A DNA stretch of 64,000 bases from Oceanicoccus sp. KOV_DT_Chl (lineage in GTDB: Bacteria > Pseudomonadota > Gammaproteobacteria > Pseudomonadales > Dasaniaceae). Within the stretch, counting starts at the first letter, position 1. Each line of letters starts with the position of its first letter. The DNA is taken from contig NZ_FQLF01000002.1 of assembly GCF_900120175.1 (NCBI RefSeq), positions 186,001 through 250,000 on the forward strand. Reading direction: 5' to 3'. Under the pieces are notes generated by a model. The model saw only the letters and a list, made by a program, of their open reading frames with translations. It had not been told where the DNA came from and did not search any database. Below are positions 1-64,000 of the stretch, piece by piece. The position numbers and the translations under genes are program-made.

Positions 1-208
1 CTCTACATCCTAGCCTCTTAGATCTATTTCAAACATATAGACAGCGTGCTACAAACAGACCTGATCGCTTGGCAAACACAACCTTCGCCGGTAGCTGGGT
101 GAATGCCCCATGGTCAGGCTATTTCTTTTTATTATTCATTCAAGAACTACTCGCCACCAGTGGCTGCGCTCCACCTTAAGTTAACCTGAATCACTCAATG
201 AACCATCT
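1..208. other. Left edge, no gene seen
   Basis: No open frame with a plausible start or ribosome binding site was seen in this stretch. It may be the non-coding tail of a gene outside the window. Confidence 0.4.
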
Positions 209-227
209 GAACTTGCAGTTCTTTTTT
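209..227 (+). terminator. Possible Rho-independent terminator
   Basis: A 5-bp inverted repeat GAACT-TGC-AGTTC is followed on the plus strand by six T. It would end a plus-strand transcript entering from the left. The stem is short and overlaps the stop codon of the convergent regulator gene, so the call is weak. Confidence 0.3.
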
Positions 228-1395
228 AGGCTAGCAAGGCTACGCTGCCTAGAACCATTCGGACCAACTCTACTTGGCGCCCTACCCCAAGTTTCGCAAA
301 AATACGTTTTGAATACACACGCGCCGTATTTTCAGCAACGTCTAGCTTGAGAGCGACTTCACTCAACGTAAAACCATTGCAAAGTAACATCACCACATGG
401 GCCTCTGTATCAGTAAGCCCAAACAGACATCGGATAAGCTGTGTGGATAAAACGTTATCACGCATTGGGTTACTGAGGTACACGATAACTTTTGGGCTTT
501 TATCACTTTGATACAGTGCCGTATCAATTGACCGTATTAATAAACCAAGCTCCTCAAATCCCGCTGATAACCTGACAGGTTGAATATAGGGAATCGCTGG
601 ATGGCTATCACTCGCTGCTATCGCTTCCTGAATTGATTTATCCAAGGCCTCTTTGTCACGCTGAGAAAATAATCGGTTATTGAGTATGGTCAGGCTCTCA
701 TGCTTTCTCAGCATATTCTTGGCAACCTCATTACAATCTACTACTTCAGCATGACGATCAAGTAGAATCACTCCCAGTCCCAGTTTATCCAACGCTTGCT
801 CAAACACCGAGCATTCCACTTCGCTGTGTTTGAGTCGAGCCAATACCGCTAGCGATTTTTCGAGGTGCGGCAAGAGCTCTAATAAAATTTCTTTGTCCGT
901 TGAATTAAATGCAGATCGCTCTCCGCCACGCATCAATCCAATGGTACAAACCCAACCACTCGGTTCGGCAAAACACATACCTATTTGATGCTCAATGCCG
1001 TAGGGCTTCATTAAGCATTGATAGAAATCGCTTGCCTCCAATGCATCACGCTCAATAACCTCTTCAAGAATAAAGATATCACCAGACTGGCGAAGCAATT
1101 GATTGAGTGGGTCATCACCCAATAATCGAGCGTGATCAGCTTGAGCTTGACTGATTTGATTTTGAGTCAGAGGCTGCTCTCGATCCCAAATTATCATTGG
1201 TGACAAGTGCTGACTTCCAGTACGGAGCGTGATTGCCGCCACGTCAGAAGCCATAACTTCGCGCAAAGTCACTAATAGCTGCTGCCAAGGACTCTGTTCA
1301 AGTAAGCCGCTATAAATTAGAGGTATCAGCGATGACGAGGTATAGAGACCGTCTTCTTCCCGCAGATAATATGAGTTACATCGTTGTGTCAGCAT
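226..1395 (-). CDS. LuxR-family transcriptional regulator
   Basis: A protein of about 389 residues with a C-terminal LuxR-type helix-turn-helix (about residues 320-385, core LTDTEAHVVMLLCNG, then VAENTARVYSKRIFAKLGV), the DNA-binding domain of many response regulators and autoinducer receptors. The N-terminal 300 residues have no receiver Asp and look like a sensor or PAS-type region, but the ligand cannot be named. ATG at 1395 is preferred over the upstream GTG at 1401 because AAGGA lies 7 nt before it. A perfect 20-bp palindrome sits 24 bp upstream, so autoregulation or cross-regulation with the divergent controller gene is plausible (inference). Confidence 0.8.
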   Translation of the reverse strand: MLTQRCNSYYLREEDGLYTSSSLIPLIYSGLLEQSPWQQLLVTLREVMASDVAAITLRTGSQHLSPMIIWDREQPLTQNQISQAQADHARLLGDDPLNQLLRQSGDIFILEEVIERDALEASDFYQCLMKPYGIEHQIGMCFAEPSGWVCTIGLMRGGERSAFNSTDKEILLELLPHLEKSLAVLARLKHSEVECSVFEQALDKLGLGVILLDRHAEVVDCNEVAKNMLRKHESLTILNNRLFSQRDKEALDKSIQEAIAASDSHPAIPYIQPVRLSAGFEELGLLIRSIDTALYQSDKSPKVIVYLSNPMRDNVLSTQLIRCLFGLTDTEAHVVMLLCNGFTLSEVALKLDVAENTARVYSKRIFAKLGVGRQVELVRMVLGSVALLA

Positions 1396-1418
1396 AGGCA
1401 CATCCTTGAATCTATAAA

Positions 1419-1438
1419 ATGATACTTATAAGTATCAT
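1419..1438. promoter_or_regulatory. Perfect 20-bp palindrome, putative operator
   Basis: ATGATACTTATAAGTATCAT is identical to its own reverse complement. It lies between the divergent LuxR-type gene and the controller-protein gene. Its core ACTTATAAGT resembles the ACTTATAGTC boxes 25 bp further on, so it may be a third site for the same protein or an operator of the LuxR-type gene. Confidence 0.55.
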
Positions 1439-1461
1439 AATAACAAAATCACCTCAATATG

Positions 1462-1491
1462 CTACTTATAGTCGGTGTACCCATAGTCATC
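1462..1491 (+). promoter_or_regulatory. C-box-like double operator of controller protein
   Basis: Two boxes, ACTTATAGTC (1464-1473) and ACCCATAGTC (1479-1488), are separated by GGTGT. The pattern of TATAGTC-type half-sites with a central GGTG/CGTG spacer is the known operator layout of restriction-modification controller (C) proteins such as C.Esp1396I and C.AhdI. It lies 37 bp upstream of the controller start codon. Confidence 0.65.
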
Positions 1492-1527
1492 ACCACAAGA
1501 TCATGTAGATCACTTGTGGGAGGCGCA

Positions 1528-1746
1528 ATGACAGATGAGGTTTTAGTAAAATTTGGAGAGTCCGTGAGAGCGCAAAGAAAACTCTGCGACCTAAATCAGG
1601 AACAGCTTGCCCATTTAGCGGAGTTGGATCGCACCTATATTGGCGGAGTTGAACGGGGTGAAAGAAATATTAGTTTGAGGAATATTGCTAGAGTCGCAAA
1701 AGCCCTTGGCGTACACCCTCGTGAACTATTCAATTTTGATATTTAA
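1528..1746 (+). CDS. XRE-family controller (C) protein, orphan
   Basis: A 72-residue single-domain helix-turn-helix protein (VRAQRKLCDLNQEQLAHLAELDRTYIGGVERGERNISL...). The sequence and length are typical of restriction-modification controller proteins, which activate and then repress their own operon with the downstream endonuclease gene. ATG at 1528 is chosen over the in-frame ATG at 1459 because GGAGG lies just upstream and the longer frame would run through the C-box operator. No methyltransferase or endonuclease lies nearby; an insertion sequence starts 32 bp after the stop. It is therefore an orphan controller or the remnant of a disrupted system. A role as an unrelated small XRE regulator is possible. 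Confidence 0.7.
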   Translation: MTDEVLVKFGESVRAQRKLCDLNQEQLAHLAELDRTYIGGVERGERNISLRNIARVAKALGVHPRELFNFDI

Positions 1747-1762
1747 CACCAAATAAGCTGTA

Positions 1763-1778
1763 AAATAAGCTGTATTGG
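1763..1778. repeat. Target site duplication of IS, left copy
   Basis: AAATAAGCTGTATTGG is repeated exactly at 3528-3543 on the other side of the insertion sequence. A duplication of about 16 bp fits the IS1202 group. Confidence 0.85.
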
Positions 1779-3527
1779 TGTCATTACCAAGGGATACTGT
1801 CGGTCTAATTACCGAGCGACTTTGTCGTAATGAGCATATCAGCCAGTTGCTAAACTGGCTATGATTCATACACTTTTCTGCCGAGCTTGCGCTTTCTCTA
1901 CTCGTAACGCAGTGGTGTTCATATTTTGCCTTAGCCATATACCTCTAACGCCATTGGGGCTGATATCAACACCCAGAGCAATTGTGAGCTTAAGTGCCAC
2001 TTTCTGTTGACCAAGGTGTGGATGCTCAACTGAGAATTGCACAACGGCATCCTCGATTACCTTATCCACACAGTTTTTATGCCGCAGGTTGGGCGTTTCT
2101 TGTCGTTTTAAGGCTTCTGCACCGCCTTGCTTAACGAGTTTTAAATGGCGGTAAATAGTATCCCGCGAGACGCCACTTAAACGAGATGCTTCGGATACGT
2201 TACCCAGTTTTTCAACTAAGGCTAATACCTCTAACTTTTTCTGTATGGCTAAGTCTTCGGTAGCTAATTTACTTGGTTCAGTGACTTCTGAGACCTTGAG
2301 TTGTCGGCCCGCGAAGTGGGCAGTAAAGCCTTTCTTGCTGGTATTTCTGATTTCAATTTTTTGGTTTGCGATTGAATGTTTGAGCGGTGAATCAATAAGA
2401 TAAAATTTATTACCATAGCTAAAGGTGTGATCATTGCGTATTTTCCGATGATCTTTGATGACGCAGATATCATCAAGGTTAACGTGAGGTGACAGTGGCG
2501 TTAATTCCGACTGTGTATGTTTGGTATTGACTTGGATCTTTAATTGCCAGAACTGCGGAATAAACACGTGTTTTAGGTACGCGTTGGCACTTGCCATGTC
2601 CTTGATATTATTGAGCCTCAGTTCAGGCACAAGGCGGTCTTGGAAGGTATCGAAGGCACGTTCAATACGCCCTTTTCCTTGCGGTGAATTAGCGAAGATA
2701 ATTTCAATACCTAATTCCTCACAGGCCCGCTGCATTTGTGAGAAGTTACAACGCTTAGGGCCGCCGAAGATATCTGCTCTATCAACGTAAAGTGTTTTAA
2801 ATAAGCCCTTCGTTTCAATGCAATCTCGCATGACCTTCAAGCAACCAACAGTGGTTTCAGAGGGGAAGAACTCTGCATGTACTTCGCTGGTGGCATCATC
2901 AATCATGGCAATTAAGCAGTGTTTTTTATCACCAAACCAACGATGCGGGCTACCGTCCATTTGCATCATTAAACCTGGCGCTTCCATACGCTCTCTGCGT
3001 TTACGAGCCTTACCGCGTCTGCGTTTAGCGCGTTTTACATGATGGATACTATGCGCCCAACCACGTAGCGTCTCGCGCTTTACTACAATGTGTTCGTTAA
3101 CCTCTAGCTGCTCAGCAAGGTGTAGCAAATTCAAATCAAAATATTTGCCTTTGATTAAGGCTAGCACCGTTTTTTTAATCGAGGCGGGTGTTTTATTAGG
3201 CGGTGACTTTCCGCTGTTACCATGCACCGCGAATTGAATGCCGACTTGTTGATACCGCTTTACATAGCGTTCAATGGTGCGTCGAGACTTACTGAGTAAT
3301 TTAGCTGCATTGGCAATTGTTATTCTGCCTTCAACGACTTTAGCAATTATATCAACGGTGAGTTGAGCTTTAGAATCCATCACAATCATCCTCAACATGC
3401 CTCTAGTATTCAAAAAAAGAACACTAACAAACATGTAAAAAAGAGACCGACAGTTTCCCTTGGTAATTAGCGATTACGACAGAATCGCTTGGTAATTAAG
3501 ATACGACAAAGTCGCTTGGTGTTAACA
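1779..3527 (-). mobile_element. IS1202-like (ISNCY) insertion sequence
   Basis: An element of about 1.75 kb beginning TGTCATTACC and ending GGTGTTAACA, with imperfect inverted ends, one transposase gene and a 16-bp target duplication. The ends carry repeated copies of a motif of the form ACCAAG-SGA-nnn-TGTCG: two at the left end (1779-1804, 1806-1831) and three at the right end (3446-3469, 3476-3498, 3503-3527). These are probably transposase binding sites. The intact frame and perfect duplication suggest a recent insertion. Confidence 0.85.
1866..3380 (-). CDS. IS1202-like DDE transposase with extra C-terminal HTH module
   Basis: A 504-residue transposase. An N-terminal helix-turn-helix (about residues 1-50) is followed by an RNase H-like integrase core with the acidic residues in QMDGSPHRWFG, LYVDRADIFG and KGRIERAFDTF, matching a DDE triad. 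After about residue 380 there is a second DNA-binding module (LGNVSEASRLSGVSRDTIYRHLK, then GVDISPNGVRGIWLRQ). That module resembles the N-terminal domain of IS481-type transposases from memory of that family, so the protein may be a fusion. ATG at 3380 is chosen because GAGG lies about 10 nt upstream; an earlier start at 3434 is possible. Confidence 0.85.
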   Translation of the reverse strand: MDSKAQLTVDIIAKVVEGRITIANAAKLLSKSRRTIERYVKRYQQVGIQFAVHGNSGKSPPNKTPASIKKTVLALIKGKYFDLNLLHLAEQLEVNEHIVVKRETLRGWAHSIHHVKRAKRRRGKARKRRERMEAPGLMMQMDGSPHRWFGDKKHCLIAMIDDATSEVHAEFFPSETTVGCLKVMRDCIETKGLFKTLYVDRADIFGGPKRCNFSQMQRACEELGIEIIFANSPQGKGRIERAFDTFQDRLVPELRLNNIKDMASANAYLKHVFIPQFWQLKIQVNTKHTQSELTPLSPHVNLDDICVIKDHRKIRNDHTFSYGNKFYLIDSPLKHSIANQKIEIRNTSKKGFTAHFAGRQLKVSEVTEPSKLATEDLAIQKKLEVLALVEKLGNVSEASRLSGVSRDTIYRHLKLVKQGGAEALKRQETPNLRHKNCVDKVIEDAVVQFSVEHPHLGQQKVALKLTIALGVDISPNGVRGIWLRQNMNTTALRVEKAQARQKSV

Positions 3528-3543
3528 AAATAAGCTGTATTGG
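3528..3543. repeat. Target site duplication of IS, right copy
   Basis: Exact second copy of AAATAAGCTGTATTGG, directly after the right end of the insertion sequence. Confidence 0.85.
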
Positions 3544-3740
3544 CTCAGACTTGAGCTTACATAACTAAGTGCCTGGTGCATACAACATCGTATAGTCTAT
3601 TCTCAGTTTGAAAGCAGACTATTTTTCAATAATAAATTGAAATGTACGGCAGTCGCTCTGTGCCAAAAGCGGACCTATTGGCCATATTGCTTGAGGAAAA
3701 AGCAGACATAAAACCGGTGTCCGTTTTATCGGGCCAGTTC
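3544..3740. other. Non-coding spacer between IS and cassette array
   Basis: No credible gene was seen. The stretch ends where half of a type A junction site begins, so it is probably the original flank, or a deletion junction, at the distal end of the cassette array. Confidence 0.5.
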
Positions 3741-3768
3741 CCCCGATGGTCCGTTAAACACGTTTTAA
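3741..3768 (-). repeat. attC-like site type A, half only (array end)
   Basis: Only the right half of type A is recognisable: the central GGTCC, the GTTAAAC box and the TTTTAA end. The left half is replaced by unrelated sequence, so the array ends within the site. Confidence 0.7.
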
Positions 3769-3775
3769 ATGTTGC

Positions 3776-4030
3776 TTATTCATGAGCTATTTCTATAGGT
3801 TTAATTACACCAGCCATGGCCACACCCATTACACCTGTGAAAAATCCTATAAAAAACCAGCCAATTCTACTACGCCTCTTACCATTAGCAAGATAAGAAC
3901 TAAGCGCACCAAAACATACCATAGTAAATAGCAACGCTATAGACTTATCGTACTGGTAGAAAAATATTGTGCCTACGAATATAAACGCAAAATACGATAA
4001 TGCGAAAATAATTCTCTTTGCTGATTCCAT
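3776..4030 (-). CDS. Cassette: small three-helix membrane protein
   Basis: An 84-residue protein of unknown function with three predicted membrane spans (about 6-25, 30-48 and 57-76). ATG at 4030 is preferred over the TTG two codons earlier because AGGAAG lies 8 nt upstream. It is the distal-most cassette, next to the truncated end site. Confidence 0.65.
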   Translation of the reverse strand: MESAKRIIFALSYFAFIFVGTIFFYQYDKSIALLFTMVCFGALSSYLANGKRRSRIGWFFIGFFTGVMGVAMAGVIKPIEIAHE

Positions 4031-4049
4031 TTTCAAAACTTCCTAAGAC

Positions 4050-4097
4050 ATTTAACAGTGTGTTTAACAGACCCGATGGTCCGTTAAACACGTTTTA
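4050..4097 (-). repeat. attC-like site type A
   Basis: Core ATTTAAC on the cassette-start side, inner boxes GTTTAAC/GTTAAAC around GGACC-ATCG-GGTCT on the minus strand, and altered outer box CTTAAAA. Site of the methyltransferase cassette. Confidence 0.8.
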
Positions 4098-4700
4098 AGC
4101 ATTTTTCTCTATGCAAGCATAAGTACCTGCCAGTCCTTCCGGCAAAAAGGTGACGTCAACATTTTTTTGCCCAATATCAGTAATTGACCAGCCTTCTGTG
4201 AAGGTCGATCTTATATCTGACTCGGTAACTCCGCGGGGCGCGTTTGGAGTGGGTAGCGCAACAGCAAAATTTAGCATGTAGACCTTACCGCCGGGCTTTA
4301 ATATGCTTTTTAATATATTGGAATATTTGATGCGTGCTTCATCATCAAGCATATGAAAGAAGCAGCAATCTAGTATTGTGCCAAACTTTGTTTCTAGCTC
4401 CTCTAGTTTGAAAGCATCGTGCACTTTGAAGGACAAATTATGGTGCGGAGAGGAAAACCTTTCCTTTGCCAAATCTATAGCCCTTGGCGCAAAGTCTACT
4501 CCTAGGACTTCAGAGCCTAAGCCCGCCACAAACTCTGATAAATCTCCGGTTCCGCAACCTAGATCCAAGACCGGGGAATCAGGGGCGGACTCAGAAAATA
4601 CTTCCACGAAATACTTCTGAGGTTTTCCCACATCCCATGCGGGCTGGCCTTCATATTCTTCTTTAAACCGCTCAATCGACATTCCTGCTTGATTGTTCAT
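4095..4700 (-). CDS. Cassette: class I SAM-dependent methyltransferase
   Basis: A 201-residue methyltransferase with motif I VLDLGCGTGDLSEF (about residues 43-56), an acidic residue at the end of strand 2 (VLGVDFAPRAI) and a post-motif LKPGGKVYML. It would transfer a methyl group from S-adenosylmethionine, but the acceptor cannot be told from sequence. The size and N-terminal WDVGKPQ resemble small-molecule (thiopurine/tellurite-resistance-like) methyltransferases. AGGAG lies 6 nt before the ATG. Its stop codon lies at the edge of the type A site. Confidence 0.85.
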   Translation of the reverse strand: MNNQAGMSIERFKEEYEGQPAWDVGKPQKYFVEVFSESAPDSPVLDLGCGTGDLSEFVAGLGSEVLGVDFAPRAIDLAKERFSSPHHNLSFKVHDAFKLEELETKFGTILDCCFFHMLDDEARIKYSNILKSILKPGGKVYMLNFAVALPTPNAPRGVTESDIRSTFTEGWSITDIGQKNVDVTFLPEGLAGTYACIEKNA

Positions 4701-4720
4701 ACTTGCTCCTTGCTGGTGAT

Positions 4721-4770
4721 GCTTAACAGTGTGTTTAACAGACCCGATGGTCCGTTAAACACGTTTTAAG
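4721..4770 (-). repeat. attC-like site type A
   Basis: Complete type A sequence, same as the site at 4050. The following gene ends 24 bp away from it, not inside it. Confidence 0.8.
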
Positions 4771-4793
4771 TGTTTGTTGCGTATAACGTGCAA

Positions 4794-5048
4794 TTAATCT
4801 GTTCGCTCATTTAAATAATTAATAGCTTTTTCGGTAAGCTCTAATGGTTTTGGCCCACCACCAGTAAGAAAACTAGTCATGTTTCCCGGACAGCCTTCTT
4901 TTTTGCCATTCACAAATTCAATTCCATGACCATCTCCACGGAAGTCATGCCAGTAATTAGCGACTAATCGTTTTCCTTGGAAAATTCGATATTGGTAATT
5001 ACCAATAGCATCTCTATCCTTCTTATTTCTCTCTATTCGAAAGCTCAT
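4794..5048 (-). CDS. Cassette: hypothetical protein, 84 aa
   Basis: Soluble, charged 84-residue protein of unknown function with a Gly/Lys-rich middle (FRGDGHGIEFVNGKKEG). AGGTAAG lies just before the ATG. No family is recognised. Confidence 0.6.
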   Translation of the reverse strand: MSFRIERNKKDRDAIGNYQYRIFQGKRLVANYWHDFRGDGHGIEFVNGKKEGCPGNMTSFLTGGGPKPLELTEKAINYLNERTD

Positions 5049-5066
5049 AACTTACCTACTGGTGAC

Positions 5067-5144
5067 ACTTAACGCCTCAATAATGGGCGAAAAAAGCAAC
5101 GCTTTTTTGTCCAGCCGTAGGCGACATTGATTGACTTGTTAAGG
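5067..5144 (-). repeat. attC site, ordinary type
   Basis: Bounded by ACTTAAC and GTTAAGG cores, 78 bp, with inner GTCCAGCC box. The core supplies the stop codon of the next gene on its right. Confidence 0.85.
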
Positions 5145-5585
5145 CTTGTAGCCCACGTGATTTAACAATTTTCTTAGATCTTTACCAAAGTTCACATCGG
5201 TTCTTTGCGACTGATGGTAAAGAGCCTCCATACTTTCTATTGCTGGCATAAGTTCGATAACCATTGCGCACGGCTTAATTTCATTGCTGCCATATAGATA
5301 AACTATGTAACTATAACCAATTGCAAAGTGAGTATACATTGGTGATCTGAGCTGTATTACACCACTTTTATTCCCTTTGATTGGTTTAGCAATGCTGAAA
5401 TCTACAGCGATTTCTCCACGCCGAACATTACTTTTAAGTTTACCGCCGATAACTGTTCCAAATAAAACATCGCTCGATTTTTCCAAGTGCCTGATTGGAT
5501 CGAGAGAGTTTGGCGCGTCCAGGCACTCAGTTGCATTAACGGAGCAACTTAAAAGGGCAAATAGTAATGCGATGCTAAATTTCAT
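5139..5585 (-). CDS. Cassette: secreted hypothetical protein
   Basis: A 148-residue protein with a clear signal peptide (MKFSIALLFALLSCSVNA, cleavage near residue 18), so probably periplasmic. The function is unknown. The stop codon is the TAA of the attC core. The possible ribosome binding site AAGG lies in the GTTAAGG junction on the other side, which shows how the junction can feed translation of the next cassette. Confidence 0.7.
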   Translation of the reverse strand: MKFSIALLFALLSCSVNATECLDAPNSLDPIRHLEKSSDVLFGTVIGGKLKSNVRRGEIAVDFSIAKPIKGNKSGVIQLRSPMYTHFAIGYSYIVYLYGSNEIKPCAMVIELMPAIESMEALYHQSQRTDVNFGKDLRKLLNHVGYKP

Positions 5586-5590
5586 AGGGC

Positions 5591-5638
5591 CTTAACAGTG
5601 TAATAGTACGGACCCTGCGGTCCGTAGATTAATTTTTA
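5591..5638 (-). repeat. attC-like site type B
   Basis: TTAACAGTGTAATAG, then perfect arms TACGGACC/GGTCCGTA around CTGC, then an AT-rich end TTAATTTTTA that contains the stop codon of the next gene. Confidence 0.85.
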
Positions 5639-6031
5639 TGAGTTGTCGCATATTAAAAACACCATACTTAAAGCACCAATAATTAATAGCACGATTGACC
5701 CCCACCACAAATAATAAAGTGCCGAAATAGTGACTCGTGTTTCCAGCTCCATGCGAGTTACGACAATTTTTATATCGTGCTCCAAAGCACCTATTGTGGC
5801 GATACCAAAACCATACAGTAGTGATATAGCTACAGATAATACTATGGGAAAATAAAGAGCAAATTGAATATTTGAAACATTTGGGTGCGCAAAATAATAC
5901 GTAACTATTGAACCGGTGACAGCAAGGTAAAATGCATTGATTTTCAGAGATGTACTGAAATAATACTTATACAAATCCATGTATAGCGCATACCGCTCCC
6001 ACAACCATCCATTTTTATTTTCGTCATTCAT
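5636..6031 (-). CDS. Cassette: membrane protein, 131 aa
   Basis: Three predicted membrane spans (about 32-48, 57-83, 104-128) with a conserved-looking charged loop (EHDIKIVVTRMELETR). The function is unknown. The stop codon is provided by the type B site. Confidence 0.65.
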   Translation of the reverse strand: MNDENKNGWLWERYALYMDLYKYYFSTSLKINAFYLAVTGSIVTYYFAHPNVSNIQFALYFPIVLSVAISLLYGFGIATIGALEHDIKIVVTRMELETRVTISALYYLWWGSIVLLIIGALSMVFLICDNS

Positions 6032-6058
6032 AATGATGGAGCCTAAATTTGATTGTAC

Positions 6059-6139
6059 TCATAACGCCCACATAAAAGGCCGACCGATAGGGAGGTCCAG
6101 CGCAACGAAGTGGAGCAGTTTTTGATGTGTTTGTTAAAT
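6059..6139 (-). repeat. attC site, ordinary type
   Basis: TCATAAC to GTTAAAT, 81 bp, with inner GAGGTCCAGC box. Confidence 0.85.
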
Positions 6140-6141
6140 GT

Positions 6142-6570
6142 TTACTGGACAAGAAACTCCTTTGGAAGTATTTGCTCAGGTTCAGTTTGGAAAAACATAG
6201 ATGTAGCACCGACGCCTTTTGCACCACTATAGTAGTTGGCGACTGCAAAAGCCGGCCCATTTTCATACTCAAGAATACCTATGATATAGCATGACTTTGC
6301 ACCTAAGGCTTTGGTACTTAAAACTGAGGCGCTCTTTAATGGGCCAAAAAATTGCTCTATTTGTCCGAGTGCTTGTGCTTGACTGAGAGATCTTGTGTCG
6401 TTTTCCAAAGGGCCGTTTTTGAGAACACGCTTCATGAAGGCTGTCCCGCCTTCTTTTTTATACACTTCAACAGCAGCCGCAAACTCTTTCGAGGCACTAT
6501 CACAAACACCTGCGGCATGCGAACTTAGACTTAGGACACTTAAAGTAGCTATCAAGAACATTTTCTTCAT
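6142..6570 (-). CDS. Cassette: secreted hypothetical protein, 142 aa
   Basis: Signal peptide MKKMFLIATLSVLSLSSHAAG followed by about 120 residues of unknown function. AAGGAATAAAA precedes the ATG, a good ribosome binding site. It may be periplasmic or exported. Confidence 0.7.
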   Translation of the reverse strand: MKKMFLIATLSVLSLSSHAAGVCDSASKEFAAAVEVYKKEGGTAFMKRVLKNGPLENDTRSLSQAQALGQIEQFFGPLKSASVLSTKALGAKSCYIIGILEYENGPAFAVANYYSGAKGVGATSMFFQTEPEQILPKEFLVQ

Positions 6571-6611
6571 TTTTATTCCTTTTAGAGTTGTGCACGATTG
6601 CTTGCAGATAC

Positions 6612-6659
6612 ATTTAACAGTGTAATAGTACGGACCCTGCGGTCCGTAGATTAATTTTT
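6612..6659 (-). repeat. attC-like site type B
   Basis: Complete type B sequence with ATTTAAC core. The next gene stops 9 bp outside the site. Confidence 0.85.
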
Positions 6660-6667
6660 ATGCATTT

Positions 6668-6949
6668 TTAATACGCCTTCACCCAGCCTTTTTTAGCTTT
6701 ATAAATACTGAATACTACTACAAGTAAAAATAACACAACCTCATAGGCATAGTATTGAGTTTCCTTAATATTAAGGATTAGGACAACCGGGACCCCAACA
6801 CCAACAGCGTTATAGTACTGCCATAAATGGTAGTTAATTTTACCTTCGGTTGTTTTTATGCCGAAGGTACTTAAATACAATTTCTCAATAAGGACAAGTA
6901 CTATCCAAAAGCATAGGAATATTGGTATATAAAACTCATTCAGGAACAC
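6668..6949 (-). CDS. Cassette: membrane protein, 93 aa
   Basis: Three predicted membrane spans (about 7-27, 46-61, 66-83). GTG start with GGAA 8 nt upstream. The function is unknown. Confidence 0.6.
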   Translation of the reverse strand: MFLNEFYIPIFLCFWIVLVLIEKLYLSTFGIKTTEGKINYHLWQYYNAVGVGVPVVLILNIKETQYYAYEVVLFLLVVVFSIYKAKKGWVKAY

Positions 6950-6968
6950 GATCTTGATTCCATTTTAT

Positions 6969-7058
6969 GCATAACGCCTTTGTAACGGGCAGCATTGCTG
7001 CGAAGCAGCGCTTAATGCTGTCCAGCCCGAAGGGCGATCGTTGACAAACTTGTTAGGC
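6969..7058 (-). repeat. attC site, ordinary type
   Basis: GCATAAC to GTTAGGC, 90 bp, with a strong inner hairpin (CAGCATTGCTGCG / CAGCG) and GTCCAGCCCGAAGGGCG segment. It resembles the site at 13900. Confidence 0.85.
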
Positions 7059-7472
7059 TTCATCGTCAATTGTGTACTCGCTACTTGCAACACTACATAC
7101 CAACAAACCGAATATGATAATGACCATGAAATAAGCGCTTAATTCGATTGCCTCGATAGAACTGAAGCCCGGAAACGAAAAGTCTCTGTTGTGTTTCACA
7201 TGTGCCAGGTAGAAGCAATAACCTGAAGCCCCATAAAGTGAGGCAACGGCGGTAACGAGTTTTGCATTATGTAAAAATATTCTCCGAGCATATTTGAAGA
7301 CAAAACACCCAAAGCACATCAATGTCGCTGTTGCGATTAACTCAAGCGAGCCTGATAAAAAACTCATAGGATATAGCGTAAGAAAAAATAGGCAGCTTAT
7401 GAGAGGCTTAGAATGTATCTTCTTCCCATCATCCAGTTGCTGCTTATATTTCTCTAGATTGAAATATTTCAC
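7053..7472 (-). CDS. Cassette: membrane protein, 139 aa
   Basis: About four predicted membrane spans between residues 23 and 129. GTG start at 7472; the only AGG upstream comes from the GTTAGGC core. The stop is the TAA in the attC core. Function unknown. Confidence 0.6.
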   Translation of the reverse strand: MKYFNLEKYKQQLDDGKKIHSKPLISCLFFLTLYPMSFLSGSLELIATATLMCFGCFVFKYARRIFLHNAKLVTAVASLYGASGYCFYLAHVKHNRDFSFPGFSSIEAIELSAYFMVIIIFGLLVCSVASSEYTIDDEA

Positions 7473-7480
7473 TATTCAGA

Positions 7481-7564
7481 GCCTAACGCCGCCATAACCG
7501 GCCGGAGCACGCAGTGCGGAGGTCCAGCCAGCTTTGCTGGCGATGGTTGATGGCCTTGTTAGGC
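7481..7564 (-). repeat. attC site, ordinary type
   Basis: Textbook attC: GCCTAAC and GTTAGGC cores are perfect inverted copies, 84 bp, with GAGGTCCAGCCAGC inner box. Confidence 0.9.
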
Positions 7565-7990
7565 ATTTGCCACCTCGATTAACTTTGCACTTGGCTTTTT
7601 CTCTGATAACACATGAAGAAGATCATTCATGGCTATAAAGGCGAAGTGCGTTACTTTATGATTTTTGTACTCTTCTTCTGTATGCGTGCTTGCTGCATAT
7701 AAATCAGCCCACTTTGAATCGGGCACAATCAATGTTGGGTATGTCCAGTTAGTGAAAGTATCTTTTGAGCACTTTGGAAGAATATCAGGTAGATCAATTA
7801 TGCCATATGACTCATCTTCCCATTGCAGGGCAATAGGTTCTGAGAAAGTCAGCTCAAGATCTTTATTGCAACCACCGATAACTCTGGAAAAGTGCATGGT
7901 CACAATCAAACGAGCGTCACGCTCAGAAATCCACTGATAAGATATATCTGAACAGGGAACATCCAGCTCTTTAAATGCTTCCCACTTAAT
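7559..7990 (-). CDS. Cassette: hypothetical protein, probable AUU start
   Basis: A soluble protein of about 143 residues with unknown function. The first ATG in frame gives only 112 residues, but the frame is open upstream to the junction and reads as normal protein (KWEAFKELDVPCSDISYQWI). The best start is ATT at 7990, six bases after GGGAG, an uncommon start codon. The family is not recognised. Confidence 0.6.
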   Translation of the reverse strand: MKWEAFKELDVPCSDISYQWISERDARLIVTMHFSRVIGGCNKDLELTFSEPIALQWEDESYGIIDLPDILPKCSKDTFTNWTYPTLIVPDSKWADLYAASTHTEEEYKNHKVTHFAFIAMNDLLHVLSEKKPSAKLIEVANA

Positions 7991-8006
7991 GGTTATCTCC
8001 CTGTGT

Positions 8007-8055
8007 GCCTAACAGTGCAATAGTACGGACCCTGCGGTCCGTAGATTAATTTTTA
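8007..8055 (-). repeat. attC-like site type B
   Basis: Type B with one base change (AGTGCAAT for AGTGTAAT) and a GCCTAAC core. Its end carries the stop codon of the next gene. Confidence 0.85.
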
Positions 8056-8301
8056 TGTGATTGATCGTAGTTTAGCAATAATTTCATTTAATATTTCAAC
8101 GCCCATTGTTTTAGCTACAAGTTCGTTCATTTCGCCGCCTAGAAACTCCTGCCAAGAAACTATTTTGCACCCTGAACCGTGAGAGTGACGACCATACGCA
8201 GAAATAACGGTTTGATTATCCATGATTGATGCCTGATACAGTTCTTTATCTGGCTCATCGATTTTCCAATTTTGAATTGGTTTCGGAGGAATATAATTCA
8301 T
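8053..8301 (-). CDS. Cassette: hypothetical protein, 82 aa
   Basis: Small soluble protein with no recognised domain. No strong ribosome binding site is visible before the ATG. The stop lies in the type B site. Confidence 0.55.
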   Translation of the reverse strand: MNYIPPKPIQNWKIDEPDKELYQASIMDNQTVISAYGRHSHGSGCKIVSWQEFLGGEMNELVAKTMGVEILNEIIAKLRSIT

Positions 8302-8312
8302 TTTAGTATTTC

Positions 8313-8361
8313 ACATAACAGTGTGTTTAACAGACCCGATGGTCCGTTAAACACGTTTTAG
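8313..8361 (-). repeat. attC-like site type A
   Basis: Complete type A. The upstream gene is read into it and ends at a TAA inside its inner GTTAAAC box. Confidence 0.8.
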
Positions 8362-9028
8362 GCCAATTTTCGCTAGGGCCGGAAGGCTGCCAGCTATTTG
8401 CGATCTCTTTGGCTTTTGATAGGTCTGTTAGATTTAGAGTACGCTCACAGTAACCAGCGGTATCAGTTGCTGGTTTGTGAGCCAGTGAGCCCGGGCCTCT
8501 GCTGTACTTAACAGCACGGAATGTCCAAGCACAACCATTAATCAGGTCTTCGGGGCCAAGCTGGCCCGAGCCATACATTTGACCTAGATTGTGCATTGCT
8601 TGAGGCTCTCCGAGATTGGCAGACTTAAGATAAAGCTCGTGGGCTTTTTGGCGGTCTTGAGGTACGCCTAAGCCAAGATCATAGAGGTAGGCGAGATTAT
8701 TTATAGCCAGCTCATTATTCTGCGCGGCTGCTTTTTCATACCAGAACATAGCTTCATTGTACCGTTCTTCCGCTTGGTAGATACTGCCCATACTATTTTG
8801 TGCTTCCGGGTGCCCGGCCTCTGCTGCCTTCTTGTACCATTTCTCCGTTTCTTTTCCGCTACGTGGAACGCCGTAGCCGAAGTCATATAACCCACCTAAT
8901 TCAAATTGCGACTCTCTATCTCCTGCTTCAGCTTTTTGAATCAACTCTTGTATTTCAGGAGACGGAGGCGTGGCGGCACAGCTCGCAAGAAGTATTATTG
9001 ATATAAAGAGATATATGAGTTCCTTCAT
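8327..9028 (-). CDS. Cassette: Sel1-repeat lipoprotein
   Basis: A 233-residue protein with a lipoprotein signal (MKELIYLFISIILLASC, lipobox LASC) and at least three Sel1/TPR-like repeats (YDFGYGVPRSGKETEKWYKKAAEAGHPEAQ, YEKAAAQNNELAINNLAYLYDLGLGV and so on, each a separate stretch). Sel1 repeats form a protein-binding solenoid, here probably in the periplasm at a membrane. ATG at 9028 is chosen; the frame is open further up through the neighbouring type A site to 9091, which is not thought to be translated. The last ten residues (KTCLTDHRVC) are encoded by the type A site itself. Confidence 0.75.
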   Translation of the reverse strand: MKELIYLFISIILLASCAATPPSPEIQELIQKAEAGDRESQFELGGLYDFGYGVPRSGKETEKWYKKAAEAGHPEAQNSMGSIYQAEERYNEAMFWYEKAAAQNNELAINNLAYLYDLGLGVPQDRQKAHELYLKSANLGEPQAMHNLGQMYGSGQLGPEDLINGCAWTFRAVKYSRGPGSLAHKPATDTAGYCERTLNLTDLSKAKEIANSWQPSGPSENWPKTCLTDHRVC

Positions 9029-9049
9029 CGAAGCTCGATTCCTTAAGGG

Positions 9050-9098
9050 GCCTAACAGTGTGTTTAACAGACCCGATGGTCCGTTAAACACGTTTTAA
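9050..9098 (-). repeat. attC-like site type A
   Basis: Complete type A with GCCTAAC core. Confidence 0.8.
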
Positions 9099-9103
9099 GT
9101 GTT

Positions 9104-9379
9104 TTATCTACGCTGTATGTTTAATCTTAATTTTGCAGCATACGGCAAATACTTACGCTGCATTTTATATTGTATTTCAGTGAGCAATGAATAAAGTACT
9201 TCTCGCTCATCAATTTCCCGAACTGCAATTAAACCCATATTCAGTTCCTCGAGGCGATCAGGTGATGATTTTTCTAAAATCACCTCCAAACAGTACTCTA
9301 GCTGGATACGAATCATTTCCTGCCACGGCAACTTAAACCTAGCAAGTTCGGATAACGCTTTCTTGATCGATTCTTCCAT
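9104..9379 (-). CDS. Cassette: possible Tsi6-like immunity protein
   Basis: About 91 residues, helical, with the segment RLEELNMGLIAVREIDEREV followed by a short amphipathic helix. That segment resembles the pattern in the Tsi6 immunity family (LTLGSIAVKEFDE in the Pseudomonas protein, recalled from memory). Tsi6 proteins neutralise a type VI secretion toxin. No toxin gene lies next to it. An in-frame GTG at 9391 is an alternative start; no clear ribosome binding site separates the two. Confidence 0.5.
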   Translation of the reverse strand: MEESIKKALSELARFKLPWQEMIRIQLEYCLEVILEKSSPDRLEELNMGLIAVREIDEREVLYSLLTEIQYKMQRKYLPYAAKLRLNIQRR

Positions 9380-9389
9380 CTCGTTTGAC

Positions 9390-9438
9390 ACTTAACAGTG
9401 TAATAGTACGGACCCTGCGGTCCGTAGATTAATTTTTA
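9390..9438 (-). repeat. attC-like site type B
   Basis: Complete type B with ACTTAAC core. Confidence 0.85.
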
Positions 9439-9729
9439 TGTGTTTGAACTATATGCACGCACGACCTCTACAACTTGGACCGTATAGGATTTATACCATT
9501 TAGATTGGCCTTTACCTTGTGCAGATAAGTGCTCCGAGTTTTGTTTCCACTTCTTTATTTGTGATTCATTATCCCAGTATGAAATGGCAATCTCAGTATT
9601 CCCTTCTGTGCTAGCTATAAATTCCTTGCAGCCGTATTCATTTATAGCGAGGTCTCTCATTCTCTCGGCCATTGCTGAATACTCCGAATCTAGTTCTGAA
9701 ATCTCTGCCCGAAATATTACAGCGAACAT
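9436..9729 (-). CDS. Cassette: ABM-fold protein
   Basis: A 97-residue protein of the antibiotic biosynthesis monooxygenase (ABM) superfamily: MFAVIFRAEI strand, a helix with MAERMRDLAI, GCKEFIASTEG, then ISYWDNESQIKKWKQNSEH, the usual beta-alpha-beta ferredoxin-like layout. Family members are small dimeric oxygenases or heme/quinone-related enzymes, but many have no known substrate. Its stop codon is given by the type B site. Confidence 0.7.
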   Translation of the reverse strand: MFAVIFRAEISELDSEYSAMAERMRDLAINEYGCKEFIASTEGNTEIAISYWDNESQIKKWKQNSEHLSAQGKGQSKWYKSYTVQVVEVVRAYSSNT

Positions 9730-9751
9730 TTATACTTTATTCCTTGTAGAC

Positions 9752-9820
9752 ACATAACGCCGCCATAAATTGCCGCTTGAAGCGCAGCGTAAAGCGGTCG
9801 ATTTGATGGCTTTGTTAGCT
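9752..9820 (-). repeat. attC site, ordinary type
   Basis: ACATAAC to GTTAGCT, 69 bp, with inner GCCGCTTGAAGCGCAGCG hairpin. Confidence 0.85.
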
Positions 9821-9826
9821 TTGACA

Positions 9827-10318
9827 CTACTTAAGTTGAACACCGTTTATACTCATTGATAAATTAAAATATGCTTCTTTGACTGTTTTGGTCATATGTT
9901 TTGACGTTTGGTATTTACCAACTCCATTTTCCGTACTCACCAACCAGTATGTTTCGCCATTTATTTTTGGCAATATATGGTTCAGCGGAATCATACGACC
10001 TTTAACAATATCGCCACACCAAGGGACCGAAACTTCTACGTTGCCCAGTTTAGGATCAGTAAATTTAAATGAGCTAGTTTGACCTGATTTTTCAGAACCA
10101 ACCTCCCGAACGTCCCAGTAGTTTCCGCGCTCAGCGCATAAAGCATCGTAGTATTCTTCGCACTTTAATTCCATACTCATCTCCTGCTCTTGGAAGGCAA
10201 GGCTAACGATTATGTTTTTATCAATTGGTTTCGGTTCACGCTCTACTTTCATATCTATGCATTCATAGACCCCGCACCCACTTAACACGAGCATTGATAA
10301 CAATAATAGTTTCTTCAT
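9827..10318 (-). CDS. Cassette: lipoprotein of unknown function
   Basis: About 163 residues with lipoprotein signal MKKLLLLSMLVLSGC (lipobox LSGC). The mature part has several Cys and no recognised domain. ATG at 10318 is preferred; an ATG three codons earlier is possible. Confidence 0.65.
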   Translation of the reverse strand: MKKLLLLSMLVLSGCGVYECIDMKVEREPKPIDKNIIVSLAFQEQEMSMELKCEEYYDALCAERGNYWDVREVGSEKSGQTSSFKFTDPKLGNVEVSVPWCGDIVKGRMIPLNHILPKINGETYWLVSTENGVGKYQTSKHMTKTVKEAYFNLSMSINGVQLK

Positions 10319-10330
10319 GGCACTCATGAC

Positions 10331-10380
10331 AGCTAACAGTGTAATAGTACGGACCCTGCGGTCCGTAGATTAATTTTTAT
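10331..10380 (-). repeat. attC-like site type B
   Basis: Complete type B with AGCTAAC core. Confidence 0.85.
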
Positions 10381-10395
10381 GAGTGTTCTCGTGCA

Positions 10396-11085
10396 TTACT
10401 CGCTCACCATGTCCAATAGCTTTAACCCTAAGTGGGTTGCGGTACCAGATACAGTTTGAGGTTGCACTAAATTGGCTTTCACGGATGTAGTATGATTTGT
10501 AACTACATGCCTGCCAGAAACAGCCCAAAATATGTTTTGCCAGTATTCAACATCACCTTGCTCGAAGACTATTGATAACTCACGACCTTGTGCCTGATTG
10601 TTCGGTGGGGAGGTATTTGGAACTTTGGCTATTTTATTCGTATAAAGCTCAGGCTTTGAGTAAAAATGAAGGACTTTTATATGAGAAGGAGTGAACTCAT
10701 TCAGAATATCTAGAAGTACATATAGTTCATCTTCATTGGCGTCTGATTTAAGGGCGACATTAATAATGAAGTTTTTCAGATGCGTAAGTTTATCGTTTTG
10801 ACTTGTTATTGCAGCGGTTTGAATAGAGCGGAGAACTAGTGCCGAAAACTCCTGTTTGTTGGCAAGCTGCTCAAGATCAATTTTATCTGAATTTGCTAGC
10901 ACGATCAGGCGTTGTTCAACACTGGCGACCCAGGCCTCCATGCGCTTTTGCACAGGTGGAGAGATCAAGGAATGAAGCACCGCTTGACCTGCTGGAATCA
11001 AACTAGTTACAGCTTCAGCTAGCCGGTAGACTTTGTCCCCTTCTGGTTCTACATCGGGAAATACATCAACATCCTTATTCATCAT
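10396..11085 (-). CDS. Cassette: hypothetical protein, 229 aa
   Basis: A soluble, mostly helical protein of 229 residues with no signal peptide or membrane span. The N-terminal half contains a long amphipathic stretch (VQKRMEAWVASVEQRLIVLA). One of the larger cassette products; no family is recognised. Confidence 0.6.
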   Translation of the reverse strand: MMNKDVDVFPDVEPEGDKVYRLAEAVTSLIPAGQAVLHSLISPPVQKRMEAWVASVEQRLIVLANSDKIDLEQLANKQEFSALVLRSIQTAAITSQNDKLTHLKNFIINVALKSDANEDELYVLLDILNEFTPSHIKVLHFYSKPELYTNKIAKVPNTSPPNNQAQGRELSIVFEQGDVEYWQNIFWAVSGRHVVTNHTTSVKANLVQPQTVSGTATHLGLKLLDMVSE

Positions 11086-11101
11086 TCAATCTCATTGATA
11101 C

Positions 11102-11179
11102 TCATAACGCCGACAGCAGGGGCCGAAAACCAGAGCGAAGCGGCGGTTTTTTTGGACCCTCTGGCTGGCCTTGCTAAGC
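11102..11179 (-). repeat. attC site, ordinary type with degenerate core
   Basis: TCATAAC to GCTAAGC, about 78 bp. The outer core reads GCTAAGC in place of GTTRRRY, a changed second base. The core still supplies the stop of the next gene, as TAG. Confidence 0.75.
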
Positions 11180-12052
11180 GGGCTCATGATTGACCCAGCT
11201 TATGGAATAATCTGTTTCGCTATCTATTGTCGTTACTGCTTCTCTGCCTACACCTAGAAAGCCAACTCTTATGGGGTTTTTTGCGAGAGGATTATGCACA
11301 AGGATGTACCCGCTGCCATTTTTTTCGGCTCTATTGCAACAGTCAGAGTTGGAATATAGTACTGCGCTAATTCCTGCGTAGTCCGGGTTATGGAACATAT
11401 CAATTGGAACGTTAGCTCCGTTACTTTTTGCCACTGTCTCTTTATAGTGATATCCACCACCAACCACATCACCGGACTCCCTGTCGAATTCTACGTACTG
11501 ACTCCCTATGGAGAGAAGTGCACTAACTATTCTAGGCATTGGCAGTTCTAAACTTGCTCCCGGAATCTGAGAGCTGTTTAGTGCGATTATATAGGGTTCA
11601 TCGTTTGTAATGATTCCTGCCTCGATATAGCGATGATATTTTCTATGCTTCTCTTCAACAGATGCCGTATATCGGAGTGCTATAAGATCACTATCAATGG
11701 ATGTGGCAATTCCCGTAACAATTTCGGGCACCCTATCTGGGCTATCTTCATTGCCCTGAGTTGGCGATATTGCCTCTATCCATATTGAATTATCAACTTT
11801 AATGTCAGGCCCTGGCTTTGGGCACTCGATTCCTTTTCCAAGCTCTAACAAGATGCATGTAAGATCCATCTCCCAGAATCTTGCGCTAAAATCTCTTTGA
11901 AATTCCGTAACGAAGTGTTCGTCAGCATAAGGCTCATATGTTTTCCACATATTGAGACAAAGCTGGCGAGCGCGAATCATCATAGGAGTATCAGAGTCTC
12001 TAACATTCCTATAAATCTGACTGTTTGCTTCGTTGGTATTGAAAAGTTCCAT
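11174..12052 (-). CDS. Cassette: candidate PD-(D/E)XK-fold protein
   Basis: A 292-residue soluble protein, the second-largest cassette product. Residues about 60-110 contain RFWEMDLTCILLELGKG, then PGPDIKVDNSIWIEAISPTQG: a helix, Asp in a beta turn, then a strand with Glu. This spacing (E...GPD...WIEA) recalls PD-(D/E)XK nuclease folds, where D and E bind metal, but the usual Lys of ExK is replaced (EAI). So it could be an inactive or divergent member. The function is inferred only from this motif. Confidence 0.5.
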   Translation of the reverse strand: MELFNTNEANSQIYRNVRDSDTPMMIRARQLCLNMWKTYEPYADEHFVTEFQRDFSARFWEMDLTCILLELGKGIECPKPGPDIKVDNSIWIEAISPTQGNEDSPDRVPEIVTGIATSIDSDLIALRYTASVEEKHRKYHRYIEAGIITNDEPYIIALNSSQIPGASLELPMPRIVSALLSIGSQYVEFDRESGDVVGGGYHYKETVAKSNGANVPIDMFHNPDYAGISAVLYSNSDCCNRAEKNGSGYILVHNPLAKNPIRVGFLGVGREAVTTIDSETDYSISWVNHEPA

Positions 12053-12058
12053 TTTTTC

Positions 12059-12120
12059 GCTTAACGCCTATGTGCAGCGGCTGGCGGTACGCCAGTCGCG
12101 ACTGCCACGCATTGTTATGA
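12059..12120 (-). repeat. attC site, ordinary type, short
   Basis: GCTTAAC to GTTATGA, 62 bp, with hairpin GGCTGGCGGTACGCCAGTC inside. Shortest of the ordinary sites here. Confidence 0.8.
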
Positions 12121-12173
12121 AGTTGTATTGGCACGATGCTCACTAATGGTATCCGATACAGGCCTCATTGATT

Positions 12174-12548
12174 CTAGCCACTCTGCTGTGTGCTGCAGGG
12201 CACTCCAGTCAAAATCTTTTTGTAGGTAAATACAATGTATATTGACTTTCGGTCTTCGTCGCTGCGTAGTAGAAACGATGGCTTTGTGGGGTACGGAACC
12301 GTAGCGCCTCCACCGTGGCCCTCCTTTTTAAGTTGCATATATATACTATCAAGCGAAACTTGAGTCCAGGTGTAGGGATGGCCACCTGTAAACACAGCAT
12401 ACTCGCTAGCCGGATGATTCAGCGAACTTAAAAACCGCTCGAGTTTTCGGGCTGCGCCACTTTGAAATATGCGATAGATATATACGTATAAAACTATCGG
12501 CATAGCCACGAAAACCGATATCACTAGGCCAAGAACTATATTCTCCAT
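12174..12548 (-). CDS. Cassette: membrane-anchored hypothetical protein
   Basis: A 124-residue protein with one N-terminal membrane span (about residues 5-27) and a soluble domain. AGGTCTT precedes the ATG. Function unknown. About 50 bp of untranslated DNA separate its stop from the attC site. Confidence 0.6.
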   Translation of the reverse strand: MENIVLGLVISVFVAMPIVLYVYIYRIFQSGAARKLERFLSSLNHPASEYAVFTGGHPYTWTQVSLDSIYMQLKKEGHGGGATVPYPTKPSFLLRSDEDRKSIYIVFTYKKILTGVPCSTQQSG

Positions 12549-12553
12549 AAGAC

Positions 12554-12603
12554 CTCATAACAGTGTAATAGTACGGACCCTGCGGTCCGTAGATTAATTT
12601 TTA
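12554..12603 (-). repeat. attC-like site type B
   Basis: Complete type B with TCATAAC core. Confidence 0.85.
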
Positions 12604-12607
12604 TGCC

Positions 12608-13033
12608 TTACCACCACGATGGAGCCTCACTTGATGCAGAGAAACCAGCTTGGAGAAGGCTATTTAATAAATTGTCATCTTGTACGAGACACATGCCCTC
12701 ATGACCAATTGTGGCCGCCAACCAAGATGATTCAGAGTTTTTATAGAGTGCTAGGCTATCACAGTTTTTCTTTAGCTCGGAGTGTGCAGAACGAAAGGTG
12801 TTAATGCTTGACTCATTAGCTGGGACAAGCGAAGTACAATTGGGCTGAAAACCATTTTCGTATGTGGTGACTGGAATTAGTGATTTAGTGTTTTCAGTTA
12901 CCTCAAAGCTTGCCAACTTTGATGCTGATGACTCTGGATACAGCCAAGCACAAATAGAAAGCTCAGTAGAGCCTGCTAAAAAAGATAACAATTGAATTTG
13001 GCGACTAAAGTCCTTTTCTTCTACGTAAATCAT
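12608..13033 (-). CDS. Cassette: hypothetical protein, 141 aa
   Basis: Soluble 141-residue protein rich in Ser and ending in Trp-Trp. AGGAAATT precedes the ATG. No recognised domain. Confidence 0.6.
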   Translation of the reverse strand: MIYVEEKDFSRQIQLLSFLAGSTELSICAWLYPESSASKLASFEVTENTKSLIPVTTYENGFQPNCTSLVPANESSINTFRSAHSELKKNCDSLALYKNSESSWLAATIGHEGMCLVQDDNLLNSLLQAGFSASSEAPSWW

Positions 13034-13045
13034 AATTTCCTAAGA

Positions 13046-13096
13046 GGCATAACAGTGTAATAGTACGGACCCTGCGGTCCGTAGATTAATTTTTAA
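13046..13096 (-). repeat. attC-like site type B
   Basis: Complete type B with GCATAAC core. Its end carries the stop of the next gene. Confidence 0.85.
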
Positions 13097-13455
13097 GTGT
13101 TTTCATAGCTTAGTTTAACCATGAACAATTTTATAGCAGCCCAAGTTACCACAACAAATGAACCTATGTGAGTTAAGTTTTGACCATTAATCTCTATGCT
13201 GTAACCAATATCTGTTAATAAAGCCATATACCCACAAACTATTACAACTAATTGAAAATACGCGCTCAATTTAAGCATATGCTTGCTGAGCGAAGTTGTA
13301 TTTTTTACACCCCAAATAGCCACGATATTCCAAGCTATAAAAAACGACCAAAGGACGTGCGTAAAAATCGGATTTGAATTTTGGATTGCCATAGCCTCAG
13401 CGTAAATGAATACGAGAGTTGCTAACATATAAATCATGAGGACGAGGTGGGGCAT
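13093..13455 (-). CDS. Cassette: four-helix membrane protein
   Basis: About 120 residues with four predicted membrane spans. ATG at 13455 is chosen; GTG at 13467, at the junction, is an alternative, and neither has a strong ribosome binding site. Function unknown. Confidence 0.6.
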   Translation of the reverse strand: MPHLVLMIYMLATLVFIYAEAMAIQNSNPIFTHVLWSFFIAWNIVAIWGVKNTTSLSKHMLKLSAYFQLVVIVCGYMALLTDIGYSIEINGQNLTHIGSFVVVTWAAIKLFMVKLSYENT

Positions 13456-13465
13456 GGTTTTATAC

Positions 13466-13534
13466 ACTTAACGCCAAGCTAAATGGACCGAAAAGCCACA
13501 GGCTTTTTGTGTCCATTTGAGCGTTTTGTTATGT
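13466..13534 (-). repeat. attC site, ordinary type
   Basis: ACTTAAC to GTTATGT, 69 bp, containing the hairpin GAAAAGCCACAGGCTTTTTG. Confidence 0.85.
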
Positions 13535-13873
13535 TTTTTCTCGGCCACTAAAAAGAACCTTGTTAAGTGCCGCACCATTAATATGGCAGGCAATTACCAT
13601 TGCGACGTATCCAGACCATATAAATAATCCATATCCATCCATGAACTGAATAATAGAGGCTAAATCATCAAAGCCAATACTTTCAAATAAATAATGTAAT
13701 GCCCATCCCATCGTTACAAACAATAGATATAAGGCGATATTCCATGGCAGCCCAAGCAATGCAAATATAATGAGCACTAACCAAGCAGAGGGTTCAGTGC
13801 CTTTACCTTGGAAAATGATCAAAAGGAAAATACTCGCAGGGAGGCTCAATATCAATCCGTTGAAAAACTTCAT
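13529..13873 (-). CDS. Cassette: membrane protein, 114 aa
   Basis: About three predicted membrane spans (residues 5-20, 28-55, 85-105). ATG at 13873 is chosen as the start of the hydrophobic segment MKFFNGLILSLPASIFLLII. The frame stays open through the neighbouring attC site, but that extension reads as junction DNA. The stop is from the attC core. Confidence 0.6.
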   Translation of the reverse strand: MKFFNGLILSLPASIFLLIIFQGKGTEPSAWLVLIIFALLGLPWNIALYLLFVTMGWALHYLFESIGFDDLASIIQFMDGYGLFIWSGYVAMVIACHINGAALNKVLFSGREKT

Positions 13874-13899
13874 TACCTGCTTACTCTCCACTCTCTGAA

Positions 13900-13989
13900 A
13901 CATAACGCCAAGTGAATGGGCCGCGTTGCTGTGAAACAGCGCTTTTAGCGGTCCAGCCCGAAGGGCGATCATTGCACGTTTTGTTAAGT
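13900..13989 (-). repeat. attC site, ordinary type
   Basis: ACATAAC to GTTAAGT, 90 bp, similar in its GTCCAGCCCGAAGGGCGATC segment to the site at 6969. Confidence 0.85.
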
Positions 13990-14334
13990 GTTTGCACCCA
14001 TTGCCCAAATATCAATGCTGCCGTTAATGGCGAATACAACAGCAGCAACAATTATTGATGTTGAGCTAAGTGCATATGTGCCAATTAATGCGCCGAGATA
14101 TGACGCACGTTCTTTGCTTGTACCTTGAGCCAATTGTTCAAAGTTTATCAGCTTCATGGCTAGTGGAGAGCTCCTTATTAAGTACAAGCCAACTGCCAAA
14201 ACAATTGGTAATGAGCTCCACACTAACATTTGATAGAAAACATTGAAGTTGCACTCTATATAGAAACCGCCCCACATTAACCAGAAACAATAGGCGTTTA
14301 AAATATTAATAACTATCAAATATGGTAGATGCAT
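13984..14334 (-). CDS. Cassette: membrane protein, 116 aa
   Basis: Three predicted membrane spans (about 4-25, 33-50, 81-107). ATG at 14334 is chosen; GTG at 14343 is possible. The stop comes from the attC core. Function unknown. Confidence 0.6.
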   Translation of the reverse strand: MHLPYLIVINILNAYCFWLMWGGFYIECNFNVFYQMLVWSSLPIVLAVGLYLIRSSPLAMKLINFEQLAQGTSKERASYLGALIGTYALSSTSIIVAAVVFAINGSIDIWAMGANT

Positions 14335-14341
14335 GACTGAC

Positions 14342-14428
14342 ACTTAACGCCAAGGTAATGGGCAGCTTTGTGGCGAAGCCACGCTTAAAGCTGTCCAGCC
14401 GAAGGCGACATTGACCGTTTTGTTATAC
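14342..14428 (-). repeat. attC site, ordinary type
   Basis: ACTTAAC to GTTATAC, 87 bp. Almost identical inside to the site at 21774, although the genes next to the two sites are unrelated. Confidence 0.85.
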
Positions 14429-14786
14429 CTTTTGGCAGATACTCTTTTACACTAGAGAAGCATCTGCCAGAACAGTATGTTGTGTTGTAGTTTTGAGCTT
14501 TTTCTAAAGTGCTTATTTCATGCTCGGTTAAATTAGCTTTATTTTCAACGAACCCTTCTATATTTGATTCTATTCGTTCATCCATAACTTCAATGACTTC
14601 GCGGATTTCCCCCTTTCTGAGGGCAGTGGCAATACCAATTTGCCAAGATGCATCAATCCAATAATTATCATGATGAATTTTGGCGAGCTGATCAATGGAC
14701 TCCAAGGACGATCTGCTTTCGAAGTAACCGCCTATGTAAAATCCAATACATAGAAGGATTAACCCACCTGCAATATTATTCTTCAA
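14385..14786 (-). CDS. Cassette: membrane-anchored protein, TTG start
   Basis: A 133-residue protein with an N-terminal membrane span (GLILLCIGFYIGGYF). The start appears to be TTG at 14786, with AAGGATGAAG upstream; the nearby ATG is in another frame and hits a stop at once. The last 15 or so residues (from GITKRSM on) are encoded within the attC site, and the stop lies there. Confidence 0.6.
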   Translation of the reverse strand: MKNNIAGGLILLCIGFYIGGYFESRSSLESIDQLAKIHHDNYWIDASWQIGIATALRKGEIREVIEVMDERIESNIEGFVENKANLTEHEISTLEKAQNYNTTYCSGRCFSSVKEYLPKGITKRSMSPSAGQL

Positions 14787-14807
14787 TGATGCTTCATCCT
14801 TGTTTTA

Positions 14808-14857
14808 GGTATAACAGTGTAATAGTACGGACCCTGCGGTCCGTAGATTAATTTTTA
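14808..14857 (-). repeat. attC-like site type B
   Basis: Complete type B preceded by GGTATAAC core. Confidence 0.85.
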
Positions 14858-14866
14858 ATGCCTGGA

Positions 14867-15352
14867 CTAGCAATCTGGACCATCTCGACCAGAAAGGCCA
14901 CAAACTTCAATATCTTCATAGTAAAACGCAGCCTCCGAACTCCCCATTTTCTTTGCCTTAGCAAAAGATTCAAGCGCAAGCTTTTTACTTTGAGGAATCC
15001 CTAAAGTAGCGTTTCCTTTTCGGTATGCTTTACCAATTGTAACTAGGGCATCCCTATTTTCATACTCAGCAGCCATTTTTAACCACATGCCTGAAAATTT
15101 GTAATCTCGCTCTGCATAAATTAGCCCAGTTTTATAGAGACTATATAAATTGTACATTTGCTGAGAGTCGCCTAGTGCGGCTTTTTCAAGGGCTTGGGTG
15201 CGGGCAAGCTTTATATTTTTTAGTATCTTAGGGTCAGCTTCGACCGGATGAAACTTCAGCTCCGGAGACTGTTTTATTAGCTGCTCAAGAGCAGACTCTG
15301 CTAGCACTTGACCGCATAAAACCAAAAATATAAGAACTATAAATTTACGCAT
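14867..15352 (-). CDS. Cassette: secreted Sel1/TPR-like protein
   Basis: A 161-residue protein with signal peptide MRKFIVLIFLVLCGQVLAES and two Sel1-type repeats (ALGDSQQMYNLYSLYKTGLI, WLKMAAEYENRDALVTIGKAYRKG in separate segments). Probably a periplasmic protein-binding solenoid, like the larger Sel1 cassette at 8327. Confidence 0.7.
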   Translation of the reverse strand: MRKFIVLIFLVLCGQVLAESALEQLIKQSPELKFHPVEADPKILKNIKLARTQALEKAALGDSQQMYNLYSLYKTGLIYAERDYKFSGMWLKMAAEYENRDALVTIGKAYRKGNATLGIPQSKKLALESFAKAKKMGSSEAAFYYEDIEVCGLSGRDGPDC

Positions 15353-15370
15353 ATGTTTCGTTACTGTGTG

Positions 15371-15420
15371 GCATTAACAGTGTAATAGTACGGACCCTGC
15401 GGTCCGTAGATTAATTTTTA
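15371..15420 (-). repeat. attC-like site type B
   Basis: Complete type B with CATTAAC core. It carries the stop of the next gene. Confidence 0.85.
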
Positions 15421-15837
15421 GGTGTGACTGATTTCATTAAGAAACTCATTTATTGCCACCTTTAGCTCATTGTCGTTTGTTCTGGCTGCTTCGGTATTTG
15501 CTTCAGTGGCCAGCTGCTGCGCCTTACTTGTGTTCTTTTGCTCCAGGTAACTTTCCGCCATGGCAAACTTGATTGATGCAGAATACTCTGGGAGAGCGAG
15601 CTTAGTAGAGCAAATCAAACCTTGTTGGTAGGCTTGCAGTGCCTCTTCATGACTCTCTGAAAAATCACCTAGAGCTTCCCATTGCAGCGGGTGATCCAGA
15701 TCACTGCCTTCATGACTTTGGCACAGCTCTTTCAATGCGTCATATGCCTCCGAGTCTGCCTGATCATTTTCAGCTGCAGAAGCATTGGCTATATCTAGTG
15801 CTAGACCATGAACTACATCGTAAAGTGGTGCGACCAT
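15418..15837 (-). CDS. Cassette: TPR-like hypothetical protein
   Basis: A 139-residue acidic helical protein whose helices (ALGDFSESHEEALQAYQQGL, KFAMAESYLEQKNTSKAQQL) follow a tetratricopeptide pattern. No signal peptide, so probably cytoplasmic. AGGTG precedes the ATG. Confidence 0.6.
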   Translation of the reverse strand: MVAPLYDVVHGLALDIANASAAENDQADSEAYDALKELCQSHEGSDLDHPLQWEALGDFSESHEEALQAYQQGLICSTKLALPEYSASIKFAMAESYLEQKNTSKAQQLATEANTEAARTNDNELKVAINEFLNEISHT

Positions 15838-15842
15838 TTTTT

Positions 15843-15893
15843 ACACCTAACAGTGTAATAGTACGGACCCTGCGGTCCGTAGATTAATTTTTA
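15843..15893 (-). repeat. attC-like site type B of duplicated cassette, copy 1
   Basis: Complete type B with CACCTAAC core. Sequence identity between the two cassette copies begins exactly at its TTATG end. Confidence 0.85.
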
Positions 15894-16223
15894 TGTGCTG
15901 AATTTGACATACTGAAATACAATTAACCACATAAACCAAAGATTATTAATTAAGAGGCTTAACTGAAAAACCTCGTGTATATATTTTGGTGAATTATTTA
16001 ATTTGTAGAAATAATTTATTAAAACCAATTCCGTGGCCAACCATGAGAATACAACAAATACTATCGTAAAAGCACCTTCCCATTTAAATGGAAGTGCTTC
16101 GTAAAGTGCATACAGCCCAAGCAATACAGGAACTATCGAAATTATCAAATTTCCAATAGTTCGTCTTTTACGAAATGATTTCTCAGCATTATCCTTACTG
16201 AAGAAACCAGATAACTTACTCAT
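15891..16223 (-). CDS. Cassette: membrane protein, duplicated, copy 1
   Basis: A 110-residue protein with a basic N-terminus (MSKLSGFFSKDNAEKSFRKR) and three predicted membrane spans. Function unknown. It is identical in sequence to the gene at 16346-16678, and identity covers 366 bp including the 5' untranslated part, but this copy is followed by a type B site and the other by an ordinary attC. Confidence 0.7.
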   Translation of the reverse strand: MSKLSGFFSKDNAEKSFRKRRTIGNLIISIVPVLLGLYALYEALPFKWEGAFTIVFVVFSWLATELVLINYFYKLNNSPKYIHEVFQLSLLINNLWFMWLIVFQYVKFST

Positions 16224-16249
16224 ATTTTATAGCTCGATCTATCCATGAC

Positions 16250-16351
16250 ACATAACGCCGGCCACAGCGGTGAGTTAAACTGGCGCTTTTTTTGCGGCTT
16301 TTTGCAAAAAAAGTGACAGTTTGACGAGTCCGTTGCTGGCCCTTGTTATGT
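16250..16351 (-). repeat. attC site, ordinary type, of duplicated cassette copy 2
   Basis: ACATAAC to GTTATGT, about 102 bp, with a long hairpin (AAACTGGCGC ... GTGACAGTTTG). Related in its middle to the site at 21325. Confidence 0.85.
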
Positions 16352-16678
16352 GCTGAATTTGACATACTGAAATACAATTAACCACATAAACCAAAGATTA
16401 TTAATTAAGAGGCTTAACTGAAAAACCTCGTGTATATATTTTGGTGAATTATTTAATTTGTAGAAATAATTTATTAAAACCAATTCCGTGGCCAACCATG
16501 AGAATACAACAAATACTATCGTAAAAGCACCTTCCCATTTAAATGGAAGTGCTTCGTAAAGTGCATACAGCCCAAGCAATACAGGAACTATCGAAATTAT
16601 CAAATTTCCAATAGTTCGTCTTTTACGAAATGATTTCTCAGCATTATCCTTACTGAAGAAACCAGATAACTTACTCAT
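16346..16678 (-). CDS. Cassette: membrane protein, duplicated, copy 2
   Basis: Second, identical copy of the 110-residue three-helix membrane protein. The stop codon is the TAA of the ordinary attC core here, and of the type B end in copy 1. Confidence 0.7.
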   Translation of the reverse strand: MSKLSGFFSKDNAEKSFRKRRTIGNLIISIVPVLLGLYALYEALPFKWEGAFTIVFVVFSWLATELVLINYFYKLNNSPKYIHEVFQLSLLINNLWFMWLIVFQYVKFST

Positions 16679-16704
16679 ATTTTATAGCTCGATCTATCCA
16701 TGAC

Positions 16705-16754
16705 ACATAACAGTGTAATAGTACGGACCCTGCGGTCCGTAGATTAATTTTTAT
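16705..16754 (-). repeat. attC-like site type B
   Basis: Complete type B with ACATAAC core. Confidence 0.85.
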
Positions 16755-17212
16755 GCATTTGGGCACTCAACGCCACTGCATGACTCATGTGTATTTGATG
16801 GCTCAATTTTGACCCCGCATTGCGATTGAAGCTTTTCTTCTACTGCTGCTAGAAACGGATATATTGTATTAATTTTATTTTGATCTGGATAGCAATTAAG
16901 GCACGCATATCCATGCCTAAGCTCAACGCTGCCATCAAAGGATTCCCTAAAATAGAAGTTGTTCTCGATATTTTTGTAGGTATACCAATAACGATGGATG
17001 ATGTCCGGTTTTTCTATGCCGTGCATAGTTAATGGTTTGCTGCCCTCTTCAGTGGAGTACCTTATTGAAGAAACCCCCTCAATAGCGCGCGTGGCCTCCA
17101 GGACACACTCCGTACTTGGATACTGATTAAAGGAAGATGATCTAGTCACTCCCCGAACAAAGTCGCAAGCCGAAACCAGAATGCTTAATGTGATGATTAG
17201 TATGATCTTCAT
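16751..17212 (-). CDS. Cassette: lipoprotein of unknown function
   Basis: A 153-residue protein with lipoprotein signal MKIILIITLSILVSAC and a mature part with several Cys pairs (CLNCYPD, SCSGVEC). ATG at 17212 is chosen; the frame is open through the adjacent type A site up to 17263. Function unknown. Confidence 0.65.
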   Translation of the reverse strand: MKIILIITLSILVSACDFVRGVTRSSSFNQYPSTECVLEATRAIEGVSSIRYSTEEGSKPLTMHGIEKPDIIHRYWYTYKNIENNFYFRESFDGSVELRHGYACLNCYPDQNKINTIYPFLAAVEEKLQSQCGVKIEPSNTHESCSGVECPNA

Positions 17213-17221
17213 GGTTTTAGT

Positions 17222-17270
17222 GCATAACAGTGTGTTTAACAGACCCGGTGGTCCGTTAAACACTTTTTAA
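17222..17270 (-). repeat. attC-like site type A, variant
   Basis: Type A with loop CGGT in place of CGAT and an altered outer end (ACTTTTTAA for ACGTTTTAA). Confidence 0.75.
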
Positions 17271-17275
17271 CTCTT

Positions 17276-17992
17276 TTATAGCACAGACTTATGCTTATTA
17301 AGTTTTTCATCGATACCTACTATTTGAAAGCGCTCTTTCCATATTGTTAGAAATATATCCAATACGCAAACCCCAACTGTCTTAGCCGTTTTTACTGTAA
17401 ATGCCATAATCTGACCTTCACAGGTTAGATAAGTCTGTTTTAAGTGAGCTTTACCCTTTTCACTTCTATCAATCATCATTGAGCTGAAAACAGATGCTTC
17501 ATTCGGGTGTGCGCCGTAATCAATGCAGCGGCCATAAAGCTGCCTCGTGATTTCGTTGAGCTTTTTATTCTTTACTGACTTCATTACATTGCCGTGTGAA
17601 AATTCACTGCGACATTTATTTGTATCTTTTGGGGAGTTGGGGCGGTCCAGCCAAATTTGAACAGATTGTGGGCGCTTTACCATATGATTAGCATAAAGTG
17701 CGTACTCTATTGCTTGCCGCATAACCGTAAAAGACTCTATTTGGTGCCCAGCCATTACTAGATAAATCGCAGAACGAAATGCGGAGTGAGCTCTATAAAA
17801 AAGCACTGCTGGCCATATTTCTTCCGGGTTATCTATACTGTTGCCCGCGAGGACAAACAAACCGTCAATTTCTTTTAGTGTATTGTAATCTTCTTTTGAG
17901 TTGGCGAAAGTTGCCACTCCATTGGACATTGATATGTCTAGGTATTCGGATAAATCATCTTTCGCCCAGTTTTCTGGCAGAGTTTCATGCAT
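17276..17992 (-). CDS. Cassette: candidate HEPN-like protein, 238 aa
   Basis: A soluble helical protein of 238 residues. A segment of the form CRSEFSHGN contains R-x4-H, the signature of HEPN-domain RNases, after helices rich in aromatic residues (FYRAHSAFRSAIYLVMAG, RQAIEYALYANHMV). The motif is short and may occur by chance, so function is a hypothesis. The next but one cassette (18650) carries a similar motif. Confidence 0.5.
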   Translation of the reverse strand: MHETLPENWAKDDLSEYLDISMSNGVATFANSKEDYNTLKEIDGLFVLAGNSIDNPEEIWPAVLFYRAHSAFRSAIYLVMAGHQIESFTVMRQAIEYALYANHMVKRPQSVQIWLDRPNSPKDTNKCRSEFSHGNVMKSVKNKKLNEITRQLYGRCIDYGAHPNEASVFSSMMIDRSEKGKAHLKQTYLTCEGQIMAFTVKTAKTVGVCVLDIFLTIWKERFQIVGIDEKLNKHKSVL

Positions 17993-17996
17993 AGAG

Positions 17997-18013
17997 TTAA
18001 CAGTGTGTTTAAC
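17997..18013 (-). repeat. attC-like site type A, half only
   Basis: Only TTAACAGTGTGTTTAAC is present; the palindrome centre and the other arm are missing and the next gene's stop follows at once. A deletion derivative that may no longer recombine. Confidence 0.7.
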
Positions 18014-18544
18014 CTACCAATCATTATCCAAGGTAACTATCTCTTTAGCTTGGCTCGCAGCTCTAATAATTTCGAATACGGTCTTTTTACTATCTCCACC
18101 GTAATCGGGTAAACTATATATTTTTTTGTCAAACTCCTCATTATCATATCCGTTATTCTCTACGTCGATATTAATATCTTTATAGCGTATCCACCATCCA
18201 TCTGCCCCCGAGCATGTTTCGAATACTATAATCTCTGTTATACCCCAAGCTTCAATATTAGAAATTATTGAGTTTATAAAATCATGCAACAAATCGGAGA
18301 AACAGATATCAATAACTGTTGGTGAGTTTTCGACAATTTTCGTCGTGCTCATTGAATATATATTCATATCATTGGTGAAATAAGATGCAAACGGCTGATC
18401 TATCTCACGCAAAAATTCTTTTTCTCTACTAAAATCTTCAGATTTAGATTTTTCAATATTAAACTCACTGAAAACTGATAAAAACATTTCTTTTCTATCT
18501 TCACTTACAAAAGTTACTTGCAATTCTGCATATGATTCTGACAC
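18014..18544 (-). CDS. Cassette: hypothetical protein, 176 aa
   Basis: Acidic soluble protein of 176 residues. GTG start at 18544 with GGAG 7 nt upstream. No domain recognised. It directly abuts the half site, so it may be fused to the neighbouring cassette as one mobile unit. Confidence 0.6.
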   Translation of the reverse strand: MSESYAELQVTFVSEDRKEMFLSVFSEFNIEKSKSEDFSREKEFLREIDQPFASYFTNDMNIYSMSTTKIVENSPTVIDICFSDLLHDFINSIISNIEAWGITEIIVFETCSGADGWWIRYKDINIDVENNGYDNEEFDKKIYSLPDYGGDSKKTVFEIIRAASQAKEIVTLDNDW

Positions 18545-18559
18545 TTTACTCTCCTTTTA

Positions 18560-18649
18560 GGTTAACGCCCCGCTAAACGGCGAGCGTCAGCGAGTCCGGT
18601 GGAGGCCATGTTTTTTGTGGCCGGAACGAATTTGAGCGGTTTGTTAGCC
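18560..18649 (-). repeat. attC site, ordinary type
   Basis: GGTTAAC to GTTAGCC, 90 bp, with GTCCGGTGGAGGCC middle. Confidence 0.85.
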
Positions 18650-19105
18650 TTAGATGCCCAGCACATGAGATACACTCGAAATAACTTGGTGGGCCAGCTC
18701 AGCTTCTTTTTGCGCAACCTTAATTTCACCACTATCGAAGAATGCCTTTTCATGTACCAATTCCTTTCTTGTGGCTTTGAATAAATCAACTTTATCTAAT
18801 ATTTCGGAATCTGAAACACCCAATAAGACAAGCTTTTCTCGATAGGGCTTGAAATCATATTTTTTAAATTGATCATTGCCATGCCTAGAGACAATTAATT
18901 GATGGAGTATTGCCTCTAGCCACATGCCCGTAAAAACCACCACTATCATAGACTGTTTGAATGAGTTATGAGTATCGTCATATTTAATAATGTAGCCACC
19001 GGAGCCATCATCTTTTGGGGTTCTTCCCTTTTTCAAAAGCAAGCACATTTTTGAATATGCCTCTTCTGCTATTTCCTTATAAATTGATGCATTCGAGTAA
19101 ATCAC
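18650..19105 (-). CDS. Cassette: candidate HEPN-domain protein
   Basis: A helical protein of about 151 residues. Near the C-terminus it has FKATRKELVHEKAFF, containing R-x4-H (RKELVH) in a helix, as in HEPN ribonucleases, many of which are toxins or phage-defence effectors. A helix WLEAILHQLIVSRHG precedes it. GTG at 19105 with AAGGA upstream is chosen; the frame continues through the neighbouring site to 19180 but that part is junction DNA. Function is inferred. Confidence 0.5.
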   Translation of the reverse strand: MIYSNASIYKEIAEEAYSKMCLLLKKGRTPKDDGSGGYIIKYDDTHNSFKQSMIVVVFTGMWLEAILHQLIVSRHGNDQFKKYDFKPYREKLVLLGVSDSEILDKVDLFKATRKELVHEKAFFDSGEIKVAQKEAELAHQVISSVSHVLGI

Positions 19106-19122
19106 TCTCTCTGTTCCTTGTG

Positions 19123-19171
19123 AGGCTAACAGTGTGTTTAACAGACCCGCGGTCCGTATATTAATTTTTAA
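19123..19171 (-). repeat. attC-like site, type A/B chimera
   Basis: The left half is type A (AACAGTGTGTTTAACAGACC) and the right half is type B-like (GGTCCGTATATTAATTTTTA). They are joined at the shared GGACC/GGTCC palindrome with a shortened loop. Confidence 0.8.
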
Positions 19172-19176
19172 ACTTT

Positions 19177-20178
19177 TCACCCTCTCAGTCTTGCAATAAA
19201 GGCCGAAAGAATGCTTGGTTTTACTTTGTTTGGGTACAAGCCTTTTACAATATCGCTAACAAACTCAATCATTTCAGGGCTTCCTGACTCCTTAGCAAAC
19301 TTTTCAAGGTGGCCTTGGTTTCTGGCGTAAACTGACGCTGAAATATCAGAATTAAATTCATCTATAGACGCAGTAAATTTACCACCATGACCTAGAAGAA
19401 ATTTCAGTATTTGAAGATTCCCATTCTTGATGGCATAGATTAACGGCGTTATCGCCTGCTCTCCAGAGGCCACATTGGGATTTGCTCCATGCTTTATTAG
19501 TACTTCAACACAGTCAAAGTTTTCATGCTCAGTTGCTTCTTGCAATGGAGATTTAGGCCCGTGAATACTATGAAAGCTGTTTACAGTTTTCATTTTTATA
19601 TTTATATTTGATGCAATTAGTAACTTCTCGAGTATGCTTTTATTTCCTATTCTTGACGCCAGTGAAATTGCAATTCTATTTTTTATCCATTTAAAATCAG
19701 GCTTATATTCCAATAGTAAATCGACAATTGCCTCGTCAGAATTTTCTACAGCATAATATAATGGTGAATGAGTATCATTGTGGCATCTAAAGTTCTGATC
19801 CGCACCGTTTTCAAGCAATAATTTCACCACAGACTGTTTATTTGAGTGCGTTGCCCTGCACAAAGGGGAGCTTGGAATCCACATTCCAGCATGGCGTCCT
19901 TTCTCCGGGTTCACATCACACCCATTTAACAACAAGAAACTGACGACTTCAGTATCACCTTGGTGGCATGCGGCTTCAAAAGGAAATCCATAAACCCAAG
20001 AAGGCTCTTTTACATCTATGCCGTGTTGCAAAAAAGCTCTAATAACTTCAACGTCCCCTTTATCACAAGCCATTGCGAACAATTTACTTTTAACGATTCG
20101 CTGTGAACTTTCGCCATAGATGTAATCACTATCGCCACTTTCAATTGCATTTTCTATATCTGAAAAGTCTTCGGTCAT
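19177..20178 (-). CDS. Cassette: ankyrin-repeat protein
   Basis: A 333-residue protein, the largest in the array, with about six ankyrin repeats (for example VIRAFLQHGIDV, VVSFLLLNGCDVNPEKG, VVKLLLENGADQNFRCHN, CVEVLIKHGANPN, ILKFLLGHGGKF). Ankyrin repeats mediate protein binding. No signal peptide, so probably cytoplasmic. The partner is unknown. Confidence 0.8.
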   Translation of the reverse strand: MTEDFSDIENAIESGDSDYIYGESSQRIVKSKLFAMACDKGDVEVIRAFLQHGIDVKEPSWVYGFPFEAACHQGDTEVVSFLLLNGCDVNPEKGRHAGMWIPSSPLCRATHSNKQSVVKLLLENGADQNFRCHNDTHSPLYYAVENSDEAIVDLLLEYKPDFKWIKNRIAISLASRIGNKSILEKLLIASNINIKMKTVNSFHSIHGPKSPLQEATEHENFDCVEVLIKHGANPNVASGEQAITPLIYAIKNGNLQILKFLLGHGGKFTASIDEFNSDISASVYARNQGHLEKFAKESGSPEMIEFVSDIVKGLYPNKVKPSILSAFIARLRG

Positions 20179-20185
20179 ATTTTGA

Positions 20186-20262
20186 GTTTAACGCCTGCAA
20201 CACAGGCGGAGCGTAGCGACGTCCAGCCAGCTTGCTGGCGATTGTGCTTGCACTTGTTAAGT
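20186..20262 (-). repeat. attC site, ordinary type
   Basis: GTTTAAC to GTTAAGT, 77 bp, with GTCCAGCCAGCTTGCTGGCG hairpin. Confidence 0.85.
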
Positions 20263-20546
20263 GGGGAACTGCTGGCTGAGCTAAGTGCCGCTATGTGTAG
20301 CGTTAGCGGAACCGATATTGCCGGTAGCTCTCTGCAAGAAATCTTAGCCAATTTCCATTACCCAATTTCTCTTAGTGGCACACCACATAACGAAGTGATC
20401 TTTTGATGTTGCCACATTTGCTGAACGAAGGCACCAAGATGTTAATGCGGTGCTTTAAACTCAATGCTAGCACAATCTAAAATGACCTACAGTGTGAGAA
20501 CTACAATGCTTGTTGATCATGTAAAAAATATTTTGCAAGCAGAGCC
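20263..20546. other. Cassette without a recognisable gene
   Basis: About 285 bp between two junction sites. No minus-strand frame with a start and a ribosome binding site was seen. On the plus strand a 37-codon frame begins at an ATG near 20311 and ends at 20406, but it runs against the direction of all other cassettes and has no good ribosome binding site. It may hold a small RNA, a promoter or a decayed gene. Confidence 0.5.
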
Positions 20547-20597
20547 ATTTAACAGTGTAATAGTACGGACCCTGCGGTCCGTAGATTAATTTTTATG
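20547..20597 (-). repeat. attC-like site type B
   Basis: Complete type B with ATTTAAC core. Confidence 0.85.
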
Positions 20598-20611
20598 CAT
20601 TTCTCCGACCT

Positions 20612-21292
20612 CTAATCATCACTCATTTCCCCACACACAACACACCGTGCGCCGCTCCATGCAGAGTGACCACATGATGGACAACGAAAACTGCTATGGA
20701 CGTCTGGGCCGATTGGGCCACCACCGACACCATAAGGCCCCTTCACTAATCGAATGCCATTCTTCTCGCTTATTACCTCAATTAATGGGGAGAGCAATAT
20801 TGGCTCTTGAGAGACATCAACCTCTCGTTCGGCCTCATGGAACTGACTAAATTCCATAATTTCTTTTTGGATATTCTGTCCAAGACTGCCCGCATCTGCT
20901 GCTCTCTTGATGGTATTCCAAGCTCTAGACATTACTTGATTAGAAACAACTTTATTTGCCAGCTCTTCTGCATGAGCAGCTTTCTCCGCTGCTATTTCGA
21001 GCTCTAACTGGATTCGAGGCGTTGGCTTAAAGATGCGACTGCGCTTTCGATTGTTACACCTCGCACAAGAGGGAAGCCAGTTTCGATATGACTGAATATC
21101 GAAATCGTTAGGCAAATTGAAAGCCTCAATAGTCGCAGCTAGTTCTTCTGGGTTATCTAGCAGAGCCTCAGGTATAACATGATCTACTTGCATAGAATAT
21201 AAATCCACAGGCTCAGTGCACATATAACACTTTTCCCTGTGAGCAGTATAAACCGCGTATCGCTCTGCATCACTGAATTGACGTTTAGCCAC
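20612..21292 (-). CDS. Cassette: HNH endonuclease with C-terminal zinc ribbon
   Basis: A 226-residue protein with an N-terminal HNH nuclease domain: CYMC, then MQVDHVIPEAL (catalytic His after Asp), then NWLPSCARCNNRKRS with the second Cys pair. A long charged helical region follows, then a C-terminal zinc ribbon (CPSCGH ... CVVCGE). HNH domains cut DNA in homing, restriction and phage systems. No methyltransferase partner is present. GTG start at 21292. Confidence 0.8.
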   Translation of the reverse strand: MAKRQFSDAERYAVYTAHREKCYMCTEPVDLYSMQVDHVIPEALLDNPEELAATIEAFNLPNDFDIQSYRNWLPSCARCNNRKRSRIFKPTPRIQLELEIAAEKAAHAEELANKVVSNQVMSRAWNTIKRAADAGSLGQNIQKEIMEFSQFHEAEREVDVSQEPILLSPLIEVISEKNGIRLVKGPYGVGGGPIGPDVHSSFRCPSCGHSAWSGARCVVCGEMSDD

Positions 21293-21324
21293 TTGCTATA
21301 AAATCCTCATGTGCCTATCTGATT

Positions 21325-21436
21325 GCATAACGCCTTTAGCATGGGCCGGAGCAAACTGGCGGCTTTTTTGGAACAAAAAAGGTGACAGTTTGCGGAGGTC
21401 CAGCACGAAGTGCGAGCATGGCTAAACTTGTTATAG
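21325..21436 (-). repeat. attC site, ordinary type, long
   Basis: GCATAAC to GTTATAG, 112 bp, with a long hairpin (AAACTGGCGGC ... GGTGACAGTTTGC). Confidence 0.85.
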
Positions 21437-21438
21437 CT

Positions 21439-21759
21439 TTACTCACTAATTTCTACCTTACGCCCATCTGGGTCTGTAAGTACATATATAGTATTACCTT
21501 CAAACTCATATGAACTAGTGACGGTTACATTTTTAATTGTGGTGGCTAGATCTGAAACCTTAAAACCTAACCGATTATTGTCCTGCGGAGATTCACCGTT
21601 GTTTGGGTAAAGCTCAAATACAATGCCATCATGCTCACATGAATAATGCGCAGGGCCATTACCATGTTTCTCTTTGACAAAAGACAAACCCAGCAATTGG
21701 TAGAAGCCTTTACTTACTTCTATATCTTTGCACCTAATGACTAAGAGAGAAATTTTCAA
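21439..21759 (-). CDS. Cassette: VOC/glyoxalase-fold protein
   Basis: A 106-residue vicinal-oxygen-chelate protein: VIRCKDIEVSKGFYQLLGL at the start and VLTDPDGRKVEI at the end, the usual beta-alpha-beta-beta-beta pattern. Such proteins include glyoxalases, dioxygenases and antibiotic-binding resistance proteins; the substrate cannot be told. TTG start at 21759 with TGGAG upstream. Confidence 0.8.
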   Translation of the reverse strand: MKISLLVIRCKDIEVSKGFYQLLGLSFVKEKHGNGPAHYSCEHDGIVFELYPNNGESPQDNNRLGFKVSDLATTIKNVTVTSSYEFEGNTIYVLTDPDGRKVEISE

Positions 21760-21773
21760 CTAATCTCCAATGG

Positions 21774-21861
21774 GCTATAACGCGGAGGTAATGGGCAGCT
21801 TTGTGGCGAAGCCACGCTTAAAGCTGTCCAGCCGAAGGCGCCATTGACCGTTTTGTTATGA
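21774..21861 (-). repeat. attC site, ordinary type
   Basis: GCTATAAC to GTTATGA, 88 bp, nearly the same inside as the site at 14342. Confidence 0.85.
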
Positions 21862-22155
21862 CTTTGTTGCATGTAATTCCAGCTTACAATTTTGGCACTC
21901 GTTGGATCCTGGACCAAGAATAACTTTTGCAGAGCTACCAAAAGGGGCTTTGCAACGAGGGCACGGAGTATGGGCAGTACGATAAAGCCGATGGTAAAAA
22001 AGAGCAAAGGCAGCAATACCAAAAACTGGTGCCATAGCGGGTATAAAGTACTGGGATACCAGACCTGTGATGAGACAGAGAGCTATAGGTGCATCCAGCT
22101 TGTACAATTTTTCCCTCTTTTCCTTTATCGTTCGTAGCTCGTGCTCAAATTCCAT
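21856..22155 (-). CDS. Cassette: membrane protein with zinc-ribbon tail
   Basis: A 99-residue protein with two membrane spans (about 25-58) and a C-terminal CPRC ... CQNC pair typical of a small zinc ribbon. Function unknown. The stop is from the attC core. Confidence 0.65.
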   Translation of the reverse strand: MEFEHELRTIKEKREKLYKLDAPIALCLITGLVSQYFIPAMAPVFGIAAFALFYHRLYRTAHTPCPRCKAPFGSSAKVILGPGSNECQNCKLELHATKS

Positions 22156-22172
22156 GTTTTAGCTCTGGGAAG

Positions 22173-22243
22173 TCATAACGCCTCAATAAAGGGCGCGCGT
22201 TAGCGCGTCCAGCCGAAGGCGAACTTTGATTGACTTGTTATGA
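22173..22243 (-). repeat. attC site, ordinary type
   Basis: TCATAAC to GTTATGA, 71 bp, with GGGCGCGCGTTAGCGCGTCC hairpin. Confidence 0.85.
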
Positions 22244-22253
22244 GTTTTTACAC

Positions 22254-22613
22254 TCAATACCCGAACGTGCTAGGCTCTTCACTACCCGAGCCATGGAACG
22301 CCCCCGCAATACCACCTAATACTGTGAATATAAAAACTAGCAAGCTAGGCGCCATCCAAAGCTCAGCATAATAGTATGTACTGATTAGAAACCCTGACAT
22401 CATACCACCTATAGCCTGCTGTACTTTCAGCTTGAGTGTAATGTTACTACTTGATAACTCTGGGCCAATTACTATTCCAAGCGTGACACCGATTGCTGCA
22501 ATATGAGAAAGCTCATAAGATTTTTCAATACCGTTGAATATGGCGACAGATGCCAATCCAATTGCTATAAAAATACTAGCGACAACAGTTAGCTTGGCTG
22601 GATGCATATTCAT
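22254..22613 (-). CDS. Cassette: four-helix membrane protein, 119 aa
   Basis: About four predicted membrane spans, ending in a Gly/Ser-rich tail. It is the right-most cassette gene, the position that would be closest to the integrase in a complete integron. Function unknown. Confidence 0.6.
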   Translation of the reverse strand: MNMHPAKLTVVASIFIAIGLASVAIFNGIEKSYELSHIAAIGVTLGIVIGPELSSSNITLKLKVQQAIGGMMSGFLISTYYYAELWMAPSLLVFIFTVLGGIAGAFHGSGSEEPSTFGY

Positions 22614-22615
22614 GA

Positions 22616-22665
22616 CTCATAACAGTGTAATAGTACGGACCCTGCGGTCCGTAGATTAATTTGTA
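22616..22665 (-). repeat. attC-like site type B, right end of array
   Basis: Type B with the end changed to TTAATTTGTATTGG. No cassette gene follows on its right, so the cassette that owned this site has been lost. Confidence 0.8.
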
Positions 22666-23326
22666 TTGGTTATTATTTACCTCTCTACTTTATCTTAGTT
22701 TTCAATAAGTTACTATTTTGATTAATATTTAACCATTCGTAATAACACGAACTATTTGGTCCGTGTTATTACACTCGCCATTTTTGTAAAATGATTATTA
22801 CCCCTTTTAATCAACGACTTAATCCATACAGAAGAAAACCTAATGAGCAATATGCGGACCCGCATTATTGCAAAATACGATCAGGGGCAAATGCGGACCC
22901 CGGTGATGGGTAAATGTCCGCTTTCGGGAGCTAGAAATGAGTAATTGATTAGGCCTGCTTTGGGTCAACAGTGAGCTAAATGGCCAAAGCATGAGCAATG
23001 ACCGCTCGCCCCTGATTTCAGACCTTATTTATCTTTCATACACCAATCAAGGGAAAGGCTTTGTGCGACAATCTGTCAGAGTAGTTAAGCGGGCTGTTGA
23101 AAAGGCCGTCTGAGCTACTACAAATAAGCATATTCACTTTTTTTGGTATTGGGTCATTGACGTTATTCCCCTCTATATATTTACAGTCTATATTTCTGTG
23201 TTCTTATTTACAAAGTTACAACGAGCGAAATGCTAAGCTCCCCCTTAACCTCAGGATACTTGCTAGAAATCTCGCGTACTGTCATCTAACTCGCCTAAAC
23301 AAGTGAAGTCGCTTAGCTTCATCTTA
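22666..23326. other. Non-coding region where integrase and attI would be expected
   Basis: 660 bp without a convincing gene. It contains an 11-bp inverted repeat GTAATAACACG/CGTGTTATTAC with a 12-nt spacer (22739-22772) and a short palindrome ATGCGGACCCGCAT (22852-22865). No attI or integron integrase fragment was recognised. Confidence 0.5.
22739..22772. repeat. Perfect 11-bp inverted repeat
   Basis: GTAATAACACG and CGTGTTATTAC separated by 12 bases. It could be a protein binding site or an RNA hairpin; there is no T-run, so it is not a clear terminator. Confidence 0.6.
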
Positions 23327-24580
23327 TTAACAAGCTATCACCGGAAGATCACTCCATCGAGTTGTATAAGCTGGCGAAGTAAATTGCTGCCGCATATACC
23401 ACTTTTTGGTGAACCCTTCCGAGGCTAAATGGACAGTGCCTTTACCAAAGCGATGGTTGACCTGATCTAACGCCTTGACCCATTTATCTGTGTGCTCAGA
23501 TTGCCCTGGATGCCATAAATCAAATTGATGGTGCTTTTTATCAACCATCGCTATCAAACCTACTCCGGCTTTCATAAAACGATGGCCGGGTTTATATAGA
23601 TTCATTATCGCCTGCTTAGCCGCCTTGGTTATCACTCTTGCGTCATCCGTTGGAAACGGTAGCTGAACCACCTGACTGTTGCTGTAAAAACCGGGTTCAA
23701 ATGGGGATGTATGAAGAAAAAAATGAATAGTCTGTGCAAGATGTTTTTGCTGCCGTAGTTTTTCAACCGCTCGCCGAGTATATAAAGAGACCGCTTGTTG
23801 AATCGGTTCAAGCTCCGTCAATCGGTGACCAAAGCCGCGCGTACAATAAATCTGTTTTTTGGCAGGAGGTAACTCTTCTAATCCATAACACTGCCTGCCA
23901 TTGAGTTCTTCGATTGTCCGCTCTAAACAAACCGAACTCATTTGACGAATCATTTTGGGGTTGGATGCTGCTAAGTCCCAGGCCGAATAAATGTGATGTT
24001 CAGCTAACCGCTTTGCCAATCGACTAGCGATTCCCCACACCTTAGTCACCGGTAATCGTCGTAATACCCACTCCCACTTTTCTGGGGTATCAAGCACACA
24101 AACACCATTACCTTGTCGGTGCTTTTTAGCGACATGATTAGCGAGCTTCGCTAATGTTTTACTGGGGGCAATCCCTACACCGACCGGCATTCTTACATGC
24201 TGCCACACGGTATCTTTTATACGGTGACCATACTCACTCCAGTTTTCTTGGATACCGGTAAAATCAAGAAACATTTCATCGATGCTATAAATCTCTATTG
24301 AGGGGGAATATTGATTCAACGTGTCCATCACCCGGTTTGAAATATCACCGTATAAGGGGTAATTGGATGAGAATATAGTGACACTATGACGGCGAAGAAT
24401 GTGCTCAATTTTATGGAAAGGCACAAGGTCTTCAATGCCTAAGGCCTTGGCTTCTTTCGATCGAGCCACCACAAAGCCGTCATTGTTACTGAGCACAACG
24501 ACCGGTTTCCCTCGTAGCTCAGGGCGAAATATCTGCTCACAAGACGCGTAGCAGGCGTTACAATCAACCAGCCCTAACAT
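23327..24580 (-). CDS. umuC: UmuC, DNA polymerase V catalytic subunit
   Basis: A 417-residue Y-family polymerase. The catalytic palm shows LVDCNACYASCEQIFRP near the start (first metal-binding Asp) and IYSIDEMFLDF (the SIDE motif with the second acidic pair). A little-finger domain and the C-terminal UmuC region follow. With UmuD' it copies past DNA lesions during the SOS response. ATG at 24580 aligns with the known N-terminus; it overlaps umuD by 17 bp, showing translational coupling. The length is close to the E. coli protein (422). Confidence 0.93.
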   Translation of the reverse strand: MLGLVDCNACYASCEQIFRPELRGKPVVVLSNNDGFVVARSKEAKALGIEDLVPFHKIEHILRRHSVTIFSSNYPLYGDISNRVMDTLNQYSPSIEIYSIDEMFLDFTGIQENWSEYGHRIKDTVWQHVRMPVGVGIAPSKTLAKLANHVAKKHRQGNGVCVLDTPEKWEWVLRRLPVTKVWGIASRLAKRLAEHHIYSAWDLAASNPKMIRQMSSVCLERTIEELNGRQCYGLEELPPAKKQIYCTRGFGHRLTELEPIQQAVSLYTRRAVEKLRQQKHLAQTIHFFLHTSPFEPGFYSNSQVVQLPFPTDDARVITKAAKQAIMNLYKPGHRFMKAGVGLIAMVDKKHHQFDLWHPGQSEHTDKWVKALDQVNHRFGKGTVHLASEGFTKKWYMRQQFTSPAYTTRWSDLPVIAC

Positions 24581-24998
24581 AGGTATTAATCGCGTGTATA
24601 ACGACGCCCTCAGTATGAAAATCAGCTCCATCAGGTATCGGGATAGGAGAAAACTCATCATTGCCGCTGAGCAATCGTTGCCGGTGAATATCTAGCACTT
24701 TGCATGTCAGCTCCCCATTAATAACGGCGATAACGATGGCGCCATGAATTCGGGCTTCCGCACGATCGACGATTAACAGGCAGCCATCCAAAATGCCAAG
24801 CTCTTTCATTGAGTGACCCGAGGCTCGACAATAAAAAGTCGCTGCAGGGTGCCGGATCAAATGTTCATTAAGATCGAGCGTTCCTTCAATATAATCATCC
24901 GCTGGGCTAGCGAAGCCTGCTGGTACCGAACAACCAAACAGAGGTAGAGACAAAAAGGTTTTTGCTTCATGCGCTGAAATAGGGATAATAGTAGCCAC
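24564..24998 (-). CDS. umuD: UmuD, SOS protease-like subunit of polymerase V
   Basis: A 144-residue LexA-like S24 peptidase. The cleavage site is in VPAGFASPADDYI (Ala-Gly), the catalytic Ser is in ASGHSMKELGI and the Lys in GELTCKVLD. Self-cleavage on RecA filaments gives UmuD', the partner of UmuC. A LexA box lies 11 bp upstream of the start codon. Confidence 0.93.
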   Translation of the reverse strand: MATIIPISAHEAKTFLSLPLFGCSVPAGFASPADDYIEGTLDLNEHLIRHPAATFYCRASGHSMKELGILDGCLLIVDRAEARIHGAIVIAVINGELTCKVLDIHRQRLLSGNDEFSPIPIPDGADFHTEGVVIHAINTYVRAG

Positions 24999-25008
24999 AA
25001 CTAAACAC

Positions 25009-25024
25009 CTGTATATAAAAACAG
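25009..25024. promoter_or_regulatory. LexA (SOS) box
   Basis: CTGTATATAAAAACAG matches the gammaproteobacterial LexA consensus (CTG-N10-CAG) with two mismatches from the ideal inner sequence. It lies in the 30-bp gap between the divergent umuD and SRAP genes, so it probably represses both until DNA damage. Confidence 0.88.
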
Positions 25025-25028
25025 TATT

Positions 25029-25697
25029 ATGTGTACTAACTTTGTCTTAATCAAGAAGAAAAGCATTGTTCAATTAGCAGGCAATTTAGGTGTGAATGCC
25101 GACGAATTGCACTATCAACCACACGCCAAACCGGGCGCCGTCATTTCCATTATTACAGCTACCTCGAAAGGCAACACAATCAAAGAGGCTATCTGGTGGC
25201 TGTTCCTGAAGCAGACAGAGACTGGGCTGAAGCCGCATCCCGACTATTTCAGCGTGAACACGCGTTATGACAAACTAGCTAGTCGACCTGAATTCCGTAC
25301 CTCGCGCTGTATCATCCCGGCTACCGCCTTTATGGAGTCACAGGATGGAAAGAGACCTCACCTGCTCGAACCGATTGACGATAGCGCCATTGCCTTTGGC
25401 GGCTTGTTTAAAGAATGGACTGATAAGCTCACAGGTGAAGTAGTCATCTCTGCGAGTATTATTACCCTACCGGGGCATCCCGCCCTTGCAAACATCCATC
25501 GTAAATCAACACCCTTATGGTTATCAGAAAATCAGTTTGAGCAATGGTTAGATTGTGATGCAACGCCAACTAGCGCCCTCAATGACTTTTTAATTCCCAA
25601 ATTACACACAGATTTAAAAGCAACACCTATCGATAAAATGAGTACTCGACATCAAATCGGAGAGCCAATACGGCTCGCACAAATGCCCAATCATTAA
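25029..25697 (+). CDS. SRAP/HMCES-family abasic-site protein
   Basis: A 222-residue SOS-response-associated peptidase (YedK/HMCES family). It keeps the catalytic Cys2 right after the start Met (MCTNF), the Asn-Thr-Arg loop (SVNTRYDKL), the Glu in ATAFMES, and the His in PALANIHRKSTPLWL. The family traps abasic sites in single-stranded DNA through a thiazolidine link to Cys2. The start codon lies 5 bp after the LexA box, so the transcript has a very short or no leader. Usual members begin MCGR; MCTN is a variation. Confidence 0.88.
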   Translation: MCTNFVLIKKKSIVQLAGNLGVNADELHYQPHAKPGAVISIITATSKGNTIKEAIWWLFLKQTETGLKPHPDYFSVNTRYDKLASRPEFRTSRCIIPATAFMESQDGKRPHLLEPIDDSAIAFGGLFKEWTDKLTGEVVISASIITLPGHPALANIHRKSTPLWLSENQFEQWLDCDATPTSALNDFLIPKLHTDLKATPIDKMSTRHQIGEPIRLAQMPNH

Positions 25698-25860
25698 ATA
25701 ATGGATGCCGCCTGTCGATCAGCCGTTATTTTACTAACTGCTCCAGCGCTAGCTGTCTCTCCATCACTTAAAGAATCTCTAAACGCGTCGACAAACTTTC
25801 TTTAGGCTTTGTATCAATATCAGTCATGTTTAATTCTTATCAGTCATAACCTATATCGGT

Positions 25861-26190
25861 ATGGAGCCACGACTAATCAGATTGAGAGACGCACCAAGCT
25901 ATCTGGGCATGGATAAAAACCGTTTTAACCGTGAGGTAAGACCTGCCCTAGTGCAAATACCTATCGGTAAACAGGGTATCGCTTTCGACAGGCTTGAAAT
26001 GGATGCTTGGGTGGAGCACTATAAGTCCCGCAACGGGCGTCCCGCTTCTGCTAAAGGAGAACAGATATGGGACGAAAACAAACGTCAGGATTACGAAAAC
26101 GCGGTGAGTTCTGGCACATTGAAAAACAAGTGCTTGGCCGAAAACTTTTCGAAAGCACTGGCACAAGCAACCTCAAAGCGGCGGAGTTGA
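25861..26190 (+). CDS. Excisionase-like HTH protein
   Basis: A 109-residue protein with an AlpA/excisionase-type winged-helix segment (RLRDAPSYLGMDKNRFNREVRPAL ... IPIGKQGIAFDRLEMDAWVEHY in separate parts). It overlaps the recombinase gene by 124 bp in another frame, as in several phage-type integrase modules. It probably directs excision of the island. It could be regulatory only. Confidence 0.65.
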   Translation: MEPRLIRLRDAPSYLGMDKNRFNREVRPALVQIPIGKQGIAFDRLEMDAWVEHYKSRNGRPASAKGEQIWDENKRQDYENAVSSGTLKNKCLAENFSKALAQATSKRRS

Positions 26191-27152
26191 TGTTAGCCCG
26201 CCGGATTGAGGAGGTGAGACAGGCACAAGTATTTGGAGCGCGACCAAAGCGAATATTCAGGCAGGCAGCAACACGCTATCTTGAAGAAAATATGCATTTG
26301 GCCACCATCGATAAATGTGCCCATCACCTTAAACAGTTTGATCCTTTTATTGGTGACTTGGAGTTACATCAAGTCCATATGGGAACACTGCTACCGTTCA
26401 TTACCGCAAGAAAGAAATTGGGCAGGAAAAATAAGAGCGTCAATCTCGCCTTATCGGTAGTGCGTCGAATTTTGAATTTAAGCGCACGCTTATGGCGAGA
26501 TGAAAATGGCTTAACCTGGCTGGATACAGCTCCACTCATTCAGCTATTACCATTAAATGATGCTCGACAACCTTACCCTCTTTCCTGGGATGAACAATAT
26601 GCACTGTTTAGGGTATTGCCCGATCATCTAAGTCGTATGTGTTTATTTAAGGTGAATACGGGCTGCCGTGATCAAGAGGTTTGCCAGCTCAAATGGGAGT
26701 GGGAAATAGTAGTTCCAGAACTGGATACTTCTGTTTTCCTGATTCCTGGTGAGCGAGTAAAGAATCGGGAAGATCGGTTAGTAGTACTGAATCGTATTGC
26801 TCAATCAGTTGTGGACAGTGTACGTGGCCAACATGCAGATTATGTTTTCACCTATCGGTCACAACCGGTGGAACGTATCAACAACAATGGCTGGAAACGT
26901 GCAAGGCGGCAATTAAACTTGCCGGTTCGGGTTCACGATTTAAAACATACGTTTGGACGTCGATTACGTGCTGCTGGAGTGCCACTGGAAACCCGAAAGA
27001 TTTTACTGGGTCACCGCAATGGAGATATTACATCCCACTACTCTGCCCCTGAATTGGAGGAGCTTATAGAGGCAGCAAACAGGGTATGTGAAGGCAAGTC
27101 CGGCAAAACTCCGGCACTGGTAGTACTAAGGCATCGCGCAATTAATCACTGA
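26067..27152 (+). CDS. Tyrosine recombinase (island integrase)
   Basis: A 361-residue phage-type integrase. Catalytic signatures are Arg in NTGCRDQEVCQLKW, the box VHDLKHTFGRRLRAAG, the HRNGDI segment with His, and Tyr in ITSHYSAPE. ATG at 26067 has AAAGGAG about 7 nt upstream. It ends 34 bp from the 3' end of tRNA-Lys, the usual place for the integrase of an element inserted into a tRNA gene. It lacks the extra domain typical of integron integrases, so it is not IntI. Confidence 0.9.
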   Translation: MGRKQTSGLRKRGEFWHIEKQVLGRKLFESTGTSNLKAAELMLARRIEEVRQAQVFGARPKRIFRQAATRYLEENMHLATIDKCAHHLKQFDPFIGDLELHQVHMGTLLPFITARKKLGRKNKSVNLALSVVRRILNLSARLWRDENGLTWLDTAPLIQLLPLNDARQPYPLSWDEQYALFRVLPDHLSRMCLFKVNTGCRDQEVCQLKWEWEIVVPELDTSVFLIPGERVKNREDRLVVLNRIAQSVVDSVRGQHADYVFTYRSQPVERINNNGWKRARRQLNLPVRVHDLKHTFGRRLRAAGVPLETRKILLGHRNGDITSHYSAPELEELIEAANRVCEGKSGKTPALVVLRHRAINH

Positions 27153-27185
27153 TTTGATTAACTACTTGATGTAAAACGAGAAAAA

Positions 27186-27261
27186 TGGTGGGCCGTGCTG
27201 GATTCGAACCAGCGACCAATTGGTTAAAAGCCAACTGCTCTACCAACTGAGCTAACGGCCC
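27186..27261 (-). tRNA. tRNA-Lys (anticodon TTT)
   Basis: A 76-nt cloverleaf including an encoded CCA. The 5' acceptor GGGCCGT pairs with ACGGCCC; the anticodon loop is CTTTTAA; the T loop reads GGTTCGAATCC. It closely resembles the E. coli tRNA-Lys. Its 3' end faces the recombinase gene. In Pseudomonas the tRNA-Lys beside this operon is a known island insertion site (established knowledge). Confidence 0.97.
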
Positions 27262-27378
27262 CGGAAGGAGGCGCATATACTAATGATTTCATTGAAAAAA
27301 ACAAGTCTTTTTAAGCAGTTAGCTAAAAAAAATCACTGCCTGTTTATTGACCTAAAGGCCCACTATTTGACTGGCAGA

Positions 27379-28023
27379 TCAGTGCCCCGCAGCGTCATTC
27401 CACAGGATTTTGTGTAACTGCAGCTGTAATCGTACTGGCAAATTGTCAGCCAAAATCCATTCTGCCAATTCAGTAGCATTCACCTGACCAAAGCTCGGCG
27501 AGAACAATATTTCACCGACCCTGCTGGAAAGTTGGTATTCATCCATTTTAAAACGGGCCCATTCGTAATCAGCCCGATCACAAATGACAAACTTCAATTG
27601 ATCTTTTGCCGCTAGCAAGGCGATATTTTCGTAACGATTTTTGGACATTTCTTGGGAGGCTGGGGTTTTGAGGTCCATCACGGTGACTACGCGCGGATCA
27701 ACACCTTCGAGGCTAATTGCGCCACTGGTCTCTAGAGATACCTCGTAGCCCTGATCACACAGCGCTGTAAGTAACGGGAGGCAATTGGGTTGCGCCAGAG
27801 GCTCACCGCCAGTGACGGTAATATAACGCGGCTTATAGCTTGCTGCTTTTTCGACGATAGCTGCCAGCGACATTTTATCGCCACCATGAAAGGCGTATTC
27901 GGTATCACAGTAACCACAGCGCAAAGGGCAGCCGGTTAATCTAATAAAAACCGTCGGCAAACCAACCGTGCGGGTTTCACCCTGTAGCGAATAAAATATT
28001 TCAGTGATACGTAAATCGGTCAT
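27379..28023 (-). CDS. queE: QueE, 7-carboxy-7-deazaguanine synthase
   Basis: A 214-residue radical SAM enzyme that converts 6-carboxytetrahydropterin to 7-carboxy-7-deazaguanine in queuosine synthesis. It has FYSLQGET at the start and the cluster motif CPLRCGYC (C-x3-C-x2-C, about residues 32-39), with VTGGEP further on. ATG at 28023 is preferred over GTG at 28029. queC normally follows it in relatives but is absent here; the tRNA and island come next. Confidence 0.93.
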   Translation of the reverse strand: MTDLRITEIFYSLQGETRTVGLPTVFIRLTGCPLRCGYCDTEYAFHGGDKMSLAAIVEKAASYKPRYITVTGGEPLAQPNCLPLLTALCDQGYEVSLETSGAISLEGVDPRVVTVMDLKTPASQEMSKNRYENIALLAAKDQLKFVICDRADYEWARFKMDEYQLSSRVGEILFSPSFGQVNATELAEWILADNLPVRLQLQLHKILWNDAAGH

Positions 28024-28069
28024 TGGCACTGGTATTCACTAGAGCGCAACCAGGTAATAACCAGGCCGT

Positions 28070-28912
28070 TTAGAAATTAGCATTGATAAACTGTTTAGCT
28101 TTATCGGCTGAGGAAGAATTAGGTCCGTTACTGTATTCAGTCACCACTTGCTCAAGTAGTTCGCGCGCCTTGCTCTTATTGCCTTTCAGATAATACACCT
28201 TACCTAATTTATATTTGGCATCCGGTACTTTCGCATTGCCGGGATACTCACTTAACAATAGAGTAAACGACTGTCTGGCGCCTTCAAGATTTTGCGGCTG
28301 AATTACCTGGTATAACTCGCCCATCCAGTAATGACTGTTGGGCGCATAACGACCATTAGGAAAATCAACTAAAAATACTTTGAACGCATCTAACGCCTCA
28401 TCGAAGCGGCGACTGGTCACTAGGCCATAGGCCGCATCATAAGCTTCTTTTTCACCAGCCATTACGCTAGCCTCAACGGCTGGCCGGGTACTGATAGGCC
28501 CAATAGCCTTAGCACCTGCGCCAGAGTTGGCATTCTGCGCACCGCCAGCAGTCAGTTCGCCAACACGACGGTCAAGATCAATATAACGCTCCATGTTCTG
28601 CTCTTTTACTTGCTTCAGTAAATACGACTGTTCTTCAACAATACCACGCAACTGCATCACTTCTTGTTGCAGTAATTGCAGCTGGTAAAATATTTCACCT
28701 TGAGACGACCCGGAGGCCTGTGCTGTGTCTGCACCAGTATTTGCTTGGGCTGGTGGCGACGCAGCTGCACCCACTTGAGAGCGAGAACTGGAATCGATGC
28801 TGGCATCAACAATGGGCGCCTGAGCAATACTAACGCTACTAAAAGCAGATACCAAAAAAACAAAAGCCGCACTAAGGGCTAGCGCGGCAGAATGTTTATG
28901 CTGAATAGACAT
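28070..28912 (-). CDS. cpoB: CpoB (YbgF), Tol-Pal associated periplasmic protein
   Basis: A 280-residue protein with a signal peptide (ending near SVSIAQA), an N-terminal coiled coil (EIFYQLQLLQQEVMQLRGIV) and C-terminal TPR repeats (FPNGRYAPNSHYWMGELYQV, YPGNAKVPDAKYKLGKVYY). It coordinates peptidoglycan synthesis with outer-membrane constriction. It is downstream of pal, in the usual order. ATG at 28912 gives the signal peptide; an earlier ATG is possible. Confidence 0.9.
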   Translation of the reverse strand: MSIQHKHSAALALSAAFVFLVSAFSSVSIAQAPIVDASIDSSSRSQVGAAASPPAQANTGADTAQASGSSQGEIFYQLQLLQQEVMQLRGIVEEQSYLLKQVKEQNMERYIDLDRRVGELTAGGAQNANSGAGAKAIGPISTRPAVEASVMAGEKEAYDAAYGLVTSRRFDEALDAFKVFLVDFPNGRYAPNSHYWMGELYQVIQPQNLEGARQSFTLLLSEYPGNAKVPDAKYKLGKVYYLKGNKSKARELLEQVVTEYSNGPNSSSADKAKQFINANF

Positions 28913-29047
28913 AGAGTTTCTTTCTATATGGCTTACGGTATTAAATGCGGTTTTATTACTACCGCTGTGGCAACTATCGTTGATCAAAACACTGCGGTGG
29001 CAGAAAGAATTTATCCCAACACCGCAGCGACACGACAGCGAATTAAA

Positions 29048-29560
29048 TTACTTTAATTCAACGCGACGATTCTTGCTCCATGATGCAGCATCAGAACCAT
29101 TGGCCATTGGGCGCTCTTCGCCATAGCTAACAGTTTCAACGCGGTAGCGATCGACACCATTGATTATTAAATAATTAGCAACTGCGTTAGCACGACGCTC
29201 ACCCAGAGCCATGTTGTACTCACGAGTACCGCGCTCATCCGCATGACCTTCCAAGCGAACTTTAGCTGTGCTGTTTTTCAAAATTACGACATGAGCATCC
29301 AATGCTGCGCGAGTAGCCGCAGATAAGGTTGCTTGATCGAATTCGAAGTAAAAAACAGTTTCCAGATTGGCAGCAGCTTCAGCAGCGGCTCTCTCTGCAG
29401 CAGCTTTTGCAGCGGCAGCTTCAGCAGCAGCTTGCTCTGCAGCAGCGGCTTCAGCAGCAGCGGCTTCAGCAGCACTATCGTCAGTGCTGTTAGAAGCACA
29501 GCCGACTAATATAATAGAGGCAAAAATTGCACTCAGCAGTTGGGTCTTTTTGATATCCAT
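29048..29560 (-). CDS. pal: Pal, peptidoglycan-associated lipoprotein
   Basis: A 170-residue outer-membrane lipoprotein with lipobox LVGC, a long Ala/Glu-rich linker of repeated EAAAA units (about residues 30-65) and a C-terminal OmpA domain (RLEGHADERGTREYNMALGE, VSYGEERP). It binds peptidoglycan and TolB. The low-complexity linker is longer and more regular than in E. coli Pal. Confidence 0.93.
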   Translation of the reverse strand: MDIKKTQLLSAIFASIILVGCASNSTDDSAAEAAAAEAAAAEQAAAEAAAAKAAAERAAAEAAANLETVFYFEFDQATLSAATRAALDAHVVILKNSTAKVRLEGHADERGTREYNMALGERRANAVANYLIINGVDRYRVETVSYGEERPMANGSDAASWSKNRRVELK

Positions 29561-29783
29561 GATCAGTCCTAAATGGTTGGTTGTTAAAGGGATCAATTAT
29601 TAGCGTCAGCCCTATTAGCTGACGGCTTGAGCTATAGTCTAGTCGTTAATCGACAAGTGAGCTATAGCCTAAGACCTATATAATGCAACGATGTTAACTC
29701 TATTTCGCGCATTTTACGGTGATCAGGCAAAAAGTCACTAGTCTTTTGGCATCTCTCCTAAATATTTTTCAGTATAGATTGGT

Positions 29784-31073
29784 TCAATCCAGATAGGGCG
29801 ACCAACTGGGCTCGCGTACATCACCAAATCGCGAAGGCAATCTAAACTTAACTCCACCATCAAGCGAGACCGCAGCCAGAATACCTTTGCCTTGATATTT
29901 AGTCGCATACAGCAGCATCGCGCCGTTAGGGGAGATGCTCGGTGACTCATCCAAATCAGTTTCTGTGAGGATAGTAATGGTGCCGCGCTCTATATCCTGT
30001 AAGGCGATATGGTAATTACCCATGGAGCGGTGCACCATGATGATTCCCTGACCGCCCGGTACCACTCTGGCTCGTGCATTATAATCACCCTCATAGGTGA
30101 TTCGCTCTTCATAGCCGGTTGCGAGGGTTACCTGGTAGATCTGGGGCTTACCACCACGATCCGAGGTATAAATTAGCGATTTACCATCAGGCAACCACGC
30201 TGGCTCGGTATCAATAGCAAAATGGCGAGTCACCCGCTGCAGGTTTCGAGTTGCGACATCCATCACATAAATATCCGGGCTGCCATCTTTTGACAACACC
30301 ATAGCTAATTGCTTGCCATCAGGAGACCATGCTGGCGCGCCATTAAGCCCTTTAAAATTGGTCAATTGCGTACGCACTTTAGTACGCAAGTTATACATAT
30401 AAATTGCCGGCCGGGTGGTTTCGAAAGAGACATAGGCGATATCTTCACCATTCGGTGACCAGGCGGGTGTTAATAGCGGGGCATTACTCTCATAAAGAAC
30501 CTGCTCTCTGGCACCATCAACATCGGAACGCAATAATCGATAGGTAAATTCTCCTGCACCACGCTCTACCGCAGACACATATAATAGTTGCGTACTGAAC
30601 GCGCCTCGAATCCCGGTTAATTTCTGGTAAACACGATCGCTCACATTATGGGCAATGCCGCGTAAATCGTTGACTAATCCATTCGCATTGCCATCCAAAA
30701 CCATTTGCTGGGTATAAACATCAAATAGTTGATAATGCGCTGAAAAACCGTCGCTGGTGGCAATTAATTTACCTACCAACAAATAATCCACATTTAATGC
30801 TCGCCAATCACGAAAATACACTTCACTTTTTTCTGTCGGCAAACCCAGCATATCGCCACGAGACACCGGCGAAAACTGACCTGTACGCTGCAAATCTGCT
30901 TCAATAATCTTGGCCACATCTTCTTTGGCAAAACCTGAGCTCTGCCAACCGAAGGGCACAATAGCAATAGAAGTAGGATTATCACGCCCCTGGGTAATCT
31001 CAATGGTCAGCTGACCAAAAACCTGTGGGGATAAAACGATAAATACAAAAAAAGTTAATGCTGCGCGAATCAC
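29784..31073 (-). CDS. tolB: TolB, Tol-Pal periplasmic beta-propeller
   Basis: A 429-residue protein with a signal peptide (ending near VFGQ), an N-terminal domain (IAIVPFGW) and a C-terminal six-bladed propeller with PAWSPDGKQLA-type repeats. It relays TolA contact to Pal during division. Its start overlaps the tolA stop by 4 bp (ATGA). Confidence 0.95.
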   Translation of the reverse strand: MIRAALTFFVFIVLSPQVFGQLTIEITQGRDNPTSIAIVPFGWQSSGFAKEDVAKIIEADLQRTGQFSPVSRGDMLGLPTEKSEVYFRDWRALNVDYLLVGKLIATSDGFSAHYQLFDVYTQQMVLDGNANGLVNDLRGIAHNVSDRVYQKLTGIRGAFSTQLLYVSAVERGAGEFTYRLLRSDVDGAREQVLYESNAPLLTPAWSPNGEDIAYVSFETTRPAIYMYNLRTKVRTQLTNFKGLNGAPAWSPDGKQLAMVLSKDGSPDIYVMDVATRNLQRVTRHFAIDTEPAWLPDGKSLIYTSDRGGKPQIYQVTLATGYEERITYEGDYNARARVVPGGQGIIMVHRSMGNYHIALQDIERGTITILTETDLDESPSISPNGAMLLYATKYQGKGILAAVSLDGGVKFRLPSRFGDVREPSWSPYLD

Positions 31074-31798
31074 AGACGTAAATCCTCTGGTCTAAATTTC
31101 AGCCGTAAACGCCGAAAATATTGTTCAAAAATTCTAGGGGGCAGTTTCTGCAATTCCGGAAAACGCCCAGCTTTTAATACCGCGGCCTCGGCTGATCGAT
31201 CAAAAGCTGCATTGCCACTGCTGCGAATAATTTTAACGCTCACAACCTCCCCCGTTGGTACCAGCTGCAAGGATAGTTCAGCTTCCATACTATTGCGCGC
31301 ACTAGGCGGGCGATTCCAATTATTTTGGATCACTTCGGTAATTAAAGCGATAAAACTATTGGCAACTTCTACATCACTAAATGCCTGATTACGCACCTCT
31401 TCCTCGGCAATCGCATCTGCTAATTCCTGCTCAGTTTGCCGTTGCATTTGCTCAGCTTTAGCCCGCTTCTGCTCACGTTCCTTAATGCGCTGCTGCTCTA
31501 ATGCTTGTTGTTTTTTTTGCTGCTCAGCTTTAGCTAATTGTTCTTGTTGCCGCTTTTTCTCCGCAATCTGCTTGCTTTCATCAGGCTTGGGCTTCTCTTT
31601 TTTAACCGGTTTGACTGCTTTTTTCGGTTTTTCAACTTGCTTGGGTTTATCCAAAGTCACTAATTCGGCCTGAATATATTTTGTGGCTGCACGCTTTACT
31701 ATACGTGTGGGTTCAGGCGCATCGATTAAAATAAATGCCAGCAACACCCCATGAAAAAACAAGGTAACCAGTAACGGTAAAGTGAGCGACTTATACAT
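31070..31798 (-). CDS. tolA: TolA, energy-transducing protein
   Basis: A 242-residue inner-membrane protein with one N-terminal span (LLVTLFFHGVLLAFIL), a Lys/Glu/Gln-rich coiled domain (about residues 45-135), and a C-terminal TonB-like domain (ELSLQLVPTGEVVSVKIIRSSG). It spans the periplasm and is driven by TolQR. Confidence 0.93.
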   Translation of the reverse strand: MYKSLTLPLLVTLFFHGVLLAFILIDAPEPTRIVKRAATKYIQAELVTLDKPKQVEKPKKAVKPVKKEKPKPDESKQIAEKKRQQEQLAKAEQQKKQQALEQQRIKEREQKRAKAEQMQRQTEQELADAIAEEEVRNQAFSDVEVANSFIALITEVIQNNWNRPPSARNSMEAELSLQLVPTGEVVSVKIIRSSGNAAFDRSAEAAVLKAGRFPELQKLPPRIFEQYFRRLRLKFRPEDLRL

Positions 31799-31816
31799 GA
31801 TATATAGACATCGCGC

Positions 31817-32236
31817 TTAAGGGTTTTCCGTTACCAGGCCAACAGATGGCGCGCCCGCCGCCTGCAAGGCTGCCATAAGCGCCACCACACTACCATAAGG
31901 CACACTTTGATCTCCCCAAACCAGCACGGTGGTATTAGGTTTACGGCGCATTATCTTGCCAACTTTATCCTGAACAACATTGAGCGACTGTGATTGCTCT
32001 TTCTCTTTACCTAAATTCAAGTAATAACTGCCATCGGCCTTGATCGACACAATTAAAGGCTCATCATCTTGTTTACCCACAGGCAATGCTGCCGCTTGTG
32101 GTAACTCAACCTTTACGCCCTGCATTAACATCGGCGCAGTCACCATAAACACGATTAACAGTACCAACATAACGTCAATATAAGGCACCACATTTATTTC
32201 TGCCATTGGCTTGCGGCGTTTAAGTCGTCTGGACAT
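31817..32236 (-). CDS. tolR: TolR, proton-channel partner
   Basis: A 139-residue ExbD-type protein with one membrane span carrying the key Asp (INVVPYIDVMLVLLIVFMVT) and a periplasmic domain. It acts with TolQ as the proton-driven motor. Confidence 0.94.
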   Translation of the reverse strand: MSRRLKRRKPMAEINVVPYIDVMLVLLIVFMVTAPMLMQGVKVELPQAAALPVGKQDDEPLIVSIKADGSYYLNLGKEKEQSQSLNVVQDKVGKIMRRKPNTTVLVWGDQSVPYGSVVALMAALQAAGAPSVGLVTENP

Positions 32237-32239
32237 CTC

Positions 32240-33043
32240 TTAACCTTTTAGGCTGGGACGCGTTGCAGGGTTAGGATTGCTTTTAGGTTTTTCCGCCGGA
32301 TTTGCGGGCGGCGAAACGGGTCGCTGAGAACCTGTTTGGGTAGCGGCTATTGCTGCTGACGATGTATGGGCTTGCCGGTGCAAAATGCTGTAAAACTCAT
32401 CGGCAAAGGTATCGTACTTATTTAATAACGTTTCAACTTGGGCAGAATAGCGGTTGTAGGCAACAACGGCAGGTATAGCAGCAAACAAACCCATGGCCGT
32501 CGCTACCAAAGCCTCGGAAATCCCGGGCGCCACGGTAGCCAGCGTGGCCTGGTGCATGGTGGATAAACTTTGGAAGGACGTCATAATCCCCCAAACCGTA
32601 CCGAATAATCCAACGTATGGGCTGGTCGAGCCTACGGTTGCTAAAAAAGGGAGATGTTTGTCCAGCTGCTCTTCTTCGCGCGAATTAGCCACTCGCATTG
32701 CTCGCTGCGCACCTTCCATCACCGCATCGGCATCGGCTCCCACTTGCTGCCGCAATCGCGAGAATTCTTTGAAACCGGCGCGAAAAATGCTCTCCATGCC
32801 AGCAAAACTGGTTCCAGCCTCAGCCTTTACCGACCCCTGTCGAAACAACTGACTCAGGTCAACGCCAGACCAAAACTGACGCTCGAACTGCTCCATCGCA
32901 CGCTTAGTTGCCCGAAAATAAAAACCGCGCTGGATAATCATAAACCAGGAAATCACTGATGCAATAAATAGCAGCAGCATCACGCCCTGTACCGTTAGAC
33001 TGGCGTTGACAATTAAGTGCCATACCGATAATTCTTCTGTCAC
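32240..33043 (-). CDS. tolQ: TolQ, proton-channel subunit with extended tail
   Basis: A 267-residue ExbB-type protein with three membrane spans, including the typical GTVWGIMTSF segment and the third-span AIPAVVAYNR. It is longer than E. coli TolQ (230) because of a Ser/Pro/Asn-rich C-terminal tail of about 40 residues (PVSPPANPAEKPKSNPNPA), probably disordered. Confidence 0.93.
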   Translation of the reverse strand: MTEELSVWHLIVNASLTVQGVMLLLFIASVISWFMIIQRGFYFRATKRAMEQFERQFWSGVDLSQLFRQGSVKAEAGTSFAGMESIFRAGFKEFSRLRQQVGADADAVMEGAQRAMRVANSREEEQLDKHLPFLATVGSTSPYVGLFGTVWGIMTSFQSLSTMHQATLATVAPGISEALVATAMGLFAAIPAVVAYNRYSAQVETLLNKYDTFADEFYSILHRQAHTSSAAIAATQTGSQRPVSPPANPAEKPKSNPNPATRPSLKG

Positions 33044-33089
33044 GCGACCTTCTCCACTGAATCAATTTGTTTATTTTAAGCTGTTTCTG

Positions 33090-33503
33090 TTATTGCAATG
33101 CCAATAATAATGGCTGCGGAATTCGCTGCGGCTTTATCGTATTGCGGTTCACGCAAGCCACTTTGACCGCAGCAGTGAAAAGCAGTTCATTATCCAACGA
33201 CAGACCTGATGGGCGATACACTTTTTGCTCCATTAGCATAAATGTTTTTCCCATTTCTACTATGCTGGCGGTTGCTAATAGCTGATCGTCTAACCGTGCT
33301 GGTTTTTGATAAGCACAATTGATGGAATGCACGACAAACATCAAGTCATTATTAAAGATAAAATCTTTACCAAAGCCCAAATTGCGTAAGTATTCGGTAC
33401 GGGCTCGCTCAATAAATTTTAAGTAATTCACGTAGTAAACAATACCACCTGCATCGGTGTCTTCTATATAGACGCGCAAAGGCCACTCAAATACCGCAGC
33501 CAT
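33090..33503 (-). CDS. ybgC: YbgC, acyl-CoA thioesterase of the Tol-Pal cluster
   Basis: A 137-residue hot-dog-fold thioesterase with the catalytic-region signature YIEDTDAGGIVYYVNYLKF near the start. It hydrolyses short acyl-CoA or acyl-ACP; its link to Tol-Pal is by operon. Its ATG overlaps the ruvB stop (TAATG). Confidence 0.93.
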   Translation of the reverse strand: MAAVFEWPLRVYIEDTDAGGIVYYVNYLKFIERARTEYLRNLGFGKDFIFNNDLMFVVHSINCAYQKPARLDDQLLATASIVEMGKTFMLMEQKVYRPSGLSLDNELLFTAAVKVACVNRNTIKPQRIPQPLLLALQ

Positions 33504-34555
33504 TATTCTCCCTCATCCACAGACAGCCCAGTCAACTGCTCGCGTTCTTTGCTATGTGGCATATCCAGCCCAAAATGCAAATAGGCACTGCGTGTCGCCA
33601 TGCGTCCTCGAGGTGTGCGAATAATATACCCCTGCTGGATTAGATAAGGCTCCAGTACGTCCTCGATAGTGCCGCGCTCCTCACTAATCGCCGCAGCAAG
33701 ACTATCGATACCCACGGGCCCACCATCAAATTTTTCAATCAAGGCTAACAATAAGCGCCGATCCAGATGATCAAAACCATGCTGATCGACATTGAGCATA
33801 TCCAACGCTCTATCAGCTATCGGTTTGGTGATATTGCCATCGCCTTTAACTTCTGCATAATCCCGCACGCGCCGCAATAAGCGATTGGCGATGCGCGGCG
33901 TTCCCCGGGAACGACGGGCAATTTCATGAGCACCTTCCGCATCCATTGCCACACCTAATATAGTCGCAGAACGCCCAACGATATGCGTCAGATCGGCGGT
34001 ATTATAAAATTCCAAACGCTGCACAATACCAAAACGATCCCTGAGTGGAGATGTTAGTAACCCGGCTCTGGTGGTAGCACCTACCAAGGTAAACGGCGGC
34101 AACTCCAATTTAATCGAGCGCGCCGCCGGACCTTCACCAATCATAATATCCAACTGATAATCTTCCATCGCCGGATACAATATTTCTTCAATATTTGGAC
34201 TCAAGCGATGAATTTCATCAATAAACAACACATCACCTGACTCCAGATTGGTCAGCAAAGCAGCAAGATCACCGGCTTTTTCCAGCACCGGACCGGAGGT
34301 TGTTTTTAATGACACCCCCATCTCATTGGCAAGGATATTTGCCAGCGTTGTTTTACCCAATCCTGGCGGCCCAAAAATAAGGGTGTGATCCAATGGCTCG
34401 CTACGTAATTTAGCCGCACTCACAAAAATATCCATCTGCTCGCGGACAACCGGTTGCCCAACATAATCCGCTAAGGTTTTTGGACGAATAGCCCTGTCCA
34501 GCGCCTCTTCTTTCGGCGCAGCTATGGGGGCAATCAAGCGGTCTTCTTCAATCAT
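33503..34555 (-). CDS. ruvB: RuvB, Holliday junction branch-migration ATPase
   Basis: A 350-residue AAA+ ATPase with Walker [12 protein letters not shown], Walker B FIDEIHR, sensor GATTRAG and a C-terminal winged helix ([15 protein letters not shown]). As a hexamer it drives branch migration with RuvA. Confidence 0.97.
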
Positions 34556-34632
34556 GAGTGTTAGCTGTGGGCTCGCTACAAAGGCATTAGCAACAAATGT
34601 CGAGAGCCTTTTTTATTGTTAATAGAATAGTG

Positions 34633-35235
34633 TTAAAGCATATTTTTTAAAGCGCTGCGGATTAATTGTTCGCTGCTGTTGATACTATCATTATTCACTT
34701 TGGCAATCGCCCTGCTCGCCTCTTGGGGCTTATAGCCTAGCGCTATCAAAGCACTCTCTGCTTCCGCCAGCATATTTGAGCTTAAATCGATATCAGCAGC
34801 ACTGCTACCCGTCACCTCGCTGCTGACCTGCCAATCATTCAGACGGTCCTTCATTTCCACCAATAAACGCTCGGCTGTCTTTTTACCAACACCTGGCAAG
34901 CGTACTAACGACGCGGTATCGCCGTCACGCACACAGCGCACAAAATCATCGCTTTCTATGCCTGATAAAATTGTTAATGCCAACTTGGGGCCAACACCAT
35001 TTACCTTGATTAAGGCGCGAAACAAGCGTCGCTCACTGAGCTGGGCAAAACCGTATAGCAATTGCGCGTCTTCGCGCACGACGAAGTGGGTATGCAAGGT
35101 CACACTTTCACCAATGTCGGCCAATTGATAGAGAGTGGTCATCGGCACCTGCAGCTCATAGCCGACACCGCTGACATCAACTAAAATTTCAGGTGCCTGC
35201 TTCTCCAGCAAAACCCCGCTTATTCGACCGATCAC
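34633..35235 (-). CDS. ruvA: RuvA, Holliday junction-binding subunit
   Basis: A 200-residue protein with an OB-fold N-domain, two helix-hairpin-helix motifs ([13 protein letters not shown] and [13 protein letters not shown]) and a C-terminal domain ([19 protein letters not shown]) that contacts RuvB. Confidence 0.96.
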
Positions 35236-35326
35236 TGCCCCACTCCTCTGTCCATTGGCGTGATCAACAGAATTGCAATACGTCTAAAACAGACAACGCT
35301 TAACAGCAGGTTTTTCACCGGATAAT

Positions 35327-35848
35327 TCAACGCATTCTTCCTCGACGTATCCGGCTGACACCGGCTAAATTAATTAAACTGGCACGGGTATGCGCATGAC
35401 AAATTGCCGCAGCTAATGCATCAGCCGCATCTTCCTGCGGCATAGCTGGCAGCTTCAATAGCGTTTTTACCATATGCTGAACTTGCTCTTTGTTGGCTGC
35501 GCCAGAGCCAACAACAGCCTGCTTAATCTGCCGCGCTGAATATTCCGCTACGGTTAATTGTTGAGCGACACAAGCGGCAATCGCCGCCCCTCTGGCCTGC
35601 CCCAGCTTTAATGCAGAACCGGCATTTTTTGCCATAAATACTTGTTCTATCGCCACTTGTTGCGGGCAATGAGTTTCAATAATTTCTGCCAAACTATCGA
35701 TCAAAACTTTTATTCTGTCGGGCAAATCATGCTCTACCGGTAATTTAATCACGCCGCTGGCAACATACTCGTGCTGATCCCGCAGCACATTGATAATGCC
35801 GAATCCGGTTTTACGCGAGCCGGGATCAATCCCGAGAATTAAAGACAT
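35327..35848 (-). CDS. ruvC: RuvC, Holliday junction resolvase
   Basis: A 173-residue endonuclease with the acidic residues in LGIDPGSRKTG (Asp7), QVAIEQVF (Glu) and EDAADALAAAIC (Asp pair). It cuts junctions after RuvAB migration. First of the ruvCAB genes, before ybgC and the tol genes, as in Pseudomonas. Confidence 0.96.
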   Translation of the reverse strand: MSLILGIDPGSRKTGFGIINVLRDQHEYVASGVIKLPVEHDLPDRIKVLIDSLAEIIETHCPQQVAIEQVFMAKNAGSALKLGQARGAAIAACVAQQLTVAEYSARQIKQAVVGSGAANKEQVQHMVKTLLKLPAMPQEDAADALAAAICHAHTRASLINLAGVSRIRRGRMR

Positions 35849-36012
35849 GGTGGTAACGGCATCAGCTTCAGAATATCTGCTTTTATAGCAATTATAGTGC
35901 GCTTATTCTGTCAGGAAGGAACGGTCACCACAATAGTGGCAACCGCTTTTTACTGTATTTTTATTCAGTAGTTAGCAATTAGCTATCGAGAGCCTGTATT
36001 GACCACTAGCGG

Positions 36013-36759
36013 CTAGGAATCGAGCTGCTCTAAAATCTCATCGGAAATATCTGCATTGGTATAGACATTTTGCACATCATCCAGATCTTCCAGCATATCA
36101 ATCAATGCCAGCGCCTTTTCAGCGCCCTCCTTATCCAGGGCGATAGTGGTTGCTGGTAACATCGTCACTTCAGCGTAATCCGGCGTAAAATCTGCAGCAA
36201 GCATGGCATTTTTAACCGCTGAAAAATCTTCGAAGGCAGTCACTACCTCAATCGAACCATCATCATTAGCAAGTACATCTTCAGCGCCAGCCTCTAATGC
36301 CACTTCCATAATTTGATCTTCATCGCCTTCAGCGAATCCAAGCTGACCGGTACGAGTAAATAAATAGGCCACTGAACCGTCAGTGCCCAAATTACCACCG
36401 CGTTTGGTAAACGCATGACGCACATCCGCAACGGTACGGTTGCGATTATCGGTGAGACATTCAACCAATACCGCAATACCGCCAGCGCCATAACCCTCGT
36501 AGGTGGCGGCTTCGTAATTATCTTCGTCATTGGTGCCGGCGCCACGGGCAATGGCTTTATCGATGGTATCGCGCTTCATGTTAGCCGTCAGCGCTTTATC
36601 CATAGTTGCCCGCAGACTGGGATTATCATCGGGATTGGGACCACCGGATTTGGCAGCAACGACTAGTTCACGAATGATTTTGGTGAAAACTTTACCGCGT
36701 TTCGCATCCTGCGCAGCTTTTCGATGTTTGATATTGGCCCACTTACTATGACCAGCCAT
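36013..36759 (-). CDS. yebC: YebC/PmpR-family protein
   Basis: A 248-residue protein starting [23 protein letters not shown] in two recognisable parts ([13 protein letters not shown] and [13 protein letters not shown]). Members of this family act as transcription regulators or in translation at proline stretches; the role here is unknown. It lies between aspS and ruvC as in related genomes. Confidence 0.93.
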
Positions 36760-36869
36760 AAATCAAAACCTCCGGTTTTTTCTGACACTCACTCGATTGA
36801 TTATTGTATTTATTGGTAAGCACTTTAGCAGAAGCCAGACACTGCTGACCTCTGCAATAACAAGGGCTA

Positions 36870-38645
36870 CTACTCTGCGGCCTTAGGCTTGTCACGCAAT
36901 TTGATATGCAGCTCACGCAACTGCTTGTTATCAGCATTACCCGGTGCATCGGTCATGACACAAGCCGCACTCTGGGTTTTAGGAAAGGCGATAACATCGC
37001 GGATAGATTTAGCGCCAGTCATTAACATCACCAGACGATCCAGACCAAACGCCAAACCGCCGTGCGGTGGTGCGCCAAACTTTAGCGCATCAAGCAAGAA
37101 GCCAAATTTTTCCTGCGCCTCTTCATCACCTATACCCAGCACTTTAAATACCGCTTGTTGCATATCCGGCTGATGAATACGTACCGAACCGCCACCCAGC
37201 TCAGTGCCGTTCAACACCATATCGTAGGCGATCGATAACGCCTGCTCAGGGTTGGCGGCAAGTTCTTCTGGTGAACACGCCGGCGCAGTAAATGGATGGT
37301 GCAACGAGGTCAAACCACCCTCGCCGTTTTCTTCAAACATCGGGAAGTCCACTACCCACAGCGGCGCCCAATCACCCTCAATCAAACCAAGGTCTTCACC
37401 AACCTTAACCCGCAACGCACCTAATGCTTCGTTAACAATACGGGTTTTATCAGCACCGAAGAACACAATATCGCCATCTGCCGCTTCCAGACGGGTCATC
37501 ATCTGCATAACGATATCGTCAGGCATGAATTTGAGTATAGGAGATTGAAGGCCTTCAACACCGGCGGCGAGATCATTGATTTTGATCCAGGCTAATCCTT
37601 TGGCCCCATAAATACTGACGAATTTGGTGTAATCATCAATTTGCTTGCGGCTGATTTGCGCCCCACCAGTCACTTTTAAACCGGCAACGCGACCCTTGGG
37701 GTCATTGGCTGGACCATTAAACACTTTAAAATCCACTTGCTGCATCAAATCATTAAGATCGACCAATTCCAGCGGAATCCGCAGGTCCGGCTTATCACTA
37801 CCAAATCTATCCATCGCTTCGGCATAGGGCATATGCGGGAATTCACCCAACTCAACATCCAACACCTCTTTAAATAAACCACGAATCATATTCTCGGTAA
37901 TCGCCATGATTTGCTGGTCATCCATAAAGGACGTTTCAATATCAATCTGGGTAAATTCTGGCTGGCGATCGGCGCGCAAGTCTTCATCGCGGAAACATTT
38001 GGCGATCTGGTAGTAGCGATCCATCCCCGACACCATCAGTAACTGCTTAAAAAGTTGTGGCGACTGCGGCAGCGCAAAGAACTTGCCTTCATGGGTGCGC
38101 GAAGGCACCAGATAATCACGCGCGCCTTCGGGAGTAGCCTTGGTCAAAATGGGGGTTTCGATATCCAGAAAACCGTTGTCATCAAGATAGCGTCGAATTG
38201 ACGAGGTAATACGCGAACGCAGTTTCAACCGTTCAAGCATTTCCGGACGACGCAGATCAATATAGCGATACTTAAGACGAACATCCTCCCCGACTGCGAT
38301 ATGTTCATCCAACTGAAACGGGGGCGTGGCGGAGGTGTTTAGTATTTCCAGCTGTTTACCCAAAACTTCAATACTACCCGTAGCCATATTGGCATTCACA
38401 GTCCCTTCAGTTCTGGCTCGAACCCGGCCTTTAACCTCTAGTACATATTCACTGCGCACTTTGTCAGCACGCTTAAAATGCTCTTCGGTATCGGGATCAA
38501 ATACCACTTGCACAATCCCTTCGCGGTCACGCAAATCAAGAAATATCACCCCACCGTGATCACGACGACGGTCTACCCAGCCGTAAAGAGTAACTTCTTC
38601 GTCGATATTTGCCGAGGTGATGGTGCCACAATAATGAGAACGCAT
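36870..38645 (-). CDS. aspS: Aspartyl-tRNA synthetase
   Basis: A 591-residue class II synthetase. The N-terminal anticodon-binding OB fold ([19 protein letters not shown]) is followed by the catalytic core (motif 2 [14 protein letters not shown], motif 3 [13 protein letters not shown]) and a GAD insertion domain. Bacterial type length. Confidence 0.97.
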
Positions 38646-38723
38646 GGTTAAGTTGATCCTTTAAATACTGTCAGTGTTGCAAGCACACAATCTCGGGCTT
38701 GCTGGGGTTAATCAGCTGGGAAA

Positions 38724-38966
38724 TCAGCTCTCCGGGCTAGCACTTTTTGGCGCGCTATCGGCGCCGGCCAGATTCTTTTTGTTGCCGGTTTTAAAATCAG
38801 TTTCATACCAGCCGCCACCTTTAAGGCGGAAACCTGCCGCTGAAATCAGTTTTTTTAACTGCGACTTGCCGCAACTTGGGCAATCCTTTAAGGGGTCATC
38901 ACTCAGCTTTTGCAACTGCTCAAACTGGTGCTCACAAGCTGGGCATTGATATTCATAAATAGGCAT
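38724..38966 (-). CDS. FmdB-family zinc ribbon protein
   Basis: An 80-residue protein with MPIYEYQCPACEHQFE at the start and CPSCGKSQL as the second Cys pair. The FmdB family is a regulator-type zinc ribbon of unclear function, often upstream of aspS as here. Confidence 0.88.
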   Translation of the reverse strand: MPIYEYQCPACEHQFEQLQKLSDDPLKDCPSCGKSQLKKLISAAGFRLKGGGWYETDFKTGNKKNLAGADSAPKSASPES

Positions 38967-39272
38967 AGACCGATTACCTTAAAACTACATTGCTATAAAA
39001 TCGCCCTTAAAACAAAGGTCGCAGGGACAGCTCAGGGCGAAAAATCGCGCGATTATACCCTAAAACCGGGCACACGGCGAAAGCCAATTTGACGGCTGGG
39101 AATAGTACCTTATTCATCTGCCAGAAACAGGGCTAATCAACTGAAAATACAGGAAATTTTAATGTAGAAGGGAATACTCAGCACAGCAACATGAGGCTGA
39201 TTTAGGGGGGAGTAGCAGGATACCCCGGACCTAAGTCGGCCCAGGGGATCCGGAATAGAGAATGCGGCTGGA
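38967..39272. other. Intergenic, no gene seen
   Basis: 306 bp between the FmdB gene and the HU-like gene. No gene was seen. A GC-rich stretch just after the HU-like stop (about 39210-39260) might form a hairpin but no T-run follows. Confidence 0.4.
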
Positions 39273-39737
39273 TTAACTAGCTGCGAACTCTTTCAATTTC
39301 TTCAAAGGACGAACTTTAACTGCGATGCTGGCAGGCTTGGCTTTGAACATCTGCTCTTCGCCAGTAAAAGGATTGATACCTTTACGCGCTTTCTTAGCTG
39401 GCTTTTTAACGGTTGTGACTTTCATCAAACCAGGAATAGTGAATTCACCCAAGCCTTTTTTGCAGATGCTACGACCTACTAATGATTCCAGCTCATCAAA
39501 CACTGCTGCAACCTGCTTGCGGCTCAAATCAGTCGCCTCACCAATATCGGTGAACATCTGGCTCTTGGTCATTTTTGCTTTGATTGGACCAGCTGCTTTC
39601 TTAGGTGCAGCTTTAGCCGCTACTTTCTTTGCTGGTGCTTTTTTCTTAGCAGGTGCCTTTTTGGCCGCTACTTTCTTTGCTGGTGCTTTTTTGGCAGCAG
39701 CTTTTTTCTTGGGTGCAGCTTTCTTTTTAGTTGCCAT
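39273..39737 (-). CDS. HU-family DNA-binding protein with histone H1-like tail
   Basis: A 154-residue protein. Residues 1-52 are almost only Lys, Ala and Pro (KKAAPKKKAAAKKAPAKK-type repeats), as in eukaryotic H1 tails and AlgP-like proteins. The rest is an HU/IHF fold (MTKSQMFTDIGEATDLSRKQV, GINPFTGEEQMFKAKPA). It probably binds and compacts DNA. The tail is coded by simple repeats that can change length. Confidence 0.85.
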   Translation of the reverse strand: MATKKKAAPKKKAAAKKAPAKKVAAKKAPAKKKAPAKKVAAKAAPKKAAGPIKAKMTKSQMFTDIGEATDLSRKQVAAVFDELESLVGRSICKKGLGEFTIPGLMKVTTVKKPAKKARKGINPFTGEEQMFKAKPASIAVKVRPLKKLKEFAAS

Positions 39738-40094
39738 CTTCGTTAGCCCTATGTTGTTTAAATTAACTCAGTTATTAGTCCAATCTTTGTTTCACTCCAA
39801 ACACCGCACAACCGGAGAAAACCAAATTTTTAAATACGTTTAAACCTATATATACAGTGTCTGCGCAATGTATAGTCCAGAATATACTGCAATACAAGCA
39901 TTTTTCTTGATTTGACGTACTAAAAAGTAAAAAAAGCCCTTTTTTTACCCTTTCATAACAGATCTGGAAAATTACAAAGCAAAAACGCTGATAAACTAAA
40001 ATCACTATCGATAACCAAAACAAAATAACTTTAGCCAAAAAATTCTAATTTCCTCCAAAAAAAACAGCTAAAACCGCCATCAAATTGAACTGTT
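39738..40094. other. AT-rich intergenic region upstream of the HU-like gene
   Basis: About 357 bp, very A/T-rich with several A and T runs, likely holding the HU-like gene promoter. The antisense frame that spans it has no support. Confidence 0.4.
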
Positions 40095-40517
40095 TCAGGG
40101 ATATTGGAGGCCAAAACCTGACAGCCGTTGCCGTAATTGCTCAAGCCGCTGCGTTAAAAATTGCTCCTCATAAGGCTTTGCTGGAGCTGCTCCCCACACC
40201 GGGCGAGGCCAAGCTAAATCAGTTTGATAGCGAGCAATATGATGAATATGTAATTGCGGCACCATATTACCCAAGGCGGCGACATTCATTTTATCGGCTT
40301 TAAAATAATCAGCCATCATCTCAGCAACAGCACTAGATTCTTCCAGTAAGGTACTTTGATCCTTTAATTCCAACTGAAAAATTTCCTTGATACCTTCCCT
40401 GCGTGGAACCAACACCAACCAGGGGAACTGACTATCATTTAGCAACAGTACTTTGCTGAGACTCAAATCCCCGACCTCAATACCATCCTTTGCTAACTGC
40501 GGATGCAACTCAAACAT
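40095..40517 (-). CDS. HIT-family hydrolase
   Basis: A 140-residue histidine-triad protein with PQLHIHHIARYQTDLAWPRPVWG (read as two parts, PQLHIHHIARY and DLAWPRPVWG). Members hydrolyse nucleotide phosphoramides or related bonds. It lies divergent to proS; a HIT gene next to proS is also known in Pseudomonas. Confidence 0.85.
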   Translation of the reverse strand: MFELHPQLAKDGIEVGDLSLSKVLLLNDSQFPWLVLVPRREGIKEIFQLELKDQSTLLEESSAVAEMMADYFKADKMNVAALGNMVPQLHIHHIARYQTDLAWPRPVWGAAPAKPYEEQFLTQRLEQLRQRLSGFGLQYP

Positions 40518-40628
40518 ACAAAAACCTCTATTTACAAGCTATGTCGACACCGACACTGTACCCAATGTAGGAACAGACGTAGAATGCGCCTTTCAATTTA
40601 ATCAACAACACATAGAGCCAGTATACAC

Positions 40629-42359
40629 ATGCGCGCCAGCCAGTTCCTTATTGCCACCGTCAAAGAAACCCCTTCAGATGCCGTCGTTATCAGTCACCAA
40701 TTAATGTTGCGGGCCGGGATGATTCGCAAGTTATCATCCGGACTTTATAACTGGCTGCCTATGGGGCTACGAGTATTGCGCAAAGTGGAAGCAATTGTGC
40801 GCGAAGAAATGAATAAAGCCGGAGCGCAGGAAGTCTTAATGCCGGTGGTACAGCCCGCCGAGCTATGGCAAGAATCGGGGCGCTGGCAACAGTATGGCCC
40901 GGAATTACTACGCGTCACTGATCGCCATAACAACAGTTTTTGTCTGGGGCCGACCCACGAAGAAGTCATCACCGATATTATTCGCAACGAGATCAGAAGC
41001 TATAAGCAACTACCCGCAAATTTTTATCAAATACAAACCAAGTTCCGCGACGAGACTCGCCCTCGCTTTGGGGTGATGCGCTCCCGTGAATTCATCATGA
41101 AAGACGCCTATTCATTTCATAACGATCAGGCTTCGCTGCAACAAACTTATGACATCATGCATGCCACTTACACCAATATATTTACCCGTCTAGGGCTGGA
41201 TTTTCGGCCGGTCATTGCGGACACCGGTTCTATTGGCGGCAATGCCTCCCATGAATTTCATGTACTGGCTGACTCCGGTGAAGATGATATCGCCTTTAGT
41301 AACAGCAGTGACTATGCAGCCAATGTCGAAATGGCAGAAGCAATCGCCCCCGCAGGCGAGCGCCCAAGCCCAAACCAGACCATGGATAAAGTCGCAACAC
41401 CCGGCCAGCATAGTATTGAAGAGGTCAGCACCGGCTTAAAAGTAGCACCACAACAGATAATCAAAACGCTAGTAGTACTGGGTGAAACCGATGACGACAC
41501 CACACCAGCACCTTTAGTGGCACTAATTGTACGCGGCGATCACGAACTGAATGAAATCAAAGCAGAGAAACTGGCCGGTGTCGCCAACCCGATCCAATTT
41601 GCCAGCGAAGAACAAATCAAACAGGCCATTCACTGCTCGACAGGGTCTATAGGCCCGGTAAAACTATCCATAGCAACCATTGTTGATCGAAGCGCTGCCC
41701 AGCTCGCAGATTTTGTTTGCGGCGCCAACGAAGACGGTTTCCATTTAACCGGCGTTAACTGGGAACGGGACTGCCACGCCACGCGCATTGAAGATATTCG
41801 CAACGTGGTGGAAGGCGATCCTAGCCCCGACGGCAACGGCACGCTACAAATCAAACGCGGTATCGAAGTGGGCCATATTTTCCAACTGGGAACCAAATAC
41901 TCAGAAGCGTTAAATGCCACCGTACTCAACGAAAATGGTAAAGATCAGGTCATGTTAATGGGCTGCTACGGTATAGGTGTTACCCGTATTGTCGCCTCAG
42001 CTATCGAGCAGAATAACGATGACCGGGGTATTATCTGGCCAGATGCCATTGCGCCATTCCAAATCGCACTAATCCCTCTCAATATGAAAAAGTCTGCTGA
42101 AGTCGCTGAGCATGCTACCAAGCTCTATAACGAATTAACTGAGCTGGGCTATGAAGTGCTATTGGATGACCGCGATGAGCGACCCGGTGTGAAGTTTGCC
42201 GATATGGAGTTAATGGGTATTCCACATCGCATAGTGATCGGCGATCGCGGCTTAAAACAAGGCGAACTGGAGTATAAAGGGCGTGGTGATAGCGATAATC
42301 AAGATATAGCTCTGGCCGATATCTTAAATTTCGTACAGCAAACTATCAAAAAAGTGTAA
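40629..42359 (+). CDS. proS: Prolyl-tRNA synthetase, bacterial type with INS domain
   Basis: A 576-residue class II synthetase beginning [20 protein letters not shown]. The catalytic core has motif 2 [19 protein letters not shown], followed by the editing INS domain (about residues 230-390), motif 3 [16 protein letters not shown] and the anticodon-binding C-terminal domain. Confidence 0.97.
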
Positions 42360-42364
42360 TCACC

Positions 42365-42946
42365 ATGTCAATCAGGTTCTACTTCACCTTGATTGTATCG
42401 TTAGTGCTGGCTAATGCTGTTACAGCAAGCCAGCCCCACCCCAATGAAAAACAAGAATTACGCGCTTTTTTAAAACAAACTATTAGCAAAGCGGATAGCT
42501 TTGAAGATCGCTTCGATGCCGAAGTCTGGCTAGTGGACATGTCTTCACGCTTACAACCGTTTATTAAAGACCCCAAGCAACGATTACATTTGTTAAAAGC
42601 GGTACATCGCGAAGCCACTCGGGCTGAGCTAAAACCGGATTTAGTGCTGGCCCTGATTCAAATTGAAAGCCGCTTCGATCAATACGCCATTTCCCGTGCC
42701 GGCGCACAAGGGTTGATGCAAGTGATGCCGTTTTGGAAAAAAGAAATCGGGCGCCCTAGTGACATCCTTACCGATATTAATACCAACCTCAGTTATGGCT
42801 GCCGTATTTTGCAATTCTATTTACAGAAGGAACAAGGTAATTGGATGGAGGCGCTGGCGCGATATAACGGCAGTTATGGGAAATACTGGTACCCGGAACG
42901 GGTTATGGATGCCTGGCGCGACCGCTGGTATGTTAACGAGCAGTAG
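42365..42946 (+). CDS. Lytic transglycosylase, SLT domain
   Basis: A 193-residue secreted protein with signal peptide (MSIRFYFTLIVSLVLANAVTA) and an SLT domain with catalytic Glu in LALIQIESRFDQYAIS, followed by AGAQGLMQVMPFW. It cleaves peptidoglycan glycan strands. It starts 5 bp after proS, so is probably co-transcribed. Confidence 0.9.
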   Translation: MSIRFYFTLIVSLVLANAVTASQPHPNEKQELRAFLKQTISKADSFEDRFDAEVWLVDMSSRLQPFIKDPKQRLHLLKAVHREATRAELKPDLVLALIQIESRFDQYAISRAGAQGLMQVMPFWKKEIGRPSDILTDINTNLSYGCRILQFYLQKEQGNWMEALARYNGSYGKYWYPERVMDAWRDRWYVNEQ

Positions 42947-42987
42947 CGCTTAAGGATTTAAGCAGAGTTTATCTTTAGTAGCCGCGA

Positions 42988-44246
42988 TCAATCCGCGGCT
43001 ACTGCTGTCTGAATTTGCGATAATTCAGGACCAACCCGATCAGCAACTGAACGAAGTTGCGACAGATCAAACCCAAACACTTCAGCAGCTTTTTCTCCGA
43101 GCATACTACGAACCTCTAATTCCGGCACAGTACCGAAAGATTGCTGCAAAGCAGTCATAGTATTTGGCCAAGTCCCTTCCATATGCGGATAATCCGAGCC
43201 CCACATAATTTTGTCTACACCAATTTTATACCGCTCCTCCATCTCCAGCGGGCCAATAAAGGAAGCCCCCATAAAACAGTTGCGCTGAAAATATTCGGTA
43301 GGGGTTAGATTTAAGCCCTTTTTGAAATACGCAAATAAGGGGTTTTGCGCCTTGTGCTCTAACCAACGCAAAGACTCGCTAATCCAGGCACAACCGGCTT
43401 CAGTAAAAATTAATTTCAAGTGGGGGTGACGCTCAAAAGCGCCACTCCACACCATGGCGGCGAATGGGCGGCGCGCCCACATATCAACTTCAGTGATATA
43501 CATTGGCGTAGCGGCAGGCACATCACCATAATCAGGTGACCAACCAGAATGCGTATGAATTGGCATTGCCAGCTCTTCACACACTGCCCATATAGGTTCG
43601 TAGCGCGGGTGATGATAATAAGGGTGTTGGCCAGTACTGGTTGGCAATAAAACGCCTCCAAACAAACCGGCTTTTCTTGCTTCACGAATTTCCTGAACGG
43701 TGACAGCAATATCATTCACATCGATAAGTGCAACACCGGCATGACGCCCTGGATTGACCTTGCAAAAATCAGCCAGCCACCGATTATAAGCGCGAATACC
43801 CTGTAAACTTTGCTCGTCGGTGACCGCGTATCGGTATTGCATTAAGCCCGCGCCAAATGGCGCCATCTGTGGAAAAATTACTTCTCCGGCTAAGCCGTCA
43901 TCTTCCAGTTCCTGTAAGCGCACTGCAGCATCAAATTCCCCACGGCGCGGCGCAAAGGGGCTTGACTCATCACTGAGCATTGCCATTAACTGCTCATCAC
44001 TTAATTCTTTAGACTCATTGAGCGCGCCTTGTTGAAACTTGGCATTGCCCTCTTCTCCCGCCATCTGGGTAAATTTTTCCACTTCTTCCTGATCAAAAAA
44101 GTACCCATTCGACCAATCATCTCGCGCGTATAATTCACCCACCAGCTATTAGCCTCTGCGTGAAAAGCGGATGGCATATAATCGTTATACATATTGGGCA
44201 ATGCCCCTGCATGACAATCAGAACTAATCATCAACAACTTACTCAT
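42988..44246 (-). pseudogene. Amidohydrolase (metal-dependent hydrolase), frameshifted
   Basis: Full protein would be about 419 residues. The N-terminal part (MSKLLMISSDCHAGALPNMY, a D-x-H type metal motif of amidohydrolase-2 proteins) ends in frame 2. The rest (ELYARDDWSNGYFF onward, with HTHSGWSPDYG and IMWGSDYPHMEGTW) continues in another frame. One extra G in the GGG run at 44138-44140 would rejoin them as WWGELYARDDW. It is either a real frameshift or a sequencing error. The catalytic parts look intact otherwise. Confidence 0.85.
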
Positions 44247-44439
44247 AGCCGTCGGACCCTCAAAAAAGACAAAATTTAATGACCTTATAACAAACACCTT
44301 AGAGCATTTTTCGACCAAGGTATAATGAAACAATGTTAAGAAAAGCACAGCGGACGCAGCGCTAAAACACTACTCACTAAAAACTAATAACACACATCAA
44401 CTTCTTCCCTGAACAACGATTCCACTCTACATCAGTCTG

Positions 44440-44676
44440 CTATTTTGGCAGCGTTTGCGCATGCACCACGCCAAAGATAAACACCTGGATAAAGTGCCAT
44501 AACTTATTGCCTTCAGCTTTCATTACACGCTTGGCAAAAACCACACATTCAATAGTATGCGCCACCAATAAAAACAGCGTAACCCAATAAAAAATGGTGT
44601 TTAACGGACCTGGCATAGCCACAAAAAAACTGGCAACACAAACGGCCCACACGGCGATGACGATTAACTTAACCAT
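44440..44676 (-). CDS. DUF1145-type small membrane protein
   Basis: A 78-residue protein with two to three predicted membrane spans (MVKLIVIAVWAVCVASFFVAMPGPLN start). It resembles the DUF1145 family; function unknown. Confidence 0.65.
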   Translation of the reverse strand: MVKLIVIAVWAVCVASFFVAMPGPLNTIFYWVTLFLLVAHTIECVVFAKRVMKAEGNKLWHFIQVFIFGVVHAQTLPK

Positions 44677-44742
44677 TATAATTTCCTCAAAAATTATTCT
44701 TATTAAAACAGCCAGACCTATAACGACGATGGTAACCAGACG

Positions 44743-46337
44743 TTAAGGCGACAACTCAAACACTAAAAAAACATTACCCTCGCGACCACCGGCACTAACC
44801 ATACCGCCATAGCCGGAATTGGTTAATAACAAGCCGTCGCTAACGACTACACCACCAGCATCCAACGTGCCGCCGCTCCCCAATAAACCATTCACTCCCT
44901 GATAATTTCTCTTGGTATCATAGCTCCATAATTCAATACCTGTATCGGTCGCATAAGCATGAATCACTCCATCCAGACCGGGCGCAATAACCGCACCATC
45001 TATCAGCGTTATTGCTGCGGACAAACCATTGCGACAACCTTTAATTGCCTCTCCGGACTTATCTACACAAGAAAAATTCACTTTAGTCTGCCAAATAAGC
45101 TCACCGGTATTTACATCCAACTTACTGATCGATGGATTAGGCTCTCCTGCAATAACTTTACCCATTAAATCAGCGTCGGATATCGGCACATAAAGCGCAT
45201 CATTAGCTGCAGCCATTCCCCAATGCACACCACCCAGGATGCCACCGCGACCCATTTTCTTTGACCACACCACTGCACCACTATTGGCCGGATCTAGCGC
45301 ATACACCATGCCAGACTTTTGACCGGCCAAAATCATGTCTCGTCCCTGACTGGTTTTAATCAGTATTGGAGGCGCACCAAAATCAAAATCTGGCCCCTCC
45401 TCATCGGGACAATTGACTGAGATCCCACCTATGCAGGCCACGTTCCAAATATCATTGCGAAGCAGTTGCTGCTTCCAACGCAGCTCACCTGTTTTTAAAT
45501 CCATTGCCATAATAGCATCACTGCCACCCTCTGCAGGCTCGCTGTAATTTTGGCCCGAACCGACATAGAGCACTCCGCGCTCAACATCAATAGTGGGTGC
45601 AGACCATACTGGCGCCCCGGACGGGCCATATTGCCGCACAAAAATCACATTTCGTTTTACCGGTTTGGGCGGCTGAGTAATGGTATGGGTCTTCCACACA
45701 GACCTACCGGTGTTGGCGTCCAAGGCATTGACGCCGCCGCGGAAGGTACAGCAGTTGTAAAAAGGATTGAGCGCATGGCCCGCTTCAAAAGAAGAAAGGG
45801 GGAAATAAACCATACCCTGATAAAATACCGGCGAGCCCGTAATCATGACGATGGGATGTGCATCCAACATCACTTTCCAATGTTGCCGGCCATCCTGAAT
45901 GTTTATCGCGTATCCCCAACCATCCTGATCACCAAAAAATACCAATTGTTGACCATCGACACTACCGATTTCAATTGCAGTACGCACCTCGGCCTCAGCC
46001 TGGTAACGCCAGTAAACACAACCAGACTGGCGGTCCAACGCAAATACCGCCCCTCTTCACTCCCCACAATAATCATCTGGTCAGTCACTGCTGGCACAGA
46101 GCGGGGATGCACAGTATCATCAAACACAAAGCTCCAGCGTAAACTTAAGCTCGGCAAATCGGTGGCCCCAATGCCTGCCACCGCTAAGTCGCGATATCTC
46201 GTCTGCACTAAATCATCACTCCACCCCGTACTCAAAAGCTGCTGACTGGCAGTGACCGTTTGTGTACACCCCTCATACTCGGTCTGTGCACTAACAGTCA
46301 ACGTTACTGCCATCAACACTACTATTTTAAAAAGCAT
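44743..46337 (-). pseudogene. PQQ beta-propeller protein, frameshifted
   Basis: A secreted PQQ-type dehydrogenase or propeller-repeat protein of about 530 residues. A signal peptide and first repeats (MLFKIVVLMAVTLTVSA ... MIIVGSEEG) lie in one frame and the rest (VFALDRQSGCVYWRYQAEAE onward, with repeats such as GKVIAGEPNPSISKLDVNTG) in another. One extra G in the GGGG run at 46050-46053 would rejoin them as SEEGAVFALDRQSG. Resembles polyvinyl-alcohol dehydrogenase-like proteins; the substrate is unknown. Confidence 0.82.
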
Positions 46338-46393
46338 TCTGGTTTTTCTATAGATCATTCCATGTACCCACTTAGCCCTTATCCAGTAATTAT

Positions 46394-46873
46394 TTAAGCC
46401 TGTTTTTTCTCTTGGAGAAGTTTTTCGCGCACATTCATCAACACCACACCGTATTGATTATCTCCTCTGCGGTCGCGGCCACACCCCCAATAATAATCAT
46501 ACTGGCTATTTTCCACTAATTTTCTGTTATCGGTTGCCAACAACTCCTCGGCAATTTCAGGATAAGTTCGGCACTTGGTATAAACCGCGCGCGTCATTAC
46601 AGTAGTTTTAACTCGCTTCCAATCCGCACGCAGTTTTTTAAACCGGCTACGCCCCATTTTACGGGCTTGCTTGGGATGTGCCGCCAATCGAATTTGCTCC
46701 TGCACCGACTCATCCTGGAACTTCATCGCCTGAAAATAATGCTCCACTGACGGCCACAGCTTTCCCTCCAACTGAAAGTTGTGTCTGGAAAATGTGCCCA
46801 ATACATTACTGACATCTGCACGGGAAAGATAAATAGCGCTTTCGTCGCTCTCAGGGAAAATACCTGATGACAT
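46394..46873 (-). CDS. NADAR (YbiA-like) family protein
   Basis: A 159-residue protein with WPSVEHYFQAMKFQDE, RKMGRSRFKKLRADW and YYWGCGRDRRGDNQYGVVLMNVR, which match the NADAR/DUF1768 family. NADAR proteins act on ADP-ribose-linked or riboflavin-pathway N-glycosides. Strong match. Confidence 0.88.
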   Translation of the reverse strand: MSSGIFPESDESAIYLSRADVSNVLGTFSRHNFQLEGKLWPSVEHYFQAMKFQDESVQEQIRLAAHPKQARKMGRSRFKKLRADWKRVKTTVMTRAVYTKCRTYPEIAEELLATDNRKLVENSQYDYYWGCGRDRRGDNQYGVVLMNVREKLLQEKKQA

Positions 46874-47142
46874 AGCAAAGAGTCCTTCAAAAAGTTAACC
46901 GAGTGTAAACTATTTTTACGATTGGGTTCGCGAGTATTACCAGCTTGTAAGCCTTGCTTAATAAAATGATCGCTACAGTCAAATCAGGCAGAAACGGCAG
47001 TAGTAGATGAGCAAAACTTGCCCAAAGGGGTGTGAAATAATAAAGGACTTGGGCCTAACGATAAAAAAGGAGACAGCTTGCAATGACCACTATTGAGCAC
47101 TTCTACAATTAAGCAGCTACTACCTCATCAATGACTGAGCGC

Positions 47143-48552
47143 TCACTCCTGACTTTCTTTCAGCTCCATATAGCGCTCTTCCAATTCGATATGCTGGGTT
47201 TGCAAATTTAATAATTCTTGCTGCATTTCTTCCAGCTTGGACTTAAGGATTTCAACATGACCGGCTGTCGCTCCATCATCACCACCTGCAGCCTCCAATT
47301 GAAATTTTAGGCCTTGGTTTTCTTCCTCCAGTGCAGCAATGGTGCTCAGCATGTCCTTGCCTTCATTGGTCAATTCATTCACCACCGATTCAATTTGAGA
47401 AATCTCTTCATCTGAAGAATCAGCATCTTTTTCTGTTGCTGGATTTGCACTAACACCCTGCTCAAGCTTAGCTCTTAACTCTTCATTTTCCTGCAGCGCA
47501 CGATCAAGTTCATCTTCAATCAATTGGGTACAGGTTTCTGCTTCTTGTAGGAAACGCTGCTGTTTTTCTAGCTGCTCGCTTAACTCAGCCATGGTTTGCT
47601 GCTGTTCTTCCTTGCTATCAGCACCTTCCAGTTTTTTCCTTAATTCTGCGATCACTTTTTGTTGATCAATAGACGCATTCCGTAAGCGCTGCACTTCTTT
47701 CTGATGCGCAATGATTGCCTGACCAACATTTGTTCCCGAATCAGGCTTGGTATCCGAAGTTAATTTATCACCGTCGCCACCCAGCATATTGCCAAGCTCA
47801 TCAAAGGCAGAAGAGTAACTCTCCATCAGCGCATCAAATTCCTTGCCCGCTGATAACTCTCTACTCATTTCCATTAGCTGTTCGTAATAAACATCAGCTT
47901 GCCGCTTGGCTGCTTTCCACTTGGATTCAAGCCCTTCAGTCTTATCCTTATAACGTTGCAGCGCTTCAATTTCTTCGGTGTACTTGGCAATGAGTTTGGC
48001 ATTACTCTCTTTGTCACTACTGTCCGTGCTTTCATCACTGGCGCTTGAGTCTTCCGATTCCGGCTCTTCAGCTTTGGCTTCCGGTTGTGCACTTTGATAA
48101 AACTGGATTATCTGTTGAAACTTGGCCTGTAACACATCCCAACTTGACGTTTCTTCACCACCGGCATAACGGGCTTCTTTTTCGGCAATTAAAAAAGCAT
48201 GCCGCAATGAAGCTGCTTGACGATCCAGCGGGGTATCCGGGGCAATATCCAGCACGATATCGCGATCAGGGTTTAACGAGTTGTGATGCTCACGGGTCCC
48301 CTCAATTTCTTCATCCATATAATCCAAAAAGGCTTTCGGCTTTACTTTTTCTTTGGCCGCTAATTTTTTTAGCGCTTTCTTGGTTTCTTTCCGTGATTTA
48401 CCGAGCGTCTGCCGCAGGGCAATCAATTTCGCTTCAAGCTCAGCAATCAGCTTTTTTAACTTACCCACATGTATCAATAAAAAACCACAGAGTAGTAGCA
48501 GCAAGACAGCTAACTCGGCAGAGATATACAGGAGAATATTTGAATCAGGCAT
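47143..48552 (-). CDS. Membrane-anchored coiled-coil protein
   Basis: A protein of about 469 residues with one N-terminal membrane span (LLYISAELAVLLLLLCGFLL), then a Lys-rich helix and long coiled coils in the second half. Acidic Ser/Glu-rich linker near residues 165-200. Function unknown; possibly a scaffold at the inner membrane. ATG at 48552 is chosen over upstream starts because GGAAC lies about 6 nt before it. Confidence 0.75.
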   Translation of the reverse strand: MPDSNILLYISAELAVLLLLLCGFLLIHVGKLKKLIAELEAKLIALRQTLGKSRKETKKALKKLAAKEKVKPKAFLDYMDEEIEGTREHHNSLNPDRDIVLDIAPDTPLDRQAASLRHAFLIAEKEARYAGGEETSSWDVLQAKFQQIIQFYQSAQPEAKAEEPESEDSSASDESTDSSDKESNAKLIAKYTEEIEALQRYKDKTEGLESKWKAAKRQADVYYEQLMEMSRELSAGKEFDALMESYSSAFDELGNMLGGDGDKLTSDTKPDSGTNVGQAIIAHQKEVQRLRNASIDQQKVIAELRKKLEGADSKEEQQQTMAELSEQLEKQQRFLQEAETCTQLIEDELDRALQENEELRAKLEQGVSANPATEKDADSSDEEISQIESVVNELTNEGKDMLSTIAALEEENQGLKFQLEAAGGDDGATAGHVEILKSKLEEMQQELLNLQTQHIELEERYMELKESQE

Positions 48553-48751
48553 AGAGTGTTCCATAGCACAGTAGCCAGCCAGCTTGATGATCAATTACCA
48601 ATCTTACTTCAAGCCCGAAGAACTCTAGCTAAGCCACTGAAACTATACATATTTTATAATTCGGTAAGTATGGTACAGACGTATGGATTTAGCCACTTTA
48701 AAGCGGTCAATATTCAATCAATTGGAAATAATCCCAAATCCTTGCTGCCGA

Positions 48752-49573
48752 TTACTGTCGAAATAAACGCAGATTCCTAGGGTTTTGCTCTATGGAACTT
48801 CTGAACGGGTTAATATCCAGGCCACCACGGCGGACATACCGCGCATAAACAGATAACTGCCGCGGCTTACACTGAGCCATAATGTCGCAGTAAATTCGTT
48901 CCACACATTGTTCGTGAAACTCCTGATGCTGGCGATAACCGACGATATATTCCAATAAACCCGCTCGCTCAATCTTAGCCCCTGAGTAATGAATCAGTAA
49001 GCTGCCCCAATCAGGTTGACCGGTCACTGGGCATAAAGAACGCAGTAAATGACTGCTTAATTGCTCCTCAATATGCTTACTGGAAGTCCTTAACAATTTA
49101 GGATCCGCGCTATAGCGAGTAATCTCAATGTCCAACGCATCCAGGCACTCTCCCGGTACATTACCTGGCGCTAATCCAGCATCGCTCACTGGCAACAAGC
49201 TGACACTAACAGCAGCCCCGGCACAGGCGGATAAATCCTGCACCATTAATGCTTGCACTTGCGACCAATCGGTAAATTTGGTCTGGTTAAAAGAATTGAG
49301 ATAGAGCTTGAATGATTTCGACTCAATAATATTCGGTGATTGGCACGGAACATAAAACTCAGCACAGGCCACTTGCGGCTTACCTTTATTATTCAGCCAT
49401 GACAATTCATAGGCATTCCATATATCAACGCCATGAAACGGCAATTGCGCGTCGTGAATACCCAAAGTGATTCGAGAGTCTTTTCTAGCGATGGCAAACA
49501 ACAGCGCAGGCGTATACTGATCAACGTAAGCTACCGCTTTACCTAACAAAATCTCCGAATTCTCATCACTCAT
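48752..49573 (-). CDS. queF: QueF, NADPH-dependent preQ0 reductase
   Basis: A 273-residue type II QueF that reduces preQ0 to preQ1 in queuosine synthesis. Signatures: ESKSFKLYLNSFNQTKF, SLCPVTGQPDWGSL and HYSGAKIERAGLLEYIV. The catalytic Cys is in the first half (VPCQSPNIIESKS). It is unlinked to queE here. Confidence 0.95.
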   Translation of the reverse strand: MSDENSEILLGKAVAYVDQYTPALLFAIARKDSRITLGIHDAQLPFHGVDIWNAYELSWLNNKGKPQVACAEFYVPCQSPNIIESKSFKLYLNSFNQTKFTDWSQVQALMVQDLSACAGAAVSVSLLPVSDAGLAPGNVPGECLDALDIEITRYSADPKLLRTSSKHIEEQLSSHLLRSLCPVTGQPDWGSLLIHYSGAKIERAGLLEYIVGYRQHQEFHEQCVERIYCDIMAQCKPRQLSVYARYVRRGGLDINPFRSSIEQNPRNLRLFRQ

Positions 49574-49594
49574 CTTAGCAACCTTATCGCTGTA

Positions 49595-50368
49595 CTACTG
49601 ACGCAAGCGCTTGCCCGAATTAAGTAAATGAACACTGAACACATAAGCGATCACCGTAAATACCAGTACCATAATTAATGACCATGTGACATTCACATCA
49701 CTAATCCCCAATACCCCATAACGGAAAGCATTAACAATGTATAAGATAGGATTAATCTTTGAAACGCCCGCCCAGAAATCAGGCAGTAAATCCGTTGAAT
49801 AGAACACCCCACCGAGATAAATTAAAGGGGTCAGTAGAAACGTTGGAATAATAGAGATATCGTCAAAGGAATTAGCATAGACCGCGTTGATAAAACCTGC
49901 CATCGAAAAAAACACCGAGGTTAAGACCACTATCGCAATAGTCACGGTATAGCTGTGAATTTGTAGGTCAGTAAAAAATAAAGCAACCAACGTCACAATA
50001 ATCCCCACGCCTAATCCACGAGCAACGCCCCCCATCACATAGCCCAACAAAATAATATAATTTGGCGTAGGCGATACCAGAATTTCTTCCACAAAACGCT
50101 GAAACTTGGCACCAAAAAACGATGAGACAACATTGGTATAGGAGCTGGTGATCACCGACATCATAATTAAACCAGGTACCACGAATTCCATATACGTCAC
50201 ACCAGCCATGGTACCAATGCGACTGCCAATCAAATTACCAAAAATAATAAAATACAGGGTGATCGTAATAACCGGCGGAACTAAGGTTTGCGTCCAAATC
50301 CGCATAAAGCGTTTAATTTCTTTGCGCACCAAAGTCATTAACGCAATTAACTGTTCTTGAAAACTCAT
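49595..50368 (-). CDS. ABC-2 type exporter permease
   Basis: A 257-residue permease with six predicted spans and the ABC-2 signature region (LTPLIYLGGVFYSTDLLPDFW). It pairs with the ATPase gene 24 bp upstream, as in YadGH-like exporters. Confidence 0.92.
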   Translation of the reverse strand: MSFQEQLIALMTLVRKEIKRFMRIWTQTLVPPVITITLYFIIFGNLIGSRIGTMAGVTYMEFVVPGLIMMSVITSSYTNVVSSFFGAKFQRFVEEILVSPTPNYIILLGYVMGGVARGLGVGIIVTLVALFFTDLQIHSYTVTIAIVVLTSVFFSMAGFINAVYANSFDDISIIPTFLLTPLIYLGGVFYSTDLLPDFWAGVSKINPILYIVNAFRYGVLGISDVNVTWSLIMVLVFTVIAYVFSVHLLNSGKRLRQ

Positions 50369-50392
50369 TATATATTCGCCGTTATAAAATAA

Positions 50393-51328
50393 TTAAGACT
50401 GTTCGGTAGCGCCATTAGCTACCAAATTAACAAACAACTCTTCTAAACGATTAGCCTTATTACGCATACTGGACACCGCAATACCCTGCTTGTTAAGCGA
50501 TACAAATAAATCATTTATGTTTTGTCCTTTGGCCACATCCACTTCCAGAGAACTGCTATCCGTTGAAGACAAAACACAATTAAAGCCCTCTATTTCAGGG
50601 ACCTCGGTTAATGGCTGTGTCACATCCAGAATAAGTACTTCTTTATGCAGTTGCGATAGCAAACTTTTCATACTGGAATTTTGCACGATGCTGCCATGAT
50701 CAATAATGGCAATATTGCGACACAGACTTTCAGCCTCTTCCAGATAATGCGTAGTTAAAATGATGGTAGTACCCTGATTATTCAGTTCTCGCAGAAATAC
50801 CCACATAGAGCGGCGCATCTCTATATCTACGCCGGCGGTGGGTTCATCCAAAATCAGCAACCGCGGTTCATGGACCAAGGCTCTGGCAATCATTAAGCGG
50901 CGCTTCATGCCACCAGACAAATTGCGCGCAGCTTCAGATCGCTTTTCCCATAGGCCCAGCGCTTTCAGATATTTTTCACTACGCTCGGTAGCTAATTTTT
51001 TCGGTAACCCATAGTAACCGGCCTGATTAACGAGAATATCAATCACTTTTTCAAAATTCGGGAAGTTAAACTCCTGCGGAACAATACCTAATTCTTTTTT
51101 CGCCAGTGAGAAATTTTTGTCGATATCGTGACCAAATATTTCTACCTGACCTCCGGTTTTCTTCACCAGTGAACAGATCACCCCTATGGTCGTAGACTTA
51201 CCCGCCCCATTGGGGCCCAACAACGCAAAGAAATCCCCTTGCTCCACTGTCAAATCAATGCCTTTAAGCGCCTCAAATCCATTGCCATACACCTTGGCCA
51301 ACTGCTTAATTGATAATGCGGTGGTCAT
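50393..51328 (-). CDS. ABC transporter ATP-binding protein
   Basis: A 311-residue ATPase with Walker A LLGPNGAGKSTTIG, signature LSGGMKRRLMIARAL, Walker B RLLILDEPTAGVD and a C-terminal extension of about 90 residues. It energises the adjacent ABC-2 permease; the substrate is unknown. Confidence 0.94.
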   Translation of the reverse strand: MTTALSIKQLAKVYGNGFEALKGIDLTVEQGDFFALLGPNGAGKSTTIGVICSLVKKTGGQVEIFGHDIDKNFSLAKKELGIVPQEFNFPNFEKVIDILVNQAGYYGLPKKLATERSEKYLKALGLWEKRSEAARNLSGGMKRRLMIARALVHEPRLLILDEPTAGVDIEMRRSMWVFLRELNNQGTTIILTTHYLEEAESLCRNIAIIDHGSIVQNSSMKSLLSQLHKEVLILDVTQPLTEVPEIEGFNCVLSSTDSSSLEVDVAKGQNINDLFVSLNKQGIAVSSMRNKANRLEELFVNLVANGATEQS

Positions 51329-51537
51329 TGTCCTACCTGTCGTTGTATTTAGTCACGATTTATAAATCAAAGGAGATAGATGGTACCACGAAGTGCTTTT
51401 TTCAAGGCCGGAAACGATTTTATCTGACGACGCGCTGTGTTGAGGAAAATACCGCACGGCCACCAAAAAGAGCCAGTAAAGCGTTATACTAGCCGCGCTA
51501 CTATCCTCAAAGACAATGACTACAAGGTTAGCACCCA

Positions 51538-51852
51538 ATGATCAGAGCAGAAATTGAACAAGCATTAAGAACACTGCATCAGGCCATAGCCCAAGCCATA
51601 CCTGAAGATGACAGCGGCAACGCCATCAACGCACAATTTGAACATTTATTTAGCACCTTTGACAGCAGCGAAGACTACACCTTTATTGCGCAGGAACTAC
51701 TCAATAACTTGATAATGTTTTATCCAAACTTTACCCCGGCAATCCCCAGGGAACTACTATGGTCAGTCGGTGGATCCTGTATGCACTATTTGTCCGAAGA
51801 GGAAATGGAGCAATTTGCCGCTGCTGATACTGAGGAATCGACCAGGCACTAA
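51538..51852 (+). CDS. Conserved hypothetical, PA2817-like
   Basis: A 104-residue soluble protein (EIEQALRTLHQAIAQAIPED, ELLNNLIMFYPNFTPAIPRE, LLWSVGGSCMHYLSEEEM). It resembles Pseudomonas PA2817-like proteins, from memory, and lies next to the ABC exporter as there. Function unknown. Confidence 0.7.
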   Translation: MIRAEIEQALRTLHQAIAQAIPEDDSGNAINAQFEHLFSTFDSSEDYTFIAQELLNNLIMFYPNFTPAIPRELLWSVGGSCMHYLSEEEMEQFAAADTEESTRH

Positions 51853-51930
51853 GCACACGGTAATGCGTAAAAGCATTCGAAGCTGCGCCAACTTTTAGCT
51901 AAGCGCAGCCTCAATTTAACCACCTCTACT

Positions 51931-53354
51931 TTACGCCAACCCTGAAACAGCCTTCACTTCCAAAAAGTCGGCAAAGCCATGAGCGCCCCACTCGCGACCA
52001 TTACCTGACTGTTTATAGCCACCAAACGGTGTCAGCAAATCTCCAGACTGACCATTGATATTGATATTACCCGCGCGGATACGTGAAGCGACTGCTCGCA
52101 CCTGTGCCATATCATCACCCTGAATATATCCGGCCAGACCGTATGGGGTGTCATTGGCGATAGCGATGGCTTCTTCAATATCGTCATAAGGCAAAATCAC
52201 TACCACCGGACCAAAAATTTCTTCCTTGGCGATAGTCATCTCATTATTTACATCAGCAAAAACCGTCGGTTTAACAAAATACCCATGCTCTAGCCCTTCC
52301 GGCTTACCGACACCACCACAAACCAATGTAGCCCCTTCATCGATACCCTGTTGAATCAAGCTTTGTATTTTATTGAACTGCACTTCGCTCACCACTGGCC
52401 CCATAGTAGTACCTTCCGCTTTGGCATCACCGACCACCAAGTCTGCGGCAAATGCTGCCGCAATAGCTGCCGCCTGCTTCATTTTAGCGGCAGGAACCAA
52501 CATTCTCGAGGGCGCATTACAAGACTGCCCGGTATTCCTGAACATAACCTCCATACTGCGCGTAACGGCCGCCTCCAGATCCACATTGTCCAATACAATA
52601 TTGGGAGACTTACCACCTAATTCCTGCGCTACCCGCTTAATCGTTGGCGCAGCATTTTGCGCGACCAACGCACCGGCACGAGTAGAACCAGTAAACGACA
52701 TCATATCTACTTCGGGATGAGAGGACAGTGCGGTACCCACGCCCGGACCATCACCATTAATCATATTGAATACACCTGCGGGAACGCCAGCCTCCTCCAT
52801 CACCTGGCTAAATATATACGCCGATAAAGGCGCTACCTCTGAGGGTTTTAAAATAACTGTACAACCAACCGCCAGCGCTGGGGCTACTTTGCAGGTAATC
52901 TGATTGATTGGCCAATTCCAGGGTGTTATCAAACCACATACGCCAATCGGTTCTTTCATCACTAAACTATTGCCGACTGCTTCTTCAAAACTATAATTTT
53001 TGAGTATTTCCATAGCTGTACTCAAATGCCCGATTCCCGTTGCCGCTTGCGCCTCTACAGCCAATTTCGTAGGCGCACCCATCTCTTCGGAAATGGCATC
53101 GGCAATATCGCTATAACGCTTTTGATACACCGCACAAATCGATGCCAGTAATTCGATGCGAAATTCACGACTACTATAACCATAAGTATTAAATGCCTGC
53201 CTGGCCGCCACTGCCGCTTTATCCACATCGGCCGCCGAACCAATGGAAATCGTTGCGCACACTTGTTCGGTTGATGGATTGATCACCTCTAACGATTTTG
53301 CTGTTACTGGAGCCACCCACTCGCCATTGATAAAAATTTGTCATAGATACGCAT
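51931..53354 (-). pseudogene. Aldehyde dehydrogenase, frameshift near N-terminus
   Basis: An NAD(P)-dependent aldehyde dehydrogenase of about 474 residues. Catalytic residues are conserved: ITPWNWPINQITCKVAPALA, ELGGKSPNIVL (Glu) and NTGQSCNAPSR (Cys). The first residues MRIYDKF (ATG at 53354) lie in one frame, while INGEWVAPVTAK onward lies in another. One extra T in the run at 53332-53336 would join them. As drawn, the longest frame could start only at a GTG at 53316, which would lack the N-terminal strand. Confidence 0.85.
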
Positions 53355-53520
53355 TACTCTCTCCTATCCACTTAAACATTGACGCAAATATCTGCGGACA
53401 ACTATTAGACAACTTCAACCGTATTTTAGCCAGTGCTACAAGCTTACTTTTTGTTTAACTACTATGAACACAGTGTTAACCTCAGCCTGCATAAAACCCT
53501 TGGGTCAGGAGATAACCACA

Positions 53521-54159
53521 ATGCTTTCACAAAAACTATCCCCCAGTAGTTTCATCATAACCACTATTATATTGATCACAGCTTGCTCAGACCCCACAGC
53601 GCCTGATCCCACAGCTACAGCCCCCAAAAGTACAACGCAATCTGCTAAAGCTTACGACTTTAGCGCACTCGAAGCAGCTATCAACGCCGGTGACGCCATT
53701 CTCGCCCAGCAACTCCTCGCGCAAGCCCAGCAACAAACGTCAACCTCTGCGGATAGAATTGCCGAATACCAGATACAACTGGATAAAATTATAGCCAGCG
53801 CAGCCCAGCGCTATTTAGAACAGGCCCAGCAGCTAATGGAAGTCGCCTATCAACCGCTGGAATCCGGCCAGACAGACCAACCACGGCAACAACTCCAATC
53901 TGCCCATGAAGCCATTCAAAAAGCCAAAAGTCTGGAACAAAGCAACCCGGGCATTCAACTGGCTCTTAACAATCTTGAGAAAAAATATCTCTCTATGATT
54001 GAATCCGCAGCCGATGATCGCGCCTACAATCGCGCCAAAAGCTTTATCGAAGATTCGCTGACTATGGAGCTTAAGCAAGAAGGTATTCTGGCTAGCGGTG
54101 CCACTATTGATAAAGCCATTATGCGCAAGGCCAGATCGATCAATCCAATGCCCATGTAA
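53521..54159 (+). CDS. Lipoprotein with helical repeats
   Basis: A 212-residue lipoprotein (signal ending IILITAC, lipobox ITAC) with a Pro/Thr-rich linker, then Gln/Ala-rich helices (AQQLLAQAQQQ, YLEQAQQLMEVAYQPLESG). ATG at 53521 has GGAG about 9 nt upstream. Function unknown. Confidence 0.75.
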   Translation: MLSQKLSPSSFIITTIILITACSDPTAPDPTATAPKSTTQSAKAYDFSALEAAINAGDAILAQQLLAQAQQQTSTSADRIAEYQIQLDKIIASAAQRYLEQAQQLMEVAYQPLESGQTDQPRQQLQSAHEAIQKAKSLEQSNPGIQLALNNLEKKYLSMIESAADDRAYNRAKSFIEDSLTMELKQEGILASGATIDKAIMRKARSINPMPM

Positions 54160-54187
54160 ACTCACCCACTGATAAAGGATCAACAAT

Positions 54188-54817
54188 ATGATTACTGTCT
54201 ATGGCTACCCCAATACTCGCTCACTGAGAGTCTGCTGGATGCTGGAAGAATTAGCACAGCCTTATGAATACTCGCTGGTGGATTTTAGTAAAGGCGAATC
54301 CCAATCCCCGCAATTTTTAGCGGTTAATCCGGCTGGTAAAGTGCCCGTAATAACCGATGGCGATTTACTGCTAACCGAATCAGCTGCGATTATTACTTAT
54401 TTGGGAGACAAACTGGGCAATGGAGATCTGGTTCCCAAGGCTGGCACCCCTCAGCGTGGCCATTACGACCAGTGGTGTCATTTTGCTATGTGCGAATTAG
54501 AACAGCCATTATGGACAAGGGCCAAACATAAGTTTGCCCTACCCAGTGAGCATCGGATTAAAGAAATTTTCCCTACTGCGGACTGGGAGCTGCAAAAAGC
54601 ACTGAATTTATTCAGCCAGGGGCTGGGTAAGAAGGACTATATTTTAGGTGATGCCTTTAGCGCCGCCGATATTTTATTAGGCCAAACACTGCAATGGGCT
54701 ATTAGCTTTAAGCAGCAGGTGCCACAACAAAACCTGCAAGATTACTCACAACGCCTGCGCAATCGTCCCGCTTTATTAAAAGCACAACAACGGGAAAAAA
54801 CCGAGGCCGGCATTTAA
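54188..54817 (+). CDS. Glutathione S-transferase
   Basis: A 209-residue GST. The thioredoxin-fold N-domain has ITVYGYPNTRSLRVCWML and the glutathione-binding NPAGKVPVI ... LTESAAIITYL, followed by an all-helical C-domain with FSAADILLGQTL. Substrate not predictable. Confidence 0.92.
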   Translation: MITVYGYPNTRSLRVCWMLEELAQPYEYSLVDFSKGESQSPQFLAVNPAGKVPVITDGDLLLTESAAIITYLGDKLGNGDLVPKAGTPQRGHYDQWCHFAMCELEQPLWTRAKHKFALPSEHRIKEIFPTADWELQKALNLFSQGLGKKDYILGDAFSAADILLGQTLQWAISFKQQVPQQNLQDYSQRLRNRPALLKAQQREKTEAGI

Positions 54818-54865
54818 ACTTGGGGCCGTTATGTAACTACTTAATAACGGCCCAACCCATTAAGC

Positions 54866-55822
54866 TTAAAGCCCCAAACAGCGGGATAAAATGGCCGGGG
54901 CAGTATCACTATTCAAGGGCTTGATGACAAAACCCTGAATACCTAAATTTTGACAGTTACTAATGACACTACTGTCAGTGACCGAACTCAGCATCACAAT
55001 CGCCACATCCTTATTGCTCATCCTGATTTTTTCCAACGCAATGTCGCCGTTCATCTTGCCCATAACAATATCCATAAAGAGGAAGTCAGGGTTTTGCGCA
55101 GCAACAATATCGACTGCCTCATCGCCATCACTGGCTTCTAGAATATTGTTATATCCCAATTTATCGAGGTAGCGGCTTAATGCTTTGCGAATCAGCGGAG
55201 AATCATCTACCAGTAAAATTTTAGCATCGTTTGGCAATGGAGCTGCCAAGGGTGTGATCGTGGTTTCAACCGTATCTTTGGCATCGACCATTTTTTCAAT
55301 AGAGTGGTCAGTGGCTGTTTTCCGAATTAATAGATTAAAAAAGTAACGTCCGACGCCTTCAACATGAATAGGAACAGTAACAATTGTTTCAACGCCCTTA
55401 AGGTACTGACTCATATCATCAAGATTGACGACAGTCTGCGGTGCAGAAAAACTAAAACCTAAATTATGTTTGGCCAGCAAATCTGTTGCCCGCCCTACTA
55501 TCGTGTTTCCCCACTCTGCCAACGCATCAGATAAATCCTGATTCAGCGATTCAATATTACTGGCGGCGGCTCCGGCAAAACCTTCATATACACTGGCGCC
55601 AATAGCTAGAGCGGTCTCTTCGTAGTGGTGCATTAAAATCACTCCGTCCAATTCACCCTGAATCTCGGAGCACACGGCATACCCTTTGAAACGAAAATCA
55701 TCGACGCTATCTTCAAAAATATCGCCTGCCTTACTGTCCATATGCGTCATTGCAGACAATGAATGGATGGATTCTTTGATAAATGGATGAAGAATGATTT
55801 TATGAATAACTTCGATAGACAT
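54866..55822 (-). CDS. CheX-like domain fused to response-regulator receiver
   Basis: A 318-residue protein. An N-terminal CheC/CheX-type domain (about 1-165, including GGAAASNIESL-like AGAAASNIESLNQDLSDALAE and EWGNTIVGRA) is followed by a receiver domain (ILLVDDSPLIRKALSRYL, phospho-acceptor Asp in FLFMDIVM, Lys in GFVIKPL). Probably a phosphorylated output with its own phosphatase-type domain, in chemotaxis or motility-like signalling. ATG at 55822 with GGAG upstream is chosen. Confidence 0.85.
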   Translation of the reverse strand: MSIEVIHKIILHPFIKESIHSLSAMTHMDSKAGDIFEDSVDDFRFKGYAVCSEIQGELDGVILMHHYEETALAIGASVYEGFAGAAASNIESLNQDLSDALAEWGNTIVGRATDLLAKHNLGFSFSAPQTVVNLDDMSQYLKGVETIVTVPIHVEGVGRYFFNLLIRKTATDHSIEKMVDAKDTVETTITPLAAPLPNDAKILLVDDSPLIRKALSRYLDKLGYNNILEASDGDEAVDIVAAQNPDFLFMDIVMGKMNGDIALEKIRMSNKDVAIVMLSSVTDSSVISNCQNLGIQGFVIKPLNSDTAPAILSRCLGL

Positions 55823-55946
55823 GGGCAACAGCTCCGCAATGATTTCCTGAATGAATGAGTTGCGGATGAAGAGTGCGCATCCAGCCCTTCTAAATTAGTT
55901 GGAATTTGCGAAAATACAAAGCGCAGTGATAAAAAACTGAACTGCA

Positions 55947-58307
55947 TCACATCGAAATTAGTACCCCGGCAATAGCGCCGTCCTGATAAACGGCCTTACA
56001 CCGGTATAGCCGCTTGGCATCGACACCTTGATCTATCATATAGCGCTGCAGTGCTTTGCTGCGCTCACTGGCTAATAACAATAATTTATCCTGCAGCGAT
56101 GCATCAGCGCTAACAACCGATGACTGCATCGCCAACATGGCTTCTTTATCTTGCAAATTGCTGCTGCCACACAAGTTTAAACTCAGACCTTCACGCGCCT
56201 TTAACACGCTCACCAGCTTATCGGCATATTGTTGCTGCGACCCGGACCAAGCCACCGCGTTCGGCTCCGCCAGCACTGGTTCGAAAGCGATCGTCCCCGC
56301 TTGCTCGGCGATATAACCCGCTGCAAACGCAATTGCGCCATAGGGTTGTAATGCAAACTGAAGATAACTGACCGAGCCTTTTTGCAATGCCTGGCTTAAA
56401 GCCTTGTTGACCAATGAATTCAAACCCACACTGGGATCGCTTAAATCCCCCTTAACTGGCACCGACAAATCAATATGGCCATCGCTATCCTTTAAAATGT
56501 TGAGTGCCATCGGTAACGGCATCGGCAAAGTAGCTGCCAAAGATTCTTTTGCTGGATTTTTCAAACCTTCCATTTCAAGTCGTCGTATATCCAATTTATT
56601 GGTCATATCAATTTGCTGCTGTTTCAGCGCCAGATCAAATTGATAATCCAATTGGCCCGTGGAAAACTGATAGCCCAGTGCCGGTTCGATATAAGGGGAT
56701 AAATCCGGCAGCGATATAGAATGAATATCACCCTTTATTTTCATTGCAGGGTACTCCGCAAACAAAGCCACTTCACCACCAATATCGATAGTAGCAAACT
56801 CACCCCATCCGGCTTTTATCTTCATTGGTGAATACTGCTCAACACTCGACTGATCTATTTGACTAAGTGACAAGGTATCAATGATTAAATCATTGGCCGA
56901 TGATTGCTGAAAGCGTTTATCTCGCAATTGAATCACACTGCCTTTGGAAACTGAAAAGTTCGCCAGGGAAACGCTATAGCCTGGTTCGTTGGCAGCACCT
57001 GCCTGCTCTGTAGCGGGCTTAGCGTCGCCATTGCTTAAATTATCCAAGCTGGATTGCAACAACGCCAAGCCATCCAGTTCACCCTGTTCAGTCATCAGCA
57101 AATGCATAGCCAGACCATCCAAATTTAAACTATCAACATGGATTTTTTTATCGCCGCTAGCTGACAACTTAGACAACAGTAAATTCTTTTGCTGCCATAA
57201 CGCTTGTTTGGCGTCTGCAGGCTTAACCGCCAGCAAACCCTCAATTGTCAAACTATCCCATTGCGCCCTAATCGTTTCATCCGCTTGTAACTGCTTAATC
57301 GCCAAAGTGTCCCAGGCCAATAACAAGAGCTTATTATCCGCGTCCACCACCGATAATTGATCAATAGTTTGTGTCGATGCGATTGAAAACCTGAGCGGCT
57401 CAGCCAATAGCAACGCATTCATCTCACCCTGCCAGTGAAATTTTTCACTGTTTATTTGTAATTGCTGATAATCCAATTCCAAACGATTAACCGTTATATT
57501 TCCAGCTACCTTCAACGGTATACTATCGTCACTTTCGCGCTGTGCCTGAATCGATAAATCAACATCCACAGCGCCATTGAACTTGCCAACGGGTGCAACT
57601 AACAAACCATTAATTGACGCCAATGGAAAATCTTTAATGACTAACTTTCCATTCAGCTCCGGCTTTGTGGCTAAGGGTTGCGCCTTTACTTCTAAAAAAA
57701 TGGGTGCCCCAGCCCAACTAGCGTCAAAGGTCAATTCAGCCACGCGATCTTCCCAGGTTGAAACTCTGGTTAACTCTAATTGTTTAATGATCAGCGGAGC
57801 ACTGGCAAACCGTGTGCGGACATCTATATGAACGTTGGATAATTTCACTACTTCCACATCAAGCTGCGGCAAAGCTATTGAATCTGCTTGTTCCTCGCTG
57901 GTAGCCGACGCATCTTCAGGATTGGTATTTAAGGGCACTATAATTTCAAACTGGCCATCATCGCTTTCAATGACCGCAAAATTAGCATCACGAATTTCCA
58001 GCGATTCGATCACAATGCCACCGCCAAAGAATCCATTCCACGCAAATTTTATACCCAGATAAGCAAACTCCAGTTTGTCTTGCTGTTGGTTGCGGAGTTG
58101 TAAATTATCGATCTCGATATCGCCCGCAAATAAATTGATATCCATATCTTCTATGACAGATTGCTCAAAATCCGAATCCCGCAGCACCTTGACCAAATAC
58201 CATTTAACACCCACCGGGAGTAGCGAGATAAACAAAACAAAAGCCACAGCAATCGCTAGCAATTTGTTTTTATGACGAACCATAAACTGAGTACTTGAAT
58301 GAGTCAT
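55947..58307 (-). CDS. DUF748 (AsmA-like) membrane protein
   Basis: A 786-residue protein with one N-terminal span (KLLAIAVAFVLFISLLPVGV) and a long beta-rich body with the DUF748 pattern (IDLSVPVKGDLSDPSV near residue 600). AsmA-like proteins are implicated in lipid transfer or outer-membrane assembly. The C-terminal region has an OmpA-like stretch (RSKALQRYMIDQGVDAKRLY). Confidence 0.85.
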   Translation of the reverse strand: MTHSSTQFMVRHKNKLLAIAVAFVLFISLLPVGVKWYLVKVLRDSDFEQSVIEDMDINLFAGDIEIDNLQLRNQQQDKLEFAYLGIKFAWNGFFGGGIVIESLEIRDANFAVIESDDGQFEIIVPLNTNPEDASATSEEQADSIALPQLDVEVVKLSNVHIDVRTRFASAPLIIKQLELTRVSTWEDRVAELTFDASWAGAPIFLEVKAQPLATKPELNGKLVIKDFPLASINGLLVAPVGKFNGAVDVDLSIQAQRESDDSIPLKVAGNITVNRLELDYQQLQINSEKFHWQGEMNALLLAEPLRFSIASTQTIDQLSVVDADNKLLLLAWDTLAIKQLQADETIRAQWDSLTIEGLLAVKPADAKQALWQQKNLLLSKLSASGDKKIHVDSLNLDGLAMHLLMTEQGELDGLALLQSSLDNLSNGDAKPATEQAGAANEPGYSVSLANFSVSKGSVIQLRDKRFQQSSANDLIIDTLSLSQIDQSSVEQYSPMKIKAGWGEFATIDIGGEVALFAEYPAMKIKGDIHSISLPDLSPYIEPALGYQFSTGQLDYQFDLALKQQQIDMTNKLDIRRLEMEGLKNPAKESLAATLPMPLPMALNILKDSDGHIDLSVPVKGDLSDPSVGLNSLVNKALSQALQKGSVSYLQFALQPYGAIAFAAGYIAEQAGTIAFEPVLAEPNAVAWSGSQQQYADKLVSVLKAREGLSLNLCGSSNLQDKEAMLAMQSSVVSADASLQDKLLLLASERSKALQRYMIDQGVDAKRLYRCKAVYQDGAIAGVLISM

Positions 58308-58387
58308 AGCGAAGACATTATTAATAAATAAGAGCTAACTAGTGTAGGGGTATGTGATGTCATTGCCAATAGCTTTGCCCCCATAGT

Positions 58388-58415
58388 AAAAAAGCCGCCA
58401 GATGGCGACTTTGTT
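58388..58415 (-). terminator. Rho-independent terminator of trpS
   Basis: On the minus strand CGCCA-TC-TGGCG plus G/C closing pairs is followed by a run of six T, about 25 bp after the trpS stop. Confidence 0.75.
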
Positions 58416-58434
58416 ATTGAACAACCGATAAAAA

Positions 58435-59445
58435 CTAGGACAGGATTGGTGCAATACCCACTGCGGCACGGACCTTCTTCAGCAAGCCAGAAGCATAACT
58501 CCGAGCTTTCACTGCGCCTTTTTGCAATTCTTGCTCGATATATGCGCCATCGGCCATCAGTTCCTCATAGCGTGCTCTAGCTGGGCCCACTTCGTCATTA
58601 ATCAAACCGAACAATTCCTTTTTCGCCTGTCCCCAAGCAATGCCGCTGGCAAATTGCTCACGCATGTACTGGCTCTGCTCTTCAGTGGCAAAGGCCTGCC
58701 AAATCTGAAACACCGTCGAGTCATCAGGGTCTTTCGGTTCCCCCGGCTCCAATAAATTGGTTTTGATTTTATTAATGTGCTTTTGCAACTGTTTCTCAGT
58801 TAAAAACAACGGAATCGTGTTGTTATAGCTCTTACTCATTTTACGGCCATCCAACCCATTCAAGACCGCCACATCCTCGCTCACTTCAGCCTCGGGCAAG
58901 ACAAACAAATCATCAAAGTGATGATTAAACCGCTGGGCAATATCACGCGCCATTTCAACATGCTGAATTTGATCTTTACCAACAGGAATTTTCTTCCCAT
59001 TGAACATCAAAATATCAGCAGCCATTAAAACCGGATAGCTGAATAAGCCCATAGTAATAGCGTTATCAGGATCTTCCCCGTCCTCTTCATTAGCCTGTAC
59101 TGCAGCTTTATAGGCATGTGCACGATTCATTAAACCTTTGGCAGTCATACAAGTCAGTATCCAACTGAGTTCGGTAATCTCGGGGACATCAGACTGACGA
59201 TAAAACGTACTATTGTCAGTATCCAGCCCCAAAGCCAACCAAGTGGCAGCAATTTCCTTAGTGGATTGACGCACCTGCATAGGGTCATGACATTTAATCA
59301 AGGCATGGTAGTCCGCTAAAAAAAAGTAGGAATCCAAGTCACTGTTATGGCTGGCGGTTATGGCTGGCTTGATCGCTCCCACATAATTACCCAAGTGCGG
59401 CGTGCCTGTGGTGGTGATACCGGTTAAAATACGTTCTTTGGTCAT
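58435..59445 (-). CDS. trpS: Tryptophanyl-tRNA synthetase
   Basis: A 336-residue class I synthetase with the HIGH-type motif in [13 protein letters not shown] and the KMSKS loop in [15 protein letters not shown]. Similar in length to other bacterial TrpS. Confidence 0.95.
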
Positions 59446-59712
59446 AATGGTAACTGCATGATTTGATAGATGAAAAACGCGGTCATGATACTGCCTGAAG
59501 CAGATGCTGGCTAGCTCAACGAGGGAAATGGGTGGTTTTTAGCCGACCTTTAATTAGCCTTCAAAAGTCAGAATGGACAAAACAACAAGATAGGCGGGCC
59601 AGCACAATGGGGGCGCAAGCAACCCCTGATGATATTGAACACCATGCCTACCCATCACCGGTGGCGCAATTTAAGTACGAGTGATATAACATCAGCCTTT
59701 ACAACTAGGCTA

Positions 59713-60402
59713 CTACAACACAGCTCGCTGATAAAACCAGAACAAACCGACGCATCCTATCGCTACAGATGCAGGGATACTCACCCACTGTCGATACCAA
59801 TGTTTATTGCGCATTAACCATACTGCGCCCAAAGCGATTAGCACTACTGCTATTTGCCCAAATTCAACACCAATATTAAAGGCCACCAAGGCCGTCCACT
59901 GTGCGTCAGCGGGCAGGCCCAACTCAGCAAGTACACCGGCAAAGCCCATACCGTGAATCAAGCCGAAAATAAATATCACCAAAACACGCCATAGCTTTAA
60001 ATCCTTGCGATAGATATTTTCAAATGCTACTACAGCAATCGATAATGCAATAAGCGGCTCCACAATCTCGGGAGAAATAGCAATCACACCAAAGATGGTC
60101 ATTGCCAGCGTAACGGAATGCGCAAGGGTGAATGCCGTCACCTGCCAAAACAACACTGACATCTTCAAACTCAGAAAAAACAAGCCCAGCACAAATAGAA
60201 TATGATCCATTCCTTTAGGAATAATGTGGGTAAATCCCAACCCAATAAATTCGGGAATAATACTTACGCTGGCTGTCATTTCCTCAAAAACAGCCACAGC
60301 TTCATCCAAGGGGTGCGCCTGCACACTTACGCTGCTTGCTAGCATTATTAGTAAAATCAACAGCCTATTATTAGCAGGCTTAAAGCCATTAATTTTTCTC
60401 AT
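59713..60402 (-). CDS. HupE/UreJ-family membrane protein
   Basis: A 229-residue protein with a signal peptide (MLASSVSVQAHPL) and about six spans. FIFGLIHGMGFAGVLAELGLP and FNIGVEFGQ are signatures of the HupE/UreJ family, which includes nickel or cobalt permeases. The metal is not known here. Confidence 0.85.
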   Translation of the reverse strand: MRKINGFKPANNRLLILLIMLASSVSVQAHPLDEAVAVFEEMTASVSIIPEFIGLGFTHIIPKGMDHILFVLGLFFLSLKMSVLFWQVTAFTLAHSVTLAMTIFGVIAISPEIVEPLIALSIAVVAFENIYRKDLKLWRVLVIFIFGLIHGMGFAGVLAELGLPADAQWTALVAFNIGVEFGQIAVVLIALGAVWLMRNKHWYRQWVSIPASVAIGCVGLFWFYQRAVL

Positions 60403-60625
60403 TGTGCTGTGCTACCTTGGCGTCAAAATCAAAAACAGAGTCATAAGATAACAGCAAAACAATAACACTCCCCTACACCGCTACCAATACAGCTTTTACG
60501 ACGCGTTTTTAGCGACGGATCACATTTTTATGATCTAAACAATTAACCCGGACGTATCTCAGTAAATGATCATTAAAAGCAGCGTAGTCGACACAGGCTA
60601 ACGTAGTTTTAAGCGGGAGGTAGCA

Positions 60626-62086
60626 GTGAAAACGTGGAAAAAAATAGGCCTATCAATAGGATCGGTAATAACTATCTCCGCTATTGGCTTATACGCCACC
60701 TATACGCTGAAAAATGCCCCGGCTGAACTTCAGGAACCTAACTACTACAGCTATTACCAACAACAAGACACTCAACCTGAAGGGAAGGTAGGAATCTATA
60801 TTTCGCAGATGATTTTGCCTGAAACATATGATGAAGAAGTCTACTACAACGTTTTTTTCAAGCCGCTGAAAATAATTCCCTGGCCAATTAGAGAACTGCT
60901 TAAAGTGGATAATGGCACCCCACTCTATGATGCAGAACGTTACTTTGAGACAAAAGAATTTACCCCTACCCGTCTAGTTGACCACAATGGCAATGACACT
61001 GACACTGATGGCCTAAGCTATGTAGAGAAATACCATCAGGGGAAAATAAGCTTTGTAGAAGGTTCCGATGCAGCCACACCAGGATATTTTCTATTCAAAG
61101 AACGCAAAGCAGGCATGCCTACCCGGGCGGCATCATTTATGGCTAAAGCACAAGTCTATTACCACCGCGCTGGAGCCGGCTTGGCCGATGGCAGAGTACC
61201 TGAGGAAGCGGGGATTAAGGCACTGGTAGCTGCCACCATGCAGCAGGTTGAAAAAAAATACGGCGCTGTTAGCTGGCGCTGGGCAAACACCGAAAAATAC
61301 AGCGAAGCTCGCAAAGCCATGTTCGAGTTATTAAATGGCGGCGCCAACACCATCGTCTTTGCACCACCACGTCCTATTATGTCTCACTACGAAGAATTTA
61401 ATGCTTCAGTTAGATTAGGCATGGAATATATAAAAGAGTGGGAAAAACAGCACAACAAAGAAATCAAAACCATTATTGCCCCACAGCTAGCCGACTTCCC
61501 TGAATTAAGACAAGCCTACCTAAACCTATTACGCGACCAATTAGCCAGCATCCCAAAAGACAAATCAGTCAAAGTGGTGGCGTCTTTTCATGGTATGCCG
61601 TGGGAGATGGTCGAAAACGAAGCATGGCTGCAATTATCTAAACCCTACCTCAGTGCGATGCAATCCGACATCACTAAAACCCTACAAGAAGAACACAATT
61701 TTGCGCGCACTGAAGTCATTATTGCGCAAGATTATTTCGCTGAAATGACGGATATGTACCAGTCTACTAACGACGCTTTTTGGCAAGGCATCGAAGATAA
61801 TTATGATTACGTAATCAACCTACCGGTAGAGTTTATTACTGAAAATACAGATACATTATTCGCTCATGCACTGATGAACTTCCAGGGATTTGATGGCTAC
61901 GATGTTTACCAAACCATTGATTACACAAACTGGGATGAGCCGCTAGCCCGTGAATTTAAACAGGGCGATACCACTATTATTTATACCAGCGTGCCGGTTG
62001 GAAAATATCGCCAACCCTTAGTTCAGGCCCACTTTAAATCCATCGACTCAATATTATCGCAAGGTATGACGCCCACCTCCATATAG
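60626..62086 (+). CDS. Large membrane-anchored protein, possibly ferrochelatase-like
   Basis: A 486-residue protein with an N-terminal membrane anchor (IGLSIGSVITISAIGLYATY) and an otherwise soluble body. The segment KVVASFHGMPWEMVENEAW resembles the active-site SFHG-P region of ferrochelatase/CbiK-type chelatases. No other family signature was found. The role is a hypothesis. Confidence 0.6.
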   Translation: MKTWKKIGLSIGSVITISAIGLYATYTLKNAPAELQEPNYYSYYQQQDTQPEGKVGIYISQMILPETYDEEVYYNVFFKPLKIIPWPIRELLKVDNGTPLYDAERYFETKEFTPTRLVDHNGNDTDTDGLSYVEKYHQGKISFVEGSDAATPGYFLFKERKAGMPTRAASFMAKAQVYYHRAGAGLADGRVPEEAGIKALVAATMQQVEKKYGAVSWRWANTEKYSEARKAMFELLNGGANTIVFAPPRPIMSHYEEFNASVRLGMEYIKEWEKQHNKEIKTIIAPQLADFPELRQAYLNLLRDQLASIPKDKSVKVVASFHGMPWEMVENEAWLQLSKPYLSAMQSDITKTLQEEHNFARTEVIIAQDYFAEMTDMYQSTNDAFWQGIEDNYDYVINLPVEFITENTDTLFAHALMNFQGFDGYDVYQTIDYTNWDEPLAREFKQGDTTIIYTSVPVGKYRQPLVQAHFKSIDSILSQGMTPTSI

Positions 62087-62138
62087 AAACCCTGGCTATC
62101 AATGTTCCCCATAATAAATCCAGAACCGGAGCGTTAAA

Positions 62139-63188
62139 ATGAAAGAAATCGCTGACGACACCGAACAAGCGACGAGACCTTTAACTGCGGGATTTTCTCT
62201 AAGAGAAAAAGCTCGCCGTGAAGCACGCCCTACCGAGGGGAAAATGGCACTCTATAAATCGGAGCATGGTTTTAATGAAATCATGGACTGGTATGAGGGT
62301 TTGGTAGATAAAATCAACATCCCTTTTAACTCCCGGTTTGTAAATACCCGTTTCGGCCGTACTCACATGCTAGTTTGTGGTGCTGAAGATGCCACACCGC
62401 TGATTCTGGTTCAGGCGGCTGCAGGCAGTGCGCCGTTATGGCGCAACCAACTACCGGCTTTTGCCAAACACTTTCGAGTCTATGCACTGGATACCGTGGG
62501 CCAACCCGGGCTAAGTGACCCAACCCCACCTTCCTATCTAAACAACGATTATGTCGATTGGCTTACAGATGTCATCGACGACCTGCATATCGAAAAGGCC
62601 CATTTTATCGGCGTCAGCGCCGGCGGCTGGCAAGTAATGCAAATGGCTATTCAAAAGCCAGAGCGCGTTAACAAGTTGATCATGCTTAGCCCTATGGGTA
62701 TTTCCCATGCGCGCTTACCAATAAAAATATGGCTCACCAAGGTCTTGCGAAAAAGCAAAGACGTCGATTCATTAGAAAAGGATTTAACTGCAAAATCTGT
62801 AACATCTAAAAGCCCCGGAGGCTCCTTTGGTACCTTCGACCGACAACTCGCCAGAGCGATGGCGCTATGTACTCGTCACTTTCGATTAGACCGCTCCCTG
62901 GGCGTATATGGTGAGAACAGTAATAAAATCAGTTTCATTAAAGCGTTAAAAGTGTTGCGAAAGTTCTTTTTATCCGAGCCCAAGTCCTTGCTACGTAAAA
63001 TGCAAAGTGAGGCACTGGTGGTATTTGGTGAGCACGAAGTATTATATAACCCTTACAAAGTTGCCAAGCGTGCAGAAAAACTAATGCCCAATACCCGCGC
63101 CGAGGTGTTAAGCGGTGCCGGCCACGCCGTAATTTATGATCAGGTTGAACAAGCTAATACCATGATTGTGGACTTTTTAAATAAATAG
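62139..63188 (+). CDS. Alpha/beta hydrolase
   Basis: A 349-residue hydrolase with nucleophile elbow GVSAGGWQ (Ser160), a probable oxyanion segment LVQAAAGSAPLW and a C-terminal His in GAGHAVIYD. Esterase, lipase or similar; substrate unknown. It begins 52 bp after the previous gene and may be co-transcribed. Confidence 0.88.
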   Translation: MKEIADDTEQATRPLTAGFSLREKARREARPTEGKMALYKSEHGFNEIMDWYEGLVDKINIPFNSRFVNTRFGRTHMLVCGAEDATPLILVQAAAGSAPLWRNQLPAFAKHFRVYALDTVGQPGLSDPTPPSYLNNDYVDWLTDVIDDLHIEKAHFIGVSAGGWQVMQMAIQKPERVNKLIMLSPMGISHARLPIKIWLTKVLRKSKDVDSLEKDLTAKSVTSKSPGGSFGTFDRQLARAMALCTRHFRLDRSLGVYGENSNKISFIKALKVLRKFFLSEPKSLLRKMQSEALVVFGEHEVLYNPYKVAKRAEKLMPNTRAEVLSGAGHAVIYDQVEQANTMIVDFLNK

Positions 63189-63298
63189 TATGGTTCACTC
63201 TTATGCAATAATCAGAAACCACACAGCCCTATCAATACTGGCTGATGCTAGTGGTACTATTACTCGACCAATAAAAAAAATAATAATTGGAGTTTATT

Positions 63299-63934
63299 AT
63301 GTTCAAGAACCTGACTTTTCTCTTGCTGTTATTTCTTCACTCACTAATGACGTCTGCAGGCGGTCACAAAGAAATACTGCCTATTGTAAAAATCGACATT
63401 GACCCACAAGTAGAAGCCGAAGTCACCGCCGTTATTCATGAAACTGCAAAGCGCTGGAGTTCCCAGCAGTTTTCTTCAGTGCTTGAGTTATGGGATCCCA
63501 ATGAACCCTACCCAACTTATTTGGGCGAAGAGCAAGCACAATGGTTTGTCGGTTGGGATCGTTTAAAAGCTTATTTGGATCCCGCCAGGCCTAACCCCGC
63601 AGTTGAGGCTATTCGTCAGGAAATGTTTGACGTGCAAGTGAAACAAATAGCACCTGATTTGGCGATTGCGTTTTTCTACATGCACTTTGAAATGAAAATA
63701 ATTAAAGCCAAGCCCTTTGGCGAGGATATTCGCGCCAGTGCGGTTTTAAGAAAAACTGATAAGGGCTGGAAATACATTCACTGGGCCAAATCGCCCAAAA
63801 ACCCGAAAGTCTATATAGAAGATTTGTTCGAGCAAGATGTTGAGCCCGGCTGGGATGAGTTTTATCAGCAAGCGCAAAAAAACAAAAAAGCTTACTGGAA
63901 GAAAAAACGGGAACTAAAAAAACAACAGAAATAA
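63299..63934 (+). CDS. Secreted NTF2-like protein
   Basis: A 211-residue protein with a signal peptide (MFKNLTFLLLLFLHSLMTSAGG) and an SnoaL/NTF2-like fold pattern (VIHETAKRWSSQQFSSVLELW ... YIHWAKSPKNPKVYIEDLF), with a Lys-rich C-terminus. Function unknown. ATG at 63299 with GGAG upstream is chosen. Confidence 0.7.
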   Translation: MFKNLTFLLLLFLHSLMTSAGGHKEILPIVKIDIDPQVEAEVTAVIHETAKRWSSQQFSSVLELWDPNEPYPTYLGEEQAQWFVGWDRLKAYLDPARPNPAVEAIRQEMFDVQVKQIAPDLAIAFFYMHFEMKIIKAKPFGEDIRASAVLRKTDKGWKYIHWAKSPKNPKVYIEDLFEQDVEPGWDEFYQQAQKNKKAYWKKKRELKKQQK

Positions 63935-64000
63935 CGCCATCACTTAGTAGAACCCTGCTCCTTCAGTAACCCGGAGAATAATTGCTTATATACCGGAATT
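63935..64000. other. Right edge, no gene seen
   Basis: Short non-coding end of the window. Confidence 0.4.

Follow-up and report, generated by a model that had tools for sequence, protein, structure and literature searches.

The closest described counterparts of the sites reported here are the Delta-attI cassettes of class 1 and class 2 integrons, in which the ORF is followed, where attC would otherwise be, by a piece of attI that ends at the core; the cassettes tested were excised and inserted by IntI1 (PMC12901181). Of the eight types of Delta-attI described there, seven carry 14–18 nt of attI and one carries 244 nt; there were 96 occurrences among 1,685 class 1 integrons and 14 among 57 integrons of class 2. 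An origin of Delta-attI by recombination between the attI L-box and the R'' of attC was proposed by Partridge et al. (2000), as relayed in the same source, which also names the genesis of gene cassettes as a knowledge gap. Two further points of reference are attC, as described by Bouvier (2009, PMC2727003), and attI, including the two-strand attI × attI reaction described by Escudero (2016, PMC4792948).

The window, a stretch of 64,000 nucleotides from Oceanicoccus sp. KOV_DT_Chl, contains a cassette array at 3741–22665 with its cassettes on the minus strand. Parsing of this region yielded 37 junctions, comprising 36 cores and one half-site at the array end. Sixteen of the junctions carry ordinary attC sites and 21 carry short, near-identical sites, as had been counted in a sequence-only reading of this DNA. 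The short sites comprise 13 of type B, five of type A, one A/B hybrid and two remnants, and the region also shows above-chance recurrence of a 70-nt repeat family (13 copies). Measured from TAA to TTA, types B and A are 46 and 45 nt long and the hybrid is 44 nt long, as against 56–106 nt for the ordinary attC sites. The short sites are thus only slightly below the shortest ordinary site here (46 versus 56 nt, on the same measure).

One of the 13 type-B sites, at 22620, reads TACAAA and heads the array. It was included among the 37 junctions, a number that is correct, but we assign it to attI (see below). Consequently, 12 type-B sites are borne by cassettes, which corresponds to about one-third (12/36) of the cassette junctions in this array. 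They are located, all on the minus strand, at 20550–20595, 16708–16753, 15848–15893, 15375–15420, 14812–14857, 13050–13095, 12558–12603, 10334–10379, 9393–9438, 8010–8055, 6615–6660 and 5593–5638. The type-A sites, on the same strand, are at 17225–17269, 9053–9097, 8316–8360, 4724–4768 and 4053–4097. The description of two families needs amendment at two places, because the minus-strand site at 19127–19170 is a recombinant that joins a type-B R'' half to a type-A R' half, and that at 17998–18013 (minus strand) is, by its sequence, a type-A remnant consisting of the R' half and the core only. Another type-A remnant, also recognized by sequence, retains only the R'' half and lies on the minus strand at the far array end (about 3744–3767). 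The motif ACACTGTTA, said to be kept in both types, is present in every short site with a core but one (19 of 20), the exception being the type-B site at 8010, which has a single substitution (GCACTG) and reads GCACTGTTA. The sequence also bears out two finer points of the earlier description, namely the replacement of TAAC by TAAAA and, in type A, the five-base gap that separates GTTAAAC from GTTA. Sites with TAAAA for TAAC may escape attC-finding programs.

Several results tie the short sites to the cassettes. Among the 18 short sites open to this test, the four outer positions of R'' match the start of the site's own cassette at 72 of 72 positions, compared with 22 of 72 for the downstream neighbour and a shuffled mean of 33.1; none of 20,000 shuffles reached the observed value. 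The same test gave 61 matches out of 64 in the 16 ordinary attC sites. Outside the window, R'' pairing was found at 51 of 52 positions in 13 parsed short-site cassettes (shuffled mean 18.6, 0/20,000), a count that leaves aside the short sites of L109, L110, L111, L135, L054, L057, L060, L061 and L112. Thus, like attC, the short sites stand at the 3' end of a cassette with a G^TT crossover (36 cores at junctions, with 18/18 testable sites tied to their own cassette), and their R'' is complementary to the R' of the same cassette.

They also fold like attC. The DNA folding z-score is –4.6 for type B and –5.6 to –6.7 for type A, and none of 200 shuffles folded equally well for either type on either strand; for a site of a same-genus genome (G006), taken without flanks, one of 200 did. 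A stem model over 21 variants from eight genomes has 88.6% of its cells paired, compared with at most 42.0% in slid structures. Cells with a double change numbered 18 against 6.6 in shuffled data (0/500), and pairs with a double change numbered seven against 4.2 (4/500), whereas the number of types of standard pairs was not above that of the shuffles (14 versus 14.5). The folding proposed earlier as a check was therefore observed together with compensatory changes, and both the L''/L' pairing and the terminal stem are conserved as structure. The proposal of a minimal attC family thus stands as regards behaviour: the sites are cassette-borne, their R'' pairs with the start of their own cassette and their stem covaries.

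Compared with attC as described in PMC2727003, the short sites share the position at the cassette end, the R''/R' and L''/L' pairing, the unpaired spacer and the terminal stem. They differ in that R'' reads TAAAA instead of TAAC, and in that the AAC of R' is followed by A rather than by the G found in most attC. Furthermore, types A and B lack extrahelical bases on the R''–L'' arm in their folds, and type B has the sequence of attI. The type-A stem is symmetric, and the extra base of type B sits on the R'–L' arm. One variant, from L054, appears by eye to have one extra base on the R''–L'' arm.

Hairpins such as these could have been kept for a role in expression, as an operator, a transcript end or a leader structure, rather than for recombination. 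In the plus-strand sequence a T-run comes after the type-B stem, and the palindrome also occurs, in an operator-like manner, in the spacer between intI and attI. However, this explanation accounts neither for the pairing of R'' with the start of its own cassette nor for edges that lie at the crossover points, and no Rfam match at E 0.1 was obtained within 3500–23200. We consider it very improbable.

The leader of the array (22620–22988, minus strand) contains two palindromes, namely the type-B hairpin, which abuts the core, and an imperfect one further upstream. It extends as far as a truncated intI, reaching its 5' end (start at about 22843 on the plus strand). A second copy (98%) is present at C2:1118568–1118936. 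An intact version, consisting of intI, attI and an array, was found on contig C72 of G006, where the intI scores 380 bits (cut-off, 265) and the site has intI on one side and the first cassette on the other. The window leader is 71% identical over 231 bp to the attI–intI region of this contig. The window retains only a collinear 5' remnant of intI, the first 23 codons of which show 39% identity (E 8.5, alone not significant). Judged by position and homology, the 22620 leader and the C72 site are attI, as this site is described in PMC4792948, and the array in the window is an integron array that has lost its intI. In attI1, as described in the same source, direct repeats and L/R boxes are present; in the present attI, the part next to the core forms a hairpin and doubles as a cassette site.

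The last approximately 40 nt of the resident attI consist of the palindrome ACGGACC-N4-GGTCCGT and an ACACTG spacer. In the genome of the window, 14 of the 16 B-type cassette sites are identical to this attI block over 43 nt, and the other two differ by one base. On C72, short sites occupy four of the seven cassette junctions, and all four match the resident attI without a difference across 43 nt. The two resident attI differ at four positions, and the cassette sites of each species share the variants of their own attI; the match between attI and cassette sites comes from two genomes. Not all sites conform to it: the site at 12968 of L025, in an attI-B-led array, differs from attI at 8 of 43 positions, and one G006 site on contig C490 scores 48.2 bits with the covariance model.

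A single duplicated cassette exhibits both kinds of site. Its bodies, at 16346–16711 and 15891–16256 (minus strand), are identical, and the first copy ends in an ordinary attC (16253–16348, minus strand), whereas the second ends in the type-B site at 15848–15893. The two sites diverge at C versus A directly after CACATAA, which is the R'' crossover point.

From the position at the cassette end, the pairing of R'' with its own start, the covarying stem, the species-specific 43-nt match to attI and the presence of both kinds of site on one cassette, all of which are directly observed, we conclude that type-B sites are probably (at roughly two chances in three) cassette sites composed of attI sequence, with the cassette's own R'' and an attC-like fold retained, and represent a hairpin-bearing, chromosomal variant of Delta-attI. 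Each would comprise the R'' of the cassette (NNNTAA) followed by the terminal 40 nt or so of the resident attI, as far as the core G^TTA. As in Delta-attI described in PMC12901181, the ORF of a type-B cassette is followed by attI sequence that ends at the core. Unlike it, type B has a whole hairpin of about 40 nt, an R'' that pairs with its own cassette and a covarying stem, and it agrees with the resident attI in two species, where it is found at 12 of 36 junctions (window array) and at four of seven (G006 contig). The folded type-B strand would presumably be recombined by IntI as attC is, and sequence may have passed from attI to the cassette. One possible route is a crossover that joins R'' in an ordinary attC to the left end of the attI palindrome, as in the published scheme for Delta-attI1, which involves the L-box. 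Alternatively, the template may have been switched at the base of the attC hairpin during replication of a one-strand integration intermediate. Because attI adjoins the old first cassette, a single jump from R'' to attI would yield the observed product. These findings suggest that the two classes of integron site can turn into one another. An array with 12 of 36 cassette sites of resident attI sequence and one cassette in both states represents a natural system for studying R'' exchange and the conversion of attC by attI.

The near-identity of the copies, together with the cassette that has both kinds of site, might also be expected from an independent palindromic element that inserts into or replaces attC stems, as the sequence-only reading had proposed in second place. 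The difference between an ordinary and a type-B site in the duplicated cassette agrees with replacement. However, the type-B sequence coincides with the attI of the same array, the edges lie at R'' and R', and R'' pairing is retained in 18/18 sites. Covariance-model matches in this genome, with 150 of 1,713 first-look candidates scored, were all within cassette arrays (28/28, two of them attI), and no stretch with short sites was found in viral contigs. We therefore disfavour this explanation strongly. A dispersed palindromic element is rejected on the same 28 matches among the candidates scored. Neither the window leader nor the Chitinimonas leader had a match on plasmids.

Another alternative reverses the direction of copying: the short sites may be an ordinary, taxon-specific family of short attC, spread by cassette genesis and shuffling, whose sequence was taken over by the attI of this lineage. 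The search of other genomes suggested earlier found short sites in eight genomes, and in six of them (G004, G005, G008, G011, G013 and G014) no matching attI was present in the stretches examined. In addition, a comparison of seven of the eight sites in G004 over 43 nt gave a mean difference of 8.05 bases, although these sites mostly pair, and alike attC within one taxon are known, as described in PMC8352920. Structurally, types A and B are members of one family, and no attI matching type A (five sites in the window and three in L024) was found among the loci examined. Since the family is thus wider than the matching attI, and none was seen for type A, attI may instead have copied attC. On the other hand, the per-genome identity of attI and cassette sites requires copying either way, and the arm of the attI palindrome is repeated in the intI–attI spacer of both species. 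Its 6-mers recur upstream in both attI regions (6 versus 0.21 expected, 0/1000; 4 versus 0.31, 4/1000). Across 13 attI regions, this specific test was positive in five, negative in six and not applicable in two; a general statistic for repeated palindromes beat shuffles in 0 of 12 regions, and we therefore make no general claim that palindromes are repeated in attI regions. Furthermore, four betaproteobacterial leaders bear the hairpin, by eye, ahead of arrays of other attC, and the stretches examined there show no short attC. Takeover of an attC sequence by attI appears unlikely on this evidence, although it deserves serious consideration.

A broader and more tentative proposal may be made: in this lineage attI and attC might not be two classes at all, the attI hairpin being a foldable attC, and the attC stem of entering cassettes might be overwritten so that the array is drawn towards the resident attI. 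If true, the lineage would provide a living link between double-strand attI and folded attC, and a source of new cassettes. In G004, a B-type site is present on the first cassette behind an attI-like site. Finally, two type-B cassettes are located on another contig, behind a different leader, which suggests that these cassettes are mobile.

The window spans C2:186001-250000 of its genome. The cassette array occupies 3741-22665 on the minus strand and was parsed from the sequence into 36 cores and one half-site. The parsing yielded 16 ordinary attC sites, 13 type B sites, five type A sites, one A/B hybrid and two type A remnants (one right half and one left half), so that the count of 21 non-ordinary junctions among 37 in the sequence-only reading is borne out. 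In the hybrid (19127-19170), the stem halves are of different types and the outer stem pairing is gone, as if a crossover had taken place within a hairpin.

An attC site has an R'' whose outer bases pair with the beginning of the cassette that carries it. In the 18 window short sites with a usable R'' (the leader site at 22620 and the two remnants were left out), the four bases outside TAA matched the start of their own cassette at 72 of 72 positions, compared with 22 of 72 for the start of the downstream neighbour; shuffled cassette starts gave a mean of 33.1, and none of 20,000 shuffles reached 72. The comparison set, the 16 ordinary attC sites of the window, gave 61 of 64. Beyond the window, 51 of 52 positions matched in 13 cassettes whose limits were read from the sequence (shuffled mean 18.6; 0 of 20,000), these being taken from three other arrays of the same genome (L024, L025 and L026) and from two contigs of same-genus genomes (G004:C48 and G006:C72). 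The short sites therefore belong to their cassettes.

The sequence of type B equals that of the resident attI. The window genome has 16 B-type cassette sites (12 in the window, two in L025 and two in L026). Over 43 nt ending with the core, 14 of these are identical to its attI, and the remaining two are one base off. All four short sites in the G006:C72 array are likewise identical to the attI of that genome, which is unlike that of the window genome at four positions. In both genomes, the shared block starts directly after the TAA of the cassette, at the same position of attI. Exceptions are the site at 12968 in L025, an array led by attI-B, which is unlike attI at 8 of 43 positions, and one diverged G006 short site on another contig. 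No matching attI was found in G004, where seven of the eight short sites were comparable over 43 nt and differed by a mean of 8.05 bases. The attI-like site of G004:C48 has a second copy (L050 15915-15973; 98% over 59 bases) at a distance of about 5.5 kb.

Junction 22620 has no cassette behind it, and a 98% match to the 369-bp window leader lies on the same contig (C2:1118568-1118936), likewise at the head of an array. On G006:C72, an integron integrase gene (380 bits; cut-off 265) is accompanied by an attI region and by an array with seven cassettes readable by eye, of which four have short sites and three have ordinary attC. The attI-intI region of this contig can be aligned to the window leader (71%, 231 bp) as far as the start of intI, and the window intI frame ends after 33 codons; on this basis, the leader is an attI whose array no longer has its integrase. 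The first 23 window codons resemble the G006 integrase at 39% (E 8.5, not significant alone). Two minus-strand ORFs just past the array head (23327-24998) resemble, by eye, an SOS-type DNA polymerase pair, UmuC/UmuD. In the window genome, the integrase cut-off is exceeded only by a gene at C2:1766356, next to an attI that differs in sequence; the encoded protein shares 39% identity with that of G006 and may act in trans. No short sites appeared when 60 kb around this gene were scanned for the motif.

One cassette was found with both kinds of site. The bodies at 15891-16256 and 16346-16711 are identical tandem duplicates, one ending in an ordinary attC at 16253 and the other in type B at 15848. 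The two sites are alike through CACATAA and split at the next base (C versus A), which we take to be the site of crossover in R'' (AA^C), in line with PMC4792948. This is a single case; the two other cassettes seen in two arrays end in ordinary attC in both.

Recombination between the attI L-box and R'' of attC is the origin given for Delta-attI1 cassettes in PMC12901181, and a similar crossover between R'' of an attC and attI could have made the type B sites. According to PMC2727003, deletion of extrahelical bases increases top-strand recombination and moves its point to R'', and attI x attI recombination is described in PMC4792948 as using both strands. Types A and B lack extrahelical bases on the R''-L'' arm, which makes an exchange at R'' plausible. 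An alternative of equal simplicity, of our own making, is that replication of an integration intermediate switches template, leaving R'' for attI. For the origin of the sequence, the direction from attI to cassette is favoured, because both species have repeats of the palindrome arm between intI and attI and because betaproteobacterial leaders carry the hairpin; the range of short sites lacking a matching attI, together with type A itself, calls for caution. The short sites lack one defining feature of canonical attC and are therefore not classed as such; the finding is classed as a variant form of Delta-attI-type cassettes that probably works like attC. A search of an open-access full-text library, which mostly lacks subscription journals, gave no report of a chromosomal array whose cassettes have attI-identical hairpins for their sites.

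When the sites are folded with their own R'' and R', the outer stem of type B measures 7 bp and its unpaired spacer 5 and 4 bases; a 4-bp stem and a small asymmetric loop then lead to an 8-bp stem closed by a loop of 4 bases. Type A forms a long, nearly symmetric hairpin. In an alignment of 21 distinct variants from eight genomes, 88.6% of the pairs are kept, compared with at most 42.0% in slid-structure controls. Double-change cells (18 versus 6.6 shuffled; 0 of 500) and doubly changed pairs (7 versus 4.2; 4 of 500) exceeded the shuffles, and the number of pair types did not (14 versus 14.5). The fold is conserved, and types A and B represent two branches within a single structural family with the rough layout TAA-AAA-stem-GGACC-N4-GGTCC-stem-ACTG-TTA.

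A covariance model of this family, with the best 150 first-look candidates scored per genome, matched at least 28 sites in the 4.8-Mb window genome, two of them attI, all within four cassette arrays (the window, L024, L025 and L026); dispersed copies outside arrays, which the first reading had named as evidence against itself, are absent from the 28 matches listed. At least eight matches were obtained in G004, six in G006 and one in G005, and none among the best 150 candidates of each of the other six of ten family genomes. An exact-pattern search of the GTDB collection, in which the genome's own or very near records are possibly absent, gave nine stretches. Five are gammaproteobacterial and resemble cassette sites. 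In the four betaproteobacterial stretches (two Chitinimonas, one Rhodocyclaceae and one unclassified), the hairpin heads, by eye, an apparent array of other attC, and no intI was seen; an integron integrase over the cut-off is present elsewhere in one of these genomes (G012), and no match over the cut-off was obtained in G007, G009 and G010. The four leaders (L053 942-1005, L055 748-811, L056 2563-2626 and L059 3540-3603) share a hairpin, ACGGACC-N4-GGTCCGT, before AAACACTGTTA.

A second leader family, ending in TTTTTCTACAG[T/C]CTC^GTTA, precedes cassettes at three other places in the window genome (L026 ~10461-10640, L051 ~3640-3840 and L052 ~4100-4305), and the adjacent sequence examined showed no intI; two type B cassettes come after the L026 leader. 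A repeat of ~50 bp, GTCCGCTTTC...AATTGATTA...GGGTCA, ends both the type B leader (window ~22889-22990) and two second-family leaders (L051 3790-3845 and L052 4100-4160), so the leaders may each have been mobile as a unit, or cutting may have taken place at this shared repeat.
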